The notes below the pieces were generated by a model that saw nothing but the letters and a program-made list of their open reading frames with translations, did no database searches and was not told where the DNA came from. Shown here one piece after another: positions 1-64,000 of a DNA stretch of 64,000 bases. The DNA is from Clostridia bacterium. Lineage in GTDB: Bacteria; Bacillota; Clostridia; Christensenellales; Aristaeellaceae. Each line of letters starts with the position of its first letter. The stretch's first letter is position 1. Both the position numbers and the translations under genes were made by a program. The stretch is from contig JAFSKN010000016.1 in the NCBI GenBank assembly GCA_017448975.1, forward strand, positions 62,001 through 126,000, written 5' to 3'.

Positions 1-443
1 TTGACGACATGGTGAACGAAGCCGCGCCCCTGTTTGAACAGGCGGACGGCCTGGTGGTGGGCAGCCCCGTTTATTACGCGTCGCCCAACGGCAATTTGAT
101 TTCCTTCCTGGACCGGCTGTTTTACAGTACCTCTTTTTCCAAACACATGAAGGTGGGCGCTGCGGCGGTGAGCTGCCGCCGGGGCGGGAATACGGCCTCC
201 TTCGACGTGCTGAACAAGTATTTCACCATCAGCGGCATGCCCGTGGCCTCCTCCACCTACTGGAACCAGGTGCACGGGTTCACCGCCGAGGACGTGAAAA
301 AGGACTTGGAGGGCCTGCAGACTATGCGCAACCTGGCCCGGAACATGGTGTTTCTGATCAGAGCCATTGGGGACGCGAAGGAAAAGTACGGCCTGCCGCC
401 GGTGGAACATTCGAGCTTTACCAGCTTCCCGGACGGCAAGTAA
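1..443 (+). CDS. Flavodoxin-like NAD(P)H-dependent FMN oxidoreductase (5' truncated)
   Basis: This is the C-terminal part of a flavodoxin-fold NADPH-dependent FMN reductase or iron-sulfur flavoprotein. The reading frame is open to the left edge and reads Asp-Asp before the first internal Met, so the true start lies outside the window. The segment VVGSPVYYASPNGNLISFLD is the typical FMN-phosphate and isoalloxazine-binding loop of the family (a GSPVYY motif followed by a helix), and SCRRGGNTA matches the second flavin-contacting region. The role is probably cytosolic electron transfer or quinone/flavin reduction; the substrate cannot be told. The gene ends 104 bp before a convergent secreted-protein gene. 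The family assignment is fairly sure, the exact function is not. Confidence 0.75.
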   Translation, partial: DDMVNEAAPLFEQADGLVVGSPVYYASPNGNLISFLDRLFYSTSFSKHMKVGAAAVSCRRGGNTASFDVLNKYFTISGMPVASSTYWNQVHGFTAEDVKKDLEGLQTMRNLARNMVFLIRAIGDAKEKYGLPPVEHSSFTSFPDGK

Positions 444-512
444 GCGTCCGCGCCAACTTGCATCAGCCCATAAGCCCGTATGGCGGCGCGCATCACGGCC
501 GGGGTGATATTC

Positions 513-540
513 AAAAGGGGACGGCTTTTCGGCCGTCCCC
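513..540 (-). terminator. Rho-independent terminator of the secreted amidase-like gene
   Basis: The inverted repeat GGGGACGGC (517-525) / GCCGTCCCC (532-540) is followed on the minus strand by TTTTGA. It lies 6 bp past the stop of the minus-strand gene and may also stop convergent transcription. Confidence 0.7.
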
Positions 541-546
541 CCCGCA

Positions 547-2001
547 TTATATTTCCGGCTTAAACAGGAAGCCTTCATGATCCTGGCAGAACTGCTCCGC
601 CGGACTGTCTGGAGCGCCGTAGATCATGACACCGCGGCATCCGTCAAAAGCGGTTTCATCAATATCGCAATTTTGGGGGATGCGGACCCAGCGCAGATTC
701 AGACAATCCCGGAAAGCGCCCGCGCCGATCATCGCGCATCCGTCCGGAAGGTATGCGCTTTCCGCGGCTGCCCCTTCAAAGGCGCTCGCTTCGATCCGGC
801 TGACAGACGCGGGCAGCACCAAATCCGCTTCTCCAACGAGCCCGTCGATCCGGTATTCGTAATCATAGATTTCCTCGATCACCATCCGCATGACGGCGTT
901 GAGATCGGCAATGGACACCCAGCCGTTATCGGACAGGGGATCGTTGGGCCTGGTGGAATGGGCGTAGACATGAATGGTGCCTTCCTCGCGGTTGACTTCC
1001 GAGCAATACATCGTGTGCCCCATATTGTGGCCCCAGGCGATGTCGCCCTCATGAAAATCCTCGATCGTAAAAGTACTCTTGAAATACTCGCTGCCGGTCA
1101 GGGAAACCAGCGTGTGCCGGACAGAGCCGCCGGGACTGGAGGAAGAGTTGGTATAGGGGGCGTAGATGGGGAATCCGCCCGCTGTCAGGATACGGCTTAC
1201 GTAGGTGGCACAGTCATTATTGGTAACCCACTCATAGCCGGTGCCGCCCCCAGCCGGCATCAGGTTCACCGGATCCGAGGCATAGGCCGTAGCCGCGTGG
1301 TAATCATAGCTTCCGAAGGTGTAGGTGGCGGAAACATAGTGATCCTTGCCATCGGCGGCGTGTTTGGCGTCAAAGATCACATGGCCGGTTTCATCCGCCG
1401 TTGCCGTGGTGACGGCTTCCCCGTCCCGGAGCCATAATTCCACGGTTGCCCCGGGAACGCCGGTTTCAAAGGCGACGGTTTCCCCGTGTTCCGTCATATG
1501 ACGCTGGGTGGAGGCGGGAACGATGGCCGGACTGGCCGCGCGATAGGAATTGATCCAGAGGATTTTCTCCTCGTCCGGCCGGGAAGCGGCCCAGGAGGAC
1601 TGGCGGGCCATCACCGTGACTGCCGCGAGATGGGTGGTGCCCAGCCGGATCAGGGCACATATGGAGCCGGTGCCGCTGGTGATCTTCCATGCGGAGAACA
1701 GCGCGCCGTCCCCGGTCCGCACGGTCTCGTATCCGGTTTTCTCTGTGATGGAAATAAGGAGACGCCCTTTCGCGTTGCTGAAGGTGCACAGGCTTTTGAC
1801 ATTGCCGGTTTTTCCGTTCAGCACCACAGCCTCAGCGCTGAGCAGCGTACCGGAGGCTCTCGTGGTCATGCCCTCGGGCACATCGAAGGAGGCCTCTGTT
1901 CCCTCGCATTTGGCGGTCCCCGCGCCGCACAGCGGCAGGATCATCGCCAGAAAAGCGGCGCTTATCCGGAAGATCAGACTTCGCGCACGGTTGTCACGCA
2001 T
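547..2001 (-). CDS. Secreted protein with amidase-like domain and C-terminal leucine-rich repeats
   Basis: This is a secreted protein of about 484 residues. I start it at the ATG at 2001, because GAAGGGAAG lies 7-8 nt upstream; a TTG 18 nt further out is possible but has no ribosome binding site. The N-terminus is basic followed by a hydrophobic core ending near AGTAKCEG, a signal peptide. The middle (about residues 260-400) contains EWVTNNDCATYVSRIL and later WGHNMGHTMY and IHVYAHS, a Cys...His arrangement typical of the putative amidase/CHAP-like papain-fold family found in Clostridia. The last 90 residues (LPASVSRIEASAFEGAA, YLPDGCAMIGAGAF) are two BspA-type LRR_5 repeats. It probably acts on cell wall or extracellular peptides; the substrate is unknown. 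Confidence 0.7.
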   Translation of the reverse strand: MRDNRARSLIFRISAAFLAMILPLCGAGTAKCEGTEASFDVPEGMTTRASGTLLSAEAVVLNGKTGNVKSLCTFSNAKGRLLISITEKTGYETVRTGDGALFSAWKITSGTGSICALIRLGTTHLAAVTVMARQSSWAASRPDEEKILWINSYRAASPAIVPASTQRHMTEHGETVAFETGVPGATVELWLRDGEAVTTATADETGHVIFDAKHAADGKDHYVSATYTFGSYDYHAATAYASDPVNLMPAGGGTGYEWVTNNDCATYVSRILTAGGFPIYAPYTNSSSSPGGSVRHTLVSLTGSEYFKSTFTIEDFHEGDIAWGHNMGHTMYCSEVNREEGTIHVYAHSTRPNDPLSDNGWVSIADLNAVMRMVIEEIYDYEYRIDGLVGEADLVLPASVSRIEASAFEGAAAESAYLPDGCAMIGAGAFRDCLNLRWVRIPQNCDIDETAFDGCRGVMIYGAPDSPAEQFCQDHEGFLFKPEI

Positions 2002-2094
2002 GGACACACTTCCCTTCAAATAGTCCCAGAAGCATTTTAATCGAAACTGCGATGGAACGCAACAGGAATATTCATTTGGCCGTTTCCGCCATGC

Positions 2095-2138
2095 TGAAAA
2101 AGAGACAGCCCCGCAAGCAAAATGCTTCGGAGGCTGTC
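2095..2138 (-). terminator. Rho-independent terminator of argG
   Basis: The stem GACAGCC (2104-2110) / GGCTGTC (2132-2138) is followed on the minus strand by TCTTTTTC. It lies 24 bp beyond the argG stop. Confidence 0.8.
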
Positions 2139-2161
2139 CTTCTTTATGACGCGCTGACGGA

Positions 2162-3379
2162 TCACTTTTTCCCGTCCACCATGGCCTGAACCTTGATGGG
2201 CAGACCGTACAGGTTGATGAAACCGGCGGCGTCGGCCTGGTTATAGTCGCTTTCGCCGAAGGTGGCGATGGATTCGGAGTACAGGGAGTAATCGCTCCAC
2301 ACGCCCGCCTTGATGATGTTGCCCTTGTAGAGCTTGAGTTTCACGGTGCCGGTGACCTTTTCCTGCGTCTTGTCCACGAAGGCGGAGAGAGCTTCCCGCA
2401 GGGGGGTGAACCACTGGCCGTTGTAGACCAATTCGGCGAAGGTGATGGAAAGCTTCTGCTTTTCGTGCATGGTCATCTTATCCAGGCACACGCTTTCCAG
2501 ATATTCGTGGGCCTTGTACAGGATGGTGCCGCCGGGGGTCTCGTACACGCCGCGGCACTTCATGCCCACCAGCCGGTTTTCCACGATGTCCAGCAAGCCG
2601 ATGCCGTTCTTGCCGCCCAGCTCGTTGAGCTTCAAAATGATTTCCTTGGCGGTCAGGGCGACCCCGTTCAGCTTCACGGGCTTGCCCTGGTCAAAGTCCA
2701 GGGTGATATAGGTAGGTTCGTCGGGCGCGTCCAAGGGGGAGACGCCCATTTCCAGGAAGCCGGGCTTTTCGTACTGGGGTTCGTTGCCGGTGTCTTCCAG
2801 GTCCAGGCCCTCATGGCTCAGGTGCCACAGGTTCTTGTCCTTGGAATAGTTGGTTTCCCGGTTGATGCGCAGAGGCACGTTGTGGGCCTCGGCGTAGTCG
2901 ATTTCTTCGTCCCGGCTCTTGATGCTCCATTCGCGCCAGGGGGCGATGATGGGCATGGTGGGGGCGAAGTGCTTGATGGCCAGCTCAAAACGCACCTGAT
3001 CGTTGCCTTTGCCGGTGCAGCCGTGGCAGATAGCGTCCGCCTTTTCTTTCAGGGCGATTTCCACCAGGCCCTTGGCGATGCAGGGGCGGGCGTGGCTGGT
3101 GCCCAGCAGGTACTCCTCATACACAGCCCCGGCCTTCATGGTGGGGATGATGTAGTTATCCACATAATCATCGGTCAGGTCCAGCACGTACAGCTTGGAA
3201 GCGCCGGTTTTCAGGGCCTTTTCTTCCAGGCCCTCCAGTTCGTCCGCCTGGCCCACGTTGCCGGAAACGGCGATCACTTCGCAGTTGTTGTAGTTTTCCT
3301 TGAGCCACGGAATGATAATGGAGGTGTCCAGCCCTCCGGAATACGCCAATACGACCTTTTTGATGTCCTTCTTGTCCAT
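2162..3379 (-). CDS. argG: Argininosuccinate synthase
   Basis: ArgG ligates citrulline and aspartate with ATP hydrolysis to AMP and PPi, the penultimate step of arginine synthesis, in the cytosol. The protein has 405 residues, the usual family length. The N-terminal ATP pyrophosphatase P-loop is intact ([18 protein letters not shown]), followed by the conserved [15 protein letters not shown] segment and the [14 protein letters not shown] region that contacts citrulline and aspartate. The ATG has a strong AGGAGG ribosome binding site. It is monocistronic, with its own promoter at 3412-3439 and a terminator. argH, often adjacent, is absent from the window. Confidence 0.97.
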
Positions 3380-3411
3380 GGTAAGTGCCCTCCTTGAATA
3401 AATACACGCTA

Positions 3412-3439
3412 ATTATACCACGGAATCTGCCGTTGTCAA
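3412..3439 (-). promoter_or_regulatory. Sigma-A-type promoter of argG
   Basis: On the minus strand TTGACA (3434-3439) and TATAAT (3412-3417) are separated by 16 bp and lie about 35 bp upstream of the argG ATG. No ARG-box-like palindrome was recognised. Confidence 0.75.
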
Positions 3440-3521
3440 GGACTTTTTATAAAAAATATTAAATATTTATACACGATATGCAATTTGGCAGGAAACAGAG
3501 AGAAATGCGCAATTCCCTTAT

Positions 3522-3585
3522 GGCTTTCTCGGAAGGGGGTCTGGGGGAAACCGCTCTTTGGCCTCCAAAGAGCGGTTTCCCCCAG
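3522..3585 (-). repeat. Dispersed hairpin element, copy 1 (short form)
   Basis: A 45-bp near-perfect palindrome (3541-3585, arms CTGGGGGAAACCGCTCTTTG and its complement, loop about 3 nt) is followed on the minus strand by the conserved tail ACCCCCTTCCGAGAAAGCC. It starts 10 nt after the mnmE stop codon. The same hairpin and tail recur at 21062, 24095, 37367, 37641, 38885 and 39697. No T-run follows, so it is not a classical terminator. Confidence 0.85.
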
Positions 3586-3595
3586 TATTTCCTTC

Positions 3596-4924
3596 TCATT
3601 TCCCCACACAGAAGCGTTCAAAGATTTCGTCGATCATTTTGTCGTCCACCTGCTCGCCGGTGATGCTGCCCAGAGCGGCCAGGGCGTCCTGGAGGTCGAT
3701 CACGGCCAGGTCGACAGCCTCGCCCCGGGCGCAGGCGTCGGCGGCGGCGCGGAGGGAAGAAGCGGCTTCCCTGGCCAAAAGCATGTGGCGCTGCTGGGTC
3801 AGGGCGCTTTCACCCGCACCGGCGCCAAAGGCTGCCACCCGCTTTTCCAGGTCGCGCAGGCCCGCCCCGGTTTGGGCGGAGACCACCACGGGATCGTCAA
3901 AATCGGCGGGGTTCAGGACCATTTCTTTGTCGCACTGGTTCAGCACGATGATCCGGGGCGCGTCCTTGGTATCTTCCAATAGCTGCCGGTCCTCGTCATC
4001 CAGGGGGAGGGAGGCGTTGAGCACGGCCAGTACCACGTCCGCCCCGGCGATGGCCTGGCGGGCCCGGTCCACGCCGATGCGTTCAATGACGTCGGCGGTG
4101 CCTTCCCGCAGGCCCGCGGTATCGGCAAAATGCACCCGCAGGCCGTCGATCATCACGTCGGCCCGAATGATGTCCCGGGTGGTGCCGGGAATATCGGTGA
4201 CGATGGCGCGCTCCTGCCGGGCAAGGGCGTTGAGCAGGGAGGATTTGCCCACGTTGGGCCGGCCGCAGAGCACGGCTTCCAGGCCCTGGTCGGCAATGCG
4301 CGCGCCGCGTTCGTCGCAGGCGGCTTCCAGTTTGTCCGCCAGCCGCCGGGCCCCCGCTTCCATATCGCTGGCCGCTTCCTCCAGGGTGATTTCCTCGGGA
4401 TAGTCGATGGCCGCCGCCGCGCCGGACAGCAGGGCGATCAGTTCCTCCTGGGCAGAACGCACGAAGCCGCTGACGCCGCCCTCCAACTGCCGCAGGGCCG
4501 CCCGTGCCGCACGTCCGCCTTCGGCGGAGATGAGGGCCATGACGGCCTCCGCCCGGCTCAAATCCACGCGCCCGTTCAAAAAGGCCCGGCGGGTAAATTC
4601 CCCTGGTCCGGCGGGACGCGCGCCTAAGCGATACAGGGCGGTCAGCACGGTCTGCGCCGCCCAGGAGCCGCCGTGGAGATGGATTTCCGCCACGTCCTCC
4701 CGGGTGTAGCTGCGGGGGGCGCGGAAAAGCACCGCCATACATTCGTCCAGGGTTTCCCCGTCATAAACGATATGGCCGTAATACATGCGGTGGCTTTCCC
4801 AATTCCGCGGGGGTGCGAACAGCCGGGACAGCAGCGCTTCCGCGTCCGGCCCGCTGACCCGCACGATGGCGATGCCGCCTTCACCCGGGGCCGTGGCCAG
4901 CGCCGCGATGGTATCCTGATCCAT
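3596..4924 (-). CDS. mnmE: tRNA uridine-5-carboxymethylaminomethyl(34) synthesis GTPase MnmE
   Basis: MnmE acts with MnmG to install the carboxymethylaminomethyl group on U34 of tRNAs. The product is about 442 residues from the ATG at 4924, which has a GGAAGGAAG ribosome binding site and begins MDQDTIAALATAPGEGGIAIVR, the canonical family N-terminus; a longer frame to 5035 carries no family sequence and is rejected. The formyl-THF-binding N-domain is followed by the inserted G domain (GRPNVGKSSLLNAL, DIPGTTRD switch, DTAGLRE, NQCDK). The C-terminus is FCVGK, matching the invariant CxGK motif whose Cys is essential. mnmG is not in the window. A dispersed hairpin element begins 10 nt beyond the stop. 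Confidence 0.97.
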   Translation of the reverse strand: MDQDTIAALATAPGEGGIAIVRVSGPDAEALLSRLFAPPRNWESHRMYYGHIVYDGETLDECMAVLFRAPRSYTREDVAEIHLHGGSWAAQTVLTALYRLGARPAGPGEFTRRAFLNGRVDLSRAEAVMALISAEGGRAARAALRQLEGGVSGFVRSAQEELIALLSGAAAAIDYPEEITLEEAASDMEAGARRLADKLEAACDERGARIADQGLEAVLCGRPNVGKSSLLNALARQERAIVTDIPGTTRDIIRADVMIDGLRVHFADTAGLREGTADVIERIGVDRARQAIAGADVVLAVLNASLPLDDEDRQLLEDTKDAPRIIVLNQCDKEMVLNPADFDDPVVVSAQTGAGLRDLEKRVAAFGAGAGESALTQQRHMLLAREAASSLRAAADACARGEAVDLAVIDLQDALAALGSITGEQVDDKMIDEIFERFCVGK

Positions 4925-5049
4925 GGTTCTTCCTTCCTTTCGGAGCGCTTCGCTCCGGCCCCTATGATAGCATAAAAGCGCCGCGGCTGGCAAGCGCGAG
5001 GCAAAGGAAGCACGGGACTTTCGCATGCAAGGCAAATTAGAATTTGCAG

Positions 5050-5171
5050 AGGTAGGAGGTAGAAGGTAGGAAGTAGGAGGTTTATAGTGTTTTCCAAAGA
5101 ATGAAAGTCCGGCTTTCGTTCATTGAACCGACTATACAAAACCTCCTACCTCCTACTTCCTACCTCCCACC
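5050..5171. repeat. Inverted heptamer-repeat palindrome (GGTAGGA type) in the 4925-5309 intergenic region
   Basis: The left arm (5050-5082) consists of tandem 7-mers of the type GGTAGGA/GGTAGAA/AGTAGGA. The right arm (5137-5171) is its near reverse complement, again in 7-bp steps. The 54-bp spacer contains a second hairpin (AATGAAAG ... CTTTCGTTCATT, about 5100-5124). It sits between divergent mnmE and the ZorA-like gene; the rest of this 385-bp gap holds only the promoter at 5247-5275. Palindromes of the same design but other heptamers lie at 18.6, 26.2, 47.2 and 62.5 kb. Confidence 0.85.
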
Positions 5172-5246
5172 TGAATAAATCCCAAGTTGTTGCTTATGCG
5201 TAAACCTTGAATGGAAAGTTTTACAGGTATAAATGTTACGTTTCCA

Positions 5247-5275
5247 TTGCAATTTTGGAGAAAATCTATTACAAT
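5247..5275 (+). promoter_or_regulatory. Promoter of the ZorAB-like operon
   Basis: TTGCAA (5247-5252) and TACAAT (5270-5275) have a 17-bp spacer and end 34 bp upstream of the ATG at 5310. The gene itself has a GGAAAGGAG ribosome binding site. Confidence 0.6.
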
Positions 5276-5309
5276 AGATGCATGACCCCTTTGGAAAGGA
5301 GCAGCGCTT

Positions 5310-6863
5310 ATGACGGACATTTTGGGAAGTATTACAGCAAACTTAACGGATTTTTGCATTTATTTGGCCATCGCCCTGGTGGCGCTGATCGGAATTTTCA
5401 AGTGCGTGCTGCCCGTCAGCCGGGTGGCGCGCAGGCTGCGGCGCGGCATTCATCTGTTGGAAACGGCCACGGGGGAGGGGCGGCCCGTATGGCAGGACGT
5501 GCTTTTTTTGGGCAAGGAGATTCAGGGGCCCTGGCGGCGCTTTTTGGTGAACGCCGAGCAATTGGACGCCCGTGGCCTGAACTGCAACGTGGAAGATTAC
5601 ATCAACGATGAAACGGTGATCTATTCCGTGGGCCACGCCCAATTGGCGGACGTGATACCCAGCCTGCTCACCAGCCTTGGTATTTTGGGCACCTTCATCG
5701 GCCTTATGCGGGGCCTGAGCGGGCTGGATATGAGCGACGCGGCCAAGACCATGGACAGCATTCCCCAGATGATCGGGGGCATGACGTTTGCGTTCATGAC
5801 CTCCATCGCCGGTATTTCCTGCTCCCTGCTGTTCAATATGCTCAACCGCATGGCCAACGGCAGCGCCACCAGCGCCATCGACGATTTTACCGACGCCTTT
5901 GCGGATCTTGTGATGCAAAAGCCCCTGGAGGACAACGTGCAGATGATCATCCAGTCCGAGGACCGGGCGGCGCTGCTGCGGCATATGTCCGCCGATGTGA
6001 GCGCGCGGGTCAGCGAGGGCATCACGGCCTCCGTGGAAAAATCCCTGTATCCTGTCACCCAGAGCATGAACAGCTTTATCATGGGCCAGACCCAGGCCCA
6101 GATCGACGGAGTGGCCAATATCGCCAACCAGTTCGTCAATCAGATGCACCGGATGCTGGGCAATCAGTTCGTACAGTTAGGCCAGACTCTTTCCCAGGTG
6201 AACCAGGCCCAGACGGTGTCCTTTGAATCCCTGGACCGCACCATGGCCGCCGCCGACCAGATTTTGAGCGGCATGAACCAATTGCAGGACGTGAACAATC
6301 GGGTCATGGAGCGGTTTGAAAGCTACATCAACACCATGGAGCAGGCCCAGACAAGCGGCAGCCAGTTTTTGACCCACGGCTCCCAGGTGTTAAGCGGAAT
6401 GCTTACCGCGTCCGAAGAACACGCCGCCTTTATGGACAGCCTGAAAGCCGCCCAGCAGGAATTAAAAGCCTCCATGCGCGATTACGCCGATTGGAGCAGC
6501 CGGGTGCTCACCGCCGTGCAGCAGCAGGCGGACGGGGCCATGGCTGTGACCGGCGGCATGACGGCCAAAATGGACGAAAGCAGCCGCCGCCTGTCCGAAA
6601 CCTACGCGGGCTTTGTGGAGGACCTGTCCGGCGGGTTCAGCCGCGCCCTGGGCATGTTCGACGAAAACATGCACAGCATGTTGGGCGCGCTGAATGAAAA
6701 ACTGGAAGAAATCCGCGAAATGGAGCGGCATCCCTCCGTCCAGGCCGCGAAGCTGCAAAAGGAAACGGAGGGCTGCGTATCCGCCCTTTCCCGGCTCCAG
6801 CGGGCCATGGCGGATATGAGCGCGGCCCTGGAGGGCAAGGACCGCACAGCGGAGGGCGCGTAA
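5310..6863 (+). CDS. MotA/TolQ/ExbB proton-channel protein, ZorA-like
   Basis: This 517-residue membrane protein belongs to the MotA/TolQ/ExbB superfamily, the ring subunit of proton-motive-force driven motors. Hydrophobic segments lie at about 15-40, 117-135 and 157-180. The motif IPSLLTSLGILGTFIGL, then GGMTFAFMTSIAGIS, is the superfamily signature in the last two helices. From about residue 200 to the end the protein is predicted soluble and helical, rich in Ala, Gln, Met and Glu, a long cytoplasmic tail like that of ZorA of the Zorya anti-phage system (ZorA from E. coli is longer). The gene is followed after 1 bp by an OmpA/MotB-like partner. No flagellar or Tol genes are near. The superfamily is secure; a Zorya-type role is an inference because no Zorya nuclease or helicase follows. 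Confidence 0.8.
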   Translation: MTDILGSITANLTDFCIYLAIALVALIGIFKCVLPVSRVARRLRRGIHLLETATGEGRPVWQDVLFLGKEIQGPWRRFLVNAEQLDARGLNCNVEDYINDETVIYSVGHAQLADVIPSLLTSLGILGTFIGLMRGLSGLDMSDAAKTMDSIPQMIGGMTFAFMTSIAGISCSLLFNMLNRMANGSATSAIDDFTDAFADLVMQKPLEDNVQMIIQSEDRAALLRHMSADVSARVSEGITASVEKSLYPVTQSMNSFIMGQTQAQIDGVANIANQFVNQMHRMLGNQFVQLGQTLSQVNQAQTVSFESLDRTMAAADQILSGMNQLQDVNNRVMERFESYINTMEQAQTSGSQFLTHGSQVLSGMLTASEEHAAFMDSLKAAQQELKASMRDYADWSSRVLTAVQQQADGAMAVTGGMTAKMDESSRRLSETYAGFVEDLSGGFSRALGMFDENMHSMLGALNEKLEEIREMERHPSVQAAKLQKETEGCVSALSRLQRAMADMSAALEGKDRTAEGA

Positions 6864-6864
6864 G

Positions 6865-7854
6865 ATGCTCAAACGCGGAAGAAAGGGCCGGGGTCCCCGG
6901 TCCGGGGATAACGGGGCCCATTGGATTTCCTATTCGGATATGATGGCGTCGCTGCTGCTGGTGTTCGTGCTGGCGGTGGTGTACAGCGTGTACCAGTATT
7001 ACAGCATGCTGGAAATCAAAACCCAGCAGCTGAACGAGCAGCAGGCGGAGCTGGACCGGGCCACCATCACCCTGGTGCAGCGGGAAGAAGAGCTGGAGGC
7101 CGCCAACGTGACCCTCATGGGCAAGCAGGAGGAGCTGGCCGCCATCCAAATTCAGCTGGATCAGCAGGAAAACGACCTGCATGCCGCTCAGGACGCCCTG
7201 AAAACCAAGGAAGAGGAGCAGGCGCGGCTGCAATTGCAGCTTGCCGCCATGCAAAGTGTGCTGGAGGCCCAGCGGGCAGAAATGCTCTCCTATCAGCACC
7301 GCATCGACGATATGATCGGCGTGCGCTCCAAGATCATCCAGGAATTGAGCCAGGCATTGTCCGCCGCCAACGTCGGCGCGTCGGTGGACGCGGCCACCGG
7401 CGATATCATCCTGGAGGGCAAGGTGTTCTTCGATTCCAGCAAAGACACCATCCGCACCGAGGGCCAGGAATTGCTGTCCCGGTTCGTGCCGGTGTATTTG
7501 GGCGTGCTCATGCGGCCTGAATACGTGGATTATGTGGGTGAAATCGTCATCGAAGGGCATACTGATACGGCCGGGTCCTATTTGACCAACCTGCGCCTGT
7601 CCCAGAACCGGGCCCTGTCCGTGGCGGAATACTGCCTGCAGCTGCCGTCCCTTTCAAGCAGACAGGTGAGCCAGCTCCAGGAATTGCTTACCGCCAAGGG
7701 CCGCAGCTTTTCCGACCCCATCTATAAGGCGGACGGCTCCGTGGATATGGACGCCTCCCGCCGGGTGGAATTCAAGTTCCGCCTGAAGGATTCCGAAATG
7801 ATTCAGGAAATGGACCGTATTTTGACGCAAATGGAGGCGCAGAACAGCCTGTGA
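6865..7854 (+). CDS. MotB/OmpA-domain motor protein, ZorB-like
   Basis: This 329-residue protein is the likely stator partner of the upstream channel. A short cytoplasmic N-terminus leads to one transmembrane helix starting WISYSDMMASLLLVFVLAVV. The Asp at residue 25 occupies the position of the proton-carrying Asp of MotB, PomB and ZorB. A Gln/Glu-rich coiled coil (about 47-150) follows, then an OmpA-like peptidoglycan-binding domain (about 165-310) with EIVIEGHTDTAG and LRLSQNRALSVAEYCL, which contain the Asp and Arg that bind diaminopimelate. It overlaps the next gene by 4 bp (GTGA), indicating translational coupling. Coiled-coil linker plus OmpA domain resembles ZorB more than TolR or ExbD. 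Confidence 0.82.
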   Translation: MLKRGRKGRGPRSGDNGAHWISYSDMMASLLLVFVLAVVYSVYQYYSMLEIKTQQLNEQQAELDRATITLVQREEELEAANVTLMGKQEELAAIQIQLDQQENDLHAAQDALKTKEEEQARLQLQLAAMQSVLEAQRAEMLSYQHRIDDMIGVRSKIIQELSQALSAANVGASVDAATGDIILEGKVFFDSSKDTIRTEGQELLSRFVPVYLGVLMRPEYVDYVGEIVIEGHTDTAGSYLTNLRLSQNRALSVAEYCLQLPSLSSRQVSQLQELLTAKGRSFSDPIYKADGSVDMDASRRVEFKFRLKDSEMIQEMDRILTQMEAQNSL

Positions 7855-8339
7855 GAACCGCAGCCATTGTTTTGCTCGCGCTGGTGCTGGCCGTGGGCGG
7901 CGTGCTGGGGTGGGAGCTTTTCCACACCAATTTGCAGGTGACGGGCAAGGCCCTGCAAACCCTGCCCGCCCGGGACCGGGCGCCCCAGTACGACGCCCTG
8001 CGCGCCGCCGTCGCCCGCCAAAGCCTGCTGGGCACGGTGCTGAAAAAAACGGAAATGGGCCCGGCGGAGAATTACAGCTATTATATTTATACGCTGCGGC
8101 TCAAAAACAACGGGCTGGTGCCCGCTGAAATGGTGGAAATGCAGGTCGCGCCCATTGAAAACGACGTGCTTTTTTACGGCGACACCGCCGAAACGGTGAT
8201 CCCGCCCGGGGAAGAAAAGGACGTGTGGGTGGTGCTGCTCACCGAGGGCACGCCCCATTCCGTGCGGGATCTGTATGTGACCTACTATCTGTGGGGGCAC
8301 CCCCAGGAAGTGAAATATACCTATGACGACGCGCGTTAA
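7851..8339 (+). CDS. Membrane-anchored protein of unknown function in the motor operon
   Basis: This 162-residue protein starts at a GTG that overlaps the stop of the OmpA-domain gene. Residues 4-24 (AAIVLLALVLAVGGVLGWEL) form a signal anchor, so the remainder should face the cell wall side. The rest is predicted beta-rich (YYIYTLRLKNNGLVPAEMVE, then VIPPGEEKDVWVVLL), resembling FxLYD or other immunoglobulin-like sandwich domains, but I do not recognise a specific family. Its stop lies within the next gene, which overlaps by 17 bp. Tight coupling to the motor pair and a dipeptidase suggests an envelope-side accessory subunit. Confidence 0.6.
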   Translation: MRTAAIVLLALVLAVGGVLGWELFHTNLQVTGKALQTLPARDRAPQYDALRAAVARQSLLGTVLKKTEMGPAENYSYYIYTLRLKNNGLVPAEMVEMQVAPIENDVLFYGDTAETVIPPGEEKDVWVVLLTEGTPHSVRDLYVTYYLWGHPQEVKYTYDDAR

Positions 8340-9012
8340 AACGGCGGTGATTGCCGCCTTGCTGTGCCTGCTGCCGCTTTGCGCTTCCGCCGAACCTGCC
8401 CGCGAGCTGCCCGACGGCTTCTGTTACGTGCATGAAGTGATCGCCGATGTGATCCTGGATATCCGCTACGCGGGCACCCACAATTTCGTGGGGGACGTGA
8501 TCGACGGGTACGAAGCGCCTTACGCCATCCTGACCGTGGAGGCGGCGGAACACCTAAAGGAAGCGGCGGACGAATTCCGGCAGATGGGCTTCCGCCTCAT
8601 GATCTTTGACGCTTACCGCCCTCAGCGGGCCGTGAAGCACTTCGTCCGCTGGGCCAAGGACGCCGGCGACACGCGCATGCAGGCGGAATTTTATCCCGAA
8701 TACAAAAAGAAGATTTTGCTGGTGGACGAGGGCTATATCGCCCGCAATTCCAGCCATTGCCGGGGCAGCGCCGTCGATCTGACGATCACCGACATGGACG
8801 GGAACCCTTTGGATATGGGCACAGGCTTTGACTATTTCGGCAAATTAGCCTGGCACGGAGCCAAGGGCGTGACGGAGGAACAGGCCGCGAACCGGGAAGT
8901 GCTGTGTACCGTCATGGAAAAGCATGGCTTCAAGCGGTTTAATCATGAATGGTGGCATTATCGGCTCAAAAACGAGCCGTACAGCGAAGGGTTTGATTTT
9001 CCGGTACGATAA
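8323..9012 (+). CDS. D-alanyl-D-alanine dipeptidase (M15D, VanX/DdpX-like), secreted
   Basis: This 229-residue zinc peptidase hydrolyses D-Ala-D-Ala or related D,D-dipeptides. A signal peptide (hydrophobic residues about 7-22, ending CASAEP) exports it, unlike cytoplasmic VanX, so wall-derived dipeptides are a more likely substrate than the cytoplasmic precursor pool. The family motifs are complete: a DAYRPQRAV region with the catalytic Arg, SSHCRGSAVDLTI with the SxHxxGxAxD zinc ligands, and EWWHY with the catalytic Glu and third His ligand. It is the last gene of the motor operon and overlaps its predecessor by 17 bp. No vanH, vanA or regulator genes are near, so glycopeptide resistance is not suggested. 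Confidence 0.9.
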   Translation: MTTRVKTAVIAALLCLLPLCASAEPARELPDGFCYVHEVIADVILDIRYAGTHNFVGDVIDGYEAPYAILTVEAAEHLKEAADEFRQMGFRLMIFDAYRPQRAVKHFVRWAKDAGDTRMQAEFYPEYKKKILLVDEGYIARNSSHCRGSAVDLTITDMDGNPLDMGTGFDYFGKLAWHGAKGVTEEQAANREVLCTVMEKHGFKRFNHEWWHYRLKNEPYSEGFDFPVR

Positions 9013-9035
9013 CGAATACAAAAGGAGAGATTGCC

Positions 9036-10448
9036 ATGCGTAAAACCAAGATCATCTGCACCATCGGTCCGGCCAGCGAGAACGAGGAAATCTTGGAAAA
9101 AATGATGCTGGCGGGCATGAACGTGGCCCGCATCAACTTTTCCCACGGCACCCATCCGGAACACCGGGAAAAGATGAACAAGGTGAAGGCCGTGCGGGAA
9201 AGGCTGGGCCTGCCCGTGGCTATCATGCTGGATACCAAGGGCCCGGAGTACCGCATCAAAACCTTCGCCGACCATAAGGTGATCCTCCTGGACGGCCAGG
9301 ATTTCACCCTGCGGGTGGACGCGGTGGAAGGCAACGAGCATCAGGTATCCGTCAATTACGCGGATCTGAACAAGGATCTGAACCCCGGCGACCGGGTGCT
9401 GATCAATAACGGCCTGGTGGCCATGGACGTGAAGGAGATCGTGGGCCCGGAAATCCGCTGCCGCGTGGTGATCGGCGGCGAACTGTCCGACCGCAAGAGC
9501 ATGTCCTTCCCCGGCAAGGTGCTGAACCTGGTGTATTTAAGCGAGCAGGACAAAGCCGATATCCTGTTCGGCATCGAAAACCAGGTGGACTATGTGGCCT
9601 GCTCCTTCGTGTCACGCAAGCAGGACTTGCTGGACGTGCGTTCTTTCCTGGATGCCAACGGCGGCCAGCAGATCAGCCTGATCGCCAAGATCGAAAACCA
9701 GCCTGGCATTGACAACATCGAAGAAATCTGCACCGCCTGCGAGGGCATCATGATCGGCCGGGGCGATATGGGCGTGGAGATTCCCTATGAGGAATTGCCC
9801 GCCGTGCAGAAGCACCTGATCGATAAGTGCCGCCTCATCGGCAAGCGGGTGATCACCGCCACCGAAATGCTGGAATCCATGATCCACAACGCCCGGCCCA
9901 CCCGCGCGGAGATTTCCGACGTGGCCAACGCCGTGTACGACGGCACCAGCGCCATCATGCTGTCCGGCGAAACCGCCGCGGGCAAATATCCCGTGGAATC
10001 CGTGGCCGTTATGGCGAAGATCGCCGAAGCCACCGAAAACAAAATCGATTTCGCGGCACGCTTCCGCGGCGCCCAATTCATCACCCACACCACCGTGGAC
10101 GCCATTTCCCACGCCACCGTGGGCATGGCCGTGGATATCGGGGCCAAGGCCATCGTGGTCTGCACCCTCACCGGCGGCACCGCCCGCATGATCTCCCGCT
10201 TCCGGCCTCCGGTGGACATCCTGGGCCTGACCACCAGCGAGATCAGCATGCGCAAGCTGGCCCTGTCCTGGGGTGTGGTGCCCGCTCAGTTTGAAGCCTA
10301 TACATCAACCGACGTGCTGTTCTATGTTGCCAAGCAGATGGCAAAAGAAAAGCTGCATTTGCAGCCCGGAGATAAAATTGTGATCACCGGCGGCTTGCCC
10401 AACGGCAAATCCGGCAACACAAACCTGATTAAAGTAGAAGAAATTTGA
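9036..10448 (+). CDS. pyk: Pyruvate kinase
   Basis: Pyruvate kinase converts phosphoenolpyruvate and ADP to pyruvate and ATP, the last step of glycolysis. The protein has 470 residues and starts MRKTKIICTIGPAS, the family N-terminus, after an AGGAGA ribosome binding site. It carries the active-site segments NFSHGTHPEH, MLDTKGPEYR (usually GPEIR), IAKIENQ, MIGRGDMGVEIPYEELP and TATEMLESMI. The C-terminal regulatory domain is present, but the extra PEP-utiliser domain found in some Bacilli is not. It starts 23 bp after the dipeptidase gene, so read-through from the motor operon is possible. A strong terminator follows. Confidence 0.97.
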   Translation: MRKTKIICTIGPASENEEILEKMMLAGMNVARINFSHGTHPEHREKMNKVKAVRERLGLPVAIMLDTKGPEYRIKTFADHKVILLDGQDFTLRVDAVEGNEHQVSVNYADLNKDLNPGDRVLINNGLVAMDVKEIVGPEIRCRVVIGGELSDRKSMSFPGKVLNLVYLSEQDKADILFGIENQVDYVACSFVSRKQDLLDVRSFLDANGGQQISLIAKIENQPGIDNIEEICTACEGIMIGRGDMGVEIPYEELPAVQKHLIDKCRLIGKRVITATEMLESMIHNARPTRAEISDVANAVYDGTSAIMLSGETAAGKYPVESVAVMAKIAEATENKIDFAARFRGAQFITHTTVDAISHATVGMAVDIGAKAIVVCTLTGGTARMISRFRPPVDILGLTTSEISMRKLALSWGVVPAQFEAYTSTDVLFYVAKQMAKEKLHLQPGDKIVITGGLPNGKSGNTNLIKVEEI

Positions 10449-10465
10449 TCAAACGGTTCAAAAAT

Positions 10466-10505
10466 GGCCGCGGCGGGCATCAAAATCCGCCGCGGCCGAT
10501 TTTGT
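10466..10505 (+). terminator. Rho-independent terminator of pyk
   Basis: The 11-bp perfect stem GGCCGCGGCGG / CCGCCGCGGCC (10466-10476, 10487-10497) is followed by GATTTTG. Confidence 0.85.
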
Positions 10506-10578
10506 GCCGCCGATGGAAAGAAACGCGAAAAAAGCAACGTATAATCAGTTCCATAGCAAATCCTGCGCTGTGTGCGGC

Positions 10579-10607
10579 TTGTGCTGTACCGGGTAAGCGT
10601 GTATAAT
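10579..10607 (+). promoter_or_regulatory. Promoter of the sugar ABC transporter operon
   Basis: TTGTGC (10579-10584) and TATAAT (10602-10607) have a 17-bp spacer. The ~60-nt leader contains ACCGG repeated with a short spacer, which could be an operator, but this is not certain. Confidence 0.65.
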
Positions 10608-10669
10608 AATACATGAAACCGGGCGAACCGGTATGATCGTACTATACAATTTGAAAGGAGAACTGTATC

Positions 10670-11920
10670 ATGAAGAAGATGCTCGCTCTGTTCCTGGCCC
10701 TCGTCATGGTGATGAGCCTGACGGCCGCTCTGGCGGAAGGCCAGCAGGAAGTGACCCTGAAAGTGGCTTCCATCTGGTCCGCTGAAACCGAAGCCAACCG
10801 CGCCCCGTTCCTCAAGACCCTGGAAGAATTCCAGGCGGCTTATCCCAATATCAAGCTGGAAGTGGAATGGTACGAAGCCAACCAGTGGAAAGACGCTGGT
10901 GAAACCCTGGCCCTGTCCGACAGCCTGCCCGATGTGTTCTACTGGAACGCCGGCGGCGTGCTGTGGAATCTGGTCAGCACCGGCGACATCCTGGCCCTGA
11001 ACGACTACCTGACCGACGATATCATGGCCCGCATCGAGGGCGGCACCCTGACCGATATGACCTTCGATGGCAAGATCTATCAGCTGCCCTACACCAAGGC
11101 CTGCTCCTGCCTGTACTGCAACACCGAGCTGTTCGACAAGTACAATGTCAAGATCCCCGAGACCTGGGACGAACTGATCGATGCCGTGAAGGCCTTCAAA
11201 GAAGCTGGCGTGACCCCCATGACCGTGGGCGGCGGCGACCAGTGGCCCACCAACATGTACGCTGACATCATCAACCTGCGCTTCGCGGGCGACGCTGCCT
11301 GCCGTGCCTGCTACTACAAGACCGAAGGCGCTACCTTCAAGACCCAGGATTGGCTGGACGGCCTGAAGGCTTTCCAGGAACTGATCGATCTGGGCGCGTT
11401 CCCCGAGGACGCCGCTTCCCTGACCCGTGACGAATCCGAAGTGGCCTACTTCAACGGCGAAATCCCCATGTATGTGCATGGCCAGTGGTTTGCGGGCTCC
11501 CTTTCTGCCGAAATGCAGCAGAAGGTGAAGGCCGTGAAGTTCCCCTCCGTGGGCAAGGGCTATGACAATCAGTGGATGGGCGGCGCTGCCGAAGGCTTCT
11601 GCGTTGCCGCTTACACCGAGCATCCCGACGAAGCGTTCATCGCCTGCGAATTCTTCGCTGAGAACCAGTCCAAGAACGGCTTCATCTCCGGCGCCGGCCT
11701 GCCCGCCTGGAAGTATGACTTCTCCGCCTACACCGACATCAACCCCGTGCTGCTGCAGATCGTGGCCGAAACCTCCAGCGCCGAATCCTTCCTGCTGTGG
11801 GGCAACACCGCCCTGACCGGCGAAGACGCCACCCTGATCGGCCAGACCGTTTACGAAGTGCTGGCTGGCGAGAGCACGCCCGAACAGTGGATCGAAGACA
11901 TGGAGACCATTTTCGAGTGA
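10670..11920 (+). CDS. Sugar ABC transporter substrate-binding protein (family 1)
   Basis: This 416-residue extracellular solute-binding protein captures a sugar or oligosaccharide for the two permeases that follow. The signal peptide (MKKMLALFLALVMVMSLTAA, then LAEG) has no lipobox cysteine; in most Gram-positive bacteria these proteins are lipoproteins, so anchoring must differ or the protein is released. The mature part has the family 1 fold: VASIWSAETEANRAPFLKTLEEF at the start, DVFYWNAGG hinge segment, and YQLPYTKACSCLYCNTELFDKYN. Aromatic residues suggest carbohydrate. A strong intercistronic hairpin separates it from the permeases and should allow excess binding protein. Confidence 0.9.
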   Translation: MKKMLALFLALVMVMSLTAALAEGQQEVTLKVASIWSAETEANRAPFLKTLEEFQAAYPNIKLEVEWYEANQWKDAGETLALSDSLPDVFYWNAGGVLWNLVSTGDILALNDYLTDDIMARIEGGTLTDMTFDGKIYQLPYTKACSCLYCNTELFDKYNVKIPETWDELIDAVKAFKEAGVTPMTVGGGDQWPTNMYADIINLRFAGDAACRACYYKTEGATFKTQDWLDGLKAFQELIDLGAFPEDAASLTRDESEVAYFNGEIPMYVHGQWFAGSLSAEMQQKVKAVKFPSVGKGYDNQWMGGAAEGFCVAAYTEHPDEAFIACEFFAENQSKNGFISGAGLPAWKYDFSAYTDINPVLLQIVAETSSAESFLLWGNTALTGEDATLIGQTVYEVLAGESTPEQWIEDMETIFE

Positions 11921-11953
11921 CCGTATAAGCGGGATTCACCCGGTTAGACCAGT

Positions 11954-11983
11954 GGGGGGGACGGCATCAATCCCGTCCCCCCT
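11954..11983 (+). terminator. Intercistronic hairpin between binding protein and permeases
   Basis: A stem of about 10 bp (GGGGGGACGG / CCGTCCCCCC) followed by TTTG lies 34 bp after the binding-protein stop and about 30 bp before the permease ATG. It most likely acts as a partial terminator or mRNA stabiliser. Confidence 0.7.
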
Positions 11984-12013
11984 TTGCTAATACTTCCGAG
12001 GGGAGGGTCGCCC

Positions 12014-12913
12014 ATGAAGCGCGTCCTGTCGAATAAGTGGAGCATCGCGGTCTTCGTTTTGCCCACCGTGCTGTTTTTTACCTATATCGTCATCGTGCCC
12101 ATCGTAAAAACCCTGCTTTACAGCCTGCTGAACGAGATCCCGGCCAAGGTGGGAGACCAGTCCCATTTCGTGGGGCTGGAGAATTACATCAAGATGTTCA
12201 CGGTGGGCAGACGGAACACTTTCCCCGGCGCGGTGGTCAATTCGCTGCTGTACGCCGCCCTGTCCGTTTTCGTGCAGCTGCCCTTTTCCATGTTCATCGC
12301 GCTGCTGCTGGCGGGCGGCGTCAAGGGTGAGAGCATGTACCGCAACACGTTTTTCGTGCCGGTGGTGATTTCCTCCGTGGTGGTCAGCCTGCTGTGGCAG
12401 AGGATTTATAAGGGTATGCTGCCCCAGACGTTTGAGGCGCTGAACTGGGCGATTCCGAAAAACGGCTTCCTGGGCAACAAGGACACCAAAATCTGGTTCT
12501 CCTTCCTGCCCAGCCTGTGGCAGTATGTGGGCTATCATATGCTGCTCATGTACGGCGCACTGAAATCCATTCCCCAGGATGTGCTGGAAGCCGCCAAGGT
12601 GGACGGCGCGGCGGGAGCGAAGCTGGCCTTCCGCATCCAAATTCCCATGATCAAGCCCATGCTGAAGGTGTGCCTCTCCTTTTCGCTCATCGGCTCCTTC
12701 AAGCTGTTCGATACGCCGTGGATTTTGCTGGAGCGGTCCAACATGGACCTGCCCGCCCTTTCCATGTATGTGGAAATGTTCTCCAACCACAAATACAGCT
12801 ACGCCAGCGCCCAGGCCATGTTCATCGTGGTGGAATGTCTGGTGTTCACGGTGATCCTGAACTGGCTGTTCCGGGAGCAAAGGGAAGGCGGAAAGGAGCT
12901 GAAAAGGCGATGA
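12014..12913 (+). CDS. Sugar ABC transporter permease (MalF-type)
   Basis: This 299-residue inner-membrane permease forms a heterodimeric channel with the next gene product. I start at the ATG at 12014, which has GAGGGGAGGG upstream; a non-ATG start 30 nt earlier is unlikely. The N-terminal helix is IAVFVLPTVLFFTYIVIVPI, and the cytoplasmic EAA loop reads EAAKVDGAAGAKLAFRIQIP, the ATPase-docking motif. Its stop overlaps the next start (ATGA). No ATPase gene is present; such carbohydrate transporters usually share a common MsmX/MsmK-like ATPase encoded elsewhere. Confidence 0.92.
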   Translation: MKRVLSNKWSIAVFVLPTVLFFTYIVIVPIVKTLLYSLLNEIPAKVGDQSHFVGLENYIKMFTVGRRNTFPGAVVNSLLYAALSVFVQLPFSMFIALLLAGGVKGESMYRNTFFVPVVISSVVVSLLWQRIYKGMLPQTFEALNWAIPKNGFLGNKDTKIWFSFLPSLWQYVGYHMLLMYGALKSIPQDVLEAAKVDGAAGAKLAFRIQIPMIKPMLKVCLSFSLIGSFKLFDTPWILLERSNMDLPALSMYVEMFSNHKYSYASAQAMFIVVECLVFTVILNWLFREQREGGKELKRR

Positions 12914-13737
12914 AAAAGAAGCTCTCTGTCGGGAAAATCCTGACGCAGGTTTTTCTGGTCCTGTGGCTGATCGTCTGCCTTTTCCCGCTTTACTGGATGT
13001 TCACCATGTCTCTGAAGGACACCAACGAGATTTTCGGCGGCAATGTGGCGGGGCTTCCCACCCAGTGGCTGTGGGGGAATTACGCCAATGCCTGGGGCAG
13101 CGGCGGCAAAGTGAGCACCTACCTGCTCAACAGCGTGATCGACACCTTCGCCACCCTGCTCCTGACCAGCACTTTTGGCTTTATGTCCGCCTACGGCCTG
13201 CTGCGCATGCGCTGGAAGGGGCAGAAAGCCGTGTTTACCTATATTCTGATGGGCATGATGATCCCCATGCACGCCGCCCTGTATCCTCTGACGGAGATCC
13301 TGCTCAGCCTGACCAAGACCAACTGGGCCCTGATCATTCCCTACACGGCGTTCAATATCCCCATCACCATCCTGATCCTCAGCGGATTCATGAGCAATAT
13401 TCCCTATGAAATGGAAGAAGCCGCCTGCATCGACGGCAGCGGCATCTACCGCACGGCTTTCACCATCATCCTGCCCATGATGGTGCCTGCCCTGATCACG
13501 GCGGCCATCTTCGTGTTCCTGCAGGTCTGGAACGAACTGCTGCTGGCCACCCTGTTTACCACCGCCCCCGTGCGCACCCTCACCGTGGGCATCCAGCAAA
13601 TGAGCGGCCAGTATCAGACCGATTACGGCTCCATGGGGGCCGGTCTGGTGATCGCCACCCTGCCTACCCTCGTTCTGTATATGTGCATGAGCGGCCAGGT
13701 GCAAAAGAGCCTGGTGGCCGGGGCTGTAAAGGGATGA
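12910..13737 (+). CDS. Sugar ABC transporter permease (MalG-type)
   Basis: This 275-residue permease starts at the ATG overlapping the previous stop. About six membrane helices are visible, beginning QVFLVLWLIVCLFPLYWMF, the classical MalG N-terminus with the SLKDTNEIFG periplasmic-side segment. The EAA loop is EEAACIDGSGIYRTAFTIIL followed by MMVP. The last residues (KSLVAGAVKG) are the conserved C-terminus of this permease family. It completes the importer; a terminator follows at once. Confidence 0.93.
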   Translation: MKKKLSVGKILTQVFLVLWLIVCLFPLYWMFTMSLKDTNEIFGGNVAGLPTQWLWGNYANAWGSGGKVSTYLLNSVIDTFATLLLTSTFGFMSAYGLLRMRWKGQKAVFTYILMGMMIPMHAALYPLTEILLSLTKTNWALIIPYTAFNIPITILILSGFMSNIPYEMEEAACIDGSGIYRTAFTIILPMMVPALITAAIFVFLQVWNELLLATLFTTAPVRTLTVGIQQMSGQYQTDYGSMGAGLVIATLPTLVLYMCMSGQVQKSLVAGAVKG

Positions 13738-13747
13738 AAGAAACGGC

Positions 13748-13785
13748 AAGCAGGGGGTAAAGACGACAACCCCCTGCTTTCTCTT
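13748..13785 (+). terminator. Rho-independent terminator of the ABC importer operon
   Basis: The stem AAGCAGGGGGT / ACCCCCTGCTT (13748-13758, 13769-13779) is followed by TCTCTTTG, 10 bp after the second permease. Confidence 0.85.
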
Positions 13786-13808
13786 TGTGTTTGGTTTGCA
13801 CCTGTTGC

Positions 13809-14732
13809 TTATGTCATATAATACTTGGAATACCACGGCAATTGTGTGCGAATCGCCATCATCTGTTCGCGTTCTTCTTGGCTCAAAGGCAAATATTGTA
13901 ACAATACATCTCTCTCCGGGAGACACTTTGCTGCTTCAGAAAGAACTAATTCATACAAGGATTTTTCAAAATATTTTCTGTATGTATAATATATTGGTGG
14001 CGGCTCTTTCCATAGATTATTCGATAACTGCAGCCAAACGCCGGGAATCAGCCCTTCTCTGTCAACGATTGCCTTAGTACAGGGGGCGTTTGCCGCAATA
14101 TTTTCCAGCGTGTCCGTGTTGCTGACCATTTTTTCAGAAAGGAATTGCAGCCAATGGATACCGGGAATGCGGGTTTCCGGATCGATTGAAACGTTGTTCT
14201 TTCCCCAGTATCTGAAAGTATCATGGTATATACTCCTTTGCATGAACGGAACCAAATCCATGAATGCATAGGTGGCGTGTATCCGATGGCATAGATCCCG
14301 CATTTGTATCAGCAGCGTTTCCATGCCGATTTGCTTAGCCACGGCTTTGGGGATTTGTATTTCAACCATTCTTTCGTTTTTTATGATCGGATTCGTATAT
14401 TTATTGGATCTGTTTACAGTAAAAAATATTTCCATCTTCTTTTTGGTTTTCGGCATCTGATAATATATTGCTGCGCTTCCGTGGCATACCATTTGTTCCA
14501 TTTCTTTTTTGTAGCTGAACCATTCGTTTTTTGTTTCTTTTGTATATACTTTTCTTTCAGAATAAGGATGAACGTCGTCTGTCATATACCATTCTTCATA
14601 CAGGAAACAATCGTTCATCTCGCAGGCGTCAAGAAGCAATCTGATTTGACCCAGTACATACTCCCCATAATGATCGAACACATCAGGCACATGTACAAAT
14701 ATCCAAGCATCGCTCTCTTTATAGCTTGCCAT
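13809..14732 (-). CDS. Possible type VI immunity-like (DUF3396-like) orphan protein
   Basis: This 307-residue soluble protein lacks a signal peptide. It starts at an ATG with GGAGT upstream. The C-terminal half contains IPGIHWLQFLSEKMV followed by a GVWLQL segment and an aromatic tail, reminiscent of the DUF3396 family (immunity proteins of polymorphic toxins), but the match is from memory and weak. The N-terminal half has many aromatic and acidic residues, common in immunity proteins. Base composition is clearly more AT-rich than the neighbours, pointing to horizontal gain. No toxin gene is adjacent: the flanking genes are a sugar transporter and tgt. Confidence 0.45.
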   Translation of the reverse strand: MASYKESDAWIFVHVPDVFDHYGEYVLGQIRLLLDACEMNDCFLYEEWYMTDDVHPYSERKVYTKETKNEWFSYKKEMEQMVCHGSAAIYYQMPKTKKKMEIFFTVNRSNKYTNPIIKNERMVEIQIPKAVAKQIGMETLLIQMRDLCHRIHATYAFMDLVPFMQRSIYHDTFRYWGKNNVSIDPETRIPGIHWLQFLSEKMVSNTDTLENIAANAPCTKAIVDREGLIPGVWLQLSNNLWKEPPPIYYTYRKYFEKSLYELVLSEAAKCLPERDVLLQYLPLSQEEREQMMAIRTQLPWYSKYYMT

Positions 14733-14764
14733 ACCAATTCACTCCTCGATTTTTTATCCGAAAA

Positions 14765-14812
14765 TTGCAAAAGGCCATCACGGACTTGCTTTTCCGTCAT
14801 GGCCTTTTGCAA
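14765..14812 (-). terminator. Rho-independent terminator of tgt
   Basis: A 19-bp stem with one mismatch (14765-14783 with 14794-14812; arms TTGCAAAAGGCCATCACGG and complement) is followed on the minus strand by TTTTCGG. It begins 3 bp beyond the tgt stop and also isolates the upstream side of the 13809-14732 gene. Confidence 0.85.
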
Positions 14813-14815
14813 TCT

Positions 14816-16569
<1,754 letters not shown>

Positions 16570-16612
16570 GGGGCCTCGCTCCCTTTCCTACGGAGATTAT
16601 TCTTTGGGGACA

Positions 16613-16640
16613 AAACGAAGGGCTCGAAAGCCCTTCGTTT
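16613..16640 (-). terminator. Terminator of the secreted repeat-protein gene
   Basis: The perfect 12-bp stem AAACGAAGGGCT / AGCCCTTCGTTT with a CGAA loop is followed by TTTGTCC on the minus strand, 19 bp beyond the stop at 16660. Confidence 0.8.
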
Positions 16641-16659
16641 GTGCCGCGCCATCACTCGC

Positions 16660-17799
16660 TTATTCCGCCAGCAGGGCTTCCAGTATTTTGGCGTCCAAAT
16701 ACTGATACTGTACCATATTCACGGCGCTGTTTTCGCCGGTCAGCACAAAGTGGGTAGCCGCGTCGTAGCCCTTGCCGTCCGCAAAGAGGAACATCCGGAC
16801 GCGGGAAAGTGTGCTGCCCCCGGACAGCGCGCCGGGATAAATGGGCAGCAGCAGCTGATCGCCTAAGCTGATCTCCAGGTCCCCGGAGAACCAGGACGAA
16901 ATGCTGTTGTACACCGCGTCGATCGTTTCCTGGCTGGACGCGGTTGCTTCCGTCACACTTACAGCGCCTTTGCCGTCGATCACCGTGCAGATGATTTGCG
17001 ACAGTTCGGCGTTTTCGTCCAGGCCGTCGAACACAAGGATGGCGGTGTCCTGGGAACCCTCAAAGCGCACCGTCCAATACTGGACGCCGTTCGCCTCATC
17101 AATCACCGGATTGCCCATGTCCGCGCCGATGCCCTGGAGCTTCGCTTCGCTGAGGGGCATGCCGAAATAGAAAGCATCAAAGTAGAGGACACGGGGGACA
17201 GTTTGCGATTGATCGTCCGCATTTTCATCCTCCTGGATCCAAGACAGCAGCTGCTGCAGCTTTCCCCGAACGAACTGCTTGACGGAATCCGCGGCGTTGG
17301 CGGCGGTATCCTTGATGTTTTCCCAGATTATGGGGCCCGCCACCTCGGCAAGGTCAATCAGGTCGGACAGGCGCTCTTTTCCCTTTTCCCAAGCCTCCTT
17401 GGCTTTGTCGGTCAGTCCCTGAAGGGCATCCGGGACTTGACCGGCAAGCTCCGAGGCTTTTTCGGAGATAGCATTGGCGGCGTTTTTGGCTTTTTCCTGG
17501 GCGGAATCCCACAGATCGCCCAGCTCCGAGGCCTTGTCGGAGATGGTCTTGGCGGCGTTTTCGGCTTTTTCCTGGGCGGAATCCCACAGATCACCCAGCT
17601 CCGAGGCCTTGTCGGAGATGGTCTTGGCGGCGTTTTCGGCTTTTTCCTGAGCCGAACCCCACAGATCGTTCAGCTGAGCGCCGATATTGCTCCAAAATCC
17701 GGATGCATCCTCATTGTCTTCGGGCGTTTCTTCCGCCAGAGCGAAGCCGGACGGAAGGGCGAGCAGCAGGACAAGCAGCAGAGCAAGCAGTTTTTTCAT
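16660..17799 (-). CDS. Secreted protein with three 25-residue helical repeats and a FGMP-type C-terminal domain
   Basis: This 379-residue protein has a signal peptide ending SGFALAEE. Residues about 40-120 consist of three near-identical 25-residue units of the type DLWDSAQEKAENAAKTISDK, an amphipathic Ala/Lys-rich repeat like those of LEA or apolipoprotein-like helices. A second helical stretch (about 120-190) follows, then the C-terminal domain (about 200-379) shared with the adjacent 201-residue protein. The function is unknown. The repeats suggest a flexible helical stalk or membrane/surface-binding region; repeat number could vary between strains. Confidence 0.65.
   Translation of the reverse strand: MKKLLALLLVLLLALPSGFALAEETPEDNEDASGFWSNIGAQLNDLWGSAQEKAENAAKTISDKASELGDLWDSAQEKAENAAKTISDKASELGDLWDSAQEKAKNAANAISEKASELAGQVPDALQGLTDKAKEAWEKGKERLSDLIDLAEVAGPIIWENIKDTAANAADSVKQFVRGKLQQLLSWIQEDENADDQSQTVPRVLYFDAFYFGMPLSEAKLQGIGADMGNPVIDEANGVQYWTVRFEGSQDTAILVFDGLDENAELSQIICTVIDGKGAVSVTEATASSQETIDAVYNSISSWFSGDLEISLGDQLLLPIYPGALSGGSTLSRVRMFLFADGKGYDAATHFVLTGENSAVNMVQYQYLDAKILEALLAE
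17447..17671. repeat. Three tandem 75-bp coding repeats
   Basis: Units at 17447-17521, 17522-17596 and 17597-17671 start with AGCTCCGAGGC and are nearly identical, the last two almost perfectly. They keep the reading frame (25 codons each) and encode the helical repeat of the secreted protein. Confidence 0.9.
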
Positions 17800-17850
17800 G
17801 GGTGATATCTCCTTTCATTCTCATGATCTGTGCATATTCCCGATGAAGAA

Positions 17851-18579
17851 TCACTCCCGCACCATCACGGGCTTGATTTGGGGCCACATGGTTTCCAGGC
17901 TCTTCAATTCCCGTTCAAAAAACAGCCAGGGCTTTTCCTCCGGCGTGGGGGCGATGAAGAGCATTTGTTCTTTGGAAATGGGATGGCAGAAGGAAAGGCG
18001 CATGCCCCACAGGGCGATTTGCTCTTTTCCCTTGCCGCTGCCGTAGCGGTGATCGCCCCACAGGGGGAAGCCCGCATGCTGCATCTGCACCCGAATCTGA
18101 TGGGCGCGGCCCGTTTCCAGCTGAATGGCGATCAGGGAAAGCCCGTCCCGCCGGGCGATGGTGCGCCCGTGGAGAATGGCTTCCTTGCCCTGCAATTTCA
18201 GGTAAGCGGGCAGCACTGTGACCATGTTCTTTTCCGGATCCTTGGCAAGATAATCCACATAGGTGAAGTGATCCGGCGTTTCGCCTTCCACCACGGCAAC
18301 ATACTGCCGGTTCAGCTCGTGGCCCTTGACCTGCTCGGAAAGCCGGGCCGCCGCCTTGCTGGTGCGGGCGAATACCAGCAGGCCCCCCACAGGCCGGTCC
18401 ATGCGGTGCACCAGGCCGATGTAGGCTTCGCCGGGCTTGCTGTAGGTTTCCTTCACGTATTCCTTGATCTGATCCAGCAGGTTTTCATCCCCGGTATCGT
18501 CCCCCTGGGTGAGCAGGTTCTGGGGCTTCACGGCCACGATCAGGTGATTGTCCTCAAACAGGATGGTGGGCGTATTCAT
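17851..18579 (-). CDS. RluA-family pseudouridine synthase
   Basis: This 242-residue enzyme isomerises uridine to pseudouridine in rRNA or tRNA. The catalytic Asp lies in GLVHRMDRPVGGLLVFART, matching the RluA-family HRxD motif. It also has LNRQYVAVVEG (catalytic Tyr block) and the C-terminal GRAHQIRVQMQHAGFPL...GDHRYG signature. It lacks the N-terminal S4 domain of RluC/D types, so it resembles the short RluA/TruC/YhcT group; the exact target uridine cannot be told. The start ATG has a GAGGG ribosome binding site. Confidence 0.92.
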   Translation of the reverse strand: MNTPTILFEDNHLIVAVKPQNLLTQGDDTGDENLLDQIKEYVKETYSKPGEAYIGLVHRMDRPVGGLLVFARTSKAAARLSEQVKGHELNRQYVAVVEGETPDHFTYVDYLAKDPEKNMVTVLPAYLKLQGKEAILHGRTIARRDGLSLIAIQLETGRAHQIRVQMQHAGFPLWGDHRYGSGKGKEQIALWGMRLSFCHPISKEQMLFIAPTPEEKPWLFFERELKSLETMWPQIKPVMVRE

Positions 18580-18607
18580 GGTATCCCTCTTTCAAATAAG
18601 ATGTTTT

Positions 18608-18735
18608 TCAGTGTGGAGTTTGGCGTGTGGAGAGTGGAGTTATAGCCGGTATATGTCTTCTGTTCGTTGGAAAGAGAAGGTTATGTTTGAAATGCGAAAC
18701 AAAAACTCCACACTCCACTCTTCACTCGCCACCCT
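18608..18735. repeat. Inverted heptamer-repeat palindrome (GTGTGGA type)
   Basis: The left arm (18608-18640) is made of 7-mers such as GTGTGGA, GTTTGGC and GAGTGGA. The right arm (18701-18735) is its near reverse complement. The spacer is about 60 bp. It fills the gap between the RluA start and the methyltransferase stop. Confidence 0.85.
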
Positions 18736-18761
18736 ATTTCACGCAGAAGCCAATGTATTGA

Positions 18762-19619
18762 TCATTCCATTAGCCACCTTCCCGTGGCCCCGCAGGGCAG
18801 CACGCCGCCGGAGCGGACGGGCAGGCACAGCTCCTGGGAATCGATGACGCCGCCGTACTGCCGGGCGACGGTTTTTCGCAGGATATTTTCAAGCACCGCG
18901 GGCTGGAAGCCGGTGGTGTAGCTGTTGATGAAGAAGAACAGGGGATTTGCGCTTAACGCCTCCGCGCAGGTGGACACCAGGCCGTACAGCTCGTTTTCCA
19001 GCTTCCATACTTCCCCGGAAGGCCCCCGGCCATAGCTGGGCGGGTCCATCAGGATGCCGTCGTACCGGCTGCCCCGGCGGATTTCCCGCCGCACGAAAGC
19101 CAGAGCGTCTTCCACGATGAAGCGGAAGCTGCTTTCGTTGAGACCCGACAGCTCACGGTTTTCTTTGGCCCACTGCACCATGCCCTTGGCGGCGTCCACG
19201 TGGGTCACATGCGCCCCCGCGGCGGCGCAGGCCAGGGTGGCCCCGCCGGTATAGGCGAACAGGTTCAGCACCCGGGCACCGGGCCGTTTTTTCAGAAGCG
19301 CCGCCATGGCGTCCCAGTTGGCGGCCTGCTCGGGGAACAGGCCCGTATGCTTAAAGCCGGTGGGCCGCACATAGAATTGCAGATTTTTGTAGGAAATGAC
19401 CCACTTTTCCGGCAGCCTTTCCCGGAAATCCCACGCGCCTCCGCCCCGGTCGCTGCGGGTATAGCGCGCCTGGGCTTTCCGCCAAAGCGCTTCGTTTTCC
19501 CGGGGCCAGATCACCTGGGGGTCGGGCCGGGCCAGCAGGATGTTTCCCCACCGTTCCAGTTTTTCCCCGCCGCCGGTATCCAGCACCTCAAAATCCTTCC
19601 AACCATCGGCAATGAACAT
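18762..19619 (-). CDS. Class I SAM-dependent rRNA methyltransferase (RlmI/RlmK-like)
   Basis: This ~285-residue methyltransferase has SAM motif I VLNLFAYTGGATLACAA, an acidic loop VDAAKGMVQWAKENRELSGL and motif IV MDPPSYGRG, the combination typical of RlmI/RlmKL-type 23S rRNA m5C/m7G methyltransferases. The PUA domain of RlmI is absent. I choose the ATG at 19619 (MFIADGWKDFEVLD), which has AGGAA upstream, over a start 69 nt earlier with no such signal. The target base is not determinable. Confidence 0.88.
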   Translation of the reverse strand: MFIADGWKDFEVLDTGGGEKLERWGNILLARPDPQVIWPRENEALWRKAQARYTRSDRGGGAWDFRERLPEKWVISYKNLQFYVRPTGFKHTGLFPEQAANWDAMAALLKKRPGARVLNLFAYTGGATLACAAAGAHVTHVDAAKGMVQWAKENRELSGLNESSFRFIVEDALAFVRREIRRGSRYDGILMDPPSYGRGPSGEVWKLENELYGLVSTCAEALSANPLFFFINSYTTGFQPAVLENILRKTVARQYGGVIDSQELCLPVRSGGVLPCGATGRWLME

Positions 19620-19719
19620 AAACAAAGTTCCTCGTTTCAGGGCAGAAATTCCCTTCATAATAATACCATGAAAACCCCTGCCTTGCAAGCAGGGGCGGAA
19701 AGAATTTGCTTTGAAGCTG

Positions 19720-20730
19720 TTACTGCGGCCGCAGCCGGATCGTGGAGGCGGAAAGGTAGGCTTCTTCCATGAGCCGGGTGGTGTCCATGCCGTCCTCCGG
19801 CAGGATGAAGGGCTGTTCGCCGCGTGTCAGCCGGTCGTAGAGATCGGCGATCAGGTGGGTATGGCTGTTGCCCCAGTAAGCTTTGCCGATCTTGGCCCCG
19901 GAGGCATAATCCTCGAAGGAAACGCCAGTCGGCCCTATGATGGTGAGCTGTTCGCCGGTCATGTGCAGTTCGCCTTTTTCCAGCAGCAGATGGAGCTGCA
20001 CGGGCATGTTGCCCGCCGCGCAGTTGCTGCAATAGAACAGGAAGCGCGCCCCGGCTTTGTTTTCCAGCAGCATATCGCAGGTGTCCTCGGTTTCGATTTC
20101 CGCCGCTAAACGCTTGGCGGTCATGGTGGCGGATTTCAGCTCAAAGCCGCCGGACAGCCATTTCATTAAGTCGAGCGTATGAATGGCCTGATTGATGAGC
20201 ACCGAGCCGCCTTCCGTGGCCCACTTGCCGCGCCAGGGGCTGTCGGCGTAATACGCGCCGCCCCGATCCCAGCACACGAAGGCGCTGCCGCCGATGACTT
20301 TGCCCATTTCCCCGCCGTCGATGATTTCCTTCATGCGCTGGGAGGCGCCGTTGTAGCGGTTCTGGAAACAAACGGTCAGGGTTTTTCCGCTGTCCCGCGC
20401 GGCCTGCACCATGGCCTGGGCTTCTTTGAGGGATGTGCCCATGGGCTTTTCGCACAGCACGTGCTTGCCCGCCCGCAGGGCGGCGATGGAGATGGGGGCG
20501 TGCAGATAATGGGGCACGCAGATATGCACCGCGTCGATATCCGGCTGGGCCAGCAGTTCCCCATAATCCAAATACCCCTTTACGCCGTGCTCTCTGGCGG
20601 TTTTTTCCATTTTGTCCGGGTCAATGTCGCACACGGCAGCCAGCGTCGCGTGCTCCGCTTCCTCTAAGGCGTGGATATGAACGCCCGAAATCAACCCGCA
20701 GCCAATGACCCCAACCCGAAGCTGTTCCAT
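19720..20730 (-). CDS. Gfo/Idh/MocA-family NAD(P)-dependent oxidoreductase
   Basis: This 336-residue enzyme has an N-terminal Rossmann domain (VGVIGCGLISGVHIHAL, a GxGxxx dinucleotide site), the family EKP motif (HVLCEKPMGTS, catalytic Lys) and the C-terminal alpha/beta domain with GGSVLINQAIHTLDLMKW, where the His is the second catalytic residue. Substrates of the family are sugars, inositols or glycosyl residues. The position near the GH4 glycosidase suggests carbohydrate catabolism, but the genes are separated by a tRNA on the other strand. Confidence 0.9.
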   Translation of the reverse strand: MEQLRVGVIGCGLISGVHIHALEEAEHATLAAVCDIDPDKMEKTAREHGVKGYLDYGELLAQPDIDAVHICVPHYLHAPISIAALRAGKHVLCEKPMGTSLKEAQAMVQAARDSGKTLTVCFQNRYNGASQRMKEIIDGGEMGKVIGGSAFVCWDRGGAYYADSPWRGKWATEGGSVLINQAIHTLDLMKWLSGGFELKSATMTAKRLAAEIETEDTCDMLLENKAGARFLFYCSNCAAGNMPVQLHLLLEKGELHMTGEQLTIIGPTGVSFEDYASGAKIGKAYWGNSHTHLIADLYDRLTRGEQPFILPEDGMDTTRLMEEAYLSASTIRLRPQ

Positions 20731-20829
20731 GGTGAAGCAATCCTTCTTCCTTCAATGATCGTTCAGTTATTCGACGAAAAACGCAAGGTTCCTTCCATCC
20801 CCTGGAAGAATTGTGTGCCGAAATATTGC

Positions 20830-20858
20830 TTGACAGCGCGGGGGCTTTCGGGTATAAT
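20830..20858 (+). promoter_or_regulatory. Consensus promoter of the tRNA-Leu gene
   Basis: Perfect consensus TTGACA (20830-20835), 17-bp spacer and TATAAT (20853-20858), 25 bp upstream of the tRNA 5' end. Confidence 0.9.
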
Positions 20859-20883
20859 GTGAACCACGGCGGGAAAGCCGCAT

Positions 20884-20970
20884 GCCGGTGTGATGGAATG
20901 GCAGACGTGACGGACTCAAAATCCGTTGAGCTAATCACTCGTGTGGGTTCAAGTCCCACCGCCGGCACCA
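20884..20970 (+). tRNA. tRNA-Leu (anticodon CAA)
   Basis: The 87-nt sequence folds as a class II tRNA. The acceptor GCCGGTG pairs with CGCCGGC before an encoded ACCA end. The anticodon stem ACGGA/TCCGT has loop CTCAAAA, giving anticodon CAA (20917-20919), which reads UUG. A long variable arm (GAGCTAATCACTCG region) and the T arm GTGGGTTCAAGTCCCAC are present. It is a single-gene unit with a consensus promoter and terminator. Confidence 0.97.
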
Positions 20971-20973
20971 AAA

Positions 20974-21009
20974 ACAGGGAGCTTTGCAGATGCAAGGCTC
21001 CTTGTTTTT
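20974..21009 (+). terminator. Rho-independent terminator of tRNA-Leu
   Basis: The stem ACAGGGAGC / GCTCCTTGT extends through an inner TTGCA/TGCAA stem and is followed by TTTTT, directly after the tRNA. The rest of the 20731-21135 gap holds the tRNA promoter and hairpin-element copy 2. Confidence 0.9.
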
Positions 21010-21061
21010 ACGAAAAAAGGCCGATCACAGTAAGAAAGACCGTTCAAGAAAAGACATTTAT

Positions 21062-21125
21062 GGCTTTCTCGGAGGGTGGTCTGGAGGGAACCTCTCTTTG
21101 GCCTCCAAAGAGAGGTTCCCTCCAG
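21062..21125 (-). repeat. Dispersed hairpin element, copy 2 (short form, covarying stem)
   Basis: A 45-bp palindrome at 21081-21125 begins 10 nt after the stop of the GH4 gene, with the tail CCGAGAAAGCC on its distal side. Relative to copy 1 the stem carries paired changes (GGGGGAAACCGC becomes GGAGGGAACCTC, and the partner strand changes to match), so pairing is kept while sequence is not. Confidence 0.88.
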
Positions 21126-21135
21126 CAATATCTTC

Positions 21136-22443
21136 TTAGTGGTACTCCGGCAGCCAGCCCTTATGGGCTTCGATGAGGTCGTCGCACAGGGCCACGATGT
21201 CGTCGATGGACAGCTCGCTCTGGCAGTGGGGGTCCATCATGGCGGCCTGATAGATGTAATCCTTTTTCAGGGTCACGGCGGCCTGGATGGTGAGCAATTG
21301 CACGTTGATGTTTGTGCGGTTCATGGCGGCGCAGACTTCGGGCAGGTCGCCCACATAGGTGGGGGTGACGCCGCTGGCGTCGGCGATGCAGGCCACCTCC
21401 ACGCAGGCGGTGGGGGGCAGGTTGGTGATCAGGCCGGTGTTCAGCACGTTGCCGCCGAATTTGAAGGGCTTGTTGGTTTCCATGGCCTCCATGATGCGGC
21501 TGGCGTATTCGCTGCTGCGGGTGTGGGTCAGGTGGGGGTCTTTTGTCAGTTCGTCCCGCTGCTTTTCCCAGCGGGCGATCTGGTTCACGCAGCGGCGGGG
21601 GTATTCGTCCAGGGGGATGTTGAAGCGGTCGATCAGCTCCGGGTATTTGTCCTTGATGAAATAGGGCATGTATTCTGCGCTGTGCTCGCTGGACTCGGTG
21701 ACGTAGTAGCCGAAGCGCTTCATGATTTCCAGGCGCACCATGTCCCCGTGCTTTTCGGTGATCTGGGCGCAGCGGCGCTTGATTTCGGGGTACAGGTTCT
21801 CGCCGTTTTTGGTGATTTCCAGCAGCCAGGCCTGATGGTTGATCCCGGCGATTTTGTACTGCACGGTGTCGTCGTATTCCATGCCCGCGTGCTTCATGAG
21901 GGTGGGGGCGCAGACCTGGACGCTGTGGCACAGGCCCACGGTTTTGATGGGGGTATAGCGCTGCATGGCCCCGGAGAGCATGGCCATGGGGTTGGTGTAG
22001 TTCAGGAACCAGGCGTTGGGGCACACTTCCTCCATGTCCCGGGCGAAATCGAACATCACCGGAATGGTGCGCAGGGCACGGAAAATGCCGCCGATGCCCA
22101 AGGTGTCCCCGATGGTCTGGCGCAGGCCGTATTTCTTGGGAATCTCAAAATCGGTCACGGTGCATGGCTCGTACAGGCCCACCTGAATGGCGTTCACCAC
22201 GTAATTGGCCCCCCGCAGGGCGGCTTTGCGGTTTTCCACCCCGCAGTAGGTTTCAATTTTCGCCTTGTTCCCCAAATTGCTGTTGATACAGGACAGCATG
22301 AGGCGGGATTCTTCCAACCGCTTGAGGTCGATGTCGTACAGGGCAATCACGCTGTTTTCCAGCGCCGGGGTACACATGCTGTCGCCTAACACGTTCTTGG
22401 CGAACACCGTGGAGCCCGCGCCCATGAAGGTGATTTTCGGCAT
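21136..22443 (-). CDS. GH4 family glycosidase, alpha-galactosidase (MelA-like)
   Basis: This 435-residue enzyme belongs to glycoside hydrolase family 4, which uses NAD+ and Mn2+ in a redox-elimination mechanism. The start at 22443 has GGAGG upstream and gives [20 protein letters not shown], the NAD-binding N-terminus. [11 protein letters not shown] and TVGLCHSVQ (metal-binding Cys and downstream His) match alpha-galactosidase/alpha-glucuronidase members rather than phospho-glycosidases. Alpha-galactosidase is the likeliest activity; alpha-glucuronidase is an alternative. No dedicated transporter is adjacent. A dispersed hairpin element sits just beyond the stop. Confidence 0.88.
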
Positions 22444-22513
22444 GATGGTTTCCTCCTGCTTGTGCAATCAATTTTATCCCGGATAAACCAAAATGGTTTT
22501 TCCCAGGCGTTCT

Positions 22514-23314
22514 TTAAATGGACGGCTCGGACATTATGCCGGGTACTGTAAACGAATCCGGCAGATCATCGGGAAGCAGACTGTTCAGCCAGGACAGGAA
22601 AGCAGGATAATCAAAGGCATCCAAGCGTGTATGCGCCATGATTTCATCCTGCGAAAGCGTAGCTGTATACAGTGGGTCGCGCGTGCGTTCCAGGCCGATT
22701 CCATGATCGACGAACTCATAGTAACGAAATGACCAGTCACCCTGACCGTCCGCTTTTTCGGATAAGTATTGATCCCATAAGTAATAATACGGGACTTTTT
22801 CCAGCGCGGTCCCATCATCCGATGCAAAAAGAACCAGATTGAAGCCCGATATGTACCATCCATCCGTGCCTTGACGAATACCTAAATGCACCATTTTATT
22901 CACAAAATCATCATCAAAGGATTGCTGTAATTCCAGACGGAAATACCCATCATCGCTCGGACGCCACCAGCATGCCTCATTATCATTGAATTGATGGAAG
23001 GGGATGGTATCGTTGCAAGCCTCAATTTGCCATGTGCCATCTTCCATCCGCCTAAGAATGGTCATTTGGGAAGCGTTGTCATTTTCGATGATGACAAGAG
23101 CAACATCATTCGTATAATCCATTTGCACAACAGACAGACCAATCACAAACCGGCCCCCTTGCCGTAGCGCGTCCTCCAGCCCCTCCATCCCGGAATAGGG
23201 GAAGAGTTGGCCCCATTTGGTAGGCTCACGAGGCCATTCATCGCTGTCAGCATGCGCCGGTATGCAGGCCGCCAGCGCTGCCAGTGCCAGAAGAAGGGTG
23301 ATTATCCGTTTCAT
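22514..23314 (-). CDS. Exported hypothetical protein
   Basis: This 266-residue protein has a signal peptide (ITLLLALAALAACIPAHAD). The LAAC segment could be a lipobox, making it a lipoprotein, or cleavage could occur after AHA. The mature part is rich in aromatic and acidic residues with no motif I recognise. The start codon overlaps the stop of the small ribbon-helix-helix-like gene upstream (ATGA), so translation is coupled. Coupling of a DNA-binding-like protein with an exported protein is unusual. Confidence 0.6.
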   Translation of the reverse strand: MKRIITLLLALAALAACIPAHADSDEWPREPTKWGQLFPYSGMEGLEDALRQGGRFVIGLSVVQMDYTNDVALVIIENDNASQMTILRRMEDGTWQIEACNDTIPFHQFNDNEACWWRPSDDGYFRLELQQSFDDDFVNKMVHLGIRQGTDGWYISGFNLVLFASDDGTALEKVPYYYLWDQYLSEKADGQGDWSFRYYEFVDHGIGLERTRDPLYTATLSQDEIMAHTRLDAFDYPAFLSWLNSLLPDDLPDSFTVPGIMSEPSI

Positions 23315-23532
23315 CGTTTCCTCCTTTGAGATTTTTCCAGTGTTTTATGGTTGGTTGCGCTGGAAATTGTTTTCAACAATAATTCCGCCATAACGGACGG
23401 ACCATCCAACATACGCCCTTCGCTACGTTCTTTTTCGGCTTGGTACAGCTTCTCGTACAGCGTATCCAAATCCCGCTTGTCTCGGTCGTCCAAACGAACG
23501 CTGACAGTCGTCAATTTGACCATCTCCTGCAT
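23311..23532 (-). CDS. Small ribbon-helix-helix-like DNA-binding protein
   Basis: This ~73-residue basic protein starts at 23532, or at the ATG at 23523. Neither has a well-spaced ribosome binding site, so the start is uncertain. The segment LTTVSVRLDDRDKRDLDTLY has the beta-strand plus helix pattern of MetJ/Arc-type repressors (RelB, ParD, CopG), and the C-terminus is Lys/Arg-rich. It overlaps the exported-protein gene by 4 bp. The repeated TCAATTTGAC around its start is a candidate autoregulatory operator. It is probably a transcription regulator rather than an antitoxin, because the partner is exported. Confidence 0.55.
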   Translation of the reverse strand: MQEMVKLTTVSVRLDDRDKRDLDTLYEKLYQAEKERSEGRMLDGPSVMAELLLKTISSATNHKTLEKSQRRKR

Positions 23533-23552
23533 CAATTATAGATCAATTTGAC
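23511..23552. promoter_or_regulatory. Candidate operator of the ribbon-helix-helix gene
   Basis: TCAATTTGAC occurs at 23511-23520 (within GTCAATTTGAC, a perfect palindrome with one central base) and again at 23543-23552. The two copies are 32 bp apart, about three helical turns, and flank the start codon. Confidence 0.45.
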
Positions 23553-23609
23553 GCAAATTACAACAAAATAGAAAAGCAGTCCATGAGATATTTCACAATA
23601 TCAATTGGT

Positions 23610-24074
23610 TTACAGCTTTTCAAGGATTTCGCGAAACTGGTTTTCCGTCAGCTCAAACAGTTCACCGAAGTTACCCGGCGGTGGGTCGTTCTTAAAGTCC
23701 ACATTCCAAGCCCGGCGCTTTTCCAGAGGATTCCGCTGATCCCATTCCAGAAAAGCCCGGACGGTTTCGCGGACATACGCTCGATCCGACCAGGATTGAA
23801 AGAAGGTCATGGCCTTTTCCATCACTTCCTCCGCGGTAGTCTGAGGAATCTCAATGTAAACGTGTCCATAATAATTCAATCCTGATTTTTCGCAGGCATC
23901 GAACCATACGCCTGGGCGGATATAGTATAATCCTTGTCCATAAACGCTTCCCTGAATGAAAAAGCAAAGGGTAAAGCCATCCGTTTGCTTGATCCAACGC
24001 TTGTTCTTTTTCCGAAATCCCCGCTCTTTCAGATAGGTCTTCGCGTACTCAATCAGTGCTTCTTCAGAAAGCAA
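23610..24074 (-). CDS. DUF4304-like protein, possible immunity protein
   Basis: I start this gene at the TTG at 24074, which has GGAG at 7 nt. Upstream codons would translate the dispersed hairpin element at 24095-24158 and are not credible coding sequence. The 154-residue product has a helix followed by LKERGFRKKNKRWIK, FFIQGSVYGQGLYYIRPGVW and a helical C-terminus, resembling DUF4304 proteins, a group that includes putative immunity proteins. No signal peptide is seen. It lies downstream of tkt on the same strand. AT content is somewhat higher than in the neighbours. Confidence 0.5.
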   Translation of the reverse strand: MLSEEALIEYAKTYLKERGFRKKNKRWIKQTDGFTLCFFIQGSVYGQGLYYIRPGVWFDACEKSGLNYYGHVYIEIPQTTAEEVMEKAMTFFQSWSDRAYVRETVRAFLEWDQRNPLEKRRAWNVDFKNDPPPGNFGELFELTENQFREILEKL

Positions 24075-24094
24075 AAGATCATCTCCATTATTTC

Positions 24095-24158
24095 GGCTTT
24101 CTTGGAAAGGGGTGTGGGGGAAACCGTTCTTTGGCCTCCAAAGAATGGTTTCCCCCAC
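24095..24158 (-). repeat. Dispersed hairpin element, copy 3 (short form)
   Basis: A 45-bp palindrome (24114-24158, GTGGGGG ... CCCCCAC) starts 15 nt after the tkt stop, with tail CCAAGAAAGCC distal. The stem contains one G-T wobble (GTTC with GAAT). Confidence 0.85.
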
Positions 24159-24173
24159 ATCAATTTTTCGTAT

Positions 24174-26150
24174 TTACTTCCCCACAACTTCCTTGGCGGC
24201 CTTCACGGCGTTTTCCACGGTGAAGCCAAATTCCTTGAACAGGACGGAATAGGGGGCGGAAGCGCCGAAGCGGTCGATGCCCAGGGCTTTGCCGTCCAGG
24301 CCGGTGAAGCGATACCAAGGCATGGTGACGCCAGCTTCCATGGAAACGCGGGCGCGGACGCAGGGCGGGATCACCTTGTCCTGATATTCCTTGGGCTGTT
24401 TCAGGAACAGTTCCATGCAGGGCATGGAAATGACCCGGGCGTCGATGCCGTCTTTCTTGAGCTCTTCCTTGGCGCCCATCATCTGCTCCACCTCGGAGCC
24501 GGAGGCCATGAGCAGCACGTCGGGGGTTTCCTTGTCGGAATCGGCCAGGACGTAGCCGCCCTTCATGGCTTCGCAGCCGCTGTTCTCGTACTGGGGCAGG
24601 TTCTGGCGGGTGAGCACCAAGCAGGTGGGCAGCCCGGCGGTGAGGGCCGTCAGCCAAGCGGCGGTGGTTTCCTTGCCGTCGGCGGGGCGGAACACCAGCA
24701 TATCGGGCACGGCGCGCAGGCCGGTCAGGTGCTCGATGGGCTCGTGGGTCGCGCCGTCCTCGCCCACGCCGATGGAGTCGTGGGTCAGCACGTAGGTGAC
24801 GGGCAGCTTCATAATGGCGCTCATGCGCATGGCGTGCTTCATGTAATCGCTGAACACGAAGAAGGTGCCGCAGAAGACGCGCAGGCCGCCGTGGAGGGCG
24901 ATGGCGTTGCAGATAGCCGCCATGGCATGCTCGCGCACGCCGAAGTGCAGGTTCCGGCCCGCCCGGTTTTCGGCGGAATAATCGCCGCCGTCCTTGATGT
25001 AGGTCTTGTTGGAGGGGGCCAGGTCGGCGCTGCCGCCCACCAGATTGGGCAGGAGCTTGGCAAGCCGGTTGATCATTTCGCCGGAGGTGGCGCGGGTGGC
25101 CATCTTGTCGCCCCACTGCCAGAGCGCGTCGTTAAGCGCCACTTCGTCGGGCAGCTCGGTGCTGTGCCAGGCTTCCCATTCCTCGGCCAGCTCGGGGTAC
25201 GCCTTGCAGTAGTTCACGAACAGGGCGTTCCATTCCGCTTCGGCCTTTTCGTTCTTTTCCATCAGGGCGTTCACGTGCTCGTATACCTCGGGCAGCACAC
25301 AGAAGTCTTCTTCAGGCATGCCCAGGTTCTTCTTGGTGGCCAGCACGTTGTCCGGGCCCAGAGGCTCGCCGTGGGCGGAGGACTTGCCTTCCTTGGCGGG
25401 GCAGCCGAAGCCGATCTTGGTGGGGCACACGATCAGGGAGGGCCGGTCGTCCTTCTTGGCTTCCTCAATGGCGGCGATGATGGCCTCGGGGTCGTTGCCG
25501 TCCTGGAGGCGGATCACCTGCCAGCCGTAGGCTTCAAAGCGGGCGGGCACGTTCTCGCGGAAAGCGATGTCGGTGTTGCCCTCGATGGAGATTTCGTTGT
25601 CGTCGTACAGCAGGGTCAGCTTGCCTAACTTCAGGGTGCCCGCCAGGGAGCAGGCTTCGCTGGAAATGCCTTCCATCATGCAGCCGTCGCCGCAGAAGGC
25701 GTAGACCCGGTGATCCACAATGGGGAAGTTGGGGCGGTTAAAGTGGGCGGCCAGCATGGTTTCGGCGATGGCGAAGCCCACGGCGTTGGCGACGCCCTGG
25801 CCCAGGGGGCCGGTGGTGGTTTCCACGCCCACGGTGTGGCGGTACTCGGGATGGCCGGGGGTCTTGGTGCCCCACTGGCGGAAGCCCTTCAGATCGTCGA
25901 TGGTCAGGCCGTAGCCGGTCAGGTGGAGCATGGTGTACATGAGGGCGCTGGCATGGCCGCTGGACAGGACGAACCGGTCACGGTCGGGCCAGGTGGGGTT
26001 CTTGGGGTTGTGCTTCATCTGGTTCATCCACACGGCGTAAGCCATGGGAGCCATGCCCATGGGCGCGCCGGGATGGCCGCTCTTGGCCTTCTGTACGGTG
26101 TCGGCGGCTAAGGTGCGGATGGTGTTGACGGTCTTCTGACGGATATCCAT
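24174..26150 (-). CDS. tkt: Transketolase
   Basis: Transketolase transfers two-carbon ketol units in the pentose phosphate pathway using thiamine diphosphate. The start at 26150 ([15 protein letters not shown]) has GGAGGAGA upstream, giving 658 residues, the usual bacterial full length. Visible signatures are [19 protein letters not shown], the thiamine-diphosphate motif [18 protein letters not shown] with a downstream Asn, and the second signature in [13 protein letters not shown]. Unlike many Clostridia it is a single polypeptide, not split. A dispersed hairpin element follows the stop. Confidence 0.97.
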
Positions 26151-26208
26151 GGTGTTCTCCTCCCAATTCTTGGTATCTTTCCCTTTGTTCACTTGCAGCG
26201 TGGTGACA

Positions 26209-26298
26209 GAGTTGAGATATTTTTTTGTCGTTCAAAGATGGCACGGAATGCGACAGCTATATAAATCTCAACTCTCAACTCTACACTCTCAACTCTTA
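26209..26298. repeat. Asymmetric heptamer-repeat element (GAGTTGA type)
   Basis: The right arm (26264-26298) has tandem 7-mers of the TCTCAAC type. The left arm (26209-26220) has only about one and a half units (AGAGTTGAGAT). The spacer contains GTCG...CGAC. It fills the gap between tkt and the phosphohexomutase stop and looks like a partly lost copy of the 47.2/62.5 kb elements. Confidence 0.75.
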
Positions 26299-26303
26299 TT
26301 TCG

Positions 26304-27812
26304 TCATGCTTTTTCAATAAACTCCCGCAGCTTGTCCAGTTCGATCCCTTCCGCGCCGTCCAGCGTGGAAAGCAGGGCCTGGGCCATTTGTTTGACGCCG
26401 CCCTTTACGTCGCTTTCCAGGTTCAGGGGCAGCACCGGGTCATGGACGGACAGGCGCAGCAGGAACCACCCGCTGTTGAGCGTGCCGTCCAAATCGAAAT
26501 TGATGCGCACGCCCTCCCGGTTATCCGGGGCAATGTGCCAGCCGGGGGCGAAGGCCGCGTGATCCATCACCTTTTCGATGGCGGCCCGGCCCGCCGCGCG
26601 GAAATCCTCGGCGGCAATGTCCAGGCGGATTTCACTGCTTTCCACCGGCTCCCTAAGGTCGGCGATCAAATCGGACAGCTCCTTGCCCTCCTGCTTTAAG
26701 CGCATGGCTTCGCAGATCAGCACCGTGACCAGATACATGCCGTCGTCCAGGAAGTGGTTTTCCCGCAAGGCGGCGTGGCCGCTGGTCTCGATGGCTAAGG
26801 GGCAATCGATGCCCGCTTCGTTCAGGCGCTTGGCTTCGTTGATCACATTGCGGTAGCCCCGCTTGTAGCGGTAATGCTCGCCGCCCCATTCCATGATGAA
26901 CTGGGCAAGGCCGGAGGAGGTGACGGAATCGGTCACGATGGTGAGCCCCGGCTTCTTATCCAGCAAAATGGCGGAAATCAGGGCGATGAGCCGGTTGCGG
27001 TTGATTTCCCGGCCCGTGCGGTCCACGATGGCAGCCCGATCGCAGTCCGTATCGAAGATCACGCCCAAGTCAGCCCCGGCCTTCACCACCGCGGCGCTGA
27101 CGGAGGCCATGGCGTCCGGGTTCTCCGGGTTGGGGATATGGTTGGGGAACATGCCATCCGGCTCCAAGAACTGGCTGCCCTCCACCCAGGCGCCCAGGTC
27201 TTCCATGAGCCCGGCGTAGAAGCCGCCCGCGCCGTTGCCCGCGTCCACCACCACATGCAGGCCCAGCAGGGGCTTCTGCACGTCGGTATCCAGGCCCTGG
27301 CGGATGCGATCCTTGAGCTGCTCGCAGTACACGGGCAGGAAATCCCGCTTCACGATGGGGGAGCTGCCGCCGTTCAGAGGCGCGTCGCTTTCGGCGATGT
27401 TTAGGATGGCGTCCAAATCGGTGCTTTCGATGCCGCCCTCTTTGGTGAAAAATTTCAGGCCGTTGCGGTCATAGGGATGATGGCTGGCGGTGATCATGAT
27501 GGAACCGTCGCAGCCGTAGCCCTCGGTGATCAGGCTCATGTACATGGCCGGGGTGGTGCACAGGCCGTAGGTTTCCACCTGGGCTCCCGCCATCATGCAG
27601 CCCTTGGCGCAGGCGTCCAGCAGCGCTTCGCCGGTCACGCGGGAATCCCGGCCCAGGGCCACCCGGGGGTTATCCACACCCCGTTCCTTGAGCCATTGTA
27701 CGAACGCCCCGCCGATCCGGGCGGCCACAGCCCCAGTCAGCGGCGCGTTCTCTCCCAGCGCCCGTCCGCGCACATCCGTTCCGCTTTTCAGCCCGCGCAA
27801 ACCAGTACTCAT
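26304..27812 (-). CDS. Phosphoglucomutase/phosphomannomutase
   Basis: This 502-residue alpha-D-phosphohexomutase interconverts hexose 1- and 6-phosphates (glucose or mannose), feeding glycan and nucleotide-sugar synthesis. The phosphoserine loop is ITASHHPYDRNGLKFF (TASHxP with the catalytic Ser). The metal loop reads DTDCDRAAIVD (DxDxDR), the sugar loop lies near LAIETSGHAALREN, and a C-terminal phosphate-binding domain is present. Family members cannot be assigned to glucose or mannose from motifs alone. Its start overlaps the stop of the DUF2461 gene (ATGA). Confidence 0.93.
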   Translation of the reverse strand: MSTGLRGLKSGTDVRGRALGENAPLTGAVAARIGGAFVQWLKERGVDNPRVALGRDSRVTGEALLDACAKGCMMAGAQVETYGLCTTPAMYMSLITEGYGCDGSIMITASHHPYDRNGLKFFTKEGGIESTDLDAILNIAESDAPLNGGSSPIVKRDFLPVYCEQLKDRIRQGLDTDVQKPLLGLHVVVDAGNGAGGFYAGLMEDLGAWVEGSQFLEPDGMFPNHIPNPENPDAMASVSAAVVKAGADLGVIFDTDCDRAAIVDRTGREINRNRLIALISAILLDKKPGLTIVTDSVTSSGLAQFIMEWGGEHYRYKRGYRNVINEAKRLNEAGIDCPLAIETSGHAALRENHFLDDGMYLVTVLICEAMRLKQEGKELSDLIADLREPVESSEIRLDIAAEDFRAAGRAAIEKVMDHAAFAPGWHIAPDNREGVRINFDLDGTLNSGWFLLRLSVHDPVLPLNLESDVKGGVKQMAQALLSTLDGAEGIELDKLREFIEKA

Positions 27813-28513
27813 ACATTCCCTCCCTGTTCATCCATTTGGTTCATTGCTTCCTCCACGCAGCCCCTGAAAATCCAGTACAGGGGACTGAGCGCAGTATAAT
27901 CCTCCATCACCCGGCTTACGATGTCGGGCGAGTGAATCCATGATAATTGCGCGCCCTGCCGCTCGGCATAGACCGATTTTTTCAGATACCAGGGCGCAAG
28001 CACCTGAGGCAAATCTTCCGGCGGCTTCATTTTCTTCCATTCGGGGCCGGCAAGGGCAAACCCCCGCTGTTTCAGAATCGGCATCATCCGCAGGAAATCG
28101 TCGGGATGGGCGGCCATCCTTCGGCGCATCGCGTCCATGGTTTCCCGGCTTTCTCCCCAAATGCCAACGCCCCAGCTCACATATTCGGGGCTTACCTCAA
28201 ACCAGTAAAAGGGCGTGCCGTCGTTGGGCCTGCCGCTTTGCCGGAAAGCTACCCACAAATGATCCCGGTAGGGGGACTTGTCCTTGCTGAAACGGGTGTC
28301 CCGGTTGATGCGGGAAAGACACTTGGCAGGCCGCACCTCCATATCCTCCGCGATCTTCTGCATGCCCGGCCCCATGGCCCCGATGAAGTCATAAAAAGGC
28401 TGGCGCACATCCCGGAGATACCTTTCCCGGTTGGCATCCATAAAAGACCTATCGTTATGAAACCGAAGATCCAGAAAGAAAGGAATCATTTCCTTTCCAA
28501 ACCCCTGAAACAC
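27809..28513 (-). CDS. DUF2461 family protein
   Basis: I start at the GTG at 28513, which follows GGGAGG by 8 nt and gives the canonical family N-terminus (M)FQGF; the protein is 234 residues. The core RINRDTRFSKDKSPYRDH and the aromatic YWFEVSPEYVSWGVG are DUF2461 (TIGR02453) signatures. The biochemical role is not established. It is the first gene of a two-gene operon with the phosphohexomutase. Confidence 0.9.
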   Translation of the reverse strand: MFQGFGKEMIPFFLDLRFHNDRSFMDANRERYLRDVRQPFYDFIGAMGPGMQKIAEDMEVRPAKCLSRINRDTRFSKDKSPYRDHLWVAFRQSGRPNDGTPFYWFEVSPEYVSWGVGIWGESRETMDAMRRRMAAHPDDFLRMMPILKQRGFALAGPEWKKMKPPEDLPQVLAPWYLKKSVYAERQGAQLSWIHSPDIVSRVMEDYTALSPLYWIFRGCVEEAMNQMDEQGGNV

Positions 28514-28633
28514 GTTTGCGCCTCCCAAGCAAAAATCACCTTCCCTATTATAATGGAAACCGCCGTTTTATTCAAGCCGTAGGGGAGAGGAAATCGGCGG
28601 ATTGGAGCAAGAAAATTGTTGATTGAGACGTAC

Positions 28634-28662
28634 TTGCCATCTTTGCCTTTTTCCCGTATAAT
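28634..28662 (+). promoter_or_regulatory. Promoter of the EAL phosphodiesterase gene
   Basis: TTGCCA (28634-28639) and TATAAT (28657-28662) have a 17-bp spacer. A ~115-nt leader follows with a small GGCTG/CAGCC hairpin near 28725; no c-di-GMP riboswitch consensus is visible. Confidence 0.75.
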
Positions 28663-28785
28663 GAAAGTGACTCTTTTAGATGTTGGAAATAATTCGGAAG
28701 CGGTTTCCCATGGGACGGCTGACGCGTCCAGCCATGCTATAAAGTATTCAACGCCTGAAATGACGATGAATATAGGAGTGATACC

Positions 28786-30978
28786 ATGAAAAAAGCCCTG
28801 CGTTTTGCTTCACATATTTTAGGTTTTGAAAAACTGGACAAATACGAAAGAGATTATCTGCACGACGCCAACATCCGCAGCAGTATCTACATGGGCGTCA
28901 TCGTGATGGCGCTGGAAGTCTGGATGCTGGTCCGGCAGACATATTCCAAGATCATTCCCAAGTATCAGGCGGGCGGCGATCTGTTCGATTTGTTCGTAAA
29001 ATACACCACCAAATACTGGCTGTTCCTGCTGATCGGTTTGGGCGTCATGCTGTTTTGCGTCTTTCAAAAAGATAAAAAGCTGTCCAAAGGCCGGTTTTGG
29101 ACGCTGATCGTTATCGGTTCGGCCTGCGTTTTATATACTTCCGTTTTGAGCCTGGAATCGTTCACAACGGAAAGCAGTTCGATCACGCCGGTGATGGCGG
29201 GCATTATGAACGCCATGCTCGTTTCCATTTACCTATTGCTGTTTTTGATCGGCGTGACGATCGTGACATACGCGCTGTTCAAATATCGGAAGAACAAAAC
29301 CATCGTACCGCTGGAGCATTTGGCGATCATCGGCTTTACTTTGGTTTGCCTCGCTTTCGGCATCTTCGTATCCTACAGCGACTTCTGGGGCGGAAAAGAA
29401 ATCATCTGTTTCCTGACCATGGTGCTTTACGTAGGCTGCCTGCTGATTTACCGTCCGTACATTACGATCCTGATCTTAGGCGTCAGCTTCTATGGGTTCT
29501 ACCAGGTGCTGCTGACTTATCAAAACGGGCTGTCCTTCCAGGAGCAGGAGGTCATCATCAGCGGCGTGGCGCGGAAGATCATCTCCGGCGATTCCGTCAA
29601 TTACATCACGTTCTTTATTTCCCTTGCCACCATCTGCTTTGCCATTTACCACGGGCGTCTGAATGAGGCCAAGAAATCCAAGGCGCTGGAAAAGAACGCA
29701 AAGGAAGACGCCCTGACCGGCATGAATAATTACAGCTCCTTCCCCGGGCTCGCTAAAGAATACATTCAGGGCCTGACGGAAAATTTCAGCGAAAACGTGT
29801 TTTTGTTCCTGGACGTTCACAATTTTAAGGCATTTAACGACCAGAGAGGGTTTGAAGCGGGCGATAAGTTTTTGATCGCCATCGGGAAACACGTTTCCGA
29901 GATTTTCAGCGATTCCCTGTGCGCCAGGCAGGCCGACGATCATTTCGTCGTCCTGACGAAAACGGCGGGCTTAATGGAAAGGCTGGACGCGCTGAACAAG
30001 CTGGTGCACGATTATGATGAAGAAATCCTGCTGGGCATCAACTGCGGCGCGTATCACCTGACCGGAGAAAACGAGGACCCGCGCATGGCCATCGACAGGG
30101 CGCGCTACGCCGCCCACCTGATCAAGAACCGTTTCCAGACCGTTTATGCCGAATACGATAAGACCATGAGCGAGGAATATCACAAGCGGCTGTATATCGT
30201 CAACAACATCGATAACGCCGTCCATAACGGCTGGATCATTCCTTTCTATCAGCCGGTGGTATGGTCGGACACGAAGGAACTGTGCGGCTGCGAGGCCCTG
30301 GCCCGCTGGATGGACCCGGTATACGGCCAGCTGTTCCCCAATGAATTTATCCCGGTGCTGGAAGAATATCGCCTGATCCACAAGCTGGATAAATCCATCT
30401 TTGAATCGGTGTGCAGGGACATCCGGGCGGCGATCGACGCGGGCAAACCGGTGTTCCCGGCGTCACTGAACTTCTCCCGGCTGGATTTTGAATTGATGGA
30501 CGCGGTGCAGGAGCTGGAGGATCTGGTGACCAAGTACCGCATCCCCAAAGAACTGATTCACGTTGAAGTGACGGAGAGCGCGCTGACGGATAATTTCCTG
30601 AAGCTGAACGAGGCCATGAACCGCATCAAGGAATTGGGCTATTCTCTGTGGCTGGATGATTTCGGAAGCGGCTATTCCTCCCTGAACGTATTGAAGGATT
30701 ACCAGTTCGATGTGGTGAAGATCGATATGCGCTTCCTGTCCAACCTTGAAAACAGCGAGAAATCGAAAACGCTGATCGACTGCATCGTGAAAATGGCCAA
30801 CCGGATCAATATGCTTACCCTCACGGAAGGCGTGGAAACGGAAACCCAGGCGGCGTTCCTAAACAAGATCGGCTGCACCCGGCTGCAGGGCTATCTGTTC
30901 GGCAAACCGATCTCCAAGGAGGCGCTGTATAAACGCATCGATAACGGCGAATTGATCGTGTCCGAGAAACAGCTTTAA
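28786..30978 (+). CDS. Membrane c-di-GMP phosphodiesterase with degenerate GGDEF domain
   Basis: This 730-residue protein has an N-terminal region with about seven or eight membrane helices (residues 30-300), a GGDEF-like domain (about 310-460) and an EAL domain (about 480-720). The GGDEF active site is replaced by ARQADDHFVV, so cyclase activity is unlikely. The EAL motif CEALARW, the Asn in SLNFSRLDF, HVEVTESAL, LWLDDFGSGYSSLN, the Lys in DVVKIDMRF and TEGVET are all present, so c-di-GMP hydrolysis is expected. The membrane part probably senses an unknown signal. ATG start with AGGAG upstream. It is followed by a strong terminator. Confidence 0.93.
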   Translation: MKKALRFASHILGFEKLDKYERDYLHDANIRSSIYMGVIVMALEVWMLVRQTYSKIIPKYQAGGDLFDLFVKYTTKYWLFLLIGLGVMLFCVFQKDKKLSKGRFWTLIVIGSACVLYTSVLSLESFTTESSSITPVMAGIMNAMLVSIYLLLFLIGVTIVTYALFKYRKNKTIVPLEHLAIIGFTLVCLAFGIFVSYSDFWGGKEIICFLTMVLYVGCLLIYRPYITILILGVSFYGFYQVLLTYQNGLSFQEQEVIISGVARKIISGDSVNYITFFISLATICFAIYHGRLNEAKKSKALEKNAKEDALTGMNNYSSFPGLAKEYIQGLTENFSENVFLFLDVHNFKAFNDQRGFEAGDKFLIAIGKHVSEIFSDSLCARQADDHFVVLTKTAGLMERLDALNKLVHDYDEEILLGINCGAYHLTGENEDPRMAIDRARYAAHLIKNRFQTVYAEYDKTMSEEYHKRLYIVNNIDNAVHNGWIIPFYQPVVWSDTKELCGCEALARWMDPVYGQLFPNEFIPVLEEYRLIHKLDKSIFESVCRDIRAAIDAGKPVFPASLNFSRLDFELMDAVQELEDLVTKYRIPKELIHVEVTESALTDNFLKLNEAMNRIKELGYSLWLDDFGSGYSSLNVLKDYQFDVVKIDMRFLSNLENSEKSKTLIDCIVKMANRINMLTLTEGVETETQAAFLNKIGCTRLQGYLFGKPISKEALYKRIDNGELIVSEKQL

Positions 30979-30998
30979 TTGATATAAAGAAAAAACGG

Positions 30999-31048
30999 GC
31001 CTCCCGCGGGACCGTCCAACAGCTGGACGGGGCGGGAGGCTGTTTCTT
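30999..31048 (+). terminator. Terminator of the EAL phosphodiesterase gene
   Basis: The stem GCCTCCCGC / GCGGGAGGC (30999-31007, 31032-31040) has an inner CGTCCA/TGGACG stem and is followed by TGTTTCTTTG. Confidence 0.85.
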
Positions 31049-31082
31049 TGTGATTGAATACGAGGAAGCGGATCCTTTTCTT

Positions 31083-31137
31083 CCGTCAGTTTCCGCGTGA
31101 AGCGGATGAACGAAGGCTGAGGCCGCGGGCGAAAAGC
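31083..31137 (-). repeat. Decayed partial copy of the long hairpin element
   Basis: On the minus strand the segment reads CCGCGGCCTCAGCCTTCG and then TCCGCTTCACGCGGA. This matches the middle module of the long element at 39697-39864 (CCGCAGCCTCAATCG, then a TCCGC/GCGGA hairpin). It lies 8 nt past the stop of the class A PBP gene in the polarity shared by other copies. Hairpin 1 and the tail are missing. Confidence 0.5.
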
Positions 31138-31144
31138 GGCGGCT

Positions 31145-34087
31145 TTACCAGCTTCCGCTTGCGTTTGCCATGGCCTGGGTCAGGTTCGCCATGGCGGCGG
31201 CCAACGCGGCGCTGGAAGGATTGCTGTTGATGGTATCGGAAAGATACGCGATGGCCTGATATAAACCGGCGTAGCCGGGCTGATCCTCCGGTGTGCTGGC
31301 CAACTGGTTCTGCGCCTGGGCAAGCAGCCGCTGGGCATCGGGCAGCAGCGTGTTATCGATAATGGTCTGCTCGTAATTGTAGGAATAGGATTGATGCAGG
31401 GTGCAGGTGCGGGATTGAAGCAGCGCGGCGTTGAGATTGCCGTCCGTCGTCAGGCGCATGGCGGCGTATTCGCCCAAATAATCCGCCAGCACCCCCGCGT
31501 AGGCGGAATCCGCAAACTCATACAGCGGGTGCCCGATGGGCAGCATCACCACGCCTTTTGTGCTGTGGCTGGGGCAGTAGGCAGCCGCCAGCATGCCGGT
31601 CTGGTCGCACACGTCCAAGGTATAGTGCATCTGGCAGGAAACGGTGGGTGCGCTGCCCGCGGGCCAGTAATCGGTGGTGGTGCCGTAACCCATCACGTCG
31701 TGGCGGCAGGCATCGGTTGCCAGCTGGCCGGATACGTTGCAGGTGGTCACCCGCACCAGACCGTAATCGGAGGCGCTGCCCTCCATGATGTCCCGGTTGG
31801 AAAGGTTCTGGTGAATGGGCTGCATGAACGCCTTCCACAGCTTGGCGGCGCTGTTGCCGCCGGTTGTTTTGGAGGAAAGGGCCTTGTAGTTGTCATGGCC
31901 GATCCACACCGTGCCGCAGTACCAGCCGGTGAGCCCGGCGAAAAATACGCCCTTCTGATCCGAATTGGTGCCCGTTTTCCCGGCCACGGTCTGGCCGGAC
32001 AGCTTGGCCGCGGTGCCGGTGCCGGAGGAGGAGTTTACTACATCCTTCATCATGTTCACGGTCAGCCAGGCGGTGGAGGGCTGGAACACCTGACGGCGCA
32101 CCTGGTTGGTATGGGCGTCGTAAATCCGCTTATTGCTGCTGTCGAAGATGGCCATGAAGCTGATGGGGCTTTGGTATACGCCGCCGTTGCCCAGCACGCC
32201 GAAGGCCACGGCCATTTCTACCGGCGTGATGCCGCTGGAGCCTAAGGCCAGGCCGAAGGGCGTGCGGTTGATGTGTTCCTCCGATACGCCCAGGCGCAGC
32301 AGGAAATCGGCGGCCCGATCCACGCCTACAAAATTCATCAGGGCGTAGGCGGCGGCGGTGTTGTCGCTGCGGGTGATGGCGGTGCGGATGGTTTCCGGCC
32401 CCCGGTAGGAGGAACCGCCGTAGTTCTGGGGCCAGGTATCCTTGCCGTCGCTGCCCGTCCAGCCCTTGATGGGCAGGGGCATATTGTACAGGATGGTGCC
32501 CGCCCCGCAGCCCAGCTCGATGGCGGGGGCGTAGACCGCGATGGGCTTGATGGCGGAGCCCACGGGCATGTTCATGTCCGAGGCGCGGTTCAGGGTTTTC
32601 CGCTTCGTAGGCGCGGTGCGGCTGCCCACGATGGCTTTCAGCTCTCCGGTCCGGTAATCCAGCACCACGGCCGCCGCCTGCGGCTGGATGATTTCGTCAT
32701 AGGTGCCGTCCGAATTCCGGGCCCGGTAAATTTTATCCGACGGGTCGCGGAGGGCGGGATAGTCGCTCCAGTTTTCCAGGGTCTTTTCCACCGTGGTCTG
32801 AATGGACGTGTCCAGCGCCAAGTACACTTTATAGCCGCCGGTGCGCAGCTCATTTTCCATTTTGGCCCTGTTGGCGGAGGTGTCTTCCAGGCCTTTGATG
32901 GACAGCAGGGTTTTCACTACGTCCCGGATGGCGTATTCCACGTAATGGGCGTAGGGGTACAGGGCGGTGGAGGAGGGAGATTTTTCCAGCACGGAAGCGG
33001 TGGCGGGGGCCATGGCGTCGATGTACTCCTCATAGGAAATGAACTGGTTTTCGTACATGCAGCGCAGCACATAGTCCGTGCGGTCATTGGTGATCTTCCG
33101 GTAATCGGTGGTTTCGCTCTGGCGGGTATAGAAATTCCGGCGGGGGTTGTAGTAATAGGGATTATTGGTCATGCCCGCCAGCATGGCGCATTCCCGCAGG
33201 GTCAAATCGTTTAAATTGTCTTTTCCGAAGTAATTGTAGGCGGCCACCTTCACCCCGTAATAATCCTCGCCCAAATAAATGGTGTTCAGGTAGGCTTCCA
33301 AAATTTCGTTTTTGGTGTACCGGGTTTCCAGCTGCATGGCTAAGTAGGCTTCCTGGATCTTGCGCTTATAGGACTGCTCGCTGGACAGCAGGGTGTTTTT
33401 GATCAGCTGCTGGGTGATGGTGGAGCCGCCCTGCTGGCTGCCGGTGACGAAATTGGCGATGAACGCGCCCGCGATGCGCTTCACGTCGATGCCGTTGTGG
33501 GTGTAGAAGCGGGCGTCCTCCACCGCCACAAAAGCGTGCTGTAAGTTCAGGGGCATGGTATCGATGGAAACCATGATGCGGTTTTCCGTGCCCTTGTAGT
33601 CGGTGATCAGATTGCCGGCGGTGTCGTAGATGAAGGAGGTCTGGGCCTGATCGTCGATGGCGGCTAAATCCAGGGTGGGGGCCGTTTCCATATAGGCCTT
33701 GGCCACGCCCACCACCGCGCCTGCGCCCGCTAAGCTCAGGATCAGCACCAGCAGGATCAGCAGCCGGATGGAATTGACGATCACTGCCAGCACAAAGGAA
33801 GGCTTGCGGGAACGGGGCTTAAAAATGGTGCGTTTGGCGGGCTTTTCCTCCACTGGAGCCGGTTCGTCGCCCAGCCAGCTTCCCGTGAATGTATATGGGG
33901 AATCCTCCTGGGGATCGGAATAGGTTTCCTGATAAGGATCGTCATAAACCGCGCCCTCCCCGTCCATGGGCAGGCCGAGATCTTCATCGTCCGGCGGAAA
34001 GCTCTGCGCGGGCGAATCGGCATAAGTGCCGGCTTCCTGCGGCGCATACGCGCCGTTCTGTTCCGGCAGATAGGTGCTTCGTTTCAC
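31145..34087 (-). CDS. Class A penicillin-binding protein (bifunctional transglycosylase/transpeptidase)
   Basis: This 980-residue enzyme polymerises and crosslinks peptidoglycan. The ~95-residue cytoplasmic N-terminus is acidic and proline-rich, followed by a membrane anchor (VIVNSIRLLILLVLILSL). The GT51 domain shows VAVEDARFYTHNGID, GGSTITQQLIKN and EAYLNTIYLGEDYYGV. The transpeptidase domain has the SxxK serine in VGSAIKP (about 505), SDN (about 570) and KTGTNSD (about 700). A ~200-residue C-terminal extension with several cysteines and an Ala/Gln-rich helical tail follows. The start is GTG with AAGGAG upstream. A long structured leader precedes the gene. Confidence 0.95.
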   Translation of the reverse strand: MKRSTYLPEQNGAYAPQEAGTYADSPAQSFPPDDEDLGLPMDGEGAVYDDPYQETYSDPQEDSPYTFTGSWLGDEPAPVEEKPAKRTIFKPRSRKPSFVLAVIVNSIRLLILLVLILSLAGAGAVVGVAKAYMETAPTLDLAAIDDQAQTSFIYDTAGNLITDYKGTENRIMVSIDTMPLNLQHAFVAVEDARFYTHNGIDVKRIAGAFIANFVTGSQQGGSTITQQLIKNTLLSSEQSYKRKIQEAYLAMQLETRYTKNEILEAYLNTIYLGEDYYGVKVAAYNYFGKDNLNDLTLRECAMLAGMTNNPYYYNPRRNFYTRQSETTDYRKITNDRTDYVLRCMYENQFISYEEYIDAMAPATASVLEKSPSSTALYPYAHYVEYAIRDVVKTLLSIKGLEDTSANRAKMENELRTGGYKVYLALDTSIQTTVEKTLENWSDYPALRDPSDKIYRARNSDGTYDEIIQPQAAAVVLDYRTGELKAIVGSRTAPTKRKTLNRASDMNMPVGSAIKPIAVYAPAIELGCGAGTILYNMPLPIKGWTGSDGKDTWPQNYGGSSYRGPETIRTAITRSDNTAAAYALMNFVGVDRAADFLLRLGVSEEHINRTPFGLALGSSGITPVEMAVAFGVLGNGGVYQSPISFMAIFDSSNKRIYDAHTNQVRRQVFQPSTAWLTVNMMKDVVNSSSGTGTAAKLSGQTVAGKTGTNSDQKGVFFAGLTGWYCGTVWIGHDNYKALSSKTTGGNSAAKLWKAFMQPIHQNLSNRDIMEGSASDYGLVRVTTCNVSGQLATDACRHDVMGYGTTTDYWPAGSAPTVSCQMHYTLDVCDQTGMLAAAYCPSHSTKGVVMLPIGHPLYEFADSAYAGVLADYLGEYAAMRLTTDGNLNAALLQSRTCTLHQSYSYNYEQTIIDNTLLPDAQRLLAQAQNQLASTPEDQPGYAGLYQAIAYLSDTINSNPSSAALAAAMANLTQAMANASGSW

Positions 34088-34331
34088 AGCATGTTCTCCT
34101 TTTATATCCCGGGGGTTTCACGGGGACCCGGCTGCGCACGCCGGCTGCCCCCGTGGCATAACATAACGCTGGGCGTGCTCCCATCCCGAACCCGCCGAGA
34201 CGGAAAGCCGAGGTTTCCCCGCTATTATATCATAACGCTTGCCGCTTTTCCCTCCGGGAAGCGGCAAGACGGCCGACCGCGCTTCGCGCCGGTCGCCTCG
34301 TTATTATACCATGAAACGGAGGCGTTGTAAA
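34088..34331 (-). promoter_or_regulatory. Promoter and ~200-nt structured leader of the class A PBP gene
   Basis: On the minus strand TTTACA (34326-34331) and TATAAT (34303-34308) have a 17-bp spacer, leaving a leader of about 210 nt. A second TATAAT lies at 34224-34229 without a good -35. The leader contains three strong hairpins: GACCG...CGGTC (about 34273-34293), CTTGCCGC...GCGGCAAG (34238-34268) and CACGGGG...CCCCGTG (about 34117-34155). The plus strand at 34178-34191 reads CTCCCATCCCGAAC, the conserved 5S rRNA loop sequence. Apart from the trkA promoter, the 34088-34523 gap holds nothing else I can name. Confidence 0.6.
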
Positions 34332-34443
34332 ATCCTCCGTCAATAAAACGGATGAAACAGCGGTTTCCCTGCGCCGAAACGGGGGAAAGCGGAAGAAAAG
34401 ACGCGCTTTTTCCTAAATCCTGGAACGAGCTGGCATTTTTTTC

Positions 34444-34472
34444 TTTTCAAACGGCGGGCTTCCTGTTATAAT
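34444..34472 (+). promoter_or_regulatory. Promoter of trkA-trkH
   Basis: TATAAT (34467-34472) has a weak TTTTCA (34444-34449) 17 bp upstream. It lies 51 bp before the trkA ATG. Confidence 0.6.
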
Positions 34473-34523
34473 ACAAAGAAACCGGCCTTGTATGGACGGC
34501 ACTTCGGAAGCTTGGAGGGCATC

Positions 34524-35888
34524 ATGCAAATCATTGTGATTGGCGGGGGAAAGTTGGGCATCTCCCTGGCGCAGCATTTGGTGGATGAAAGCCATAATGT
34601 GACCATGATCGAGCGCAGCGAATTGGTGATGCAGAAAAATATGGATACTCTGGACGCCATGTTCATCAAGGGCAGCGGCGTCAGCGCCGATACCCTGCGG
34701 GAAGCGGACGCGCCCCACGCGGATATCGTGATCGCCGCCACCATGGGCGATGAGATCAATATGCTGGCCTGCCTGACGGCCAAGCGCTTGGGCGCGCAGT
34801 ACGCCATCGCCCGCATCCGCGACCCGGAATACCTGACCAGCCTGTCCTTTTTGCAGAAGGAACTGTCCATCGACTACGCGATCAACCCGGAGCGGGCCAC
34901 CGCACGGGAAATCAGCCGCATGCTGCGCTTCCCCTCGGCGGGCGGCATTGAAACCTTTGCCCGGGGCCGGGTGGAAATGGTGGATTTCCGCGCCACGGAG
35001 GGCGACCCGGTGGTGGGCGTGCCCATGAAGGAAATGTACAAAAAGAACCGGCAGCTGCCCCAGGTGCTGTTCTGCGCGGTGGAGCGGGGCGGAAAAATCA
35101 TCATCCCCAAGGGCGATTTTGTCATTGCGCCCGGGGACCGGGTGCACGTGGTATCCGATCCGGGCACCGTCACCCGCTTTTTCGATTTCCTGGGCCGGGG
35201 CGTGGGCGCCATCCGTTCCGTGATGATCATGGGCGGCAGCCGCATCGCCTATTATCTGGCGGATATGCTGCTGAACATGAAGATCAAAACCTCCATTGTG
35301 GAAATCAAGCCCGAAAAAGCCCGCCGCCTGTCCGAAATGCTGGCGGGGGCGACCATCATCGAGGGCGACGGCACGGATCAGGAGCTGCTGGAAAGCGAGG
35401 GCATCGCCGACGTGCAGGCTTTCGTGACCCTGGCCGACCGAGACGAGGAAAACCTGATGGCCGGGTTCTACGCCGCCAAGCGGGGCGTGAAAAAGGTGAT
35501 CGTGAAATCCAGCCGGGACACCTATTCCGCCATCATGCAGGATATGGGGCTGGACAGCATCATCAGCACCAAGAGCGTCGCCACCAACGATATCCTGCGG
35601 GTGGTGCGCTCCCGCTCCAGCCGGAACGATTCGGCGGTGCAGCGCATGTACCGCCTGATGGACGGCAAGGCGGAGGCCCTGGAATTCATCGCCCAGGCGG
35701 GCGACAGCTTCATCCATGTGCCCCTGAAGGATCTGCACGTGATCCCGGACGCCCTGGTGGCCGTGATCGTGCGGGAGGGGCAGGTGAAGGTGCCCTTCGG
35801 CAGCGACACCATCGAGGTAGGCGACTACGTGGTGGTGGTCAGCCGCCAGCCGGGCCTGAGCGCCCTGCGGCAGGTATTCAGGACATAA
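34524..35888 (+). CDS. trkA: Trk potassium uptake regulatory protein TrkA
   Basis: TrkA is the cytosolic NAD(H)/nucleotide-binding gating ring of the Trk K+ channel. I start at the ATG at 34524 (MQIIVIGGGKLGISLAQHLV), with GGAGG upstream, giving 454 residues. It has the usual duplicated layout: RCK-N (Rossmann, GGGKLG), RCK-C, then a second RCK-N (VMIMGGSRIAYYLADMLL) and RCK-C. The gene is followed after 16 bp by trkH, its membrane partner. Confidence 0.96.
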   Translation: MQIIVIGGGKLGISLAQHLVDESHNVTMIERSELVMQKNMDTLDAMFIKGSGVSADTLREADAPHADIVIAATMGDEINMLACLTAKRLGAQYAIARIRDPEYLTSLSFLQKELSIDYAINPERATAREISRMLRFPSAGGIETFARGRVEMVDFRATEGDPVVGVPMKEMYKKNRQLPQVLFCAVERGGKIIIPKGDFVIAPGDRVHVVSDPGTVTRFFDFLGRGVGAIRSVMIMGGSRIAYYLADMLLNMKIKTSIVEIKPEKARRLSEMLAGATIIEGDGTDQELLESEGIADVQAFVTLADRDEENLMAGFYAAKRGVKKVIVKSSRDTYSAIMQDMGLDSIISTKSVATNDILRVVRSRSSRNDSAVQRMYRLMDGKAEALEFIAQAGDSFIHVPLKDLHVIPDALVAVIVREGQVKVPFGSDTIEVGDYVVVVSRQPGLSALRQVFRT

Positions 35889-35904
35889 AAAGAAGGTATT
35901 GCAT

Positions 35905-37350
35905 TTGAATTATAAGCTTGTATTCCGGCTGCTGGGCAGGCTGCTGCTGATGGAAGCCGTGCTGATGATCCCCGCCCTGACGGCGGCGCTGATATACGGC
36001 GGGGGAGACGCGGCGGCCTTTGTGTTCACCATCGGCCTGACGGCCCTGTGCGGCGCGCTCATGAGCTGCCTGCTCAAGCCCCGGCGGGAGGATTTGACCG
36101 CCCGGGACGGCATGGCGGTGGCGGGGCTGAGCTGGCTGATCCTTTCCTTTTTCGGGGCGCTGCCCATGGTGTTTTCCGGGGCCATCCCGAACCTGGTGGA
36201 CGCCTACTTTGAAACGGTCAGCGGCTTTACCACCACCGGCTCCACCATCCTGACGGAAATCGAGCATCTGCCCAGGGGCGTGCTGTTCTGGCGGTCCTTT
36301 ACCCACTGGATCGGCGGCATGGGCGTGCTGGTGTTCACCCTGGCGGTGCTGCCCCGGCTGTCGGGGCGCACGTCCCATTTGGCCCGGGCGGAAAGCCCCG
36401 GCCCCACCTTCGCTAAGCTCCTGCCCAAAATGAGCGATACGGCCAAGCTGCTCTACGGCCTGTATTTCGCCCTGTCGCTGCTGGAGGCGGTGTGCCTGCT
36501 GCTGGCGGGCATGAACGTGTACGACGCCCTGATCCATACCTTCGGCACGGCGGGCACCGGCGGCTTCTCCAACTATAACGCCAGCGTGGGCGCGTTCCAG
36601 AATCCCCTGATCGAATGGATCATCGGCGTGTTCATGATGCTGTTCGGCGTGAACTTCGCCGTGTATTTCCACCTGCTCCGCAAGGAAAAGGAAGCGATCC
36701 GGCAAAGCGAGGAGCTGTGGTTCTATCTGATCCTGATCGGTGTGTCAACTCTGATCATGACGGTGACCATCCTGCCCCAGTATCCCGGTTTTTTCACGGC
36801 GCTGCGCACAGCCTTCTTCCAGGTCACATCCATCGCGTCCACCACCGGCTTTTCAACGGCGGATTTTAACCTGTGGCCCCTGTTTTCCAAGGCGCTCGTG
36901 GTGCTGCTCATGTGCTTAGGGGCGTGCGCCGGGTCCACGGCGGGCGGGTTCAAGCTGAGCCGCATCCTGCTGCTGTTCAAATCCTCCTACCGGGATTTGG
37001 AGCATACCCTGCAGCCCCGGAAGGTGGCGGTGGTGCGCTTCGAGGGCAAGCCCGTGCAGGAAAGCACCCTTGCGCAGATTGGCGTGTATTTGGCTATCTG
37101 GCTGTTTCTGGCCGTGGTGGGCACGCTGCTTCTGTGCATCCGGGAAACGGACTTTGTCACCGCCATGACGGCGGCGCTCACCTGCCTGTCCAACGTGGGG
37201 CCGGGTCTCAACGGCGTGGGGCCAACGGAAAACTTCGCCCACTTCTCCCCCGCCGCCAAGCTGCTGCTTTCCTTCTACATGCTGGCGGGCCGCCTGGAAA
37301 TCTACCCCATCCTGCTGCTGTTCTCTCCCAACGTATGGAGAAAAAATTAA
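35905..37350 (+). CDS. trkH: Trk potassium uptake transmembrane protein TrkH
   Basis: TrkH forms the K+-conducting pore. The 481-residue protein shows four P-loop filter segments, ETVSGFTTTGSTIL, TFGTAGTGGFSNY, SIASTTGFSTADF and CLSNVGPGLNGVG, each with the conserved Gly. No ATG fits the N-terminus. A TTG at 35905 (MNYKLVFRLLGRLLL) lies 8 nt after AGAAGG and is chosen; a TTG at 35899 is closer to the ribosome binding site. It probably pairs with TrkA from the same operon. A long hairpin element starts 16 nt after the stop. Confidence 0.95.
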   Translation: MNYKLVFRLLGRLLLMEAVLMIPALTAALIYGGGDAAAFVFTIGLTALCGALMSCLLKPRREDLTARDGMAVAGLSWLILSFFGALPMVFSGAIPNLVDAYFETVSGFTTTGSTILTEIEHLPRGVLFWRSFTHWIGGMGVLVFTLAVLPRLSGRTSHLARAESPGPTFAKLLPKMSDTAKLLYGLYFALSLLEAVCLLLAGMNVYDALIHTFGTAGTGGFSNYNASVGAFQNPLIEWIIGVFMMLFGVNFAVYFHLLRKEKEAIRQSEELWFYLILIGVSTLIMTVTILPQYPGFFTALRTAFFQVTSIASTTGFSTADFNLWPLFSKALVVLLMCLGACAGSTAGGFKLSRILLLFKSSYRDLEHTLQPRKVAVVRFEGKPVQESTLAQIGVYLAIWLFLAVVGTLLLCIRETDFVTAMTAALTCLSNVGPGLNGVGPTENFAHFSPAAKLLLSFYMLAGRLEIYPILLLFSPNVWRKN

Positions 37351-37366
37351 TCCATGAAATAATTGC

Positions 37367-37530
37367 GGGGGAAACCGCTCTTTGGATGCCAAAGAGCGGT
37401 TTCCCCCTTTCCGCAGCCTCAATCGGCGCAACTCCCCACAGGGGAGATTGCTTGTTTCGGCTGATCTCACCTCGGACGATATTTCCGCCACAGGCGGTCG
37501 TCCGAGGTTCGTCCCCCTCCGAGAAAGCAA
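37367..37530 (+). repeat. Dispersed hairpin element, copy 4 (long, three-hairpin form)
   Basis: Starting 16 nt after the trkH stop, hairpin 1 (37367-37407) is followed by CCGCAGCCTCAATCG, hairpin 2 (CTCCCC aca GGGGAG), the linker GTTTCGGCTGATCTCACC, hairpin 3 (CTCGGACGA ... TCGTCCGAG enclosing CCGCC aca GGCGG) and the tail TCCGAGAAAGCAA. The layout is the same as at 39697-39864, with paired stem changes. A bidirectional terminator follows at 37601, so the element would be part of the trkH mRNA. Confidence 0.88.
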
Positions 37531-37600
37531 TAAAAAATCTGGCCAAATGCAATTTTTCTTCAAAACCTTGTGAGAGAAAAGAGAATGGCTGCTTTGAATG

Positions 37601-37637
37601 AAAAAAACTGTCCCTTTTTGAGCAGGACAGTTTTTTT
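37601..37637. terminator. Bidirectional terminator between trkH and dnaJ
   Basis: The stem AAACTGTCC / GGACAGTTT is flanked by A-runs and T-runs on both sides (AAAAAAACTGTCC ... GGACAGTTTTTTT), so it works for both convergent operons. The remaining 37351-37716 space is filled by hairpin-element copies 4 and 5. Confidence 0.9.
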
Positions 37638-37640
37638 GCG

Positions 37641-37703
37641 GTTTTCTCGGAAGGGGGTCTGGGGGAAACCGCTCTTTTGCCTCAAAAGAGCGGTTTCCCC
37701 CAG
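37641..37703 (-). repeat. Dispersed hairpin element, copy 5 (short form)
   Basis: A 45-bp palindrome at 37659-37703 starts 13 nt after the dnaJ stop, with tail CCGAGAAAAC distal. The stem top CTCTTTTG/CAAAAGAG is a compensatory variant of CTCTTTGG/CCAAAGAG. It lies upstream of the terminator in the dnaJ transcript. Confidence 0.87.
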
Positions 37704-37716
37704 AAAACTTTTTCGG

Positions 37717-38850
37717 TCAGCCGTTGAAGAGTTCTTTTACCTTATCCAGGAAGCTCTTGCGGGTTTCGTATTCCTTGCCGGAGGAGGCGTCCTCGAACTG
37801 GCGGAGCAGGTCCTTCTGCTTTTCGGAAAGACGGCGGGGGATTTCCACCCGGATATGCAGGATCAGGTCGCCCCGGTAGGTGCTGCGAAGCTGCTGGATG
37901 CCCTGGCCTTTCAGGCGGATTTCGGCGTCGTTCTGGGTGCCCTCGGGGATATGCACGGTGGTTTTGCCGCCTCCTAAGGTGGGCACGTCGATTTCCGCGC
38001 CCAGGGCCGCCTGGGTGAAGGAAATGGGCAGGTCCAAATGCAGGTTGGTGCCGTCCCGCTTGAAGAGCTTGTGGGGACGCACGGTGATCTGAATGTACAG
38101 ATCGCCGTTGGGGCCGCCGTTGCGGCCCGGCTCGCCCTGGCCGTTCATCACGATGGTCTGGCCGTTGTCGATGCCCGCGGGCACTTTGACGGAGGCGGTG
38201 CGGCGGCGGCGCAGACGGCCCGTGCCGGCGCAGGCAGAGCACTTGTCGGTGATCACCTTGCCGGTGCCGCCGCAGGTGGAGCAGGTGCGCACGGTGACCA
38301 TGAAGCCGCCGGACACGCGAACCTGGCCCGTGCCTTTGCAGGTGGGGCAGGTCTTGGGCTGGGTGCCGGGCTTGGCGCCGGTGCCGTGGCAGGTGTCGCA
38401 GTTTTCGCTGCGGGTGAACTCAAAGGATTTTTCGCAGCCGAAAGCGGCTTCCTCAAAGGAAATGCGTAGATCGTAGCGCAGGTCGTTGCCCTGCATGGGG
38501 GCGTTGCGCCGCTGGGCCGCGCTGGCGCCCATGCCGCCGCCGAAGAGCTGGTCGAAAATATCGCCCATACCGCCGAAGCCGCTGAAATCAAAGCCGCCCG
38601 CACCGCCGCCGAAGCCGCCCATGTTGGGGCCGTCGTGACCGAACTGGTCATAGCGCGCGCGCTTTTCCGGGTCGGACAGAACCTCGTTGGCTTCGTTCAG
38701 CTCCTTGAAGCGCTCCTCAGCCTGCTTGTCGTTGGGGTGCAGGTCGGGGTGGCATTCCTTGGCGAGTTTCCGGTACGCCTTTTTGATATCCTCGGCGCTG
38801 GCCTTTTTATCTACGCCCAGCACTTCGTAGTAGTCTCTTTTTGTTGCCAT
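37717..38850 (-). CDS. dnaJ: Chaperone DnaJ
   Basis: DnaJ stimulates DnaK ATPase and delivers unfolded clients. The 377-residue protein has the J domain with the HPD motif (ECHPDLHP), a Gly-rich linker, four zinc-binding repeats ([32 protein letters not shown]) and the C-terminal substrate-binding domain. It is the last gene of the hrcA-grpE-dnaK operon, but a secreted-protein gene and two hairpin elements separate it from dnaK. Confidence 0.97.
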
Positions 38851-38884
38851 TGTTTCCTCAACTCACAATTAGTTGATTTTATTT

Positions 38885-38950
38885 CTGGGGGAAACCGCTC
38901 TTTGGTGCCCAAAAAGCGGTTTCCCCCAGCCCCCCTTTCCGAGAAAGGCG
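38885..38950 (+). repeat. Dispersed hairpin element, copy 6 (short form, opposite polarity)
   Basis: A 45-bp imperfect palindrome at 38885-38929 is followed on the plus strand by CCCCCTTTCCGAGAAAG. It lies 34 bp upstream of the dnaJ ATG and is the only copy not directly behind a stop codon in the usual polarity. Together with copy 7 it brackets the secreted-protein gene as inverted copies. Confidence 0.85.
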
Positions 38951-39028
38951 AATGGGAAGTGAATGAATACTATTCCCTGCTTCAGCCACATAATACAAAA
39001 GGTGGGAATCATAGCTGATTACACTTCT

Positions 39029-39682
39029 TTATTGCCACGGGACGTAAAACCGGTGAATGGTGGCCAGATTGCCTTCGCCGTCGAAAACCACGTACACATT
39101 GGAGGCGGTCAGGCCTACGTTATACACCTGGTCGGCATCCTCCTCCAGCAATCGGGTCGTCAGCTCCCGGGCGGTATGCACCACGGGCAATTCCAACATG
39201 TTTCCAGTTTCGTCGTTGATATAATCCAGAAACAGCAGGCTGTCCTTCACCGGGCATTCGATCACGGCCAGCTCGATCCAAGTATAGGCGTCGTCCCATT
39301 CGGATACCGCCGCGAAATCGCCGCTGCCGTCAGAGCACCGGGACAAATTGACGCTGCCGTCGTTAATCTTGATGTAATCGCCCCAGTAGTCTTGTTTCGC
39401 TATGGTTTCAATCGTAACTTCCCGGCCATCGGTGTAAATGCTGTCGCCCACCTTCAGGGCCTCTACATCTTCCCAGGAAAAGATTTCGGGCACGATCAGT
39501 TCCACGGTCAGGGTATTTTCTTTTTCGTTGTATCCCAGGATGCGGGCATAGGAGGCCGTTTTTTCCAGATGCTCCGGGTTGATTTCCGCCGCAAGGGCGG
39601 TGATCACATCGGCGGAGGCAACGGAACAAAAAAACGGAGAAATCGTCAGCATGAGGGCGATTGATAGAACCAGCTTCTTCAT
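39029..39682 (-). CDS. Secreted hypothetical protein inserted between dnaK and dnaJ
   Basis: This 217-residue protein has a signal peptide (LVLSIALMLTISPFFCSVASAD). I recognise no family. The mature part is predicted mixed alpha/beta with acidic surface and ends HRFYVPWQ. It separates dnaK from dnaJ, which are normally adjacent in Bacillota. It is flanked by inverted copies of the dispersed hairpin element (38885-38950 and 39697-39864), which suggests that it arrived as an insertion. Being within the operon, it should be heat-shock induced unless transcription ends before it. Confidence 0.6.
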   Translation of the reverse strand: MKKLVLSIALMLTISPFFCSVASADVITALAAEINPEHLEKTASYARILGYNEKENTLTVELIVPEIFSWEDVEALKVGDSIYTDGREVTIETIAKQDYWGDYIKINDGSVNLSRCSDGSGDFAAVSEWDDAYTWIELAVIECPVKDSLLFLDYINDETGNMLELPVVHTARELTTRLLEEDADQVYNVGLTASNVYVVFDGEGNLATIHRFYVPWQ

Positions 39683-39696
39683 ATCTTCCTCCTATT

Positions 39697-39864
39697 GCTT
39701 TCTTGGAAAGGGGACGAACCGCCGATGACCGCCTGTGGCGGAAATCTCATCGGCGGTGAGATCAGCCGAAACGAGCAATGTCCGCATGAAGCGGACTTGC
39801 GACGATTGAGGCTGCGGACCTGGGGGAAACCGCTCTTTGGCTTCCAAAGAATGGTTTCCCCCAG
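39697..39864 (-). repeat. Dispersed hairpin element, copy 7 (long, three-hairpin form)
   Basis: Read on the minus strand from 13 nt after the dnaK stop: hairpin 1, CCGCAGCCTCAATCG, hairpin 2 (GTCCGC ttcat GCGGAC), GTTTCGGCTGATCTCACC, hairpin 3 (CGCCGATGA ... TCATCGGCG enclosing CCGCC aca GGCGG), tail CCAAGAAAGCAA. Linkers are almost identical to copy 4, while stems differ by compensatory pairs. Confidence 0.88.
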
Positions 39865-39877
39865 AATCATTTACTTC

Positions 39878-41758
<1,881 letters not shown>

Positions 41759-41763
41759 TCACT

Positions 41764-42378
41764 TTATTCGGCAACCACTTTGACCATAGCATGGCGCAGG
41801 ACAAAGTCTCCCATCTTGTAGCCCTTCTGGAGTACGGCGCAGACGGTGCCGGGTTCGCCCTCGTCGGCGGTTCCCTGCATGACGGCGTTTTCCAGGTTGG
41901 GGTCAAATTTCTCTTTGGGCCGGTCGATGACGGTGACGCCGCGCTTCTCCAGGGCGTCCATGAGCTGCTTGTAAACCAGCTTCACGCCGGTCATCAGGCT
42001 CTCGTCGCACGTTTCCTGGGCGGTGGCGCGTTCCAGATTGTCCACCACGGGCAGGAGCTGCTTGATGAAATCCCGGGCCCCGTCCTCAAAGGCTTCGGCG
42101 CGGGTGGCCTTGGTGCGGCGGCGGAAGTTTTCAAAGTCCGCCTGCACCCGCTGGGCCAGATTCAGGTATTCGTCCGCCTTGGCCTGAGCTTCTTTCAGGG
42201 CGTCGTTTTCCTGTTCGGGCTGTTCCTCCCCGGGCGCTTCCGCGTTCGGCGCGCCGTCGTCCGCGGGCGCTTCCCGGTTGGCTTCTTCTAAGATTTCCTC
42301 GGGCTGTTCCCCGTCGGCGGGCCGGTTTTTCTGATCGAATGACATCTTGCCAAACCTCGTTTTTTTCTTTTTCTTCAT
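41764..42378 (-). CDS. grpE: Nucleotide exchange factor GrpE
   Basis: GrpE releases ADP from DnaK. The 204-residue protein has an acidic, Pro/Glu-rich N-terminal tail, a long helical coiled coil (NLAQRVQADFENFRRRT, the family signature) and the C-terminal beta-wing (VMQGTADEGEPGTVCAVLQKGYKM). The start at 42378 has GAAGG upstream; an ATG 33 nt further in is an alternative. It begins 13 bp after hrcA. Confidence 0.95.
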   Translation of the reverse strand: MKKKKKTRFGKMSFDQKNRPADGEQPEEILEEANREAPADDGAPNAEAPGEEQPEQENDALKEAQAKADEYLNLAQRVQADFENFRRRTKATRAEAFEDGARDFIKQLLPVVDNLERATAQETCDESLMTGVKLVYKQLMDALEKRGVTVIDRPKEKFDPNLENAVMQGTADEGEPGTVCAVLQKGYKMGDFVLRHAMVKVVAE

Positions 42379-42391
42379 TTTGGTCGCCTTC

Positions 42392-43411
42392 TTATTCGCC
42401 CAGCATTTCGCTCAGCGCCCCGCCGATGGCGGACAGGGCGGAAAGCACGTTTCCGTAGGGCATCCGCGTGGGGCCGATCACGCCCACGAAGCCCCGGTGC
42501 CCCTGGCCCACCTGATAGCTGGCCGTGACCACCGAGCAGTCCGCCATCTCCGGCATGCCCGTTTCCGGACCGATGCGCACGGAAAAGGCGCTTTCGCCTG
42601 CGGGCAGCAGGGACATGAGCTTTTCCCTTTCCTCCAGAACGGAGAGGAAGGCCCGGGCTTTTTCCACGTCGGAATACTCGGGGTAGTTCAGAATGTTGCT
42701 GCGGCCGCCCACGGTCACGGTGTCGGTGGCCGATTGCCGGGCCATCTGCGCGGCCAGCTCGGCAATGCCCTGGATCACCCGGTCGTCGCCGCCCATCTGC
42801 CGGGAATAGGCTCCCAGCATTTCCTGCACCTCCTGCAGCGTCCGGCCCGCCAAGCGTTCCGTCAGCATGCGGGAGATGGCGTAGAGCGCGTCTCCGTCCA
42901 GGTTTTCGCTCACCCGGATCACCGTGTCGCGGATCGCGCCGGTGTCGGTGATGATCACCAGCAGGGCCGCGCCCCGGGGCATGGGGATCAATTGCAGGGT
43001 GGATACCCGCAGCTCCAATTGCTTGGGCATCATCACCACGGCGGTGTAACGGGTGAATTCGGAAATGGCCTGGGCCGCGCTGGTGATCACATCTTCCACC
43101 TGGCGCACCCGCTGGGTGAAGTATTCCCGGGCCAGGGGATTTTCAGGCACCCGGTTTTCCTCCAGCAGCTCGTTCACATACAGGCGGTAGGCTTTCGCGC
43201 TGGGCACCCGGCCCGCCGATACGTGGGGCTGGGCCAGATAGCCCAATTCCTCCAGGTCGCTCATCTCATTGCGAATGGTGGCGCTGGAGAGGCTGGTTTC
43301 ATACTTGCGGGAGATCGTGCGGCTGCCCACCGGCATGGCGGTGAGAACGTAATCGTCGATGATGGCACGCAGGATGCGTTCTTTCCGGGCGTCGATCGGG
43401 TGAAGTTCCAT
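42392..43411 (-). CDS. hrcA: Heat-inducible transcription repressor HrcA
   Basis: HrcA represses the dnaK operon by binding CIRCE and is kept active by GroEL. From the ATG at 43411 (GGGAGG upstream) the protein has 339 residues: an N-terminal winged-helix (ARKERILRAIIDDYVLTAMP, VGSRTISRKY, SSATIRNEMSDLEELGYL) and a GAF-like central domain. The first codon lies 29 bp after the CIRCE, so the gene is autoregulated. Order hrcA-grpE-dnaK-dnaJ is typical of Bacillota. Confidence 0.97.
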   Translation of the reverse strand: MELHPIDARKERILRAIIDDYVLTAMPVGSRTISRKYETSLSSATIRNEMSDLEELGYLAQPHVSAGRVPSAKAYRLYVNELLEENRVPENPLAREYFTQRVRQVEDVITSAAQAISEFTRYTAVVMMPKQLELRVSTLQLIPMPRGAALLVIITDTGAIRDTVIRVSENLDGDALYAISRMLTERLAGRTLQEVQEMLGAYSRQMGGDDRVIQGIAELAAQMARQSATDTVTVGGRSNILNYPEYSDVEKARAFLSVLEEREKLMSLLPAGESAFSVRIGPETGMPEMADCSVVTASYQVGQGHRGFVGVIGPTRMPYGNVLSALSAIGGALSEMLGE

Positions 43412-43440
43412 CGCACAGCCTCCCTTCTTTTTCTTTGTTG

Positions 43441-43467
43441 TTAGCACTCTATGCTGTCGAGTGCTAA
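43441..43467. promoter_or_regulatory. CIRCE operator (HrcA binding site)
   Basis: Perfect CIRCE: TTAGCACTC, 9-bp spacer, GAGTGCTAA. It lies between the hrcA promoter and its start codon. Confidence 0.97.
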
Positions 43468-43477
43468 CCACGGGTAT

Positions 43478-43506
43478 AAGATAGCACGTTTCCGGAAAAT
43501 TGTCAA
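43478..43506 (-). promoter_or_regulatory. Promoter of the hrcA-grpE-dnaK-dnaJ operon
   Basis: Minus strand TTGACA (43501-43506) and TATCTT (43478-43483), 17-bp spacer, immediately upstream of CIRCE. Confidence 0.85.
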
Positions 43507-43555
43507 TAGTTCCGAAAAAAATATTTTTGTACCCGCCGTTCGCTTTGGCGAAAAA

Positions 43556-43584
43556 TTGACTTTTTCGCGGTTTTTTGGTAATCT
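43556..43584 (+). promoter_or_regulatory. Promoter of the C39-like gene
   Basis: TTGACT (43556-43561) and TAATCT (43579-43584) with a 17-bp spacer lie 39 bp before the ATG at 43623, divergent from the hrcA promoter. Confidence 0.65.
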
Positions 43585-43622
43585 GTAGACCGTGCGCAAA
43601 ACCAGAGGGGAGGCGGGAACGC

Positions 43623-44126
43623 ATGGGCAGCCCGAAGCCGTTGGAAATGGGTTTTTCTCCGGATGGATATATCACCGACCAGGATTGCTTTTCCGCTTTT
43701 CGATACCGCACCATTCCCGCCAATTACAATGGCTGCGGATGGATCGCCGCCTATAATCTGCGGAAATTCCTGGGCCAAAAGACAGGATTTGACGAAATAC
43801 GGCGGGAAATGGACGAAATGCACTTCCTGCGGGTGCCGGGACCGACGCTCATGTGCGTGATGCGCAAATACCTGCGCAAATATGTGCCCGAGATCCGGGA
43901 AACGGTGGGCAGGGAAGCGGCGCTGGCCGCGGCCAAAGAAAGCCGGGCGGGCATATTCCGCTACCGGGAGGGATTTGAACCCCACTTCGTATCCTATATC
44001 CGGCAGGACGAAAACTGCTTCCGCTTCTTTAATATGGACGACGGCCTGGAAGACTGCGTGATGCCCATGGAGCGGTTCATCGGGGAACACTGCGCCCCCG
44101 GCACGGTGATCGTTTTCACCGTCTAA
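43623..44126 (+). CDS. C39-like cysteine peptidase-fold protein
   Basis: This 167-residue protein starts at the ATG with GGGGAGG upstream. It has NYNGCGWIAAYNLRKFLG, resembling the Cys-containing (N)CG(P/W)xAxxN motif of C39-like and papain-fold peptidases, and a later EPHFVSYIR that could give the catalytic His, followed by a strand pair ending GTVIVFTV. No signal peptide or transmembrane segment is visible, so it is cytosolic. The substrate is unknown. It shares a bidirectional terminator with the convergent pseudogene. Confidence 0.55.
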   Translation: MGSPKPLEMGFSPDGYITDQDCFSAFRYRTIPANYNGCGWIAAYNLRKFLGQKTGFDEIRREMDEMHFLRVPGPTLMCVMRKYLRKYVPEIRETVGREAALAAAKESRAGIFRYREGFEPHFVSYIRQDENCFRFFNMDDGLEDCVMPMERFIGEHCAPGTVIVFTV

Positions 44127-44161
44127 TCAAAACCACCGGCCCGGCCGGTGGTTTTGATTAG
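44123..44161. terminator. Bidirectional terminator
   Basis: The 18-bp perfect stem CTAATCAAAACCACCGGC (44123-44140) with its complement (to 44161) includes the stop codon of the C39-like gene and abuts the stop of the convergent pseudogene. Confidence 0.85.
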
Positions 44162-44162
44162 A

Positions 44163-44953
44163 CTAAACGCGCGTGATCAGCACCGCCATGCCCTCCCTGC
44201 CGGGCAGGCGCACTTTGATGAAACCGCTGACATTTTCGTGCTGTACGGTCCGGGTCATTTCCCATACGTCGATCAGTTCCGCCCGGTAGCGTTTGTCCGC
44301 CGGCAGGTCAAAGGCGCATTCGGCGCTGGTCTGTATGCCGAAGAACTGGAGAAACGCTTCCTCCCCGCAGCGGGCGCGCCACATGTGTTCGGACGCCAGG
44401 TGAGCCGCCCGGTCGTCCGGCCGCATGCGCTGAATACTGGCAAGGGCCAGATAGGTAAAATCGCCGGGGGTATAGCCGGCCTCCAGCTTTTCCTGGATTT
44501 GCTCCGGCGTCATAAGCCCCAGGCCGCTCCAGCCGGTGATCCAGGGCTCCAGGGGGCCGGGCAGGCTTTCCATGATCTGACGCAGGAACGCGATACGCCG
44601 GGGGCTTTCGCCCTTTAAGCTGCCGCCCCGGGCCCACCAGAGCACACCGTCATCGGAAAGAAAGGTTTCCCCGTGGGCGCAGTACCCGCCGGAGCACGCG
44701 CAGCGCCAGAACCGGTACACCATTTCACGGCCGGAAATGCTGCCCCAGGCGTGGGGCAGATCGCCTTCATAGCGGCATTCGTCGATGATCACGGGCTTTT
44801 GATACCGCAGTACTGGCCGCCGCCGTCATAGAAGCCCTTCACAACTGTGGTTTTTGGGCCGCAGGTGAAGGTTGCTTTCAGGTCGATGGCGGCCCATTGA
44901 TCCCGCGGCGCGCTGCCGGAAAAGGTCAGCTCAAAGGTTTCGTATTGCCGCAT
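44163..44953 (-). pseudogene. DUF5060/DUF5605 glycoside-hydrolase-like protein with internal deletion and frameshift
   Basis: From the ATG at 44953 (GGAGGG upstream) 54 codons encode QYETFELTFSGSAPRDQW and VKGFYDGGGQYC, the N-terminal DUF5060 domain, and stop at 44789. In a different frame, overlapping at GTGA, the next 209 codons encode IIDECRYEGDLPHAWGSISG and GYCAHGETFLSDDGVLWW, the end of the glycosidase core and the DUF5605 C-terminal domain. The TIM-barrel catalytic part (several hundred residues) between them is missing. The junction lies near 44790-44800. This is best explained as a deletion that fused both ends out of frame. The intact family is a putative glycoside hydrolase acting on plant glycans. 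Confidence 0.85.
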
Positions 44954-45023
44954 GGTTTCCCTCCTTCGGTGATGCGCATGAAAGAGAAAGTTTCCTGTGT
45001 TCCTATTTAATGGACAGTATGGA

Positions 45024-46493
45024 TCATAGGTTTTTCCGGGGCCACAGCACCAGCGCCGCGCCCAGCAGCACCAGCAGCGGCAGCATGGCGGTCACGATCA
45101 CCGGAGCGGTGATATTGCCCAGGGTCAGGGAACCGCGCTGGGCGGTGACGGGCAGGATGTCCAGGTTTACCGGCTCCTGACCCTGGAGGGAGCGGATCAT
45201 TTGCAGCAGGAACGCGGTGGACGAGGTGCTGCTCTGCATCCAGTAATTCAGGAACATGGTCATATCGCCCATGATGAATACGTGGGAAACCGTACCGTCC
45301 TCAAACATTTTGTCCGACCAAAGGGCCACGCAGAAGCGGCCCTCTTCGTCGCCCGGCTGTTGGGCGGCGATGGAGGACCCGTCCTCATAGTTGCGGATAT
45401 AGGCGTCGCCGGTCACCAGCAGGGGGGAGAGCATCACATCCGCGGGCACGGTATCGGGCAGGCGGAAAGCCCGGGCGGCGGTCAAAAGCAAAATATCCTC
45501 CCCGGCGGCAAGCAGGGAGCGGGTGGCGTCCGCTTCCTGCATGTAAGGCATAAGGATCACGGGGGAATCGGAATAGTAGCTTTCCTTGTCTTCCTCCTTG
45601 GCGATCACCATGCCGGGATAGGCTTCGATGCCAAAGGCCCGGAACAGCGCCTGGAAATTGCTCAGATTCAGGGGATCGGAATATTGGGAAATCACGAAAA
45701 AGTCGCCCCCGGCTTGGGCAAAAGCCATAAGCTGCGCAAGCTCCCGGTCGGTCAGGTCGTACTTGGGGGCCAGGATCATGAGCAGGTTTTCGGGATCCAA
45801 TTGCCCGCCCGCCGCCAAGTTCACCCGTTCCACCTGATAATTGGCGGAGGAAAGGGTATCCTCCAGGGCTTCCGTTTCCGAAGCGGTCATTTCCCCGTGA
45901 CCGGTCAAAATCTGAACGCGCGGCACGTCGCTCTGCGCCACGAACAGAATGGCTTCCGTGACGCTTTTTTCATAGGAATAGCTGGCCAGATCGAAATAGC
46001 CCGTTTCGGCATTGTAGGAATACAGGGTGAAATCCTCCGCCGTCAGCACCCGCGCCCGGCCCGTTTCCGGGCAGGAAACGATCAGGCAGTCTTCCGTCAC
46101 CTGCCGAAGGCCCGCCGCGTCGGAAAACTGGGTCTGCAAAACCGGGTTTTTGATCAGGCTTTCTTCCCGCACCGTCACCCGATCGGAAGCGGCGGCGTAC
46201 CTGTTCAGCAGGGAAAGGAGCATTTCGTCGCCACCGGAGGCGGGCACCACCGCGTAAAGAACCACGTCCTTGTCCAACTGGGCCAGGGCGGCGTTGGTCA
46301 CCGCGCCCTGGGTGGCGGCCCCGTTGAAGGAGCAGTCGATTTGCAGGGCGAAGCGCTTTTCCAGGCTGTCCGAAAGCAGCCCGATCAGCAGCACCAGCAC
46401 CACCGCCGCCGCCGTCAGCAGCATGGAAAAGCCGCCGCAGCGGAATTTCCGATTGTTTTTACATTTTTCAAACCACGTCTTGATCTGTTTCAT
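45024..46493 (-). CDS. GldG-like ABC transporter auxiliary protein
   Basis: This 489-residue membrane protein has one N-terminal helix (FSMLLTAAAVVLVLLIGLL), a large extracytoplasmic domain and one C-terminal helix (VIVTAMLPLLVLLGAALVLW). The middle matches the ABC_transp_aux/GldG family (ILTGHGEMTASETEALEDTL, then LLMILAPKYDLTDREL). In Bacteroidota GldG with GldA and GldF supports gliding; in Clostridia such sets are exporters of unknown substrate. It follows the permease gene by 3 bp, so both should be in one operon. Confidence 0.85.
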   Translation of the reverse strand: MKQIKTWFEKCKNNRKFRCGGFSMLLTAAAVVLVLLIGLLSDSLEKRFALQIDCSFNGAATQGAVTNAALAQLDKDVVLYAVVPASGGDEMLLSLLNRYAAASDRVTVREESLIKNPVLQTQFSDAAGLRQVTEDCLIVSCPETGRARVLTAEDFTLYSYNAETGYFDLASYSYEKSVTEAILFVAQSDVPRVQILTGHGEMTASETEALEDTLSSANYQVERVNLAAGGQLDPENLLMILAPKYDLTDRELAQLMAFAQAGGDFFVISQYSDPLNLSNFQALFRAFGIEAYPGMVIAKEEDKESYYSDSPVILMPYMQEADATRSLLAAGEDILLLTAARAFRLPDTVPADVMLSPLLVTGDAYIRNYEDGSSIAAQQPGDEEGRFCVALWSDKMFEDGTVSHVFIMGDMTMFLNYWMQSSTSSTAFLLQMIRSLQGQEPVNLDILPVTAQRGSLTLGNITAPVIVTAMLPLLVLLGAALVLWPRKNL

Positions 46494-46496
46494 GCT

Positions 46497-47210
46497 TTAT
46501 GCCTCGCTCCATCGCCGGGCATCCAGCACCCGCACGCTCAAAAACAGCATCACGCCCATGAACAGCACGTTGTACAGCACGTTGGACAGGCTCAACTGCC
46601 CCAAGGCGAAGGGGGCGAAGCGCTGGTAGAGACTGATAAAATTCAGAACGGAGCTGACCCAGTCCACCGTGACGGCGGAGGCCAAAATATCCGCCAGCCA
46701 TACCAGCAGGTTCACTCCGATGCCCGCGGCGGCGGCGGTGGTTTGGCTTTTGGCGAAACAGGATATGAATAAATCCAGCGCCAGGAAGGCGCAGCCCTGG
46801 AGGATCAAACCCAAATACGCCACCGCCGTTTCGGCCGCGTACAGGGTGCCGTACAGGGCCACGATCAGGGCGTACATGCCCGTTGCCCCCACGGTGATCA
46901 GCAGCACCGTGCAGGCGGCGAAAAATTTTCCCAGCACCAGCCCGCTTAAAGAACAAGGGGAGGATAAAAGCAATTGATCCGTGTGCCGCCTGCGCTCCCC
47001 CGCAATCAGGCGCATGGCCAAAAGGGGACTCAGCAGCATCCATAAATAGCTCATCTGAGAAAGCAGCTCCAGCAGGTTGCAGGATCGGGAGGCCAAATTG
47101 GTGACGCCGAAAAAGATGCTGGACAGCGCCAGAAAAACCCCCATGAACACGTAAGCGGCGGGGGTGTAAAAATAACTCTGCATTTCCCGGCGGTAAATCG
47201 CGAACATCAA
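46497..47210 (-). CDS. ABC-2 type permease, GldF-like
   Basis: This 237-residue protein has about six membrane helices and starts MMFAIYRREMQSYFYTPAAYVF, the typical GldF/NosY-like N-terminus (ExxxYF.SP.AY). LLSPLLAMRLIAGERRRHTDQLL is the conserved coupling loop (ExR..gT). It lies between the ATPase gene upstream and the GldG-like gene downstream; a heptamer-repeat element is inserted between it and the ATPase gene. Confidence 0.9.
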   Translation of the reverse strand: MMFAIYRREMQSYFYTPAAYVFMGVFLALSSIFFGVTNLASRSCNLLELLSQMSYLWMLLSPLLAMRLIAGERRRHTDQLLLSSPCSLSGLVLGKFFAACTVLLITVGATGMYALIVALYGTLYAAETAVAYLGLILQGCAFLALDLFISCFAKSQTTAAAAGIGVNLLVWLADILASAVTVDWVSSVLNFISLYQRFAPFALGQLSLSNVLYNVLFMGVMLFLSVRVLDARRWSEA

Positions 47211-47248
47211 ACCGGTTCCTTCCTCTAATCATTCAATTGGTTTATAGG

Positions 47249-47382
47249 ATGCTTTAAGTCAACGAAGGAGTTGAGAGTTGGGAGTTGAGAGTTGAGATTT
47301 ATCAATCAAAGCAGAATTACTTTGTGACACTATATTATCTCAACTCGCAACTCTTAACTCTCCACTCTGATTTAAAGCGTTC
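47249..47382. repeat. Inverted heptamer-repeat element with terminal repeats (GAGTTGA type)
   Basis: The ends ATGCTTTAAGTCA (from 47249) and its near inverse TGATTTAAAGCGTTC (to 47382) enclose arms of tandem GAGTTGA/GAGTTGG 7-mers (left 47267-47299, right about 47336-47367) and a ~36-bp AT-rich spacer. It lies inside the GldAFG-type operon between ATPase and permease. The terminal repeat is shared with the elements at 51726 and 62491. Confidence 0.85.
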
Positions 47383-47403
47383 AAAATATCCTTCGGCTGT
47401 TTC

Positions 47404-48339
47404 TTAACCTTCGTCCATGGTGGCCCGCAGGAAAATATCCTCCAGGCTTTCTTCCGCCGGGGCCAATCGCAGCAGGGGCGCCTGCATGGCGGAGAGCAGG
47501 GTGAACAGCTCCCGTTCGGCGGGGCAGCCCGCTTTCACGGTGAGTATCACCTGGGTCAGGCCCGGTTCGCCGCCCCGTTCCGTTTTCACCTGGCTTACGC
47601 TGTTTAGCTGGCGCAGGGCGGGCAGAAGGGTGCCTTCCCCGCAGGCAATCACGGCCCGCAGCCGCTGTTCGCCGCAGCGCAGGGCCTGCAAAGCGCTGTC
47701 GCAGATCACCCGGCCATGGTGCAGGATGATTATCCGGTCGCAGACGGACTGCACTTCGCTTAAAATGTGGGAGGAAAAGAGCACCGTGTGCTCCCCGGCC
47801 AGTTCCCGCACCAGCTTGCGCACGTCGCTGCTCTGGCGGGGGTCCAGCCCGGCGGTGGGCTCGTCCAGGATGATTGCCTCCGGCGCGCCGCACAGGGCCT
47901 GGGCAATGCCCACCCGCTGGCGGTAGCCCTTGGACAGGTTGCCGATCTTGCGGTCCAGCACGTCGGTGAGACCCGTTTTCCCGGCCACCGCTTCCACGTG
48001 GGCGGCGACAGCCTTCCGTTCCACTTCTTTTAATTCGCAGGCGAAGCGCAGATACGCCCGCACGGTCATTTCGTCATACAGGGGGGCCTGCTCCGGCAGA
48101 TAGCCGAGCATGCGCTTGGCCTGACGGGGCTGAGTGAGGACGTCGAAGCCCCCCACGGTCACTCGGCCGGCGGAGGGGGCCAGACAGCCGGTGAGGATGT
48201 TCATGGCGGTGGTTTTGCCCGCGCCGTTCTGGCCCAGGAGACCCAAAATCTGGCCCTTGGGCAGGGTAAAGCTCACATCCTGCAGGGCCTGGTGCGCCCC
48301 GTAGCGCTTGGAAATGCCCTCGAACGCGATCACGCGCAC
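47404..48339 (-). CDS. ABC transporter ATP-binding protein, GldA/CcmA-like
   Basis: This 311-residue ATPase energises the GldF/GldG-type exporter. Walker A is GQNGAGKTTAMNIL, the Q-loop YLPEQAPLYDEMTV, the ABC signature LSKGYRQRVGIAQAL, Walker B AIILDEPTAGLDP and the H-loop SSHILSE. The ~90-residue C-terminal domain is of the DrrA/GldA type. A -10 TATAAT lies on the minus strand at 48366-48371. It is the first gene of the operon. Confidence 0.94.
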   Translation of the reverse strand: MRVIAFEGISKRYGAHQALQDVSFTLPKGQILGLLGQNGAGKTTAMNILTGCLAPSAGRVTVGGFDVLTQPRQAKRMLGYLPEQAPLYDEMTVRAYLRFACELKEVERKAVAAHVEAVAGKTGLTDVLDRKIGNLSKGYRQRVGIAQALCGAPEAIILDEPTAGLDPRQSSDVRKLVRELAGEHTVLFSSHILSEVQSVCDRIIILHHGRVICDSALQALRCGEQRLRAVIACGEGTLLPALRQLNSVSQVKTERGGEPGLTQVILTVKAGCPAERELFTLLSAMQAPLLRLAPAEESLEDIFLRATMDEG

Positions 48340-48512
48340 CGCCCCCTTTCATCGTGTACCGCCTGATTATATCACACTTAAGCTGATAATTGCGTGAACA
48401 AATTGTAAAGCAATAGGACGGAAGGCGCATAAATCATCCCTTCCCTGCGGTTTTCACGGGAGGGGGGGAATGCCCGAGCACCCTGAAAAATCAGGAAATC
48501 AACGCTTTTTCA

Positions 48513-48541
48513 TTGCGGAAATCTTTTTTTTCATATATAAT
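48513..48541 (+). promoter_or_regulatory. Promoter of the metallophosphoesterase gene
   Basis: TTGCGG (48513-48518) and TATAAT (48536-48541), 17-bp spacer with a T8 tract, 30 bp before the ATG at 48572. Confidence 0.75.
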
Positions 48542-48571
48542 AGCATGTATCGAAACAGAAAGGAGATCATC

Positions 48572-49648
48572 ATGGGACGGTCTCGCGATCCCTTGTTTGA
48601 CGAAGGCAGGCGGAAGCATCCCCTCGTCGGTATCTTTGTTCTGCTGCTGGTATTGATCGTCGTCACCGTGGCCGTGCTGAACGTGATCAGCAACGCCCGG
48701 GTAACGCTGGCAAAGCAATCGGTCACGGTGGCCAACCTGCCAAGCGGGTTTGAAAACTTCCGCATCCTGCACGTTAGCGATTTGCACGGCCTGTATTTCG
48801 GCCCCCATCAGGAGCAGGTGCAGGCGGCGATTGCCTCCGCCCAATACGATATTGTGTGCGTGACGGGCGATATTACGGGCAAGGACGGGGACATGGGCGC
48901 GTTTTTGGAACTGCTCAAGCTGTTTGGAAATAAGCCCGTTTATTTCATTCCGGGAGACGAAGACCCCGCCGCCCTGATCACTGCCCCCCACGCGGGGACC
49001 AGCCCCCTGGCGGAATATATTCAGGCAGCCCAAAGCCAGGGCGCAGTTTATGTGGACGCCCCGGTGCGCATCGACAGGGGAAAGGGCACGCTGTGGCTGT
49101 GCCCTGCCTGGGTGTATACGCTGAATTATGACGGGGCCCTCAGCGCGTATCAGACGCGGCTTGCCCAGGTGGAGGCGATGGACGCATCCCCGGAACGGGA
49201 CGCCGCCCTGGCCGCGGTGCAATATCAGCTGGATCAGCTGGACCGCATCCGCCAGGCGTGGCGGGAAACGCTGGAAACCCACGTGCATATCGGCATGACG
49301 CACGTTCCGCTGAACGATACGATGCTTCAGGCCCTGCGGGATTGGACGGGGGAGGATAACGACAGCCACATCCTTTCCATTTCTTTGATGCTGGCCGGGC
49401 ATACCGTGGCGGGCCAGTGGCGCGTGCCGGGCGTGGGCGCGGTGCGCGCGCCGGACACATCCGGCGAGGGCGGCGGGGTTTGGTTCCCGGAGGATCAGAA
49501 GGTAACGGGGCTGAGCACCGTTTACGGCATTACGCAGTATATCAGCCCCGGTCTGGGCACCAGCGCCGTCATCGGCCTGCCGCCGATCCGCATCTTCAAT
49601 ACCCCCACCATCACCGTCATTACGCTCACAAGCAAACTGACCATGTAA
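48572..49648 (+). CDS. Membrane-anchored metallophosphoesterase-like protein with altered metal sites
   Basis: This 358-residue protein starts at the ATG after AAAGGAG. A short basic N-terminus and a transmembrane helix (LVGIFVLLLVLIVVTVAVLN) place the domain outside the cell. The fold is that of YkuE-like metallophosphoesterases: HVSDLHG (Asp and His ligands), then VTGDITG, where the usual GDxxD lacks its second Asp. The usual GNHE is GDED, and GHxHxG reads GHTVAG. Several metal ligands are therefore lost, so classical phosphoesterase activity is doubtful. It lies 27 bp upstream of ppk. Confidence 0.75.
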   Translation: MGRSRDPLFDEGRRKHPLVGIFVLLLVLIVVTVAVLNVISNARVTLAKQSVTVANLPSGFENFRILHVSDLHGLYFGPHQEQVQAAIASAQYDIVCVTGDITGKDGDMGAFLELLKLFGNKPVYFIPGDEDPAALITAPHAGTSPLAEYIQAAQSQGAVYVDAPVRIDRGKGTLWLCPAWVYTLNYDGALSAYQTRLAQVEAMDASPERDAALAAVQYQLDQLDRIRQAWRETLETHVHIGMTHVPLNDTMLQALRDWTGEDNDSHILSISLMLAGHTVAGQWRVPGVGAVRAPDTSGEGGGVWFPEDQKVTGLSTVYGITQYISPGLGTSAVIGLPPIRIFNTPTITVITLTSKLTM

Positions 49649-49675
49649 ACGATACAAAAGGATGTGCAAATACGC

Positions 49676-51724
49676 ATGGGTAAAAGGGAAATCATCAACC
49701 GGGAACTGAGCTGGATCGACTTCAACCGCCGGGTGCTGGAGGAGGCGGCCAACCCCGATAATCCCCTGCTGGAACGGGGCAAGTTCCTGTCCATCTGCTC
49801 CACGAACTTAGACGAGTTCTTTATGGTGCGGGTGGGCTCCCTGGTGCGGGCGGCGTTTGCGGGCGATAAGAAAAAGGACCCCGCCGGCCTGACGCCCCGG
49901 GAACAGCTGGACGCCATTTTTCCCGCGGTGCAGGAGCAGGTGGCCCGTCAGTACGAGCTGCTGAACACGGAATATGTGCCCGCCCTGGCTCAAAGCGGCA
50001 TCCATTTCCTGAAAATGGAGGAACTGAACAAGGAGCAGCGGGAATGGCTGAGCCACTATTTTGACGAGCAGGTGCAGCCGCTCATGACGCCCCGGGCCAT
50101 CGACGATAAGCGTCCCTTCCCGCTGCTGGCGTCCCGGCGGCTGTATTTGGCGCTGCTTTTGCCGCCTACCGTGCGCACGAGCACGCCCCGCATGGCGCTG
50201 CTGACCGTGCCCTCCACCCTGCCCCGGGTGGTGATGCTGCCCATGGGCCGGGGCAAGGCCCGGGGCGTGCTGCTGGAGCAGGTGATCGCCGCCTATGCCC
50301 ACCGGCTGTTCGGCAAGGCCCGGCCCCTGGCCGTGCTGCCCTTCCGCATCACCCGCAACACCGATTTTATTTATAACGACAGCGACGCCGACGCCCTGAT
50401 CGTGGAAATGCGCAAAAACCTGAAAAAGCGCAAATGGGGCCGGGTGGTGCGTCTGGAAGTGCCCGCCGGGGGCGACGTGCGCCTGCTGGTGCGGGTAAAG
50501 AAATACCTGGATGTGGCCGAGGAGGGCGTGTTCACCGTGCCCGGCCCCCTGAACCTGGATTATTTCATGAAGCAGATTTCGTCCCTGCCGGACTTTGACG
50601 ACCTGCGCTTCCCGCCCTTCACGCCCCGGATCGACGAGCGTTTCCGCCAGGAGGGCTCCATTTTCCGCGCCATTCGCGGCGGGGATATCCTGGTCAACCA
50701 CCCCTACGACAGCTTTGATTCCGTGGTGCGCTTCATCTGCGAGGCGGCGGAGGATCAGAACGTCATGGCCATCAAGCAGACCCTGTACCGGGTCAGCGGC
50801 AAATCGCCCATCGTGGCGGCCCTGATCCGCGCCGCCCAGCAGGGCAAGCAGGTGACGGTGCTGGTGGAGGTGCGCGCCCGGTTCGACGAGGAAAACAACA
50901 TCAACTGGTGCCTGGCCCTGGAGAAAGCGGGCTGCCATGTGTTCTACGGCGTGCCCAAGCTGAAAACCCACAGCAAGATCACCTGCGTGGTGCGCAAGGA
51001 ACCGGACGGCCTGCGCCGCTATGTGCATTTGGGCACCGGCAACTATAACGACGTGACCGCCAGGCTGTACACCGATATGGGCCTGTTCACCTGCGACGAG
51101 GCCATCGGCCGGGATGCCGTGAACTTTTTCAACCGGGTCACCGGCTACGGCGAAAGCACCGAAATGGAAAAGCTGGTGGCCGCGCCCACCCACCTGCGCA
51201 AAGCCTTCAAGCGCCTGATCCGCCGGGAAATCGAACACGCCGAAGCGGGCCTCCCCGCCCGGATCACCGCCAAAATGAACTCCCTGGTGGATCCCAAAAT
51301 CATCAAGCTGGTGTATGAGGCCGCCGACGCGGGGGTGGAAATCGATTTGATCGTGCGCGGCATGTGCTGCCTGAAAACCGGAGGACGGGAAAACCTGCGG
51401 GTGCGGTCCATCGTGGGCAGGCTGCTGGAGCATACCAGGGCTTACGTGTTTGAAAACGGCGGGGAAAAGGAAGTTTACCTCGCCTCCGCCGACTGGATGC
51501 CCCGGAACCTGGATAAGCGGGTGGAGCTCATGTTCCCCATCGAGGACCCGGCCCTGCAGAACCGCATCATCGCTTCCCTGTCGGACGAACTGAACGATAA
51601 CATGAAGGCCTGGGAAATGAAAAAGAACGGCAAGTACCGCCGGGTGAAGCGGGAAGAACCGCTGCTCAATTCCCAGGAAACCCGCATTTTAGGCCCGGCG
51701 GAAATCGCCGCGCCGGAGGAGTAA
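49676..51724 (+). CDS. ppk: Polyphosphate kinase 1
   Basis: PPK1 reversibly polymerises the gamma-phosphate of ATP into polyphosphate. The ~682-residue protein has the N-domain (NRELSWIDFNRRVLEEA), the head domain and two phospholipase-D-like C-domains. The autophosphorylated His is in LKTHSKITCVVR, with HLGTGNYND following and RVSGKSPIVAALI before. I start at the ATG at 49676; a GTG at 49664 is also possible, and neither has ideal ribosome binding site spacing. A probable PPK2 gene starts at the right end of the window. Confidence 0.96.
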   Translation: MGKREIINRELSWIDFNRRVLEEAANPDNPLLERGKFLSICSTNLDEFFMVRVGSLVRAAFAGDKKKDPAGLTPREQLDAIFPAVQEQVARQYELLNTEYVPALAQSGIHFLKMEELNKEQREWLSHYFDEQVQPLMTPRAIDDKRPFPLLASRRLYLALLLPPTVRTSTPRMALLTVPSTLPRVVMLPMGRGKARGVLLEQVIAAYAHRLFGKARPLAVLPFRITRNTDFIYNDSDADALIVEMRKNLKKRKWGRVVRLEVPAGGDVRLLVRVKKYLDVAEEGVFTVPGPLNLDYFMKQISSLPDFDDLRFPPFTPRIDERFRQEGSIFRAIRGGDILVNHPYDSFDSVVRFICEAAEDQNVMAIKQTLYRVSGKSPIVAALIRAAQQGKQVTVLVEVRARFDEENNINWCLALEKAGCHVFYGVPKLKTHSKITCVVRKEPDGLRRYVHLGTGNYNDVTARLYTDMGLFTCDEAIGRDAVNFFNRVTGYGESTEMEKLVAAPTHLRKAFKRLIRREIEHAEAGLPARITAKMNSLVDPKIIKLVYEAADAGVEIDLIVRGMCCLKTGGRENLRVRSIVGRLLEHTRAYVFENGGEKEVYLASADWMPRNLDKRVELMFPIEDPALQNRIIASLSDELNDNMKAWEMKKNGKYRRVKREEPLLNSQETRILGPAEIAAPEE

Positions 51725-51725
51725 A

Positions 51726-52168
51726 GAACACTTTAAGTCAGCAATGAAACGAGGCAGGGGGCTTCTTCAGCCCCCTAAACCCCTGAACCAGGGCCGCTTG
51801 GCCCTGGACCCATCCTGGCGAATCAGCTTGAATAGAAAAAAACAAAACAATATCCGCCTGTCGCTGGGAGATACGAAAGTTTGAGGGCTTCTGGCCCAGG
51901 AAAGCCGGGAAAATCCCAGGGAAAAAGCTTGCTTTTTCCTCGGGATTATTCCCTGGCTTTCCCCGGATGCTTTGCATCCGGGTTGGCCGCCAAAGGCGGC
52001 CGGGCCAGAAGCACAAGGCTATCAAGTTGGTCATTTCTTCCAAGTAACAGCGGGAACTTGCTTTCTTTCCGCGTCAGGTAATATCCGCGGGTGAGGGTCC
52101 AGGGAGATCATCTCCCTGGTAGGGTGTGGGGCAAAGCCCCACTGGTCTCCTGGTTTCTTAAAGTGTCC
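51726..52168. mobile_element. 443-bp multi-hairpin element with CACTTTAAG terminal inverted repeats
   Basis: The element fills the space between the ppk and GH127 stop codons (convergent). It begins GAACACTTTAAGTCA and ends CTTAAAGTGTCC. Internal hairpins include GGGGGCT/AGCCCCC (about 51757-51775), CCAGGGCC/GGCCCTGG (51788-51807), a long central stem (51902-51960), CCGGATGC/GCATCCGG (51963-51981), GGCCGCC/GGCGGCC (51985-52001), CCAGGGAG/CTCCCTGG (52099-52119) and GTGGGGC/GCCCCAC (52126-52142). An 11-bp perfect long-range stem GCTTCTGGCCC (51887-51897) with GGGCCAGAAGC (52002-52012) encloses the central ones. No coding frame is credible, so it is non-autonomous. Confidence 0.8.
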
Positions 52169-52170
52169 TT

Positions 52171-54195
52171 TTATTCTGATTGGAGCCACACCCGCATCTC
52201 ACCCTTTCCCCGGTTGTTCCACGCGAAGTAGGGGATGAGGGTGATTTTTGTTTCCGTGGTTTGGGGCTTGGACCAGGGAGCGTACAGGGGAACGTTTTCC
52301 GGCATAGTGACGCGCTTGCCGGGCACGGTGAGGGCGGGCACGGTCAGGCCGTCGATCTCCTTTTCCGAGCATTGGACTTCCGCCGTGCGCTCCGGGCAGG
52401 CCCGCAGCAGGTGCAGGCACTTTCCATTGTCTTCTTCCTCGGCGCAGTAGACCCAGGGGCCCCGGGTATAGCACACCTGTCCGGAAGTTTCCCGCACCAG
52501 GGGAGAGGCGGCAATGGCCTGAACGGTCATGGGGAAATCGGCGGTGATTGTATCGCCCGCGCGCCAGACGCCCGTGAAATGGAAATATCCGTTTTGCAGC
52601 CGGCTGTTTTGTTTGGCTTCGGCGCTGCCGTTCTGTGCCCAGCCCGGCAGCCGCAGGGCGACGGTGCCTTCCGCTTCGCCGGAAAGAACACTGATTTCCA
52701 CATGGCCGGTGTTCGTCAGGTCGGCGTCCAGCCTCAGGGTGATTTCCTGCCCGTTCAGCGTGGCCTTGATCTCGCTGCCGATATACAAATGGATGTACAG
52801 GGCGTCTTCCGTTTGGGTGGCGATGTACTGGCCTAAGCTGGACACGATGCGGGCGATGTTGGGCGGGCAGCAGGCGCAGCCGAACCATTTTTGCCGCACG
52901 GGCTTCACGTGGGAAAGCCGCTCGTCCGTTTCGCAGGCGGCGGGGTCCACCTCCAGGGGATTCACGTAGAAAAAGCTCTTTCCGTCCAGGGCCATACCAG
53001 CCAGCACGGTGTTGTACAGCGCCCGTTCCATCACGTCGGCGTATTCCGCCTTGGGCGTCAATTGCAGCATACGCCGGGCGAAGAAGGCCAGGCCGATGGC
53101 GGCGCAGGTTTCGGAATAGGCGGTATCGGAGGGCAGGTCAAAAGGCCGGGAGAAGGCTTCGCCTACGTGGGTGCCGCCCACGCCGCCGGTGACGTACATC
53201 TTTTCGTTCACCGTGCTGCGCCACAGCCGTTCGCAGGCTTTCAGCATGGCCTCGTCCCCGGTCAGCCGGGCTTCGTCCGCCATGCCGCTGGCAAGATACA
53301 TTTGCCGTACCGCGTGACCCACGGCCTCGTCCATCTCCCGGACGGGCTTGTGGGCCTGATAATACCTGTAACGCTCCGCCGTCACCGGCAGTTCTTTCTT
53401 TCCCTCTTTTTTCAGCCGCCGGTTTTCTTCTAAGGCAAAGGTGCTGGGCTCCGTGCCCCGCACGTCCAGGAAGCGCTGGGCCAGATCCTTCCATTCCGCT
53501 TCCCCGGTTTCCTCATACAGCCGGTACAGCGCCATTTCGGCGATTTCATGGCCGGGGCAGCCCCGTTCTTTGCCGGGACCGAATTTTTCGGCAATGCAGC
53601 GGCCAAAACGCCGGGCCACGTCCAGCAGGTCGTCCTTCCCCGTGGCCTGCTTCCAGGCCACCGCCGCTTCCGTCAGGTGGCCGAAGCAGTACAGTTCATG
53701 ATGGTCTTTCAGGTTGGTAAAGGCGTTTTCCCGGCCCGTCAGGGAATAATAGGTGTTCAGATAGCCGTCCTCCTCCTGGGCGGCGCGGATCAGATCCACG
53801 GCCTCCTGGGCCTGTTTTTGCAGCGCCGCGTCCGGCTTCACCGTGAGCTGATAGGCCACCGCCTCCAGCCACTTGTAACCGTCGCTGTCCTGGAACACGA
53901 AGCCGTAAAACCCGTCCTCCATGGGCGGCTTGCCTTCCTCGGGAGAGACCACGAAGCCGCAGTTCTGCTGCACGGGGGCATACCCCCCGCCCACTTTCTT
54001 TGCGGCGATGGCCCGGGCCGCGGCGCGCATGTTGTGGGCCCACCAGCTGGGGGCCGCGCCGGGGATACGGTCGTTCAGCGCGTCCCACTGGTAGGGGATC
54101 ACGGCGGTGCGGATCAAGTCCATTTCCCGGCTCCAGAAGGGGTCTGAAACCCTTACGGAGCGCAGGGGCAGCGGAGCGGAAATTTTATCAGACAT
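52171..54195 (-). CDS. GH127-family beta-L-arabinofuranosidase-like hydrolase (DUF1680)
   Basis: This 674-residue enzyme belongs to glycoside hydrolase family 127, which removes beta-L-arabinofuranose from plant glycans. No signal peptide is present, so it works in the cytosol on imported oligosaccharides. VRVSDPFWSREMDLIRTAVIP is the family N-terminus. The catalytic cysteine lies in KWFGCACCPPNIARI with neighbouring zinc-binding Cys, and the acid/base Glu in YSETCAAIGLAFFARRML. The ATG has AGGAGG upstream and its own promoter. Activity on related furanosides is possible. Confidence 0.92.
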   Translation of the reverse strand: MSDKISAPLPLRSVRVSDPFWSREMDLIRTAVIPYQWDALNDRIPGAAPSWWAHNMRAAARAIAAKKVGGGYAPVQQNCGFVVSPEEGKPPMEDGFYGFVFQDSDGYKWLEAVAYQLTVKPDAALQKQAQEAVDLIRAAQEEDGYLNTYYSLTGRENAFTNLKDHHELYCFGHLTEAAVAWKQATGKDDLLDVARRFGRCIAEKFGPGKERGCPGHEIAEMALYRLYEETGEAEWKDLAQRFLDVRGTEPSTFALEENRRLKKEGKKELPVTAERYRYYQAHKPVREMDEAVGHAVRQMYLASGMADEARLTGDEAMLKACERLWRSTVNEKMYVTGGVGGTHVGEAFSRPFDLPSDTAYSETCAAIGLAFFARRMLQLTPKAEYADVMERALYNTVLAGMALDGKSFFYVNPLEVDPAACETDERLSHVKPVRQKWFGCACCPPNIARIVSSLGQYIATQTEDALYIHLYIGSEIKATLNGQEITLRLDADLTNTGHVEISVLSGEAEGTVALRLPGWAQNGSAEAKQNSRLQNGYFHFTGVWRAGDTITADFPMTVQAIAASPLVRETSGQVCYTRGPWVYCAEEEDNGKCLHLLRACPERTAEVQCSEKEIDGLTVPALTVPGKRVTMPENVPLYAPWSKPQTTETKITLIPYFAWNNRGKGEMRVWLQSE

Positions 54196-54224
54196 AGCTG
54201 CTTCCTCCTGTGTGAATTAGCTTT

Positions 54225-54253
54225 ATTATATCGGGGCTTCGGGGGATTTTCAA
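54225..54253 (-). promoter_or_regulatory. Promoter of the GH127 gene
   Basis: Minus strand TTGAAA (54248-54253), 17-bp spacer, TATAAT (54225-54230), about 30 bp before the ATG. Confidence 0.75.
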
Positions 54254-54296
54254 GAGTGAATTCTGCTGCAAGCATTCAGTTGTTTTTTCAAAAATA

Positions 54297-54325
54297 TTGA
54301 CAGCATTCATCAACCAATTTATAAT
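54297..54325 (+). promoter_or_regulatory. Promoter of the restriction-modification operon
   Basis: Perfect TTGACA (54297-54302), 17-bp spacer and TATAAT (54320-54325), 26 bp upstream of the methyltransferase ATG. No controller-protein gene or C-box is visible. Confidence 0.88.
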
Positions 54326-54351
54326 ACTTTTGTTATTTGTGGAGGTGCGAT

Positions 54352-55629
54352 ATGACCGAGCATAAAATCATTTTCGGCGACAGCAGGAGCATGTCGCAAA
54401 TACCGGACAAATCTGTACAGCTGATTATTACTTCGCCTCCGTACTGGCAGCTAAAGGATTACGGCACTGATGATCAAATCGGATTTAACGACAGCTATGA
54501 GGAATATATTAACAATCTGAATCTTGTATGGCAAGAGTGTTTTCGTGTCCTCGCAAATGGCTGTAGATTATGCATCAATATCGGAGATCAATTTGCTCGT
54601 TCTGTATACTATGGCAGATATAAGGTAATACCAATCAGAACTGAAATTATCCGTTTCTGTGAGACGTTGGGAATGGATTATATGGGTGCTGTCATTTGGC
54701 AAAAAGCCACAACAATGAATACGACCGGCGGCGGCGCAATTATGGGCAGTTTTCCCTATCCGCGCAACGGTATTTTGAAAATGGACTATGAATTTATTCT
54801 TTTGTTCAAAAAACTTGGAACTCCACCCAAGCCTTCGCCTGAACAAAAGAAAATGTCTGAGATAACGAAAGAAGAATGGAATCAGTATTTTTCATCTCAT
54901 TGGGTTTTTAACGGCGTCAGGCAGTACGAACACATCGCCATGTTCCCGGAAGAACTCCCCAAACGCCTGATCAAAATGTTTTCCTTTGCAGGAGAAACGG
55001 TACTTGATCCATTTGCCGGAAGCGGGACTACCTCGTTGGCGGCTAAGAATTTAGGACGAAACTCAATAGGCTATGAGATCAATAAGGATTTTAAATCAAT
55101 AATTGAAGAAAAACTGTATGGCAGCCAGTCCAGCCTTTTTGACGAGGATTTTTCTGTCTCATTCATTAACGATAAAAGCAATGATTATTCATTCAATTCT
55201 CTGCCTTATGTTTTTTCAGATCCACACAGAATTGATAAAAAAATCGATATTAAGGCATTATCGTTTGGCTCCAAAATAGACGGAACGGATAAAAAACGGG
55301 ATGATCTTGTTGGCGTTAAAAGCGTTTTATCACCTGATAAAGTGGAATTAAGTAATGGTTTAATAGTCAGACTTCTTGGAATCAAGCCGAAAGACAAGTA
55401 TCTTTCGGAAGCGATGGAATTTCTTAAATCGAAATTCAGCAAAAGAAGAGTTTTCATGAAGTATGACGCTATGAAGTATGATAATGACAATAATCTGTTG
55501 TGCTATCTCTACCTTGATAATAAAACTTTTATTAATCGGCACCTGATAAAAACAGGGTATGTTGATTTGGATGCTTCTATTGATTTCAAGTACAAGAAGG
55601 TATTTATGGAGGATTTGAAAAATGCCTAA
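54352..55629 (+). CDS. Beta-class DNA methyltransferase with C-terminal nuclease-homologue domain
   Basis: This 425-residue protein starts after GGAGG. The N-terminal ~265 residues form a beta-class (motif IV before motif I) N4-cytosine/N6-adenine methyltransferase: LIITSPPYWQLKDYG (motif IV) and VLDPFAGSGTTSLAAKNLGR (motif I). Residues about 335-425 (NGLIVRLLGIKPKDKYLSEA, then a YLYLDNKTFINRHLIKTGYV block) resemble a staphylococcal-nuclease-like OB fold without its full catalytic set. The partner is an MjaI-like endonuclease, so m4C in CTAG is the likely modification. AT-rich compared with the flanks, indicating transfer. Confidence 0.85.
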   Translation: MTEHKIIFGDSRSMSQIPDKSVQLIITSPPYWQLKDYGTDDQIGFNDSYEEYINNLNLVWQECFRVLANGCRLCINIGDQFARSVYYGRYKVIPIRTEIIRFCETLGMDYMGAVIWQKATTMNTTGGGAIMGSFPYPRNGILKMDYEFILLFKKLGTPPKPSPEQKKMSEITKEEWNQYFSSHWVFNGVRQYEHIAMFPEELPKRLIKMFSFAGETVLDPFAGSGTTSLAAKNLGRNSIGYEINKDFKSIIEEKLYGSQSSLFDEDFSVSFINDKSNDYSFNSLPYVFSDPHRIDKKIDIKALSFGSKIDGTDKKRDDLVGVKSVLSPDKVELSNGLIVRLLGIKPKDKYLSEAMEFLKSKFSKRRVFMKYDAMKYDNDNNLLCYLYLDNKTFINRHLIKTGYVDLDASIDFKYKKVFMEDLKNA

Positions 55630-56257
55630 GGAATGGATTTTGAACAGCGCGACCAATCGCTTTCAACTCAATTTCAAAAGAAATGTTGGGGCAACGTCTG
55701 AGGCTATCAGAAAATGTGCGCCTAAATCTCTTGAGGAATGGCAGGCATATTATTTTGAAAATGTGCGTTCGGAAGAACAGATCGTTGATCTTGGCAAGAA
55801 GCTATATGTAAAAATTTCCGAGGTTCTTGTTGCTGAGATAGATGAAATAACCGAAGAAGACTGCATTGCTTATATGAAACAGCTTGTAATTGACAGGACG
55901 TATGACGGCTATGTTCGAGAGATAAAAACCATATATGAACAATTGCAAGAGATTGTGAAGGAAAAGATAGAGCCTGCTCCGGACGCATGGGATCGCTTAT
56001 ACAATGTCGATTTCTATATCAAGATTAACGATAACTATATAGGCTTTCAAATTAAACCGGTTTCCCAGGTATCAAGTATTCCTGAAATTTATAAGGAAAA
56101 GGGTATTCAACATAAGACACACGAAAAATTCAAAGCAAAGTATGGAGGCAGTGTTTTCTACTTGTTTTCATGCAAATCTGGAGACAAAAAAATTATTGTG
56201 AATACAGAAGTAATCGATGAAATCAAAGAAGAAATCAGCAGGTTAAAATCAAAATAG
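55622..56257 (+). CDS. MjaI-family type II restriction endonuclease
   Basis: This 211-residue protein overlaps the methyltransferase gene by 8 bp. The start MPKEWILNSATNRFQLNFKR and the catalytic region YNVDFYIKINDNYIGFQIKP (Asp ... QxK, a PD-(D/E)xK variant) match the MjaI restriction endonuclease family, whose prototype cuts CTAG. Codon use and base composition are AT-rich like the methyltransferase. The two genes form a complete type II system under one promoter and one terminator. The family assignment is from recognised motifs; the recognition site is inferred from MjaI. Confidence 0.8.
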   Translation: MPKEWILNSATNRFQLNFKRNVGATSEAIRKCAPKSLEEWQAYYFENVRSEEQIVDLGKKLYVKISEVLVAEIDEITEEDCIAYMKQLVIDRTYDGYVREIKTIYEQLQEIVKEKIEPAPDAWDRLYNVDFYIKINDNYIGFQIKPVSQVSSIPEIYKEKGIQHKTHEKFKAKYGGSVFYLFSCKSGDKKIIVNTEVIDEIKEEISRLKSK

Positions 56258-56276
56258 GGTTTCTATATAAATCAAG

Positions 56277-56301
56277 AGCGTCGCAATTGCGGCGCTTTTT
56301 T
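56277..56301 (+). terminator. Terminator of the restriction-modification operon
   Basis: The stem AGCGTCGC / GCGGCGCT with an AATT loop is followed by TTTTTT, 20 bp after the endonuclease stop. Confidence 0.85.
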
Positions 56302-56367
56302 CCATTCAAAGATTCGCATACCTTTCCAACTCTGTGCATAGCTATAAGGAAGGCGGAGGGGATGGGA

Positions 56368-57660
56368 ATGAGGAAGCAGTCCTTGAAACGGCAGGCGCTG
56401 ATCACGGGGGCCAGCACGGCGCTGGTGCGGGCCATGGGCTTTGCGCTGCGGCTGTATGTGTCCCGGCTGTTAGGGGCGGAGGCCTTGGGCGTGATGGAGC
56501 TGGCGTCGGGGGTGCATATGCTGGCGCTGACCCCGGCGGCGGCGGGGCTGCCCCAGGCGGTAAGCCGCTTGACGGCAAAGGCCAAAGACCGTGAGGGACG
56601 GGAACGGGTGCTGTATGCCGGGCGGCGGCTGGCGCTGACCCTGGGGCTTTTGCTGACGCCGGTTTATCTGGTTTTGTCCCCTGTCCTGGCGCAATGGTTA
56701 GGAGACGAACGGACGCTGCCCGCTCTGCTTTTTTTCGCGCCGTGCATGCTTACGGTGGGCTTGTCCAGCGTATACGACGGGTACTTTTTCGGCCAGGGGC
56801 GGGCGCTGCCTCCTGCGGTCAGCGAAGGGGCGGAGCAGGTGGTGCGCCTGGGGGCGGTGGCGGCGCTGGCAGGGTTGGTGCCGCTGGTGACGCCCGCTTA
56901 CCGGGCGGCGCTGCCCGCGTTCGCGTCCTCCTTGGGGGAGGCGGCGGGGCTGCTGGTGATTTTGCCCCTGGCGGGGCGGGTGGCGTCCTTCCGGCGCGAC
57001 CAGAAGGAAAAGGAGACCCGGAAATCTCTCCTGCGCCTGACCCTGCCCCTGCTGCTGAACCGGTTGGTGCATACGGGGCTGCGCTCGGTTTGCAGCGCGG
57101 TGATCCCTCTGCGCCTGATGGCCGGGGGACTGGACAGGGCCGAGGCCATGAGCCGCTTAGGCATGTTAGGCGGCATGGTGATGCCCCTCATGTTCCTGCC
57201 ATGCATGGCATCCGGGGCCCTGTCCGCAGTGGGCGGCCCCGCCGTGGCCCGGTGCGGCACGAAAAAAGCGGAAAGCAGGCTGATCCGTCGATTGCTGCTT
57301 TCCGCTGTGGCGGTGGGCGTTGCCTGCGCCGGGGGCCTGTACGCCCTGGCCCCCTTCATCGCCCGCCGGGTATACCGTCTGCCGGAGCTGACGCCTCTGC
57401 TGCAAAAGGTCTGTCCCTTGGCGGTGATTTTACCCGTTCAGCAAATGGCCGGGGGCCTCATGACGGGCTTGGGCCTGCAGCGGCGGTCCCTGCGTTCCTC
57501 CCTGCTGGGCAGCGCCGCCCTGCTGCTGTGCGCCTGGCAATGGACGGAGCGGCTCGGCATTATGGGCACGGCTTGGGCGTATATGGCGGGCCACGGGCTG
57601 ACCCTGTTCTGCGAACTGGTTTTTCTGACGGGGCGGGAAAAACGGAAAGCGGAGGCTTGA
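56368..57660 (+). CDS. SpoVB/MurJ-like lipid-linked oligosaccharide flippase
   Basis: This ~430-residue membrane protein of the MOP superfamily has about 12 helices and a basic N-terminus (RKQSLKRQALITGASTALVR). Residues such as RLYVSRLLGAEALGVMELAS and GLPQAVSRL follow the SpoVB pattern. SpoVB/MurJ proteins move lipid II or other undecaprenyl-linked glycans across the membrane. The start at 56368 has GGAGGGG at 6 nt; the ATG at 56362 is too close. It is shorter than typical SpoVB (~500), with a compact C-terminus. Whether the host sporulates cannot be told from this gene. Confidence 0.88.
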   Translation: MRKQSLKRQALITGASTALVRAMGFALRLYVSRLLGAEALGVMELASGVHMLALTPAAAGLPQAVSRLTAKAKDREGRERVLYAGRRLALTLGLLLTPVYLVLSPVLAQWLGDERTLPALLFFAPCMLTVGLSSVYDGYFFGQGRALPPAVSEGAEQVVRLGAVAALAGLVPLVTPAYRAALPAFASSLGEAAGLLVILPLAGRVASFRRDQKEKETRKSLLRLTLPLLLNRLVHTGLRSVCSAVIPLRLMAGGLDRAEAMSRLGMLGGMVMPLMFLPCMASGALSAVGGPAVARCGTKKAESRLIRRLLLSAVAVGVACAGGLYALAPFIARRVYRLPELTPLLQKVCPLAVILPVQQMAGGLMTGLGLQRRSLRSSLLGSAALLLCAWQWTERLGIMGTAWAYMAGHGLTLFCELVFLTGREKRKAEA

Positions 57661-57724
57661 ATTTTTGCGTTCTTTTGGATATACTATGGTCAGACAGACC
57701 AGCTTAGTCTTTCTGGTCAAGACC
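57657..57724 (+). promoter_or_regulatory. Promoter and operator of the Phd/PIN toxin-antitoxin operon
   Basis: TTGAAT (57657-57662), 17-bp spacer and TATACT (57680-57685). Immediately downstream are two palindromes, TGGTC-N5-GACCA (57687-57701) and GGTC-AA-GACC (57715-57724), fitting autoregulation by the antitoxin. The -35 overlaps the stop of the flippase gene. Confidence 0.65.
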
Positions 57725-57740
57725 GTTGGAGGTGGACCGT

Positions 57741-57986
57741 ATGATGCAGGTGAATATTCTTGAAGCGAAAACGGATTTTTCCAAGCTGATCCGCCTGCTG
57801 GAAACCAAACGGGAGGATTGCATCACTGTTGCGAGAAACGGAAAGCCGGTGGCAAAAATCACGCTGATTCAAGAAACGCCCGTTTCCAAAAGAATCGGCG
57901 TCGCCAAGGGAAAATTCAGCGTAAAAGGCGATTTTGACGAGGGCAATCAGGAAATTGCGGATATGCTTACGGGAGGCGCGTTATGA
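57741..57986 (+). CDS. Phd/YefM-family antitoxin
   Basis: This 81-residue protein has the Phd/YefM N-terminal DNA-binding domain (VNILEAKTDFSKLIRLLE, then ITVARNGKPVAKI) and a short acidic C-terminal tail that should neutralise the toxin. The start follows TTGGAGG. Its stop overlaps the start of the PIN toxin gene (ATGA). The pair is a type II toxin-antitoxin module; GC content is somewhat lower than the surroundings, as usual for mobile modules. Confidence 0.9.
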   Translation: MMQVNILEAKTDFSKLIRLLETKREDCITVARNGKPVAKITLIQETPVSKRIGVAKGKFSVKGDFDEGNQEIADMLTGGAL

Positions 57987-58387
57987 ATCTGCTTCTTGAT
58001 ACGCATATTGCCATTTGGGCGATGAACGACGATCCCGCTTTATCCGCGAAGGCAAGAGAATTGATCCTTGACCCGGACAATACCATTTATTACAGCGCCG
58101 TTTCCGTGTGGGAGGTGCTGCTCAAGCATGCCTCGAGGCCGGAGGACATCCCCTTTAATGAAAAGGATTTTTCAGCGGCCTGCAAGGAAGCTGGATTCAT
58201 TCCGCTTGGCCTGACGGATAAGCATATGCTCGCCGTAAGCACGTTGACCCGTCCCGATGCCTGCAAAGCGCATAACGATCCGTTCGACAGGCTGTTGCTT
58301 GCTCAGGCAAAGGTAGAAAACTTTTCGTTTCTGACTCATGACGAACAGATTCCTGATTATCAGGAAAAATGTATCATTCCGGTATAA
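57983..58387 (+). CDS. PIN-domain toxin (VapC family)
   Basis: This 134-residue ribonuclease toxin has the PIN acidic residues: Asp in LLLDTHIAIW, Glu in SVWEVLLK, Asp in HNDPFDRLLLAQA and Asp in THDEQI. The LDTHxxxW start is typical of the PIN group paired with Phd-type antitoxins. It would cleave tRNA or mRNA when the antitoxin is degraded. The gene overlaps the antitoxin by 4 bp. Confidence 0.92.
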   Translation: MNLLLDTHIAIWAMNDDPALSAKARELILDPDNTIYYSAVSVWEVLLKHASRPEDIPFNEKDFSAACKEAGFIPLGLTDKHMLAVSTLTRPDACKAHNDPFDRLLLAQAKVENFSFLTHDEQIPDYQEKCIIPV

Positions 58388-58521
58388 ACGGACAGGTTCT
58401 GCTTCCATGAATGAAGCATATTACTATGAGTTTTCTCCTTCTGGCCTTTTTCCAGAATCTGTGCTATACTGGCCCGGTTGGATCACTGATCCCGCTATCA
58501 TTACGAAGGAGAAATGGGCGC

Positions 58522-59901
58522 ATGCAGGCATTGTTTTCCCGCGGTCACCGGGCGGCGGACAGGCAGGTGCTGCGGCTGGCGTGGCCGTGTATTTTAGAAA
58601 ACCTGACGGTCATCCTGATTTCGTTTGTAGACGCGGCCATGATCGGGGTGCTGGGGCCAAAGGCCACGGCGGCGGTGGGGGTCAACGCTTCTCCAAGCTG
58701 GCTGCTGGGCGGGCTGGTGCAGTCCTTAGGCGTGGGCGGCACGGCGCTGGTAGCCCGGCTGACAGGCGCGGGAGACGCCAAAGAGGCGGGCCGGGTCAGC
58801 GCGTTGGTGCTGCGCATGGCCCTGCTGCTCAGCGCGTTTCTCACGGCGCTGATGCTCTTTGGCGCGCCCGCCGTGCCCATCATGATGAACGCCGACGCTT
58901 CCATCGTGGACGAAGCGGTGGCTTATATGCGCCTGCTGTCCCTGGGTTTCATTCCGCATTATACCGGCATTGCCGCCGGTGCCCTGATCCGCGGGGCGGG
59001 GGACACGAAAACGCCCATGGCGGCGGGGCTTCTGTCCAACGGACTGAACGTGGTGCTGAATTTCTTTCTGATTTATGAGCCGCGCACCGTAAAGCTGTTT
59101 GGCCTGTCCCTGCCCCTGTGGGGCGCGGGCATGGGCGTGCGCGGCGCGGCGGCGGCCAGCGCCCTGGCTACGGGCATTTCCGGCGCGTTCCTGCTGCTGT
59201 CGCTGCTGCGCAAAAAAAGCGTCCTGCGGGTGCAGTGGCGCGCGGCCTGGGATGGGCAGGTCGTCCGGCGGGTGCTGCGGGTGGCGTATCCCGCCGCCTT
59301 AGAACGGGCCGCCATCAATTTAGGTCAGATCATGTTCGCCCGCATGGTGTCCTCTGTGGGCGTGGCGGCTTTCGCCGCCCACAATCAATCCATTCAGGTG
59401 GAGAGCTTGGGCTATATGCCCGCCTACGGTTTTTCCGCCGCCGCTACCACCCTGGTGGGCCAGGGCTTGGGCGCGGGCAGGCCGGACGACGCCCGGGAAC
59501 GGGGCGGCCGCGCCGTTTTCCTGTGCCTGCTGCTGTTGACGGGCGTCGGCGCGTTCATGTTCGCCGCCGCGCCCTTCCTGATTTCTTTGCTGACCCCCGA
59601 CGCGGAGGTGCGCGCCATCGGCGCCCTGCTCATCCGCATCTGTGCCTTTGAGCAGCCCTTTAACGCCCTGAGCATCGTCGCCGCAGGCGCGCTTCGCGGC
59701 GCGGGCGACACCAAAGTGCCTTTCTATTATTCGCTGGTGAGCATGTGGGGTGTGCGCATCGTACTGGCCTGGGTCCTTGGCACGCGCCTGGGCTTCGGCG
59801 TGGCGGGCTTCTGGTGGGCCATGGTTGCCGATTTGGGCGTGCGCGGCGCGCTGCTGGTGCTGCGCTTCCATCGGGGCCGGTGGGTGAACGCCAGCGTGTG
59901 A
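58522..59901 (+). CDS. MATE family efflux transporter
   Basis: This 459-residue membrane protein has about 12 helices in two homologous halves and matches NorM/DinF-type MATE transporters: ADRQVLRLAWPCILENLTV at the start, VDAAMIGVLGP in helix 2, and GGTALVARLTGAG. The second half repeats with AFAAHNQSIQVESLGYMPAYG and ALRGAGDTK. Substrates are often cationic drugs or metabolites exchanged with Na+ or H+; the specificity is unknown. The ATG at 58522 lies 10 nt after AAGGAG. Confidence 0.92.
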   Translation: MQALFSRGHRAADRQVLRLAWPCILENLTVILISFVDAAMIGVLGPKATAAVGVNASPSWLLGGLVQSLGVGGTALVARLTGAGDAKEAGRVSALVLRMALLLSAFLTALMLFGAPAVPIMMNADASIVDEAVAYMRLLSLGFIPHYTGIAAGALIRGAGDTKTPMAAGLLSNGLNVVLNFFLIYEPRTVKLFGLSLPLWGAGMGVRGAAAASALATGISGAFLLLSLLRKKSVLRVQWRAAWDGQVVRRVLRVAYPAALERAAINLGQIMFARMVSSVGVAAFAAHNQSIQVESLGYMPAYGFSAAATTLVGQGLGAGRPDDARERGGRAVFLCLLLLTGVGAFMFAAAPFLISLLTPDAEVRAIGALLIRICAFEQPFNALSIVAAGALRGAGDTKVPFYYSLVSMWGVRIVLAWVLGTRLGFGVAGFWWAMVADLGVRGALLVLRFHRGRWVNASV

Positions 59902-59913
59902 AAACTGAAATGG

Positions 59914-59955
59914 AAAGCCCGGGACGTTCCGCATGGAAGCCCGGGCTTTGGTTCA
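59914..59955. terminator. Terminator between MATE gene and binding-protein gene
   Basis: The perfect stem AAAGCCCGGG / CCCGGGCTTT (59914-59923, 59940-59949) lies between convergent stop codons. Confidence 0.75.
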
Positions 59956-59977
59956 TCCTTTTCGATTTGTCAGCCGG

Positions 59978-60940
59978 TTATTTCAGGTAATACGCTTCAT
60001 CCGGCACCTTGCCGCCCACGGAGGCGGGATTGGCCGCGAACAGGATGTCGTACAGCGGGGCGGCCTGGGCCTGCATGTCCGCCCCGGACACGAATACCAG
60101 ACGGCAGGAGGGCAGGGCCTTTTCGGCCACCTTGGCGGCGGCGATGATGCCCAAATCGGCGATTTCCTGGGCGGCGGCCGCCACGTTTTCATTGGCGAAG
60201 GCGATGGAGGCTTCCAGGTCCTGCATGAAGGCTTCCACCAGATCGGGATGCGCCTCGGCGAATTCCTTCCGCACGATCACCACGCTCATGGAAAGCTGGG
60301 CATCCGCAACGCCGTTCATTTTGGCGGCTTCGGCGAACGCTTCGGTGATGTCCAGGGCCACGCGGAAATCGGGGTTCTTCATCAGCACGTTGGTTACCAT
60401 GGGTTCGGGCAGCAGCACGATGTCCGCCAGGCCCTCGATGGCCTTGGAGGCCACGGCGGCGTGTTCGGCTTCCGTTTCCAGGGTGGCGTTCACGCCGAAG
60501 GTGTTCAGGATGTATTCCGTCACATATTCGGGGGTAGCGCCCTGCCCGGCGTACAGGATGGTTTTGCCCTCCAAATCCTGAACGCTGTGGATGGTGTCGC
60601 CCTTTTCCAGCACGTACAGCATGCCCCGGGTGGTGAGGGCCAGGGCCTTCACGCCGCCCTCGGTTTTGTTGTACAGCACAGCGCCCACGTTGATGGGCAC
60701 GGAGGCGATATCCACCTGGCCGGAAATCACCAGGGCGTTCACCTCGGCGGGAGCCGCCACCAAGGTGAGCTCGTAGGAGCCGTCGTTTTCGGTCATCATA
60801 TGGGCCACGGACATGCCGGTGGGGCCTTGCAGGGCGGCCACCCGCACAACGGTGTTATCCGCCGTATTCTCCGCGGCGCACACAAAGGGCAGGGACACAA
60901 CAAGCAGCAGGACAGCTAAGATTTTGAACATTTTTTTCAT
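59978..60940 (-). CDS. NMT1/TauT-type ABC transporter substrate-binding protein
   Basis: This 320-residue exported binding protein belongs to the NitT/TauT/THI5-like fold: RVAALQGPTGMSVAHMM, AAPAEVNALVISGQVDIASV and ILYAGQGATPEYVTEYIL. The signal peptide ends in LPFVCAAEN; the Cys is not preceded by a small residue, so it is a poor lipobox. No permease or ATPase lies nearby. It follows, on the same strand, a TM1266-type hydrogenase regulator and an attenuator-like leader, so the ligand may relate to metal or cofactor supply for hydrogenase, which is inference. Confidence 0.85.
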   Translation of the reverse strand: MKKMFKILAVLLLVVSLPFVCAAENTADNTVVRVAALQGPTGMSVAHMMTENDGSYELTLVAAPAEVNALVISGQVDIASVPINVGAVLYNKTEGGVKALALTTRGMLYVLEKGDTIHSVQDLEGKTILYAGQGATPEYVTEYILNTFGVNATLETEAEHAAVASKAIEGLADIVLLPEPMVTNVLMKNPDFRVALDITEAFAEAAKMNGVADAQLSMSVVIVRKEFAEAHPDLVEAFMQDLEASIAFANENVAAAAQEIADLGIIAAAKVAEKALPSCRLVFVSGADMQAQAAPLYDILFAANPASVGGKVPDEAYYLK

Positions 60941-60958
60941 CGTTTTATTCCTCCGTTT

Positions 60959-61204
60959 TTATTTTTTCGTCATGGCGCTTTTTACCTGCACGCCGGGCAC
61001 GTTGCCCAGCTTGCCGGTGAGCGCGCCCACCTGAATATCATCCCCCCGGATCAGCAAACCGATCACGGCGATGTTCCGCTCATGATCCGGCACGCCGATG
61101 CGGCCGGTCACGATTTCCTGATGCTGGGAAATGATTTGGTTCACCCGGGCGGTCTGGTCCAGGTCGTCGATCACGATGCCGATGAAGCCGATGCGTTCTT
61201 CCAT
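60959..61204 (-). CDS. TM1266-type iron-only hydrogenase system regulator
   Basis: This 81-residue protein matches the TM1266 family (putative FeFe-hydrogenase system regulator, ferredoxin-like/ACT fold related to the NikR C-terminal domain): EERIGFIGIVIDDLDQTARV, then IVTGRIGVP, GALTGKLGNVPGVQVKSAM. In other Clostridia it is encoded beside hydE, hydF or hydG. None are seen here; its neighbour is the NMT1-like binding protein 18 bp downstream. The ATG has AAGGAAG upstream. The gene is preceded by a leader with a terminator hairpin. Confidence 0.85.
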   Translation of the reverse strand: MEERIGFIGIVIDDLDQTARVNQIISQHQEIVTGRIGVPDHERNIAVIGLLIRGDDIQVGALTGKLGNVPGVQVKSAMTKK

Positions 61205-61224
61205 GTTTTTCGCTTCCTTTCTCC

Positions 61225-61419
61225 CAAAAAGAAAAGCATGACAGAAAATGCCATGCGTCCGATTCCAGCTGTTTTGCCTCCTTTCGCTCTCGGGCCCGGA
61301 CGCGTCCCTGCCCTCAAGGGAAACTGTTTTTTCGTCCCGTCCGCTGGCCCGTATGCAATGCACTAAGGTTCGCGTTCGCCGGACAGGGCTATTATACACA
61401 ACGGAACCGGTTCAGTCAA
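61225..61419 (-). promoter_or_regulatory. Promoter and attenuator-like leader of the TM1266-binding protein operon
   Basis: Minus strand TTGACT (61414-61419), 17-bp spacer, TATAAT (61391-61396). The ~180-nt leader contains nested stems (GGGCC/GGCCC, GGACG/CGTCC, CCCT/AGGG), a purine-rich block (GAGAGCGAAAGGAGGC) and a terminator GCATGGCA/TGTCATGC (61236-61256) followed by a T-rich tract ending about 20 nt before the start codon. This arrangement fits a riboswitch or other attenuator. No known class was recognised. It occupies most of the 61205-61520 gap. Confidence 0.65.
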
Positions 61420-61436
61420 GCGCGGAATGAAGCCTC

Positions 61437-61465
61437 TTGTCATCCTGGAGCGATTTGGGTATAAT
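61437..61465 (+). promoter_or_regulatory. Promoter of the VanW-domain gene
   Basis: TTGTCA (61437-61442), 17-bp spacer, TATAAT (61460-61465), divergent from the TM1266 promoter. Confidence 0.75.
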
Positions 61466-61520
61466 AAACAGGGAAGAAGATAAGACGCTTCCTGAACATA
61501 CGAACGAGGTTGAACGCCCG

Positions 61521-62498
61521 ATGAAAATGATCCGGACAAGCTGTTTGCTGCTGATCACGCTGCTTTTTTTCCCCGTCTCCTGCCATGCCTGGGGAGCGGA
61601 GAAGAACGAGGCCATGTTTGAGGCCCTGGCGTCGTGCGATTTTCATGCCCGCAGGGAGCCGGAAGCCAACTACCGGGTGGTGGAGGTGCCGGAAGGCGCC
61701 AGGGTGAAGGTGTTCGGCGAGCAGGACGGCTGGTATTGGATCTGGTACAAAAATAACATGGGCTGGGCCAAGAAGGAATGGCTGTGGGCCTTCCGTTCCC
61801 TGAACGCCGCGAAATATACCATTCCCGGCTACGAGCCGGAAACGGGCGCGGTCACGCTGGGGGAAACCCAATGGATCAGCACGGAAAATTTCAGCGGCGT
61901 AGAGGCCGCGCCGGGCACTGTCCTGACCGCGCAGGCCGCCGATACGGCGTACACCCTGCGGCTGTGGCGGGGGAAAAAAACCCTTGCGCGGTCCGCCGGG
62001 GAATGGACGCCCTTCACTTCCTGGCAGGACGCCCGGCCCGGGGATTTGATCGGCGGCTTTACCACGTATTACGATCTGCTTTTAGGCGAGCCCCTGCACG
62101 CGGAGCGGCAGCACAATATCGCCTTGGGCTGCTCGCTTTTGAACGGGACGACGGTGCAGCCGGGTGAACGTTTTTCCTTTAATGCCCGGTGCGGCCCGTA
62201 TAAATTTGAAAAAGGGTATAAGCGGGCCCCCAACGTGAGCGAAACGGGCGCGGGTTATGGCGGCGGCGTGTGCCAGGTGACGACCACGCTGTATAACGCG
62301 GTGATGGGCCTGCCGCTGCAAATCACGGAATGGTCGCCCCACGGGAGCAAAGGCGTGCCCTATGTCCCCGTTGCCCTGGACGCCTCGGTGTGGAAAACCG
62401 GCGATTTTCGTTTTATCAACACTCTGGATTACCCCATCCGCATCTGGGCCCAGCCCCAGAGCGGCGTGATCACGGTGCTGATTTACCGGGCGCTTTAA
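61521..62498 (+). CDS. Exported SH3-like/VanW domain protein
   Basis: This 325-residue protein has a signal peptide (TSCLLLITLLFFPVSCHAWG). The region at about 35-85 (NYRVVEVPEGARVKVFGEQD, WYWIWYKNNMGWAKKEWL) looks like a bacterial SH3 wall-binding domain. The C-terminal ~140 residues are a VanW domain: LLNGTTVQPGERFSFN, GYGGGVCQVTTTLYNAVMG and FINTLDYPIRIW. VanW proteins are linked to the envelope, but their biochemical role is unknown. The stop codon lies inside the left terminal repeat of the adjacent heptamer element, so the insertion may have set the present C-terminus. Confidence 0.88.
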   Translation: MKMIRTSCLLLITLLFFPVSCHAWGAEKNEAMFEALASCDFHARREPEANYRVVEVPEGARVKVFGEQDGWYWIWYKNNMGWAKKEWLWAFRSLNAAKYTIPGYEPETGAVTLGETQWISTENFSGVEAAPGTVLTAQAADTAYTLRLWRGKKTLARSAGEWTPFTSWQDARPGDLIGGFTTYYDLLLGEPLHAERQHNIALGCSLLNGTTVQPGERFSFNARCGPYKFEKGYKRAPNVSETGAGYGGGVCQVTTTLYNAVMGLPLQITEWSPHGSKGVPYVPVALDASVWKTGDFRFINTLDYPIRIWAQPQSGVITVLIYRAL

Positions 62499-62632
62499 CG
62501 CAGAAAGAGAGTTGAGAGTTAAGCGTTGAGAGTTGAGATGATTTTTGATGAAAAACGCTGGAATTCCCCTCTTGGTCGACTCTATAAATCTCAACTCTCC
62601 AATCTCAACTCTTTTGTGACTTAAAGTGTTCG
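62491..62632. repeat. Inverted heptamer-repeat element with terminal repeats (GAGTTGA type)
   Basis: The left end CGCTTTAACGCAGAAAG and right end GACTTAAAGTGTTC (inverse GAACACTTTAAGTC) enclose arms of GAGTTGA-type 7-mers (left 62507-62539, right about 62582-62612) with a ~45-bp spacer. The left end contains the stop codon of the VanW gene. It has the same design as 47249-47382. Confidence 0.87.
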
Positions 62633-62677
62633 TTAATAACCATAATGAAACGATTACAAATCAAGGAGGAACGTCCT

Positions 62678-63235
62678 ATGATCCCCACACCCGAAGAAGC
62701 CTTTGAAATCTTAAAGGAATATAACAGCGGCGATTTTCATTTGAAGCACGCCCATATCGTGGGCGACTGCATGCGCTGGTTTGCCAATGAATTGGGTCAT
62801 GGCGACGAAGCGGATTTCTGGCAGACCGTGGGCATCCTGCACGATCTGGATTTTGAGCAGTTCCCGGAGCAGCACTGCATCAAAAGCCAGGAAATCATGC
62901 GGGAAAAGGGCATCGACGAGCGCATCGTCCGGGCCACCGCCAGCCACGGCTACGGCATCACCGTGGACATCAAGCCGGAGCACGAAATGGAAAAGGTGCT
63001 GTTCGCCGTGGACGAACTGACCGGCCTGGTGGGTGCCGCCGCCGTGATGCGTCCCTCCGGTTCGGTGAACGATTTGGAAGTGAAGTCCGTGAAAAAGAAA
63101 TTCAAGGATAAGCGCTTCGCCGCCGGATGCAGCCGGGACGTGATCCAGCAGGGGGCGGATATGCTGGGCTGGGACCTGGATACACTGATCGATAAAACCA
63201 TTCTGGCCATGCGGGCAAGCAGCGCTGTGGATTGA
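62678..63235 (+). CDS. HD-domain hydrolase
   Basis: This 185-residue protein has a metal-dependent phosphohydrolase HD domain: first His in LKHAHIVGDCMRWF, the HD pair in VGILHDLDFEQF, a later His in ATASHGYG and the final Asp in VLFAVDELTGLV. It is the HDIG-like type often found in Clostridia and may act on nucleotides or other phosphoesters; the substrate is unknown. AAGGAGG precedes the ATG. Confidence 0.9.
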   Translation: MIPTPEEAFEILKEYNSGDFHLKHAHIVGDCMRWFANELGHGDEADFWQTVGILHDLDFEQFPEQHCIKSQEIMREKGIDERIVRATASHGYGITVDIKPEHEMEKVLFAVDELTGLVGAAAVMRPSGSVNDLEVKSVKKKFKDKRFAAGCSRDVIQQGADMLGWDLDTLIDKTILAMRASSAVD

Positions 63236-63236
63236 T

Positions 63237-63815
63237 ATGAACAGAGAAAACACAGATAACACAGGGAAAGCATACAATGTAGAAGTGCAGCGCCTCGTGG
63301 CGGGCGCGTCTATACGGCGTGCCAGATTCTACGCGGCAATGGTGGACGTAACGCTCCTTGATCGCGGACAGCCATATGAAGAACTCCCGGAAAGATATAC
63401 CATTCTGATTGCGGAGGAGGATAAGTATAATAAAGGAATGCCTGCCTATCACATTGAAAACAGAATTCTGGAGCTTGATTATGCTCCGGCGGGGGATGGG
63501 GGGCATATCATTTATGTAAACGGCCAGTATAGGAATACAGAGACGCCGATCGGAAAACTGATGCATGATTTCTTTTGCACAAAGCCGGAGGATATCATCA
63601 CACCGCTGCTCAGAGAACGCGTATATTATCTGAAAAAGACGGAAGGGGGACAGAAAGAAATGTGCCAGATCATGGAAAACAGAGTGCTTCAGGATAAAAT
63701 CGAGCAAGCAAAGAAGATCATCAGGACCGGAAAATACTCGCTCGATACAATTTCGGAAATTATTGGTCTTCCTCTGGCTGTCGTGGAGGAACTGGCCCAG
63801 CAGAAATCTGCCTGA
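63237..63815 (+). pseudogene. Rpn-type PD-(D/E)XK nuclease/transposase, N-terminally truncated
   Basis: The 192-codon frame matches the Rpn (recombination-promoting nuclease) or PD-(D/E)xK transposase family from residue ~11: GKAYNVEVQRLVAGASIRRARFYAAMVD contains the ExQ active-site strand, and the C-terminus has the usual helical IISEIIGLPLAVVEEL-like region. Intact members have some 60-90 more residues with the first acidic catalytic residue upstream. Here they are replaced by a stretch of short repeats (63239-63266: ACAGAG, ACACAGATAACACAGGG), which looks like a heptamer-element arm. It starts 1 bp after the HD gene. Probably non-functional. Confidence 0.65.
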
Positions 63816-63889
63816 TTTAGGGATCCGGCAGCAGGATTTCTCTGTTTACAAAATAAAAAACACCTATGCGAGAGCAAGGAGGCAGAAGG

Positions 63890-64000
63890 ATGCTGAAGAA
63901 TTTTGAACGGAAAAAGTCGGAGGACAAGGACGCCCTGAACGCGGAAATCAAAGAGATTCGGGAAAAGCTGCTGGCGCAGCAGCAATTGATCCGGGATCAG
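63890..64000 (+). CDS. Probable polyphosphate kinase 2-like protein (3' truncated by window)
   Basis: The ATG at 63890 follows AGGAGG by 8 nt. The 37 visible residues (FERKKSEDKDALNAEIKEIR, then KLLAQQQLIRDQ) have the helical, charged character of the N-terminus of PPK2-class polyphosphate:AMP/ADP phosphotransferases, which precedes their Walker A. The segment is too short for certainty; a coiled-coil protein is the alternative. Confidence 0.4.
   Translation, partial: MLKNFERKKSEDKDALNAEIKEIREKLLAQQQLIRDQ

Follow-up and report, generated by a model that had tools for sequence, protein, structure and literature searches.

Why does one palindrome recur seven times within 36 kb of a clostridial genome, with stems that differ between copies and nevertheless pair? 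The window, a stretch of 64,000 nucleotides from a Clostridia bacterium, had been described from its letters alone as carrying a modular, dispersed hairpin with covarying stems and a conserved tail, selected for folding rather than merely copied recently. Here we ask what this element consists of, where it is found and what its tail might do. Modularity, dispersal and covariation are upheld below, as is the view that selection for folding, and not just recent copying, is at work; the conserved tail requires a different description. The sequence-only reading had passed over the presence of two separable elements, a tail that tracks the stem, a placement after stop codons and a genus-wide spread.

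One element in two forms

All seven sites hold the element when their positions are checked in the window. They represent a single element, A, which occurs either plain or with a second module, B, between its palindrome and its tail. Plain A is ~75 nt long and combines a ~20-bp palindrome (19-22 bp per arm: CTGGGGGAAACCGCTCTTTGG, a loop of 3-5 nt, and the reverse complement) with a tail, usually A, a pyrimidine run, CC and then [G/A]AGAAAGC.

Copy 1 (3515-3589, minus strand; palindrome at 3541-3585, followed by the tail) lies directly after the stop of mnmE (3596-5035, minus). Copy 2 (21055-21129, minus; tail CCACCCTCC) follows an alpha-galactosidase-family gene (21136-22467, minus) and differs from the common stem at three pairs, each changed on both sides, just as had been read. 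Copy 3 (24088-24162, minus), with an ATTC stem and a CCAAG tail, comes after a transketolase gene (24174-26192, minus), and copy 4 (37361-37530, plus), composed of A palindrome, module B (37410-37514, plus) and A tail, after a TrkH-type gene (35899-37350, plus). Copy 5 (37633-37707, minus) sits between the dnaJ stop (dnaJ at 37717-38850, minus) and a terminator-like hairpin with a T run; one of its stem pairs is changed on both sides, again as claimed. Copy 6 (38881-38956, plus) is located upstream of dnaJ, which is on the other strand. It is the exception in placement: a close upstream sense stop codon was looked for and not found. The second composite, copy 7 (39695-39868, minus; A palindrome at 39820-39865, module B at 39712-39818, minus, then the A tail), directly follows dnaK (39878-41713, minus), the gene that precedes A in the majority of the genus's readable species. 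The extra length of copies 4 and 7 comes from a separate module of 105-107 nt that sits between palindrome and tail. Simple conservation does not describe the tail: where the other copies read CCGAG, copies 3 and 7 read CCAAG, a difference that proves to be coupled to the stem when many copies are compared.

Copy number, spread and stem covariation

Is A a local curiosity? The genome to which the window belongs is available as 3.08 Mb in 80 contigs, 85% complete. BLAST places A at ~42 sites in it (82 matches over both strands; 40 candidates scored), and a covariance-model search at 62 sites of at least 64 bits (150 candidates scored), a number far beyond chance. Each of the models, R1 and R2, derives from 20 sequences picked by hand. 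Within the genus, 28 of the 29 genomes searched are positive, the exception being G017; A-like hairpins also occur in G047 and G051, members of two further families of the order. In a hand-picked set of 20, 11 of 21 stem pairs of A are changed on both sides, and orthologous copies differ between species by compensatory changes. Compensatory change is thus displayed by A and B alike, and covariation is strong in both. Nor has a named family emerged: scanned against Rfam, the window yields a tRNA as its sole match at gathering score, which neither A nor B reaches. A relaxed threshold returned weak microRNA-like and similar matches, all below gathering score, and these were set aside.

Placement after stop codons and at dnaK-dnaJ

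In the window's own genome, 46 of 53 A copies start -6 to 40 nt from a sense stop codon, compared to 19 of 53 on the mirrored side and 22.5% of 1060 random positions; these controls show the high background of a test that counts open frames of at least 60 codons. In other species the values are 31/48 against 11/48 on the other side, with shorter flanks. The distance to the stop is 3-20 nt in 67 of the 77 cases where it was found. Could A then be an intrinsic terminator? Five Ts within 60 nt after the hairpin are present in only 36 of the 155 parsed elements introduced below, and copy 5 precedes an intact terminator-like hairpin, so that A is probably not itself the terminator.

The dnaK-dnaJ site was looked at in 21 species, and A is present in 15 of the 20 that are readable (G023 is not). 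In G026 and G014, A is present with a different repeat inside its hairpin; in G001, G002 and G017 it is absent, G002 carrying a shorter GGGGAAACCC hairpin there. Of the species read, only G000, G010 and G025 have A at the end of dnaJ, where it stands ahead of a terminator-like hairpin; most other readable species have a terminator-like hairpin or another hairpin repeat in its place. Since A occupies the dnaJ end in few species and the dnaK site in most, it can evidently be gained, and is old at dnaK. A position after stop codons, above all between dnaK and dnaJ, raises the question of mRNA decay and operon stoichiometry.

Module B behaves as a structured insertion

Module B, ~107 nt long and with covarying stems, splits element A in copies 4 and 7; read by eye, it also occurs in tandem and inside four or more further hairpin repeats. 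Its consensus has a branched first part and a long second hairpin. Changes on both sides affect 14 of 36 pairs in 20 chosen sequences and 25 of 36 in 87 distinct rows, with 96.9% and 95.9% of cells pairing, respectively, although the 87-row alignment was fitted to the structure and is hence biased toward it. None of 500 shuffles matches the pairing percentage or the covariation score. An excess of G-U (43 cells versus 15 A-C) was considered as proof of RNA and dropped, as one pair supplies 22 of the 43.

The own genome contains 67 B matches at E ≤0.01, fragments included. Under strict filters, B is found in 20 of 60 genomes searched, all of them in the genus (20/29 there), and is absent from 7 other genera of the family and 24 other families, each represented by one genome. 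B-bearing named relatives are metagenome-assembled genomes called Clostridia, Clostridiales or Christensenellaceae (78 stretches), several of which come from rumen or reticulum. At the dnaK site, the close relative G010 has A without B, whereas G000 and G004 have A with differing versions of B that enter at an identical point, after CCCCCAG. By eye, B is bounded by TCC and GTCC at its sites in several contexts. We propose that B is a separate structured insertion which would enter hairpin repeats, A among them, next to a CC.

If B behaves like an insertion, might A itself be REP-like or MITE-like non-autonomous mobile DNA, whose transposase recognizes hairpin and tail, so that covariation serves the enzyme? 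The high copy number of A and its restriction at the dnaJ end to three of the species read would agree with this, as would the insertion-like behaviour of B. However, neither of the two transposase families searched follows B copy number: the Y1 family, considered as a RAYT-type mover, occurs in 10 of 29 genomes and was not found in 10 genomes with at least 23 B copies, and IS110-type enzymes occur in 4 of 29. In the 3.3 kb around the window genome's own Y1 gene, neither the A nor the B motif was found. We consider mobility of this kind a rather improbable account of A.

The tail follows the stem in parallel register

When three genera were compared by eye, the tail resembled a mirror of the 3' arm, an observation that prompted a formal test. 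We parsed 155 A elements of the genus (55 from the own genome, 100 from other species), requiring a hairpin of at least 15 pairs, a TCTTT anchor and a CCnAGAA tail; many rows came from the top of score lists, and the sample leans toward the consensus accordingly. Antisense false tails and duplicates, 85 of the 240 rows in the initial mutual-information set, had been removed. In these elements, a C-G stem pair goes with tail G in 107 of 108 cases and a T-A pair with tail A in 42 of 42, that is, in 149 of 150 clean pairs. At stem position -8, A-T is accompanied by tail T (9/9), and G-C by C in 111 cases and T in 32. Of 13 clean pairs in composite copies, 12 obey the main rule and one breaks it (two more stems are mismatched), and mismatched C.A stem pairs have tail G in 3 of 4.

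Mutual information between stem and tail is highest for (-1, 0), (-2, 0), (-12, -9), (-12, -4), (-7, -4) and (-8, -5), and the lower-ranked (-10, -7) and (-11, -8) are in the same register. Apart from (-2, 0), which arises because -2 is linked with -1, and (-12, -4), which goes together with length changes, these pairs have a constant difference, i.e. a parallel register, with a two-step shift where the purines switch strand. With (-1, 0) left out, the summed excess over 87 distinct combinations reaches 0.887 at the parallel lag -3, compared to 0.381 at the best antiparallel lag and a maximum of 0.385 at any lag in 200 shuffles. With (-1, 0) retained, one antiparallel sum rises to 0.812, from that pair alone. 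Coupling is not uniform along the stem. At (-7, -4), the own genome has T over A-T in 46/46 and C over G-C in 8/8, of which five have stem and tail each one step shorter, and part of the signal is therefore coupled length; in other species, 15 of 18 G-C pairs at -7 go with tail T, and C is thus not required over G. Beyond the genus, an element-level coupling within G047 was not supported, its A-like hairpins keeping the architecture, and G051 shows weak coupling (Spearman 0.52, p 0.018, n 20, with no tree correction).

Need this involve a third strand at all? Two main subfamilies, one with a GCTC stem and CCGAG tail, the other with an ATTC stem and CCAAG tail, might have spread whole, the link being shared descent plus replacement at fixed sites. 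On the gene tree of the dnaK site, stem and tail states each change 4 times; the 3-4 independent pairs all agree, but so small a number does not reach significance (sign test p 0.25), and these coupled switches could be replacements of whole elements. Fifteen orthologous groups contain at least two distinct rows; three hold both states, and stem and tail switch as a unit in all three. Against mere descent, stem -1 is linked to tail 0 at 0.85, to its neighbour -2 at 0.36, and to the other variable columns of these elements at no more than 0.09. Where the neighbouring G is kept, as in GT stems, the tail is A in 7/7; AC and TC stems have tail G in 26/26. The parallel register, seen at several sites, also speaks against it. 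We regard spread of intact subfamilies without a third strand as unlikely.

Template-switch correction of imperfect palindromes would produce paired stem changes without selection. Copy 5 offers an example of the pattern: G000 and G010 show two paired changes and one altered loop base between them, and identical sequence over ~130 nt downstream. Such correction should, we infer, be unable to generate a parallel (mirror) copy, as a parallel complement cannot come from copying, and it would leave the tail unexplained; the outer stem of B, moreover, closes over ~45 nt of other sequence. As the source of the palindromes' paired changes it seems very improbable to us, and it would not be a full explanation. 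We also considered, and discarded, a tail bound to the 5' arm by Watson-Crick pairs, because neighbouring bases misfit and the register is parallel. Antiparallel Watson-Crick pairing cannot account for a parallel register; an alternate-strand triple helix can.

A predicted third strand and its possible role

How could one tail follow both arms? The idea of an alternate-strand triple helix supplies a geometry. We propose that the tail acts as a third strand, folding back along the 19-22 bp hairpin and running parallel to the 5' arm. Its initial half (CCCCCTT or CCCCTTT) would lie over 5'-arm purines as C.G-C and T.A-T, a parallel pyrimidine motif; it would cross strands at CC; and its second half ([G/A]AGAAA) would lie over 3'-arm purines as G.G-C and A.A-T, an antiparallel purine motif. 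The sequences, their placement, the covariation in parallel register and the conservation after dnaK are direct observations, and the tail bases, judged from sequence, appear to fit known triads. Both motifs are as given in PMC4666352, which, in the sections used here, knows the purine-motif triads from DNA.

Acting in the transcript, A may block 3'-to-5' decay and would thereby prolong the life of the upstream mRNA, for instance dnaK over dnaJ. Protection of upstream mRNA is the most likely use of A by analogy with E. coli operons, in which hairpins without a U tract have this effect, according to the parts of PMC5927463 consulted. Placement and orientation of A argue for a function in the transcript; the purine half of the tail and the near-equal counts of G-T (15) and A-C (18) stem mismatches, which give no sign of an RNA strand preference, do not. 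Purine-motif triads are doubtful in RNA, and this half consequently fits an mRNA role poorly. In 51 of 125 elements, compared to 6.2 expected, the pyrimidine run could pair instead with a downstream purine run. Taken together, we give an even chance to A being a 3'-end hairpin with a predicted third-strand tail that probably protects the upstream mRNA.

Might the third strand form in DNA instead? An intrastrand triplex extruded on one strand, similar to PIT or TM elements, could stall polymerases or destabilize the locus, and positions after stop codons would then be those where it is tolerated. Both triad sets are classical for DNA, and TM oligonucleotides fold as triplexes in vitro (both from the sections of PMC4666352 drawn on here); the mismatch types of A show no RNA bias, and in G026 and G014 other repeats have entered its hairpin. 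Yet A is oriented to the upstream gene at short spacing, unlike E. coli TM elements, which that source describes as free of strand bias and distance trend, and genus-wide conservation at dnaK does not resemble instability. A DNA triplex is, in our estimation, an unlikely reading. Confidence in the various alternatives overlaps, and some of them can hold together with others.

Why would such a tail matter? Bacterial repeats with triplex potential have been catalogued from sequence patterns, and their role is not settled, as far as the consulted part of PMC4666352 goes; its main text makes no mention of compensatory change or covariation, and the literature searched yielded no account of bacterial repeats whose third strand covaries. 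The copies of A amount to a natural mutagenesis with matched stem and tail variants, which renders the structure directly testable. If experiments confirm it, this would be an unusual natural triple helix at gene ends in a group of gut bacteria. The broader proposition, to which we give somewhat less than an even chance, is that dispersed natural alternate-strand triple helices stand at gene ends with three-strand covariation throughout the genus, that the architecture recurs in sister families from two or more further families of the order, and that a second structured module inserts beside such hairpins.

Comparison with known systems

No published description of A was found in the literature searched. 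Which known repeats does it resemble? Intrastrand-triplex (PIT/TM) and BOX repeats come nearest. The comparisons below draw on selected parts of each source. The PIT, BoxC and TM-ECO elements (Holder et al. 2015, PMC4666352) are likewise dispersed intergenic bacterial hairpins with an adjacent stretch able to fold back as a third strand. TM elements use a single purine motif with 9-nt blocks and loops of 3-6 and 3 nt (PMC4666352), whereas A mixes pyrimidine and purine motifs over both strands of a 19-22 bp stem, lies mostly after stop codons in sense orientation, and has a tail that covaries with the stem. The ITxF/PIT rule demands three consecutive blocks of uniform triads, with loops of 1-6 nt and one class at a time (PMC4666352). 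Compared with this rule by reading, the sequences of A offer triad-competent blocks, but with two motifs, a strand switch and longer spacers, and the rule would not capture them.

BOX elements of Streptococcus are modular folded repeats with an optional middle module, and are nested in one another (PMC3049150). The same kind of modularity, end modules with an optional internal one, is seen in A, which occurs plain or with a single B, while B is found in tandem elsewhere; compared by description only, the two differ in that B lies inside several other repeat families and A is mostly at gene ends. REP and BIME sequences associated with RAYT, including GTAG and CGTC REPs, are palindromes mainly downstream of coding regions and plausibly transcribed (PMC3733652). 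The stem of A is 19-22 bp, and neither a constant GTAG foot in the copies read nor a linked RAYT was found. B ends in TTCGTCC, which holds CGTC, but is far larger than the 8-9 bp stems of CGTC REPs (PMC3733652). Protective 3' hairpins such as that of malE-malF are, like A, stable post-gene hairpins without a U tract, but the parts of PMC5927463 used here present them neither as a dispersed family nor with a third strand. Thus its mixed motif, stem length, placement and covarying tail set A apart from the known triplex and modular repeats.

Copy number and surroundings of module B

Several contigs of the genome under study end inside module B, the structured unit of about 107 nt with covarying stems (ends of C1, C9, C21, C49, C59, C71 and C80). 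Because the assembly breaks within the module, its copies in this genome are probably undercounted. At five loci (L038, L069, L071, L063 and L067), B is enclosed by larger multi-hairpin repeats of several types, and homology extends about 250–400 nt beyond the module; inverted double hairpins apparently lie at both ends of some of these enclosing repeats. A unit resembling the first half of B is present in three copies inside about 400 nt in another genome, G024 (locus L104, 1312-1708).

B variants ending in GGTTCATCC are found in antisense orientation at the 3' end of putative sugar ABC permease genes (L042, L046, L085, L130, L137 and L098). GGATGA on the reverse strand of these variants would provide the stop codon.

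Other repeats and element A

Degenerate AACTCTCAACTCT-type repeats occur in the window at 26257-26296, 47238-47302 and 62479-62612, and a 75-nt repeat is present three times in tandem at 17447-17675, within a stretch that contains long open frames. Elsewhere in the genome, a single Y1-type transposase gene (L114, G000:C64:6841-7170) has CAGGGGACGGTTCTCTGTG-like repeats close to both of its ends, which bear no relation to element A, the dispersed palindrome-and-tail repeat, or to B.

At the dnaK-dnaJ junction of genomes G026 and G014 (L266, L267), the hairpin of A has been entered by a different repeat, and its outer arms can still pair despite the insertion. Outside the genus, A-like hairpins form two subfamilies in another family of the order (L322-L376, loci of genome G051 included), sometimes spaced a few hundred bases apart.
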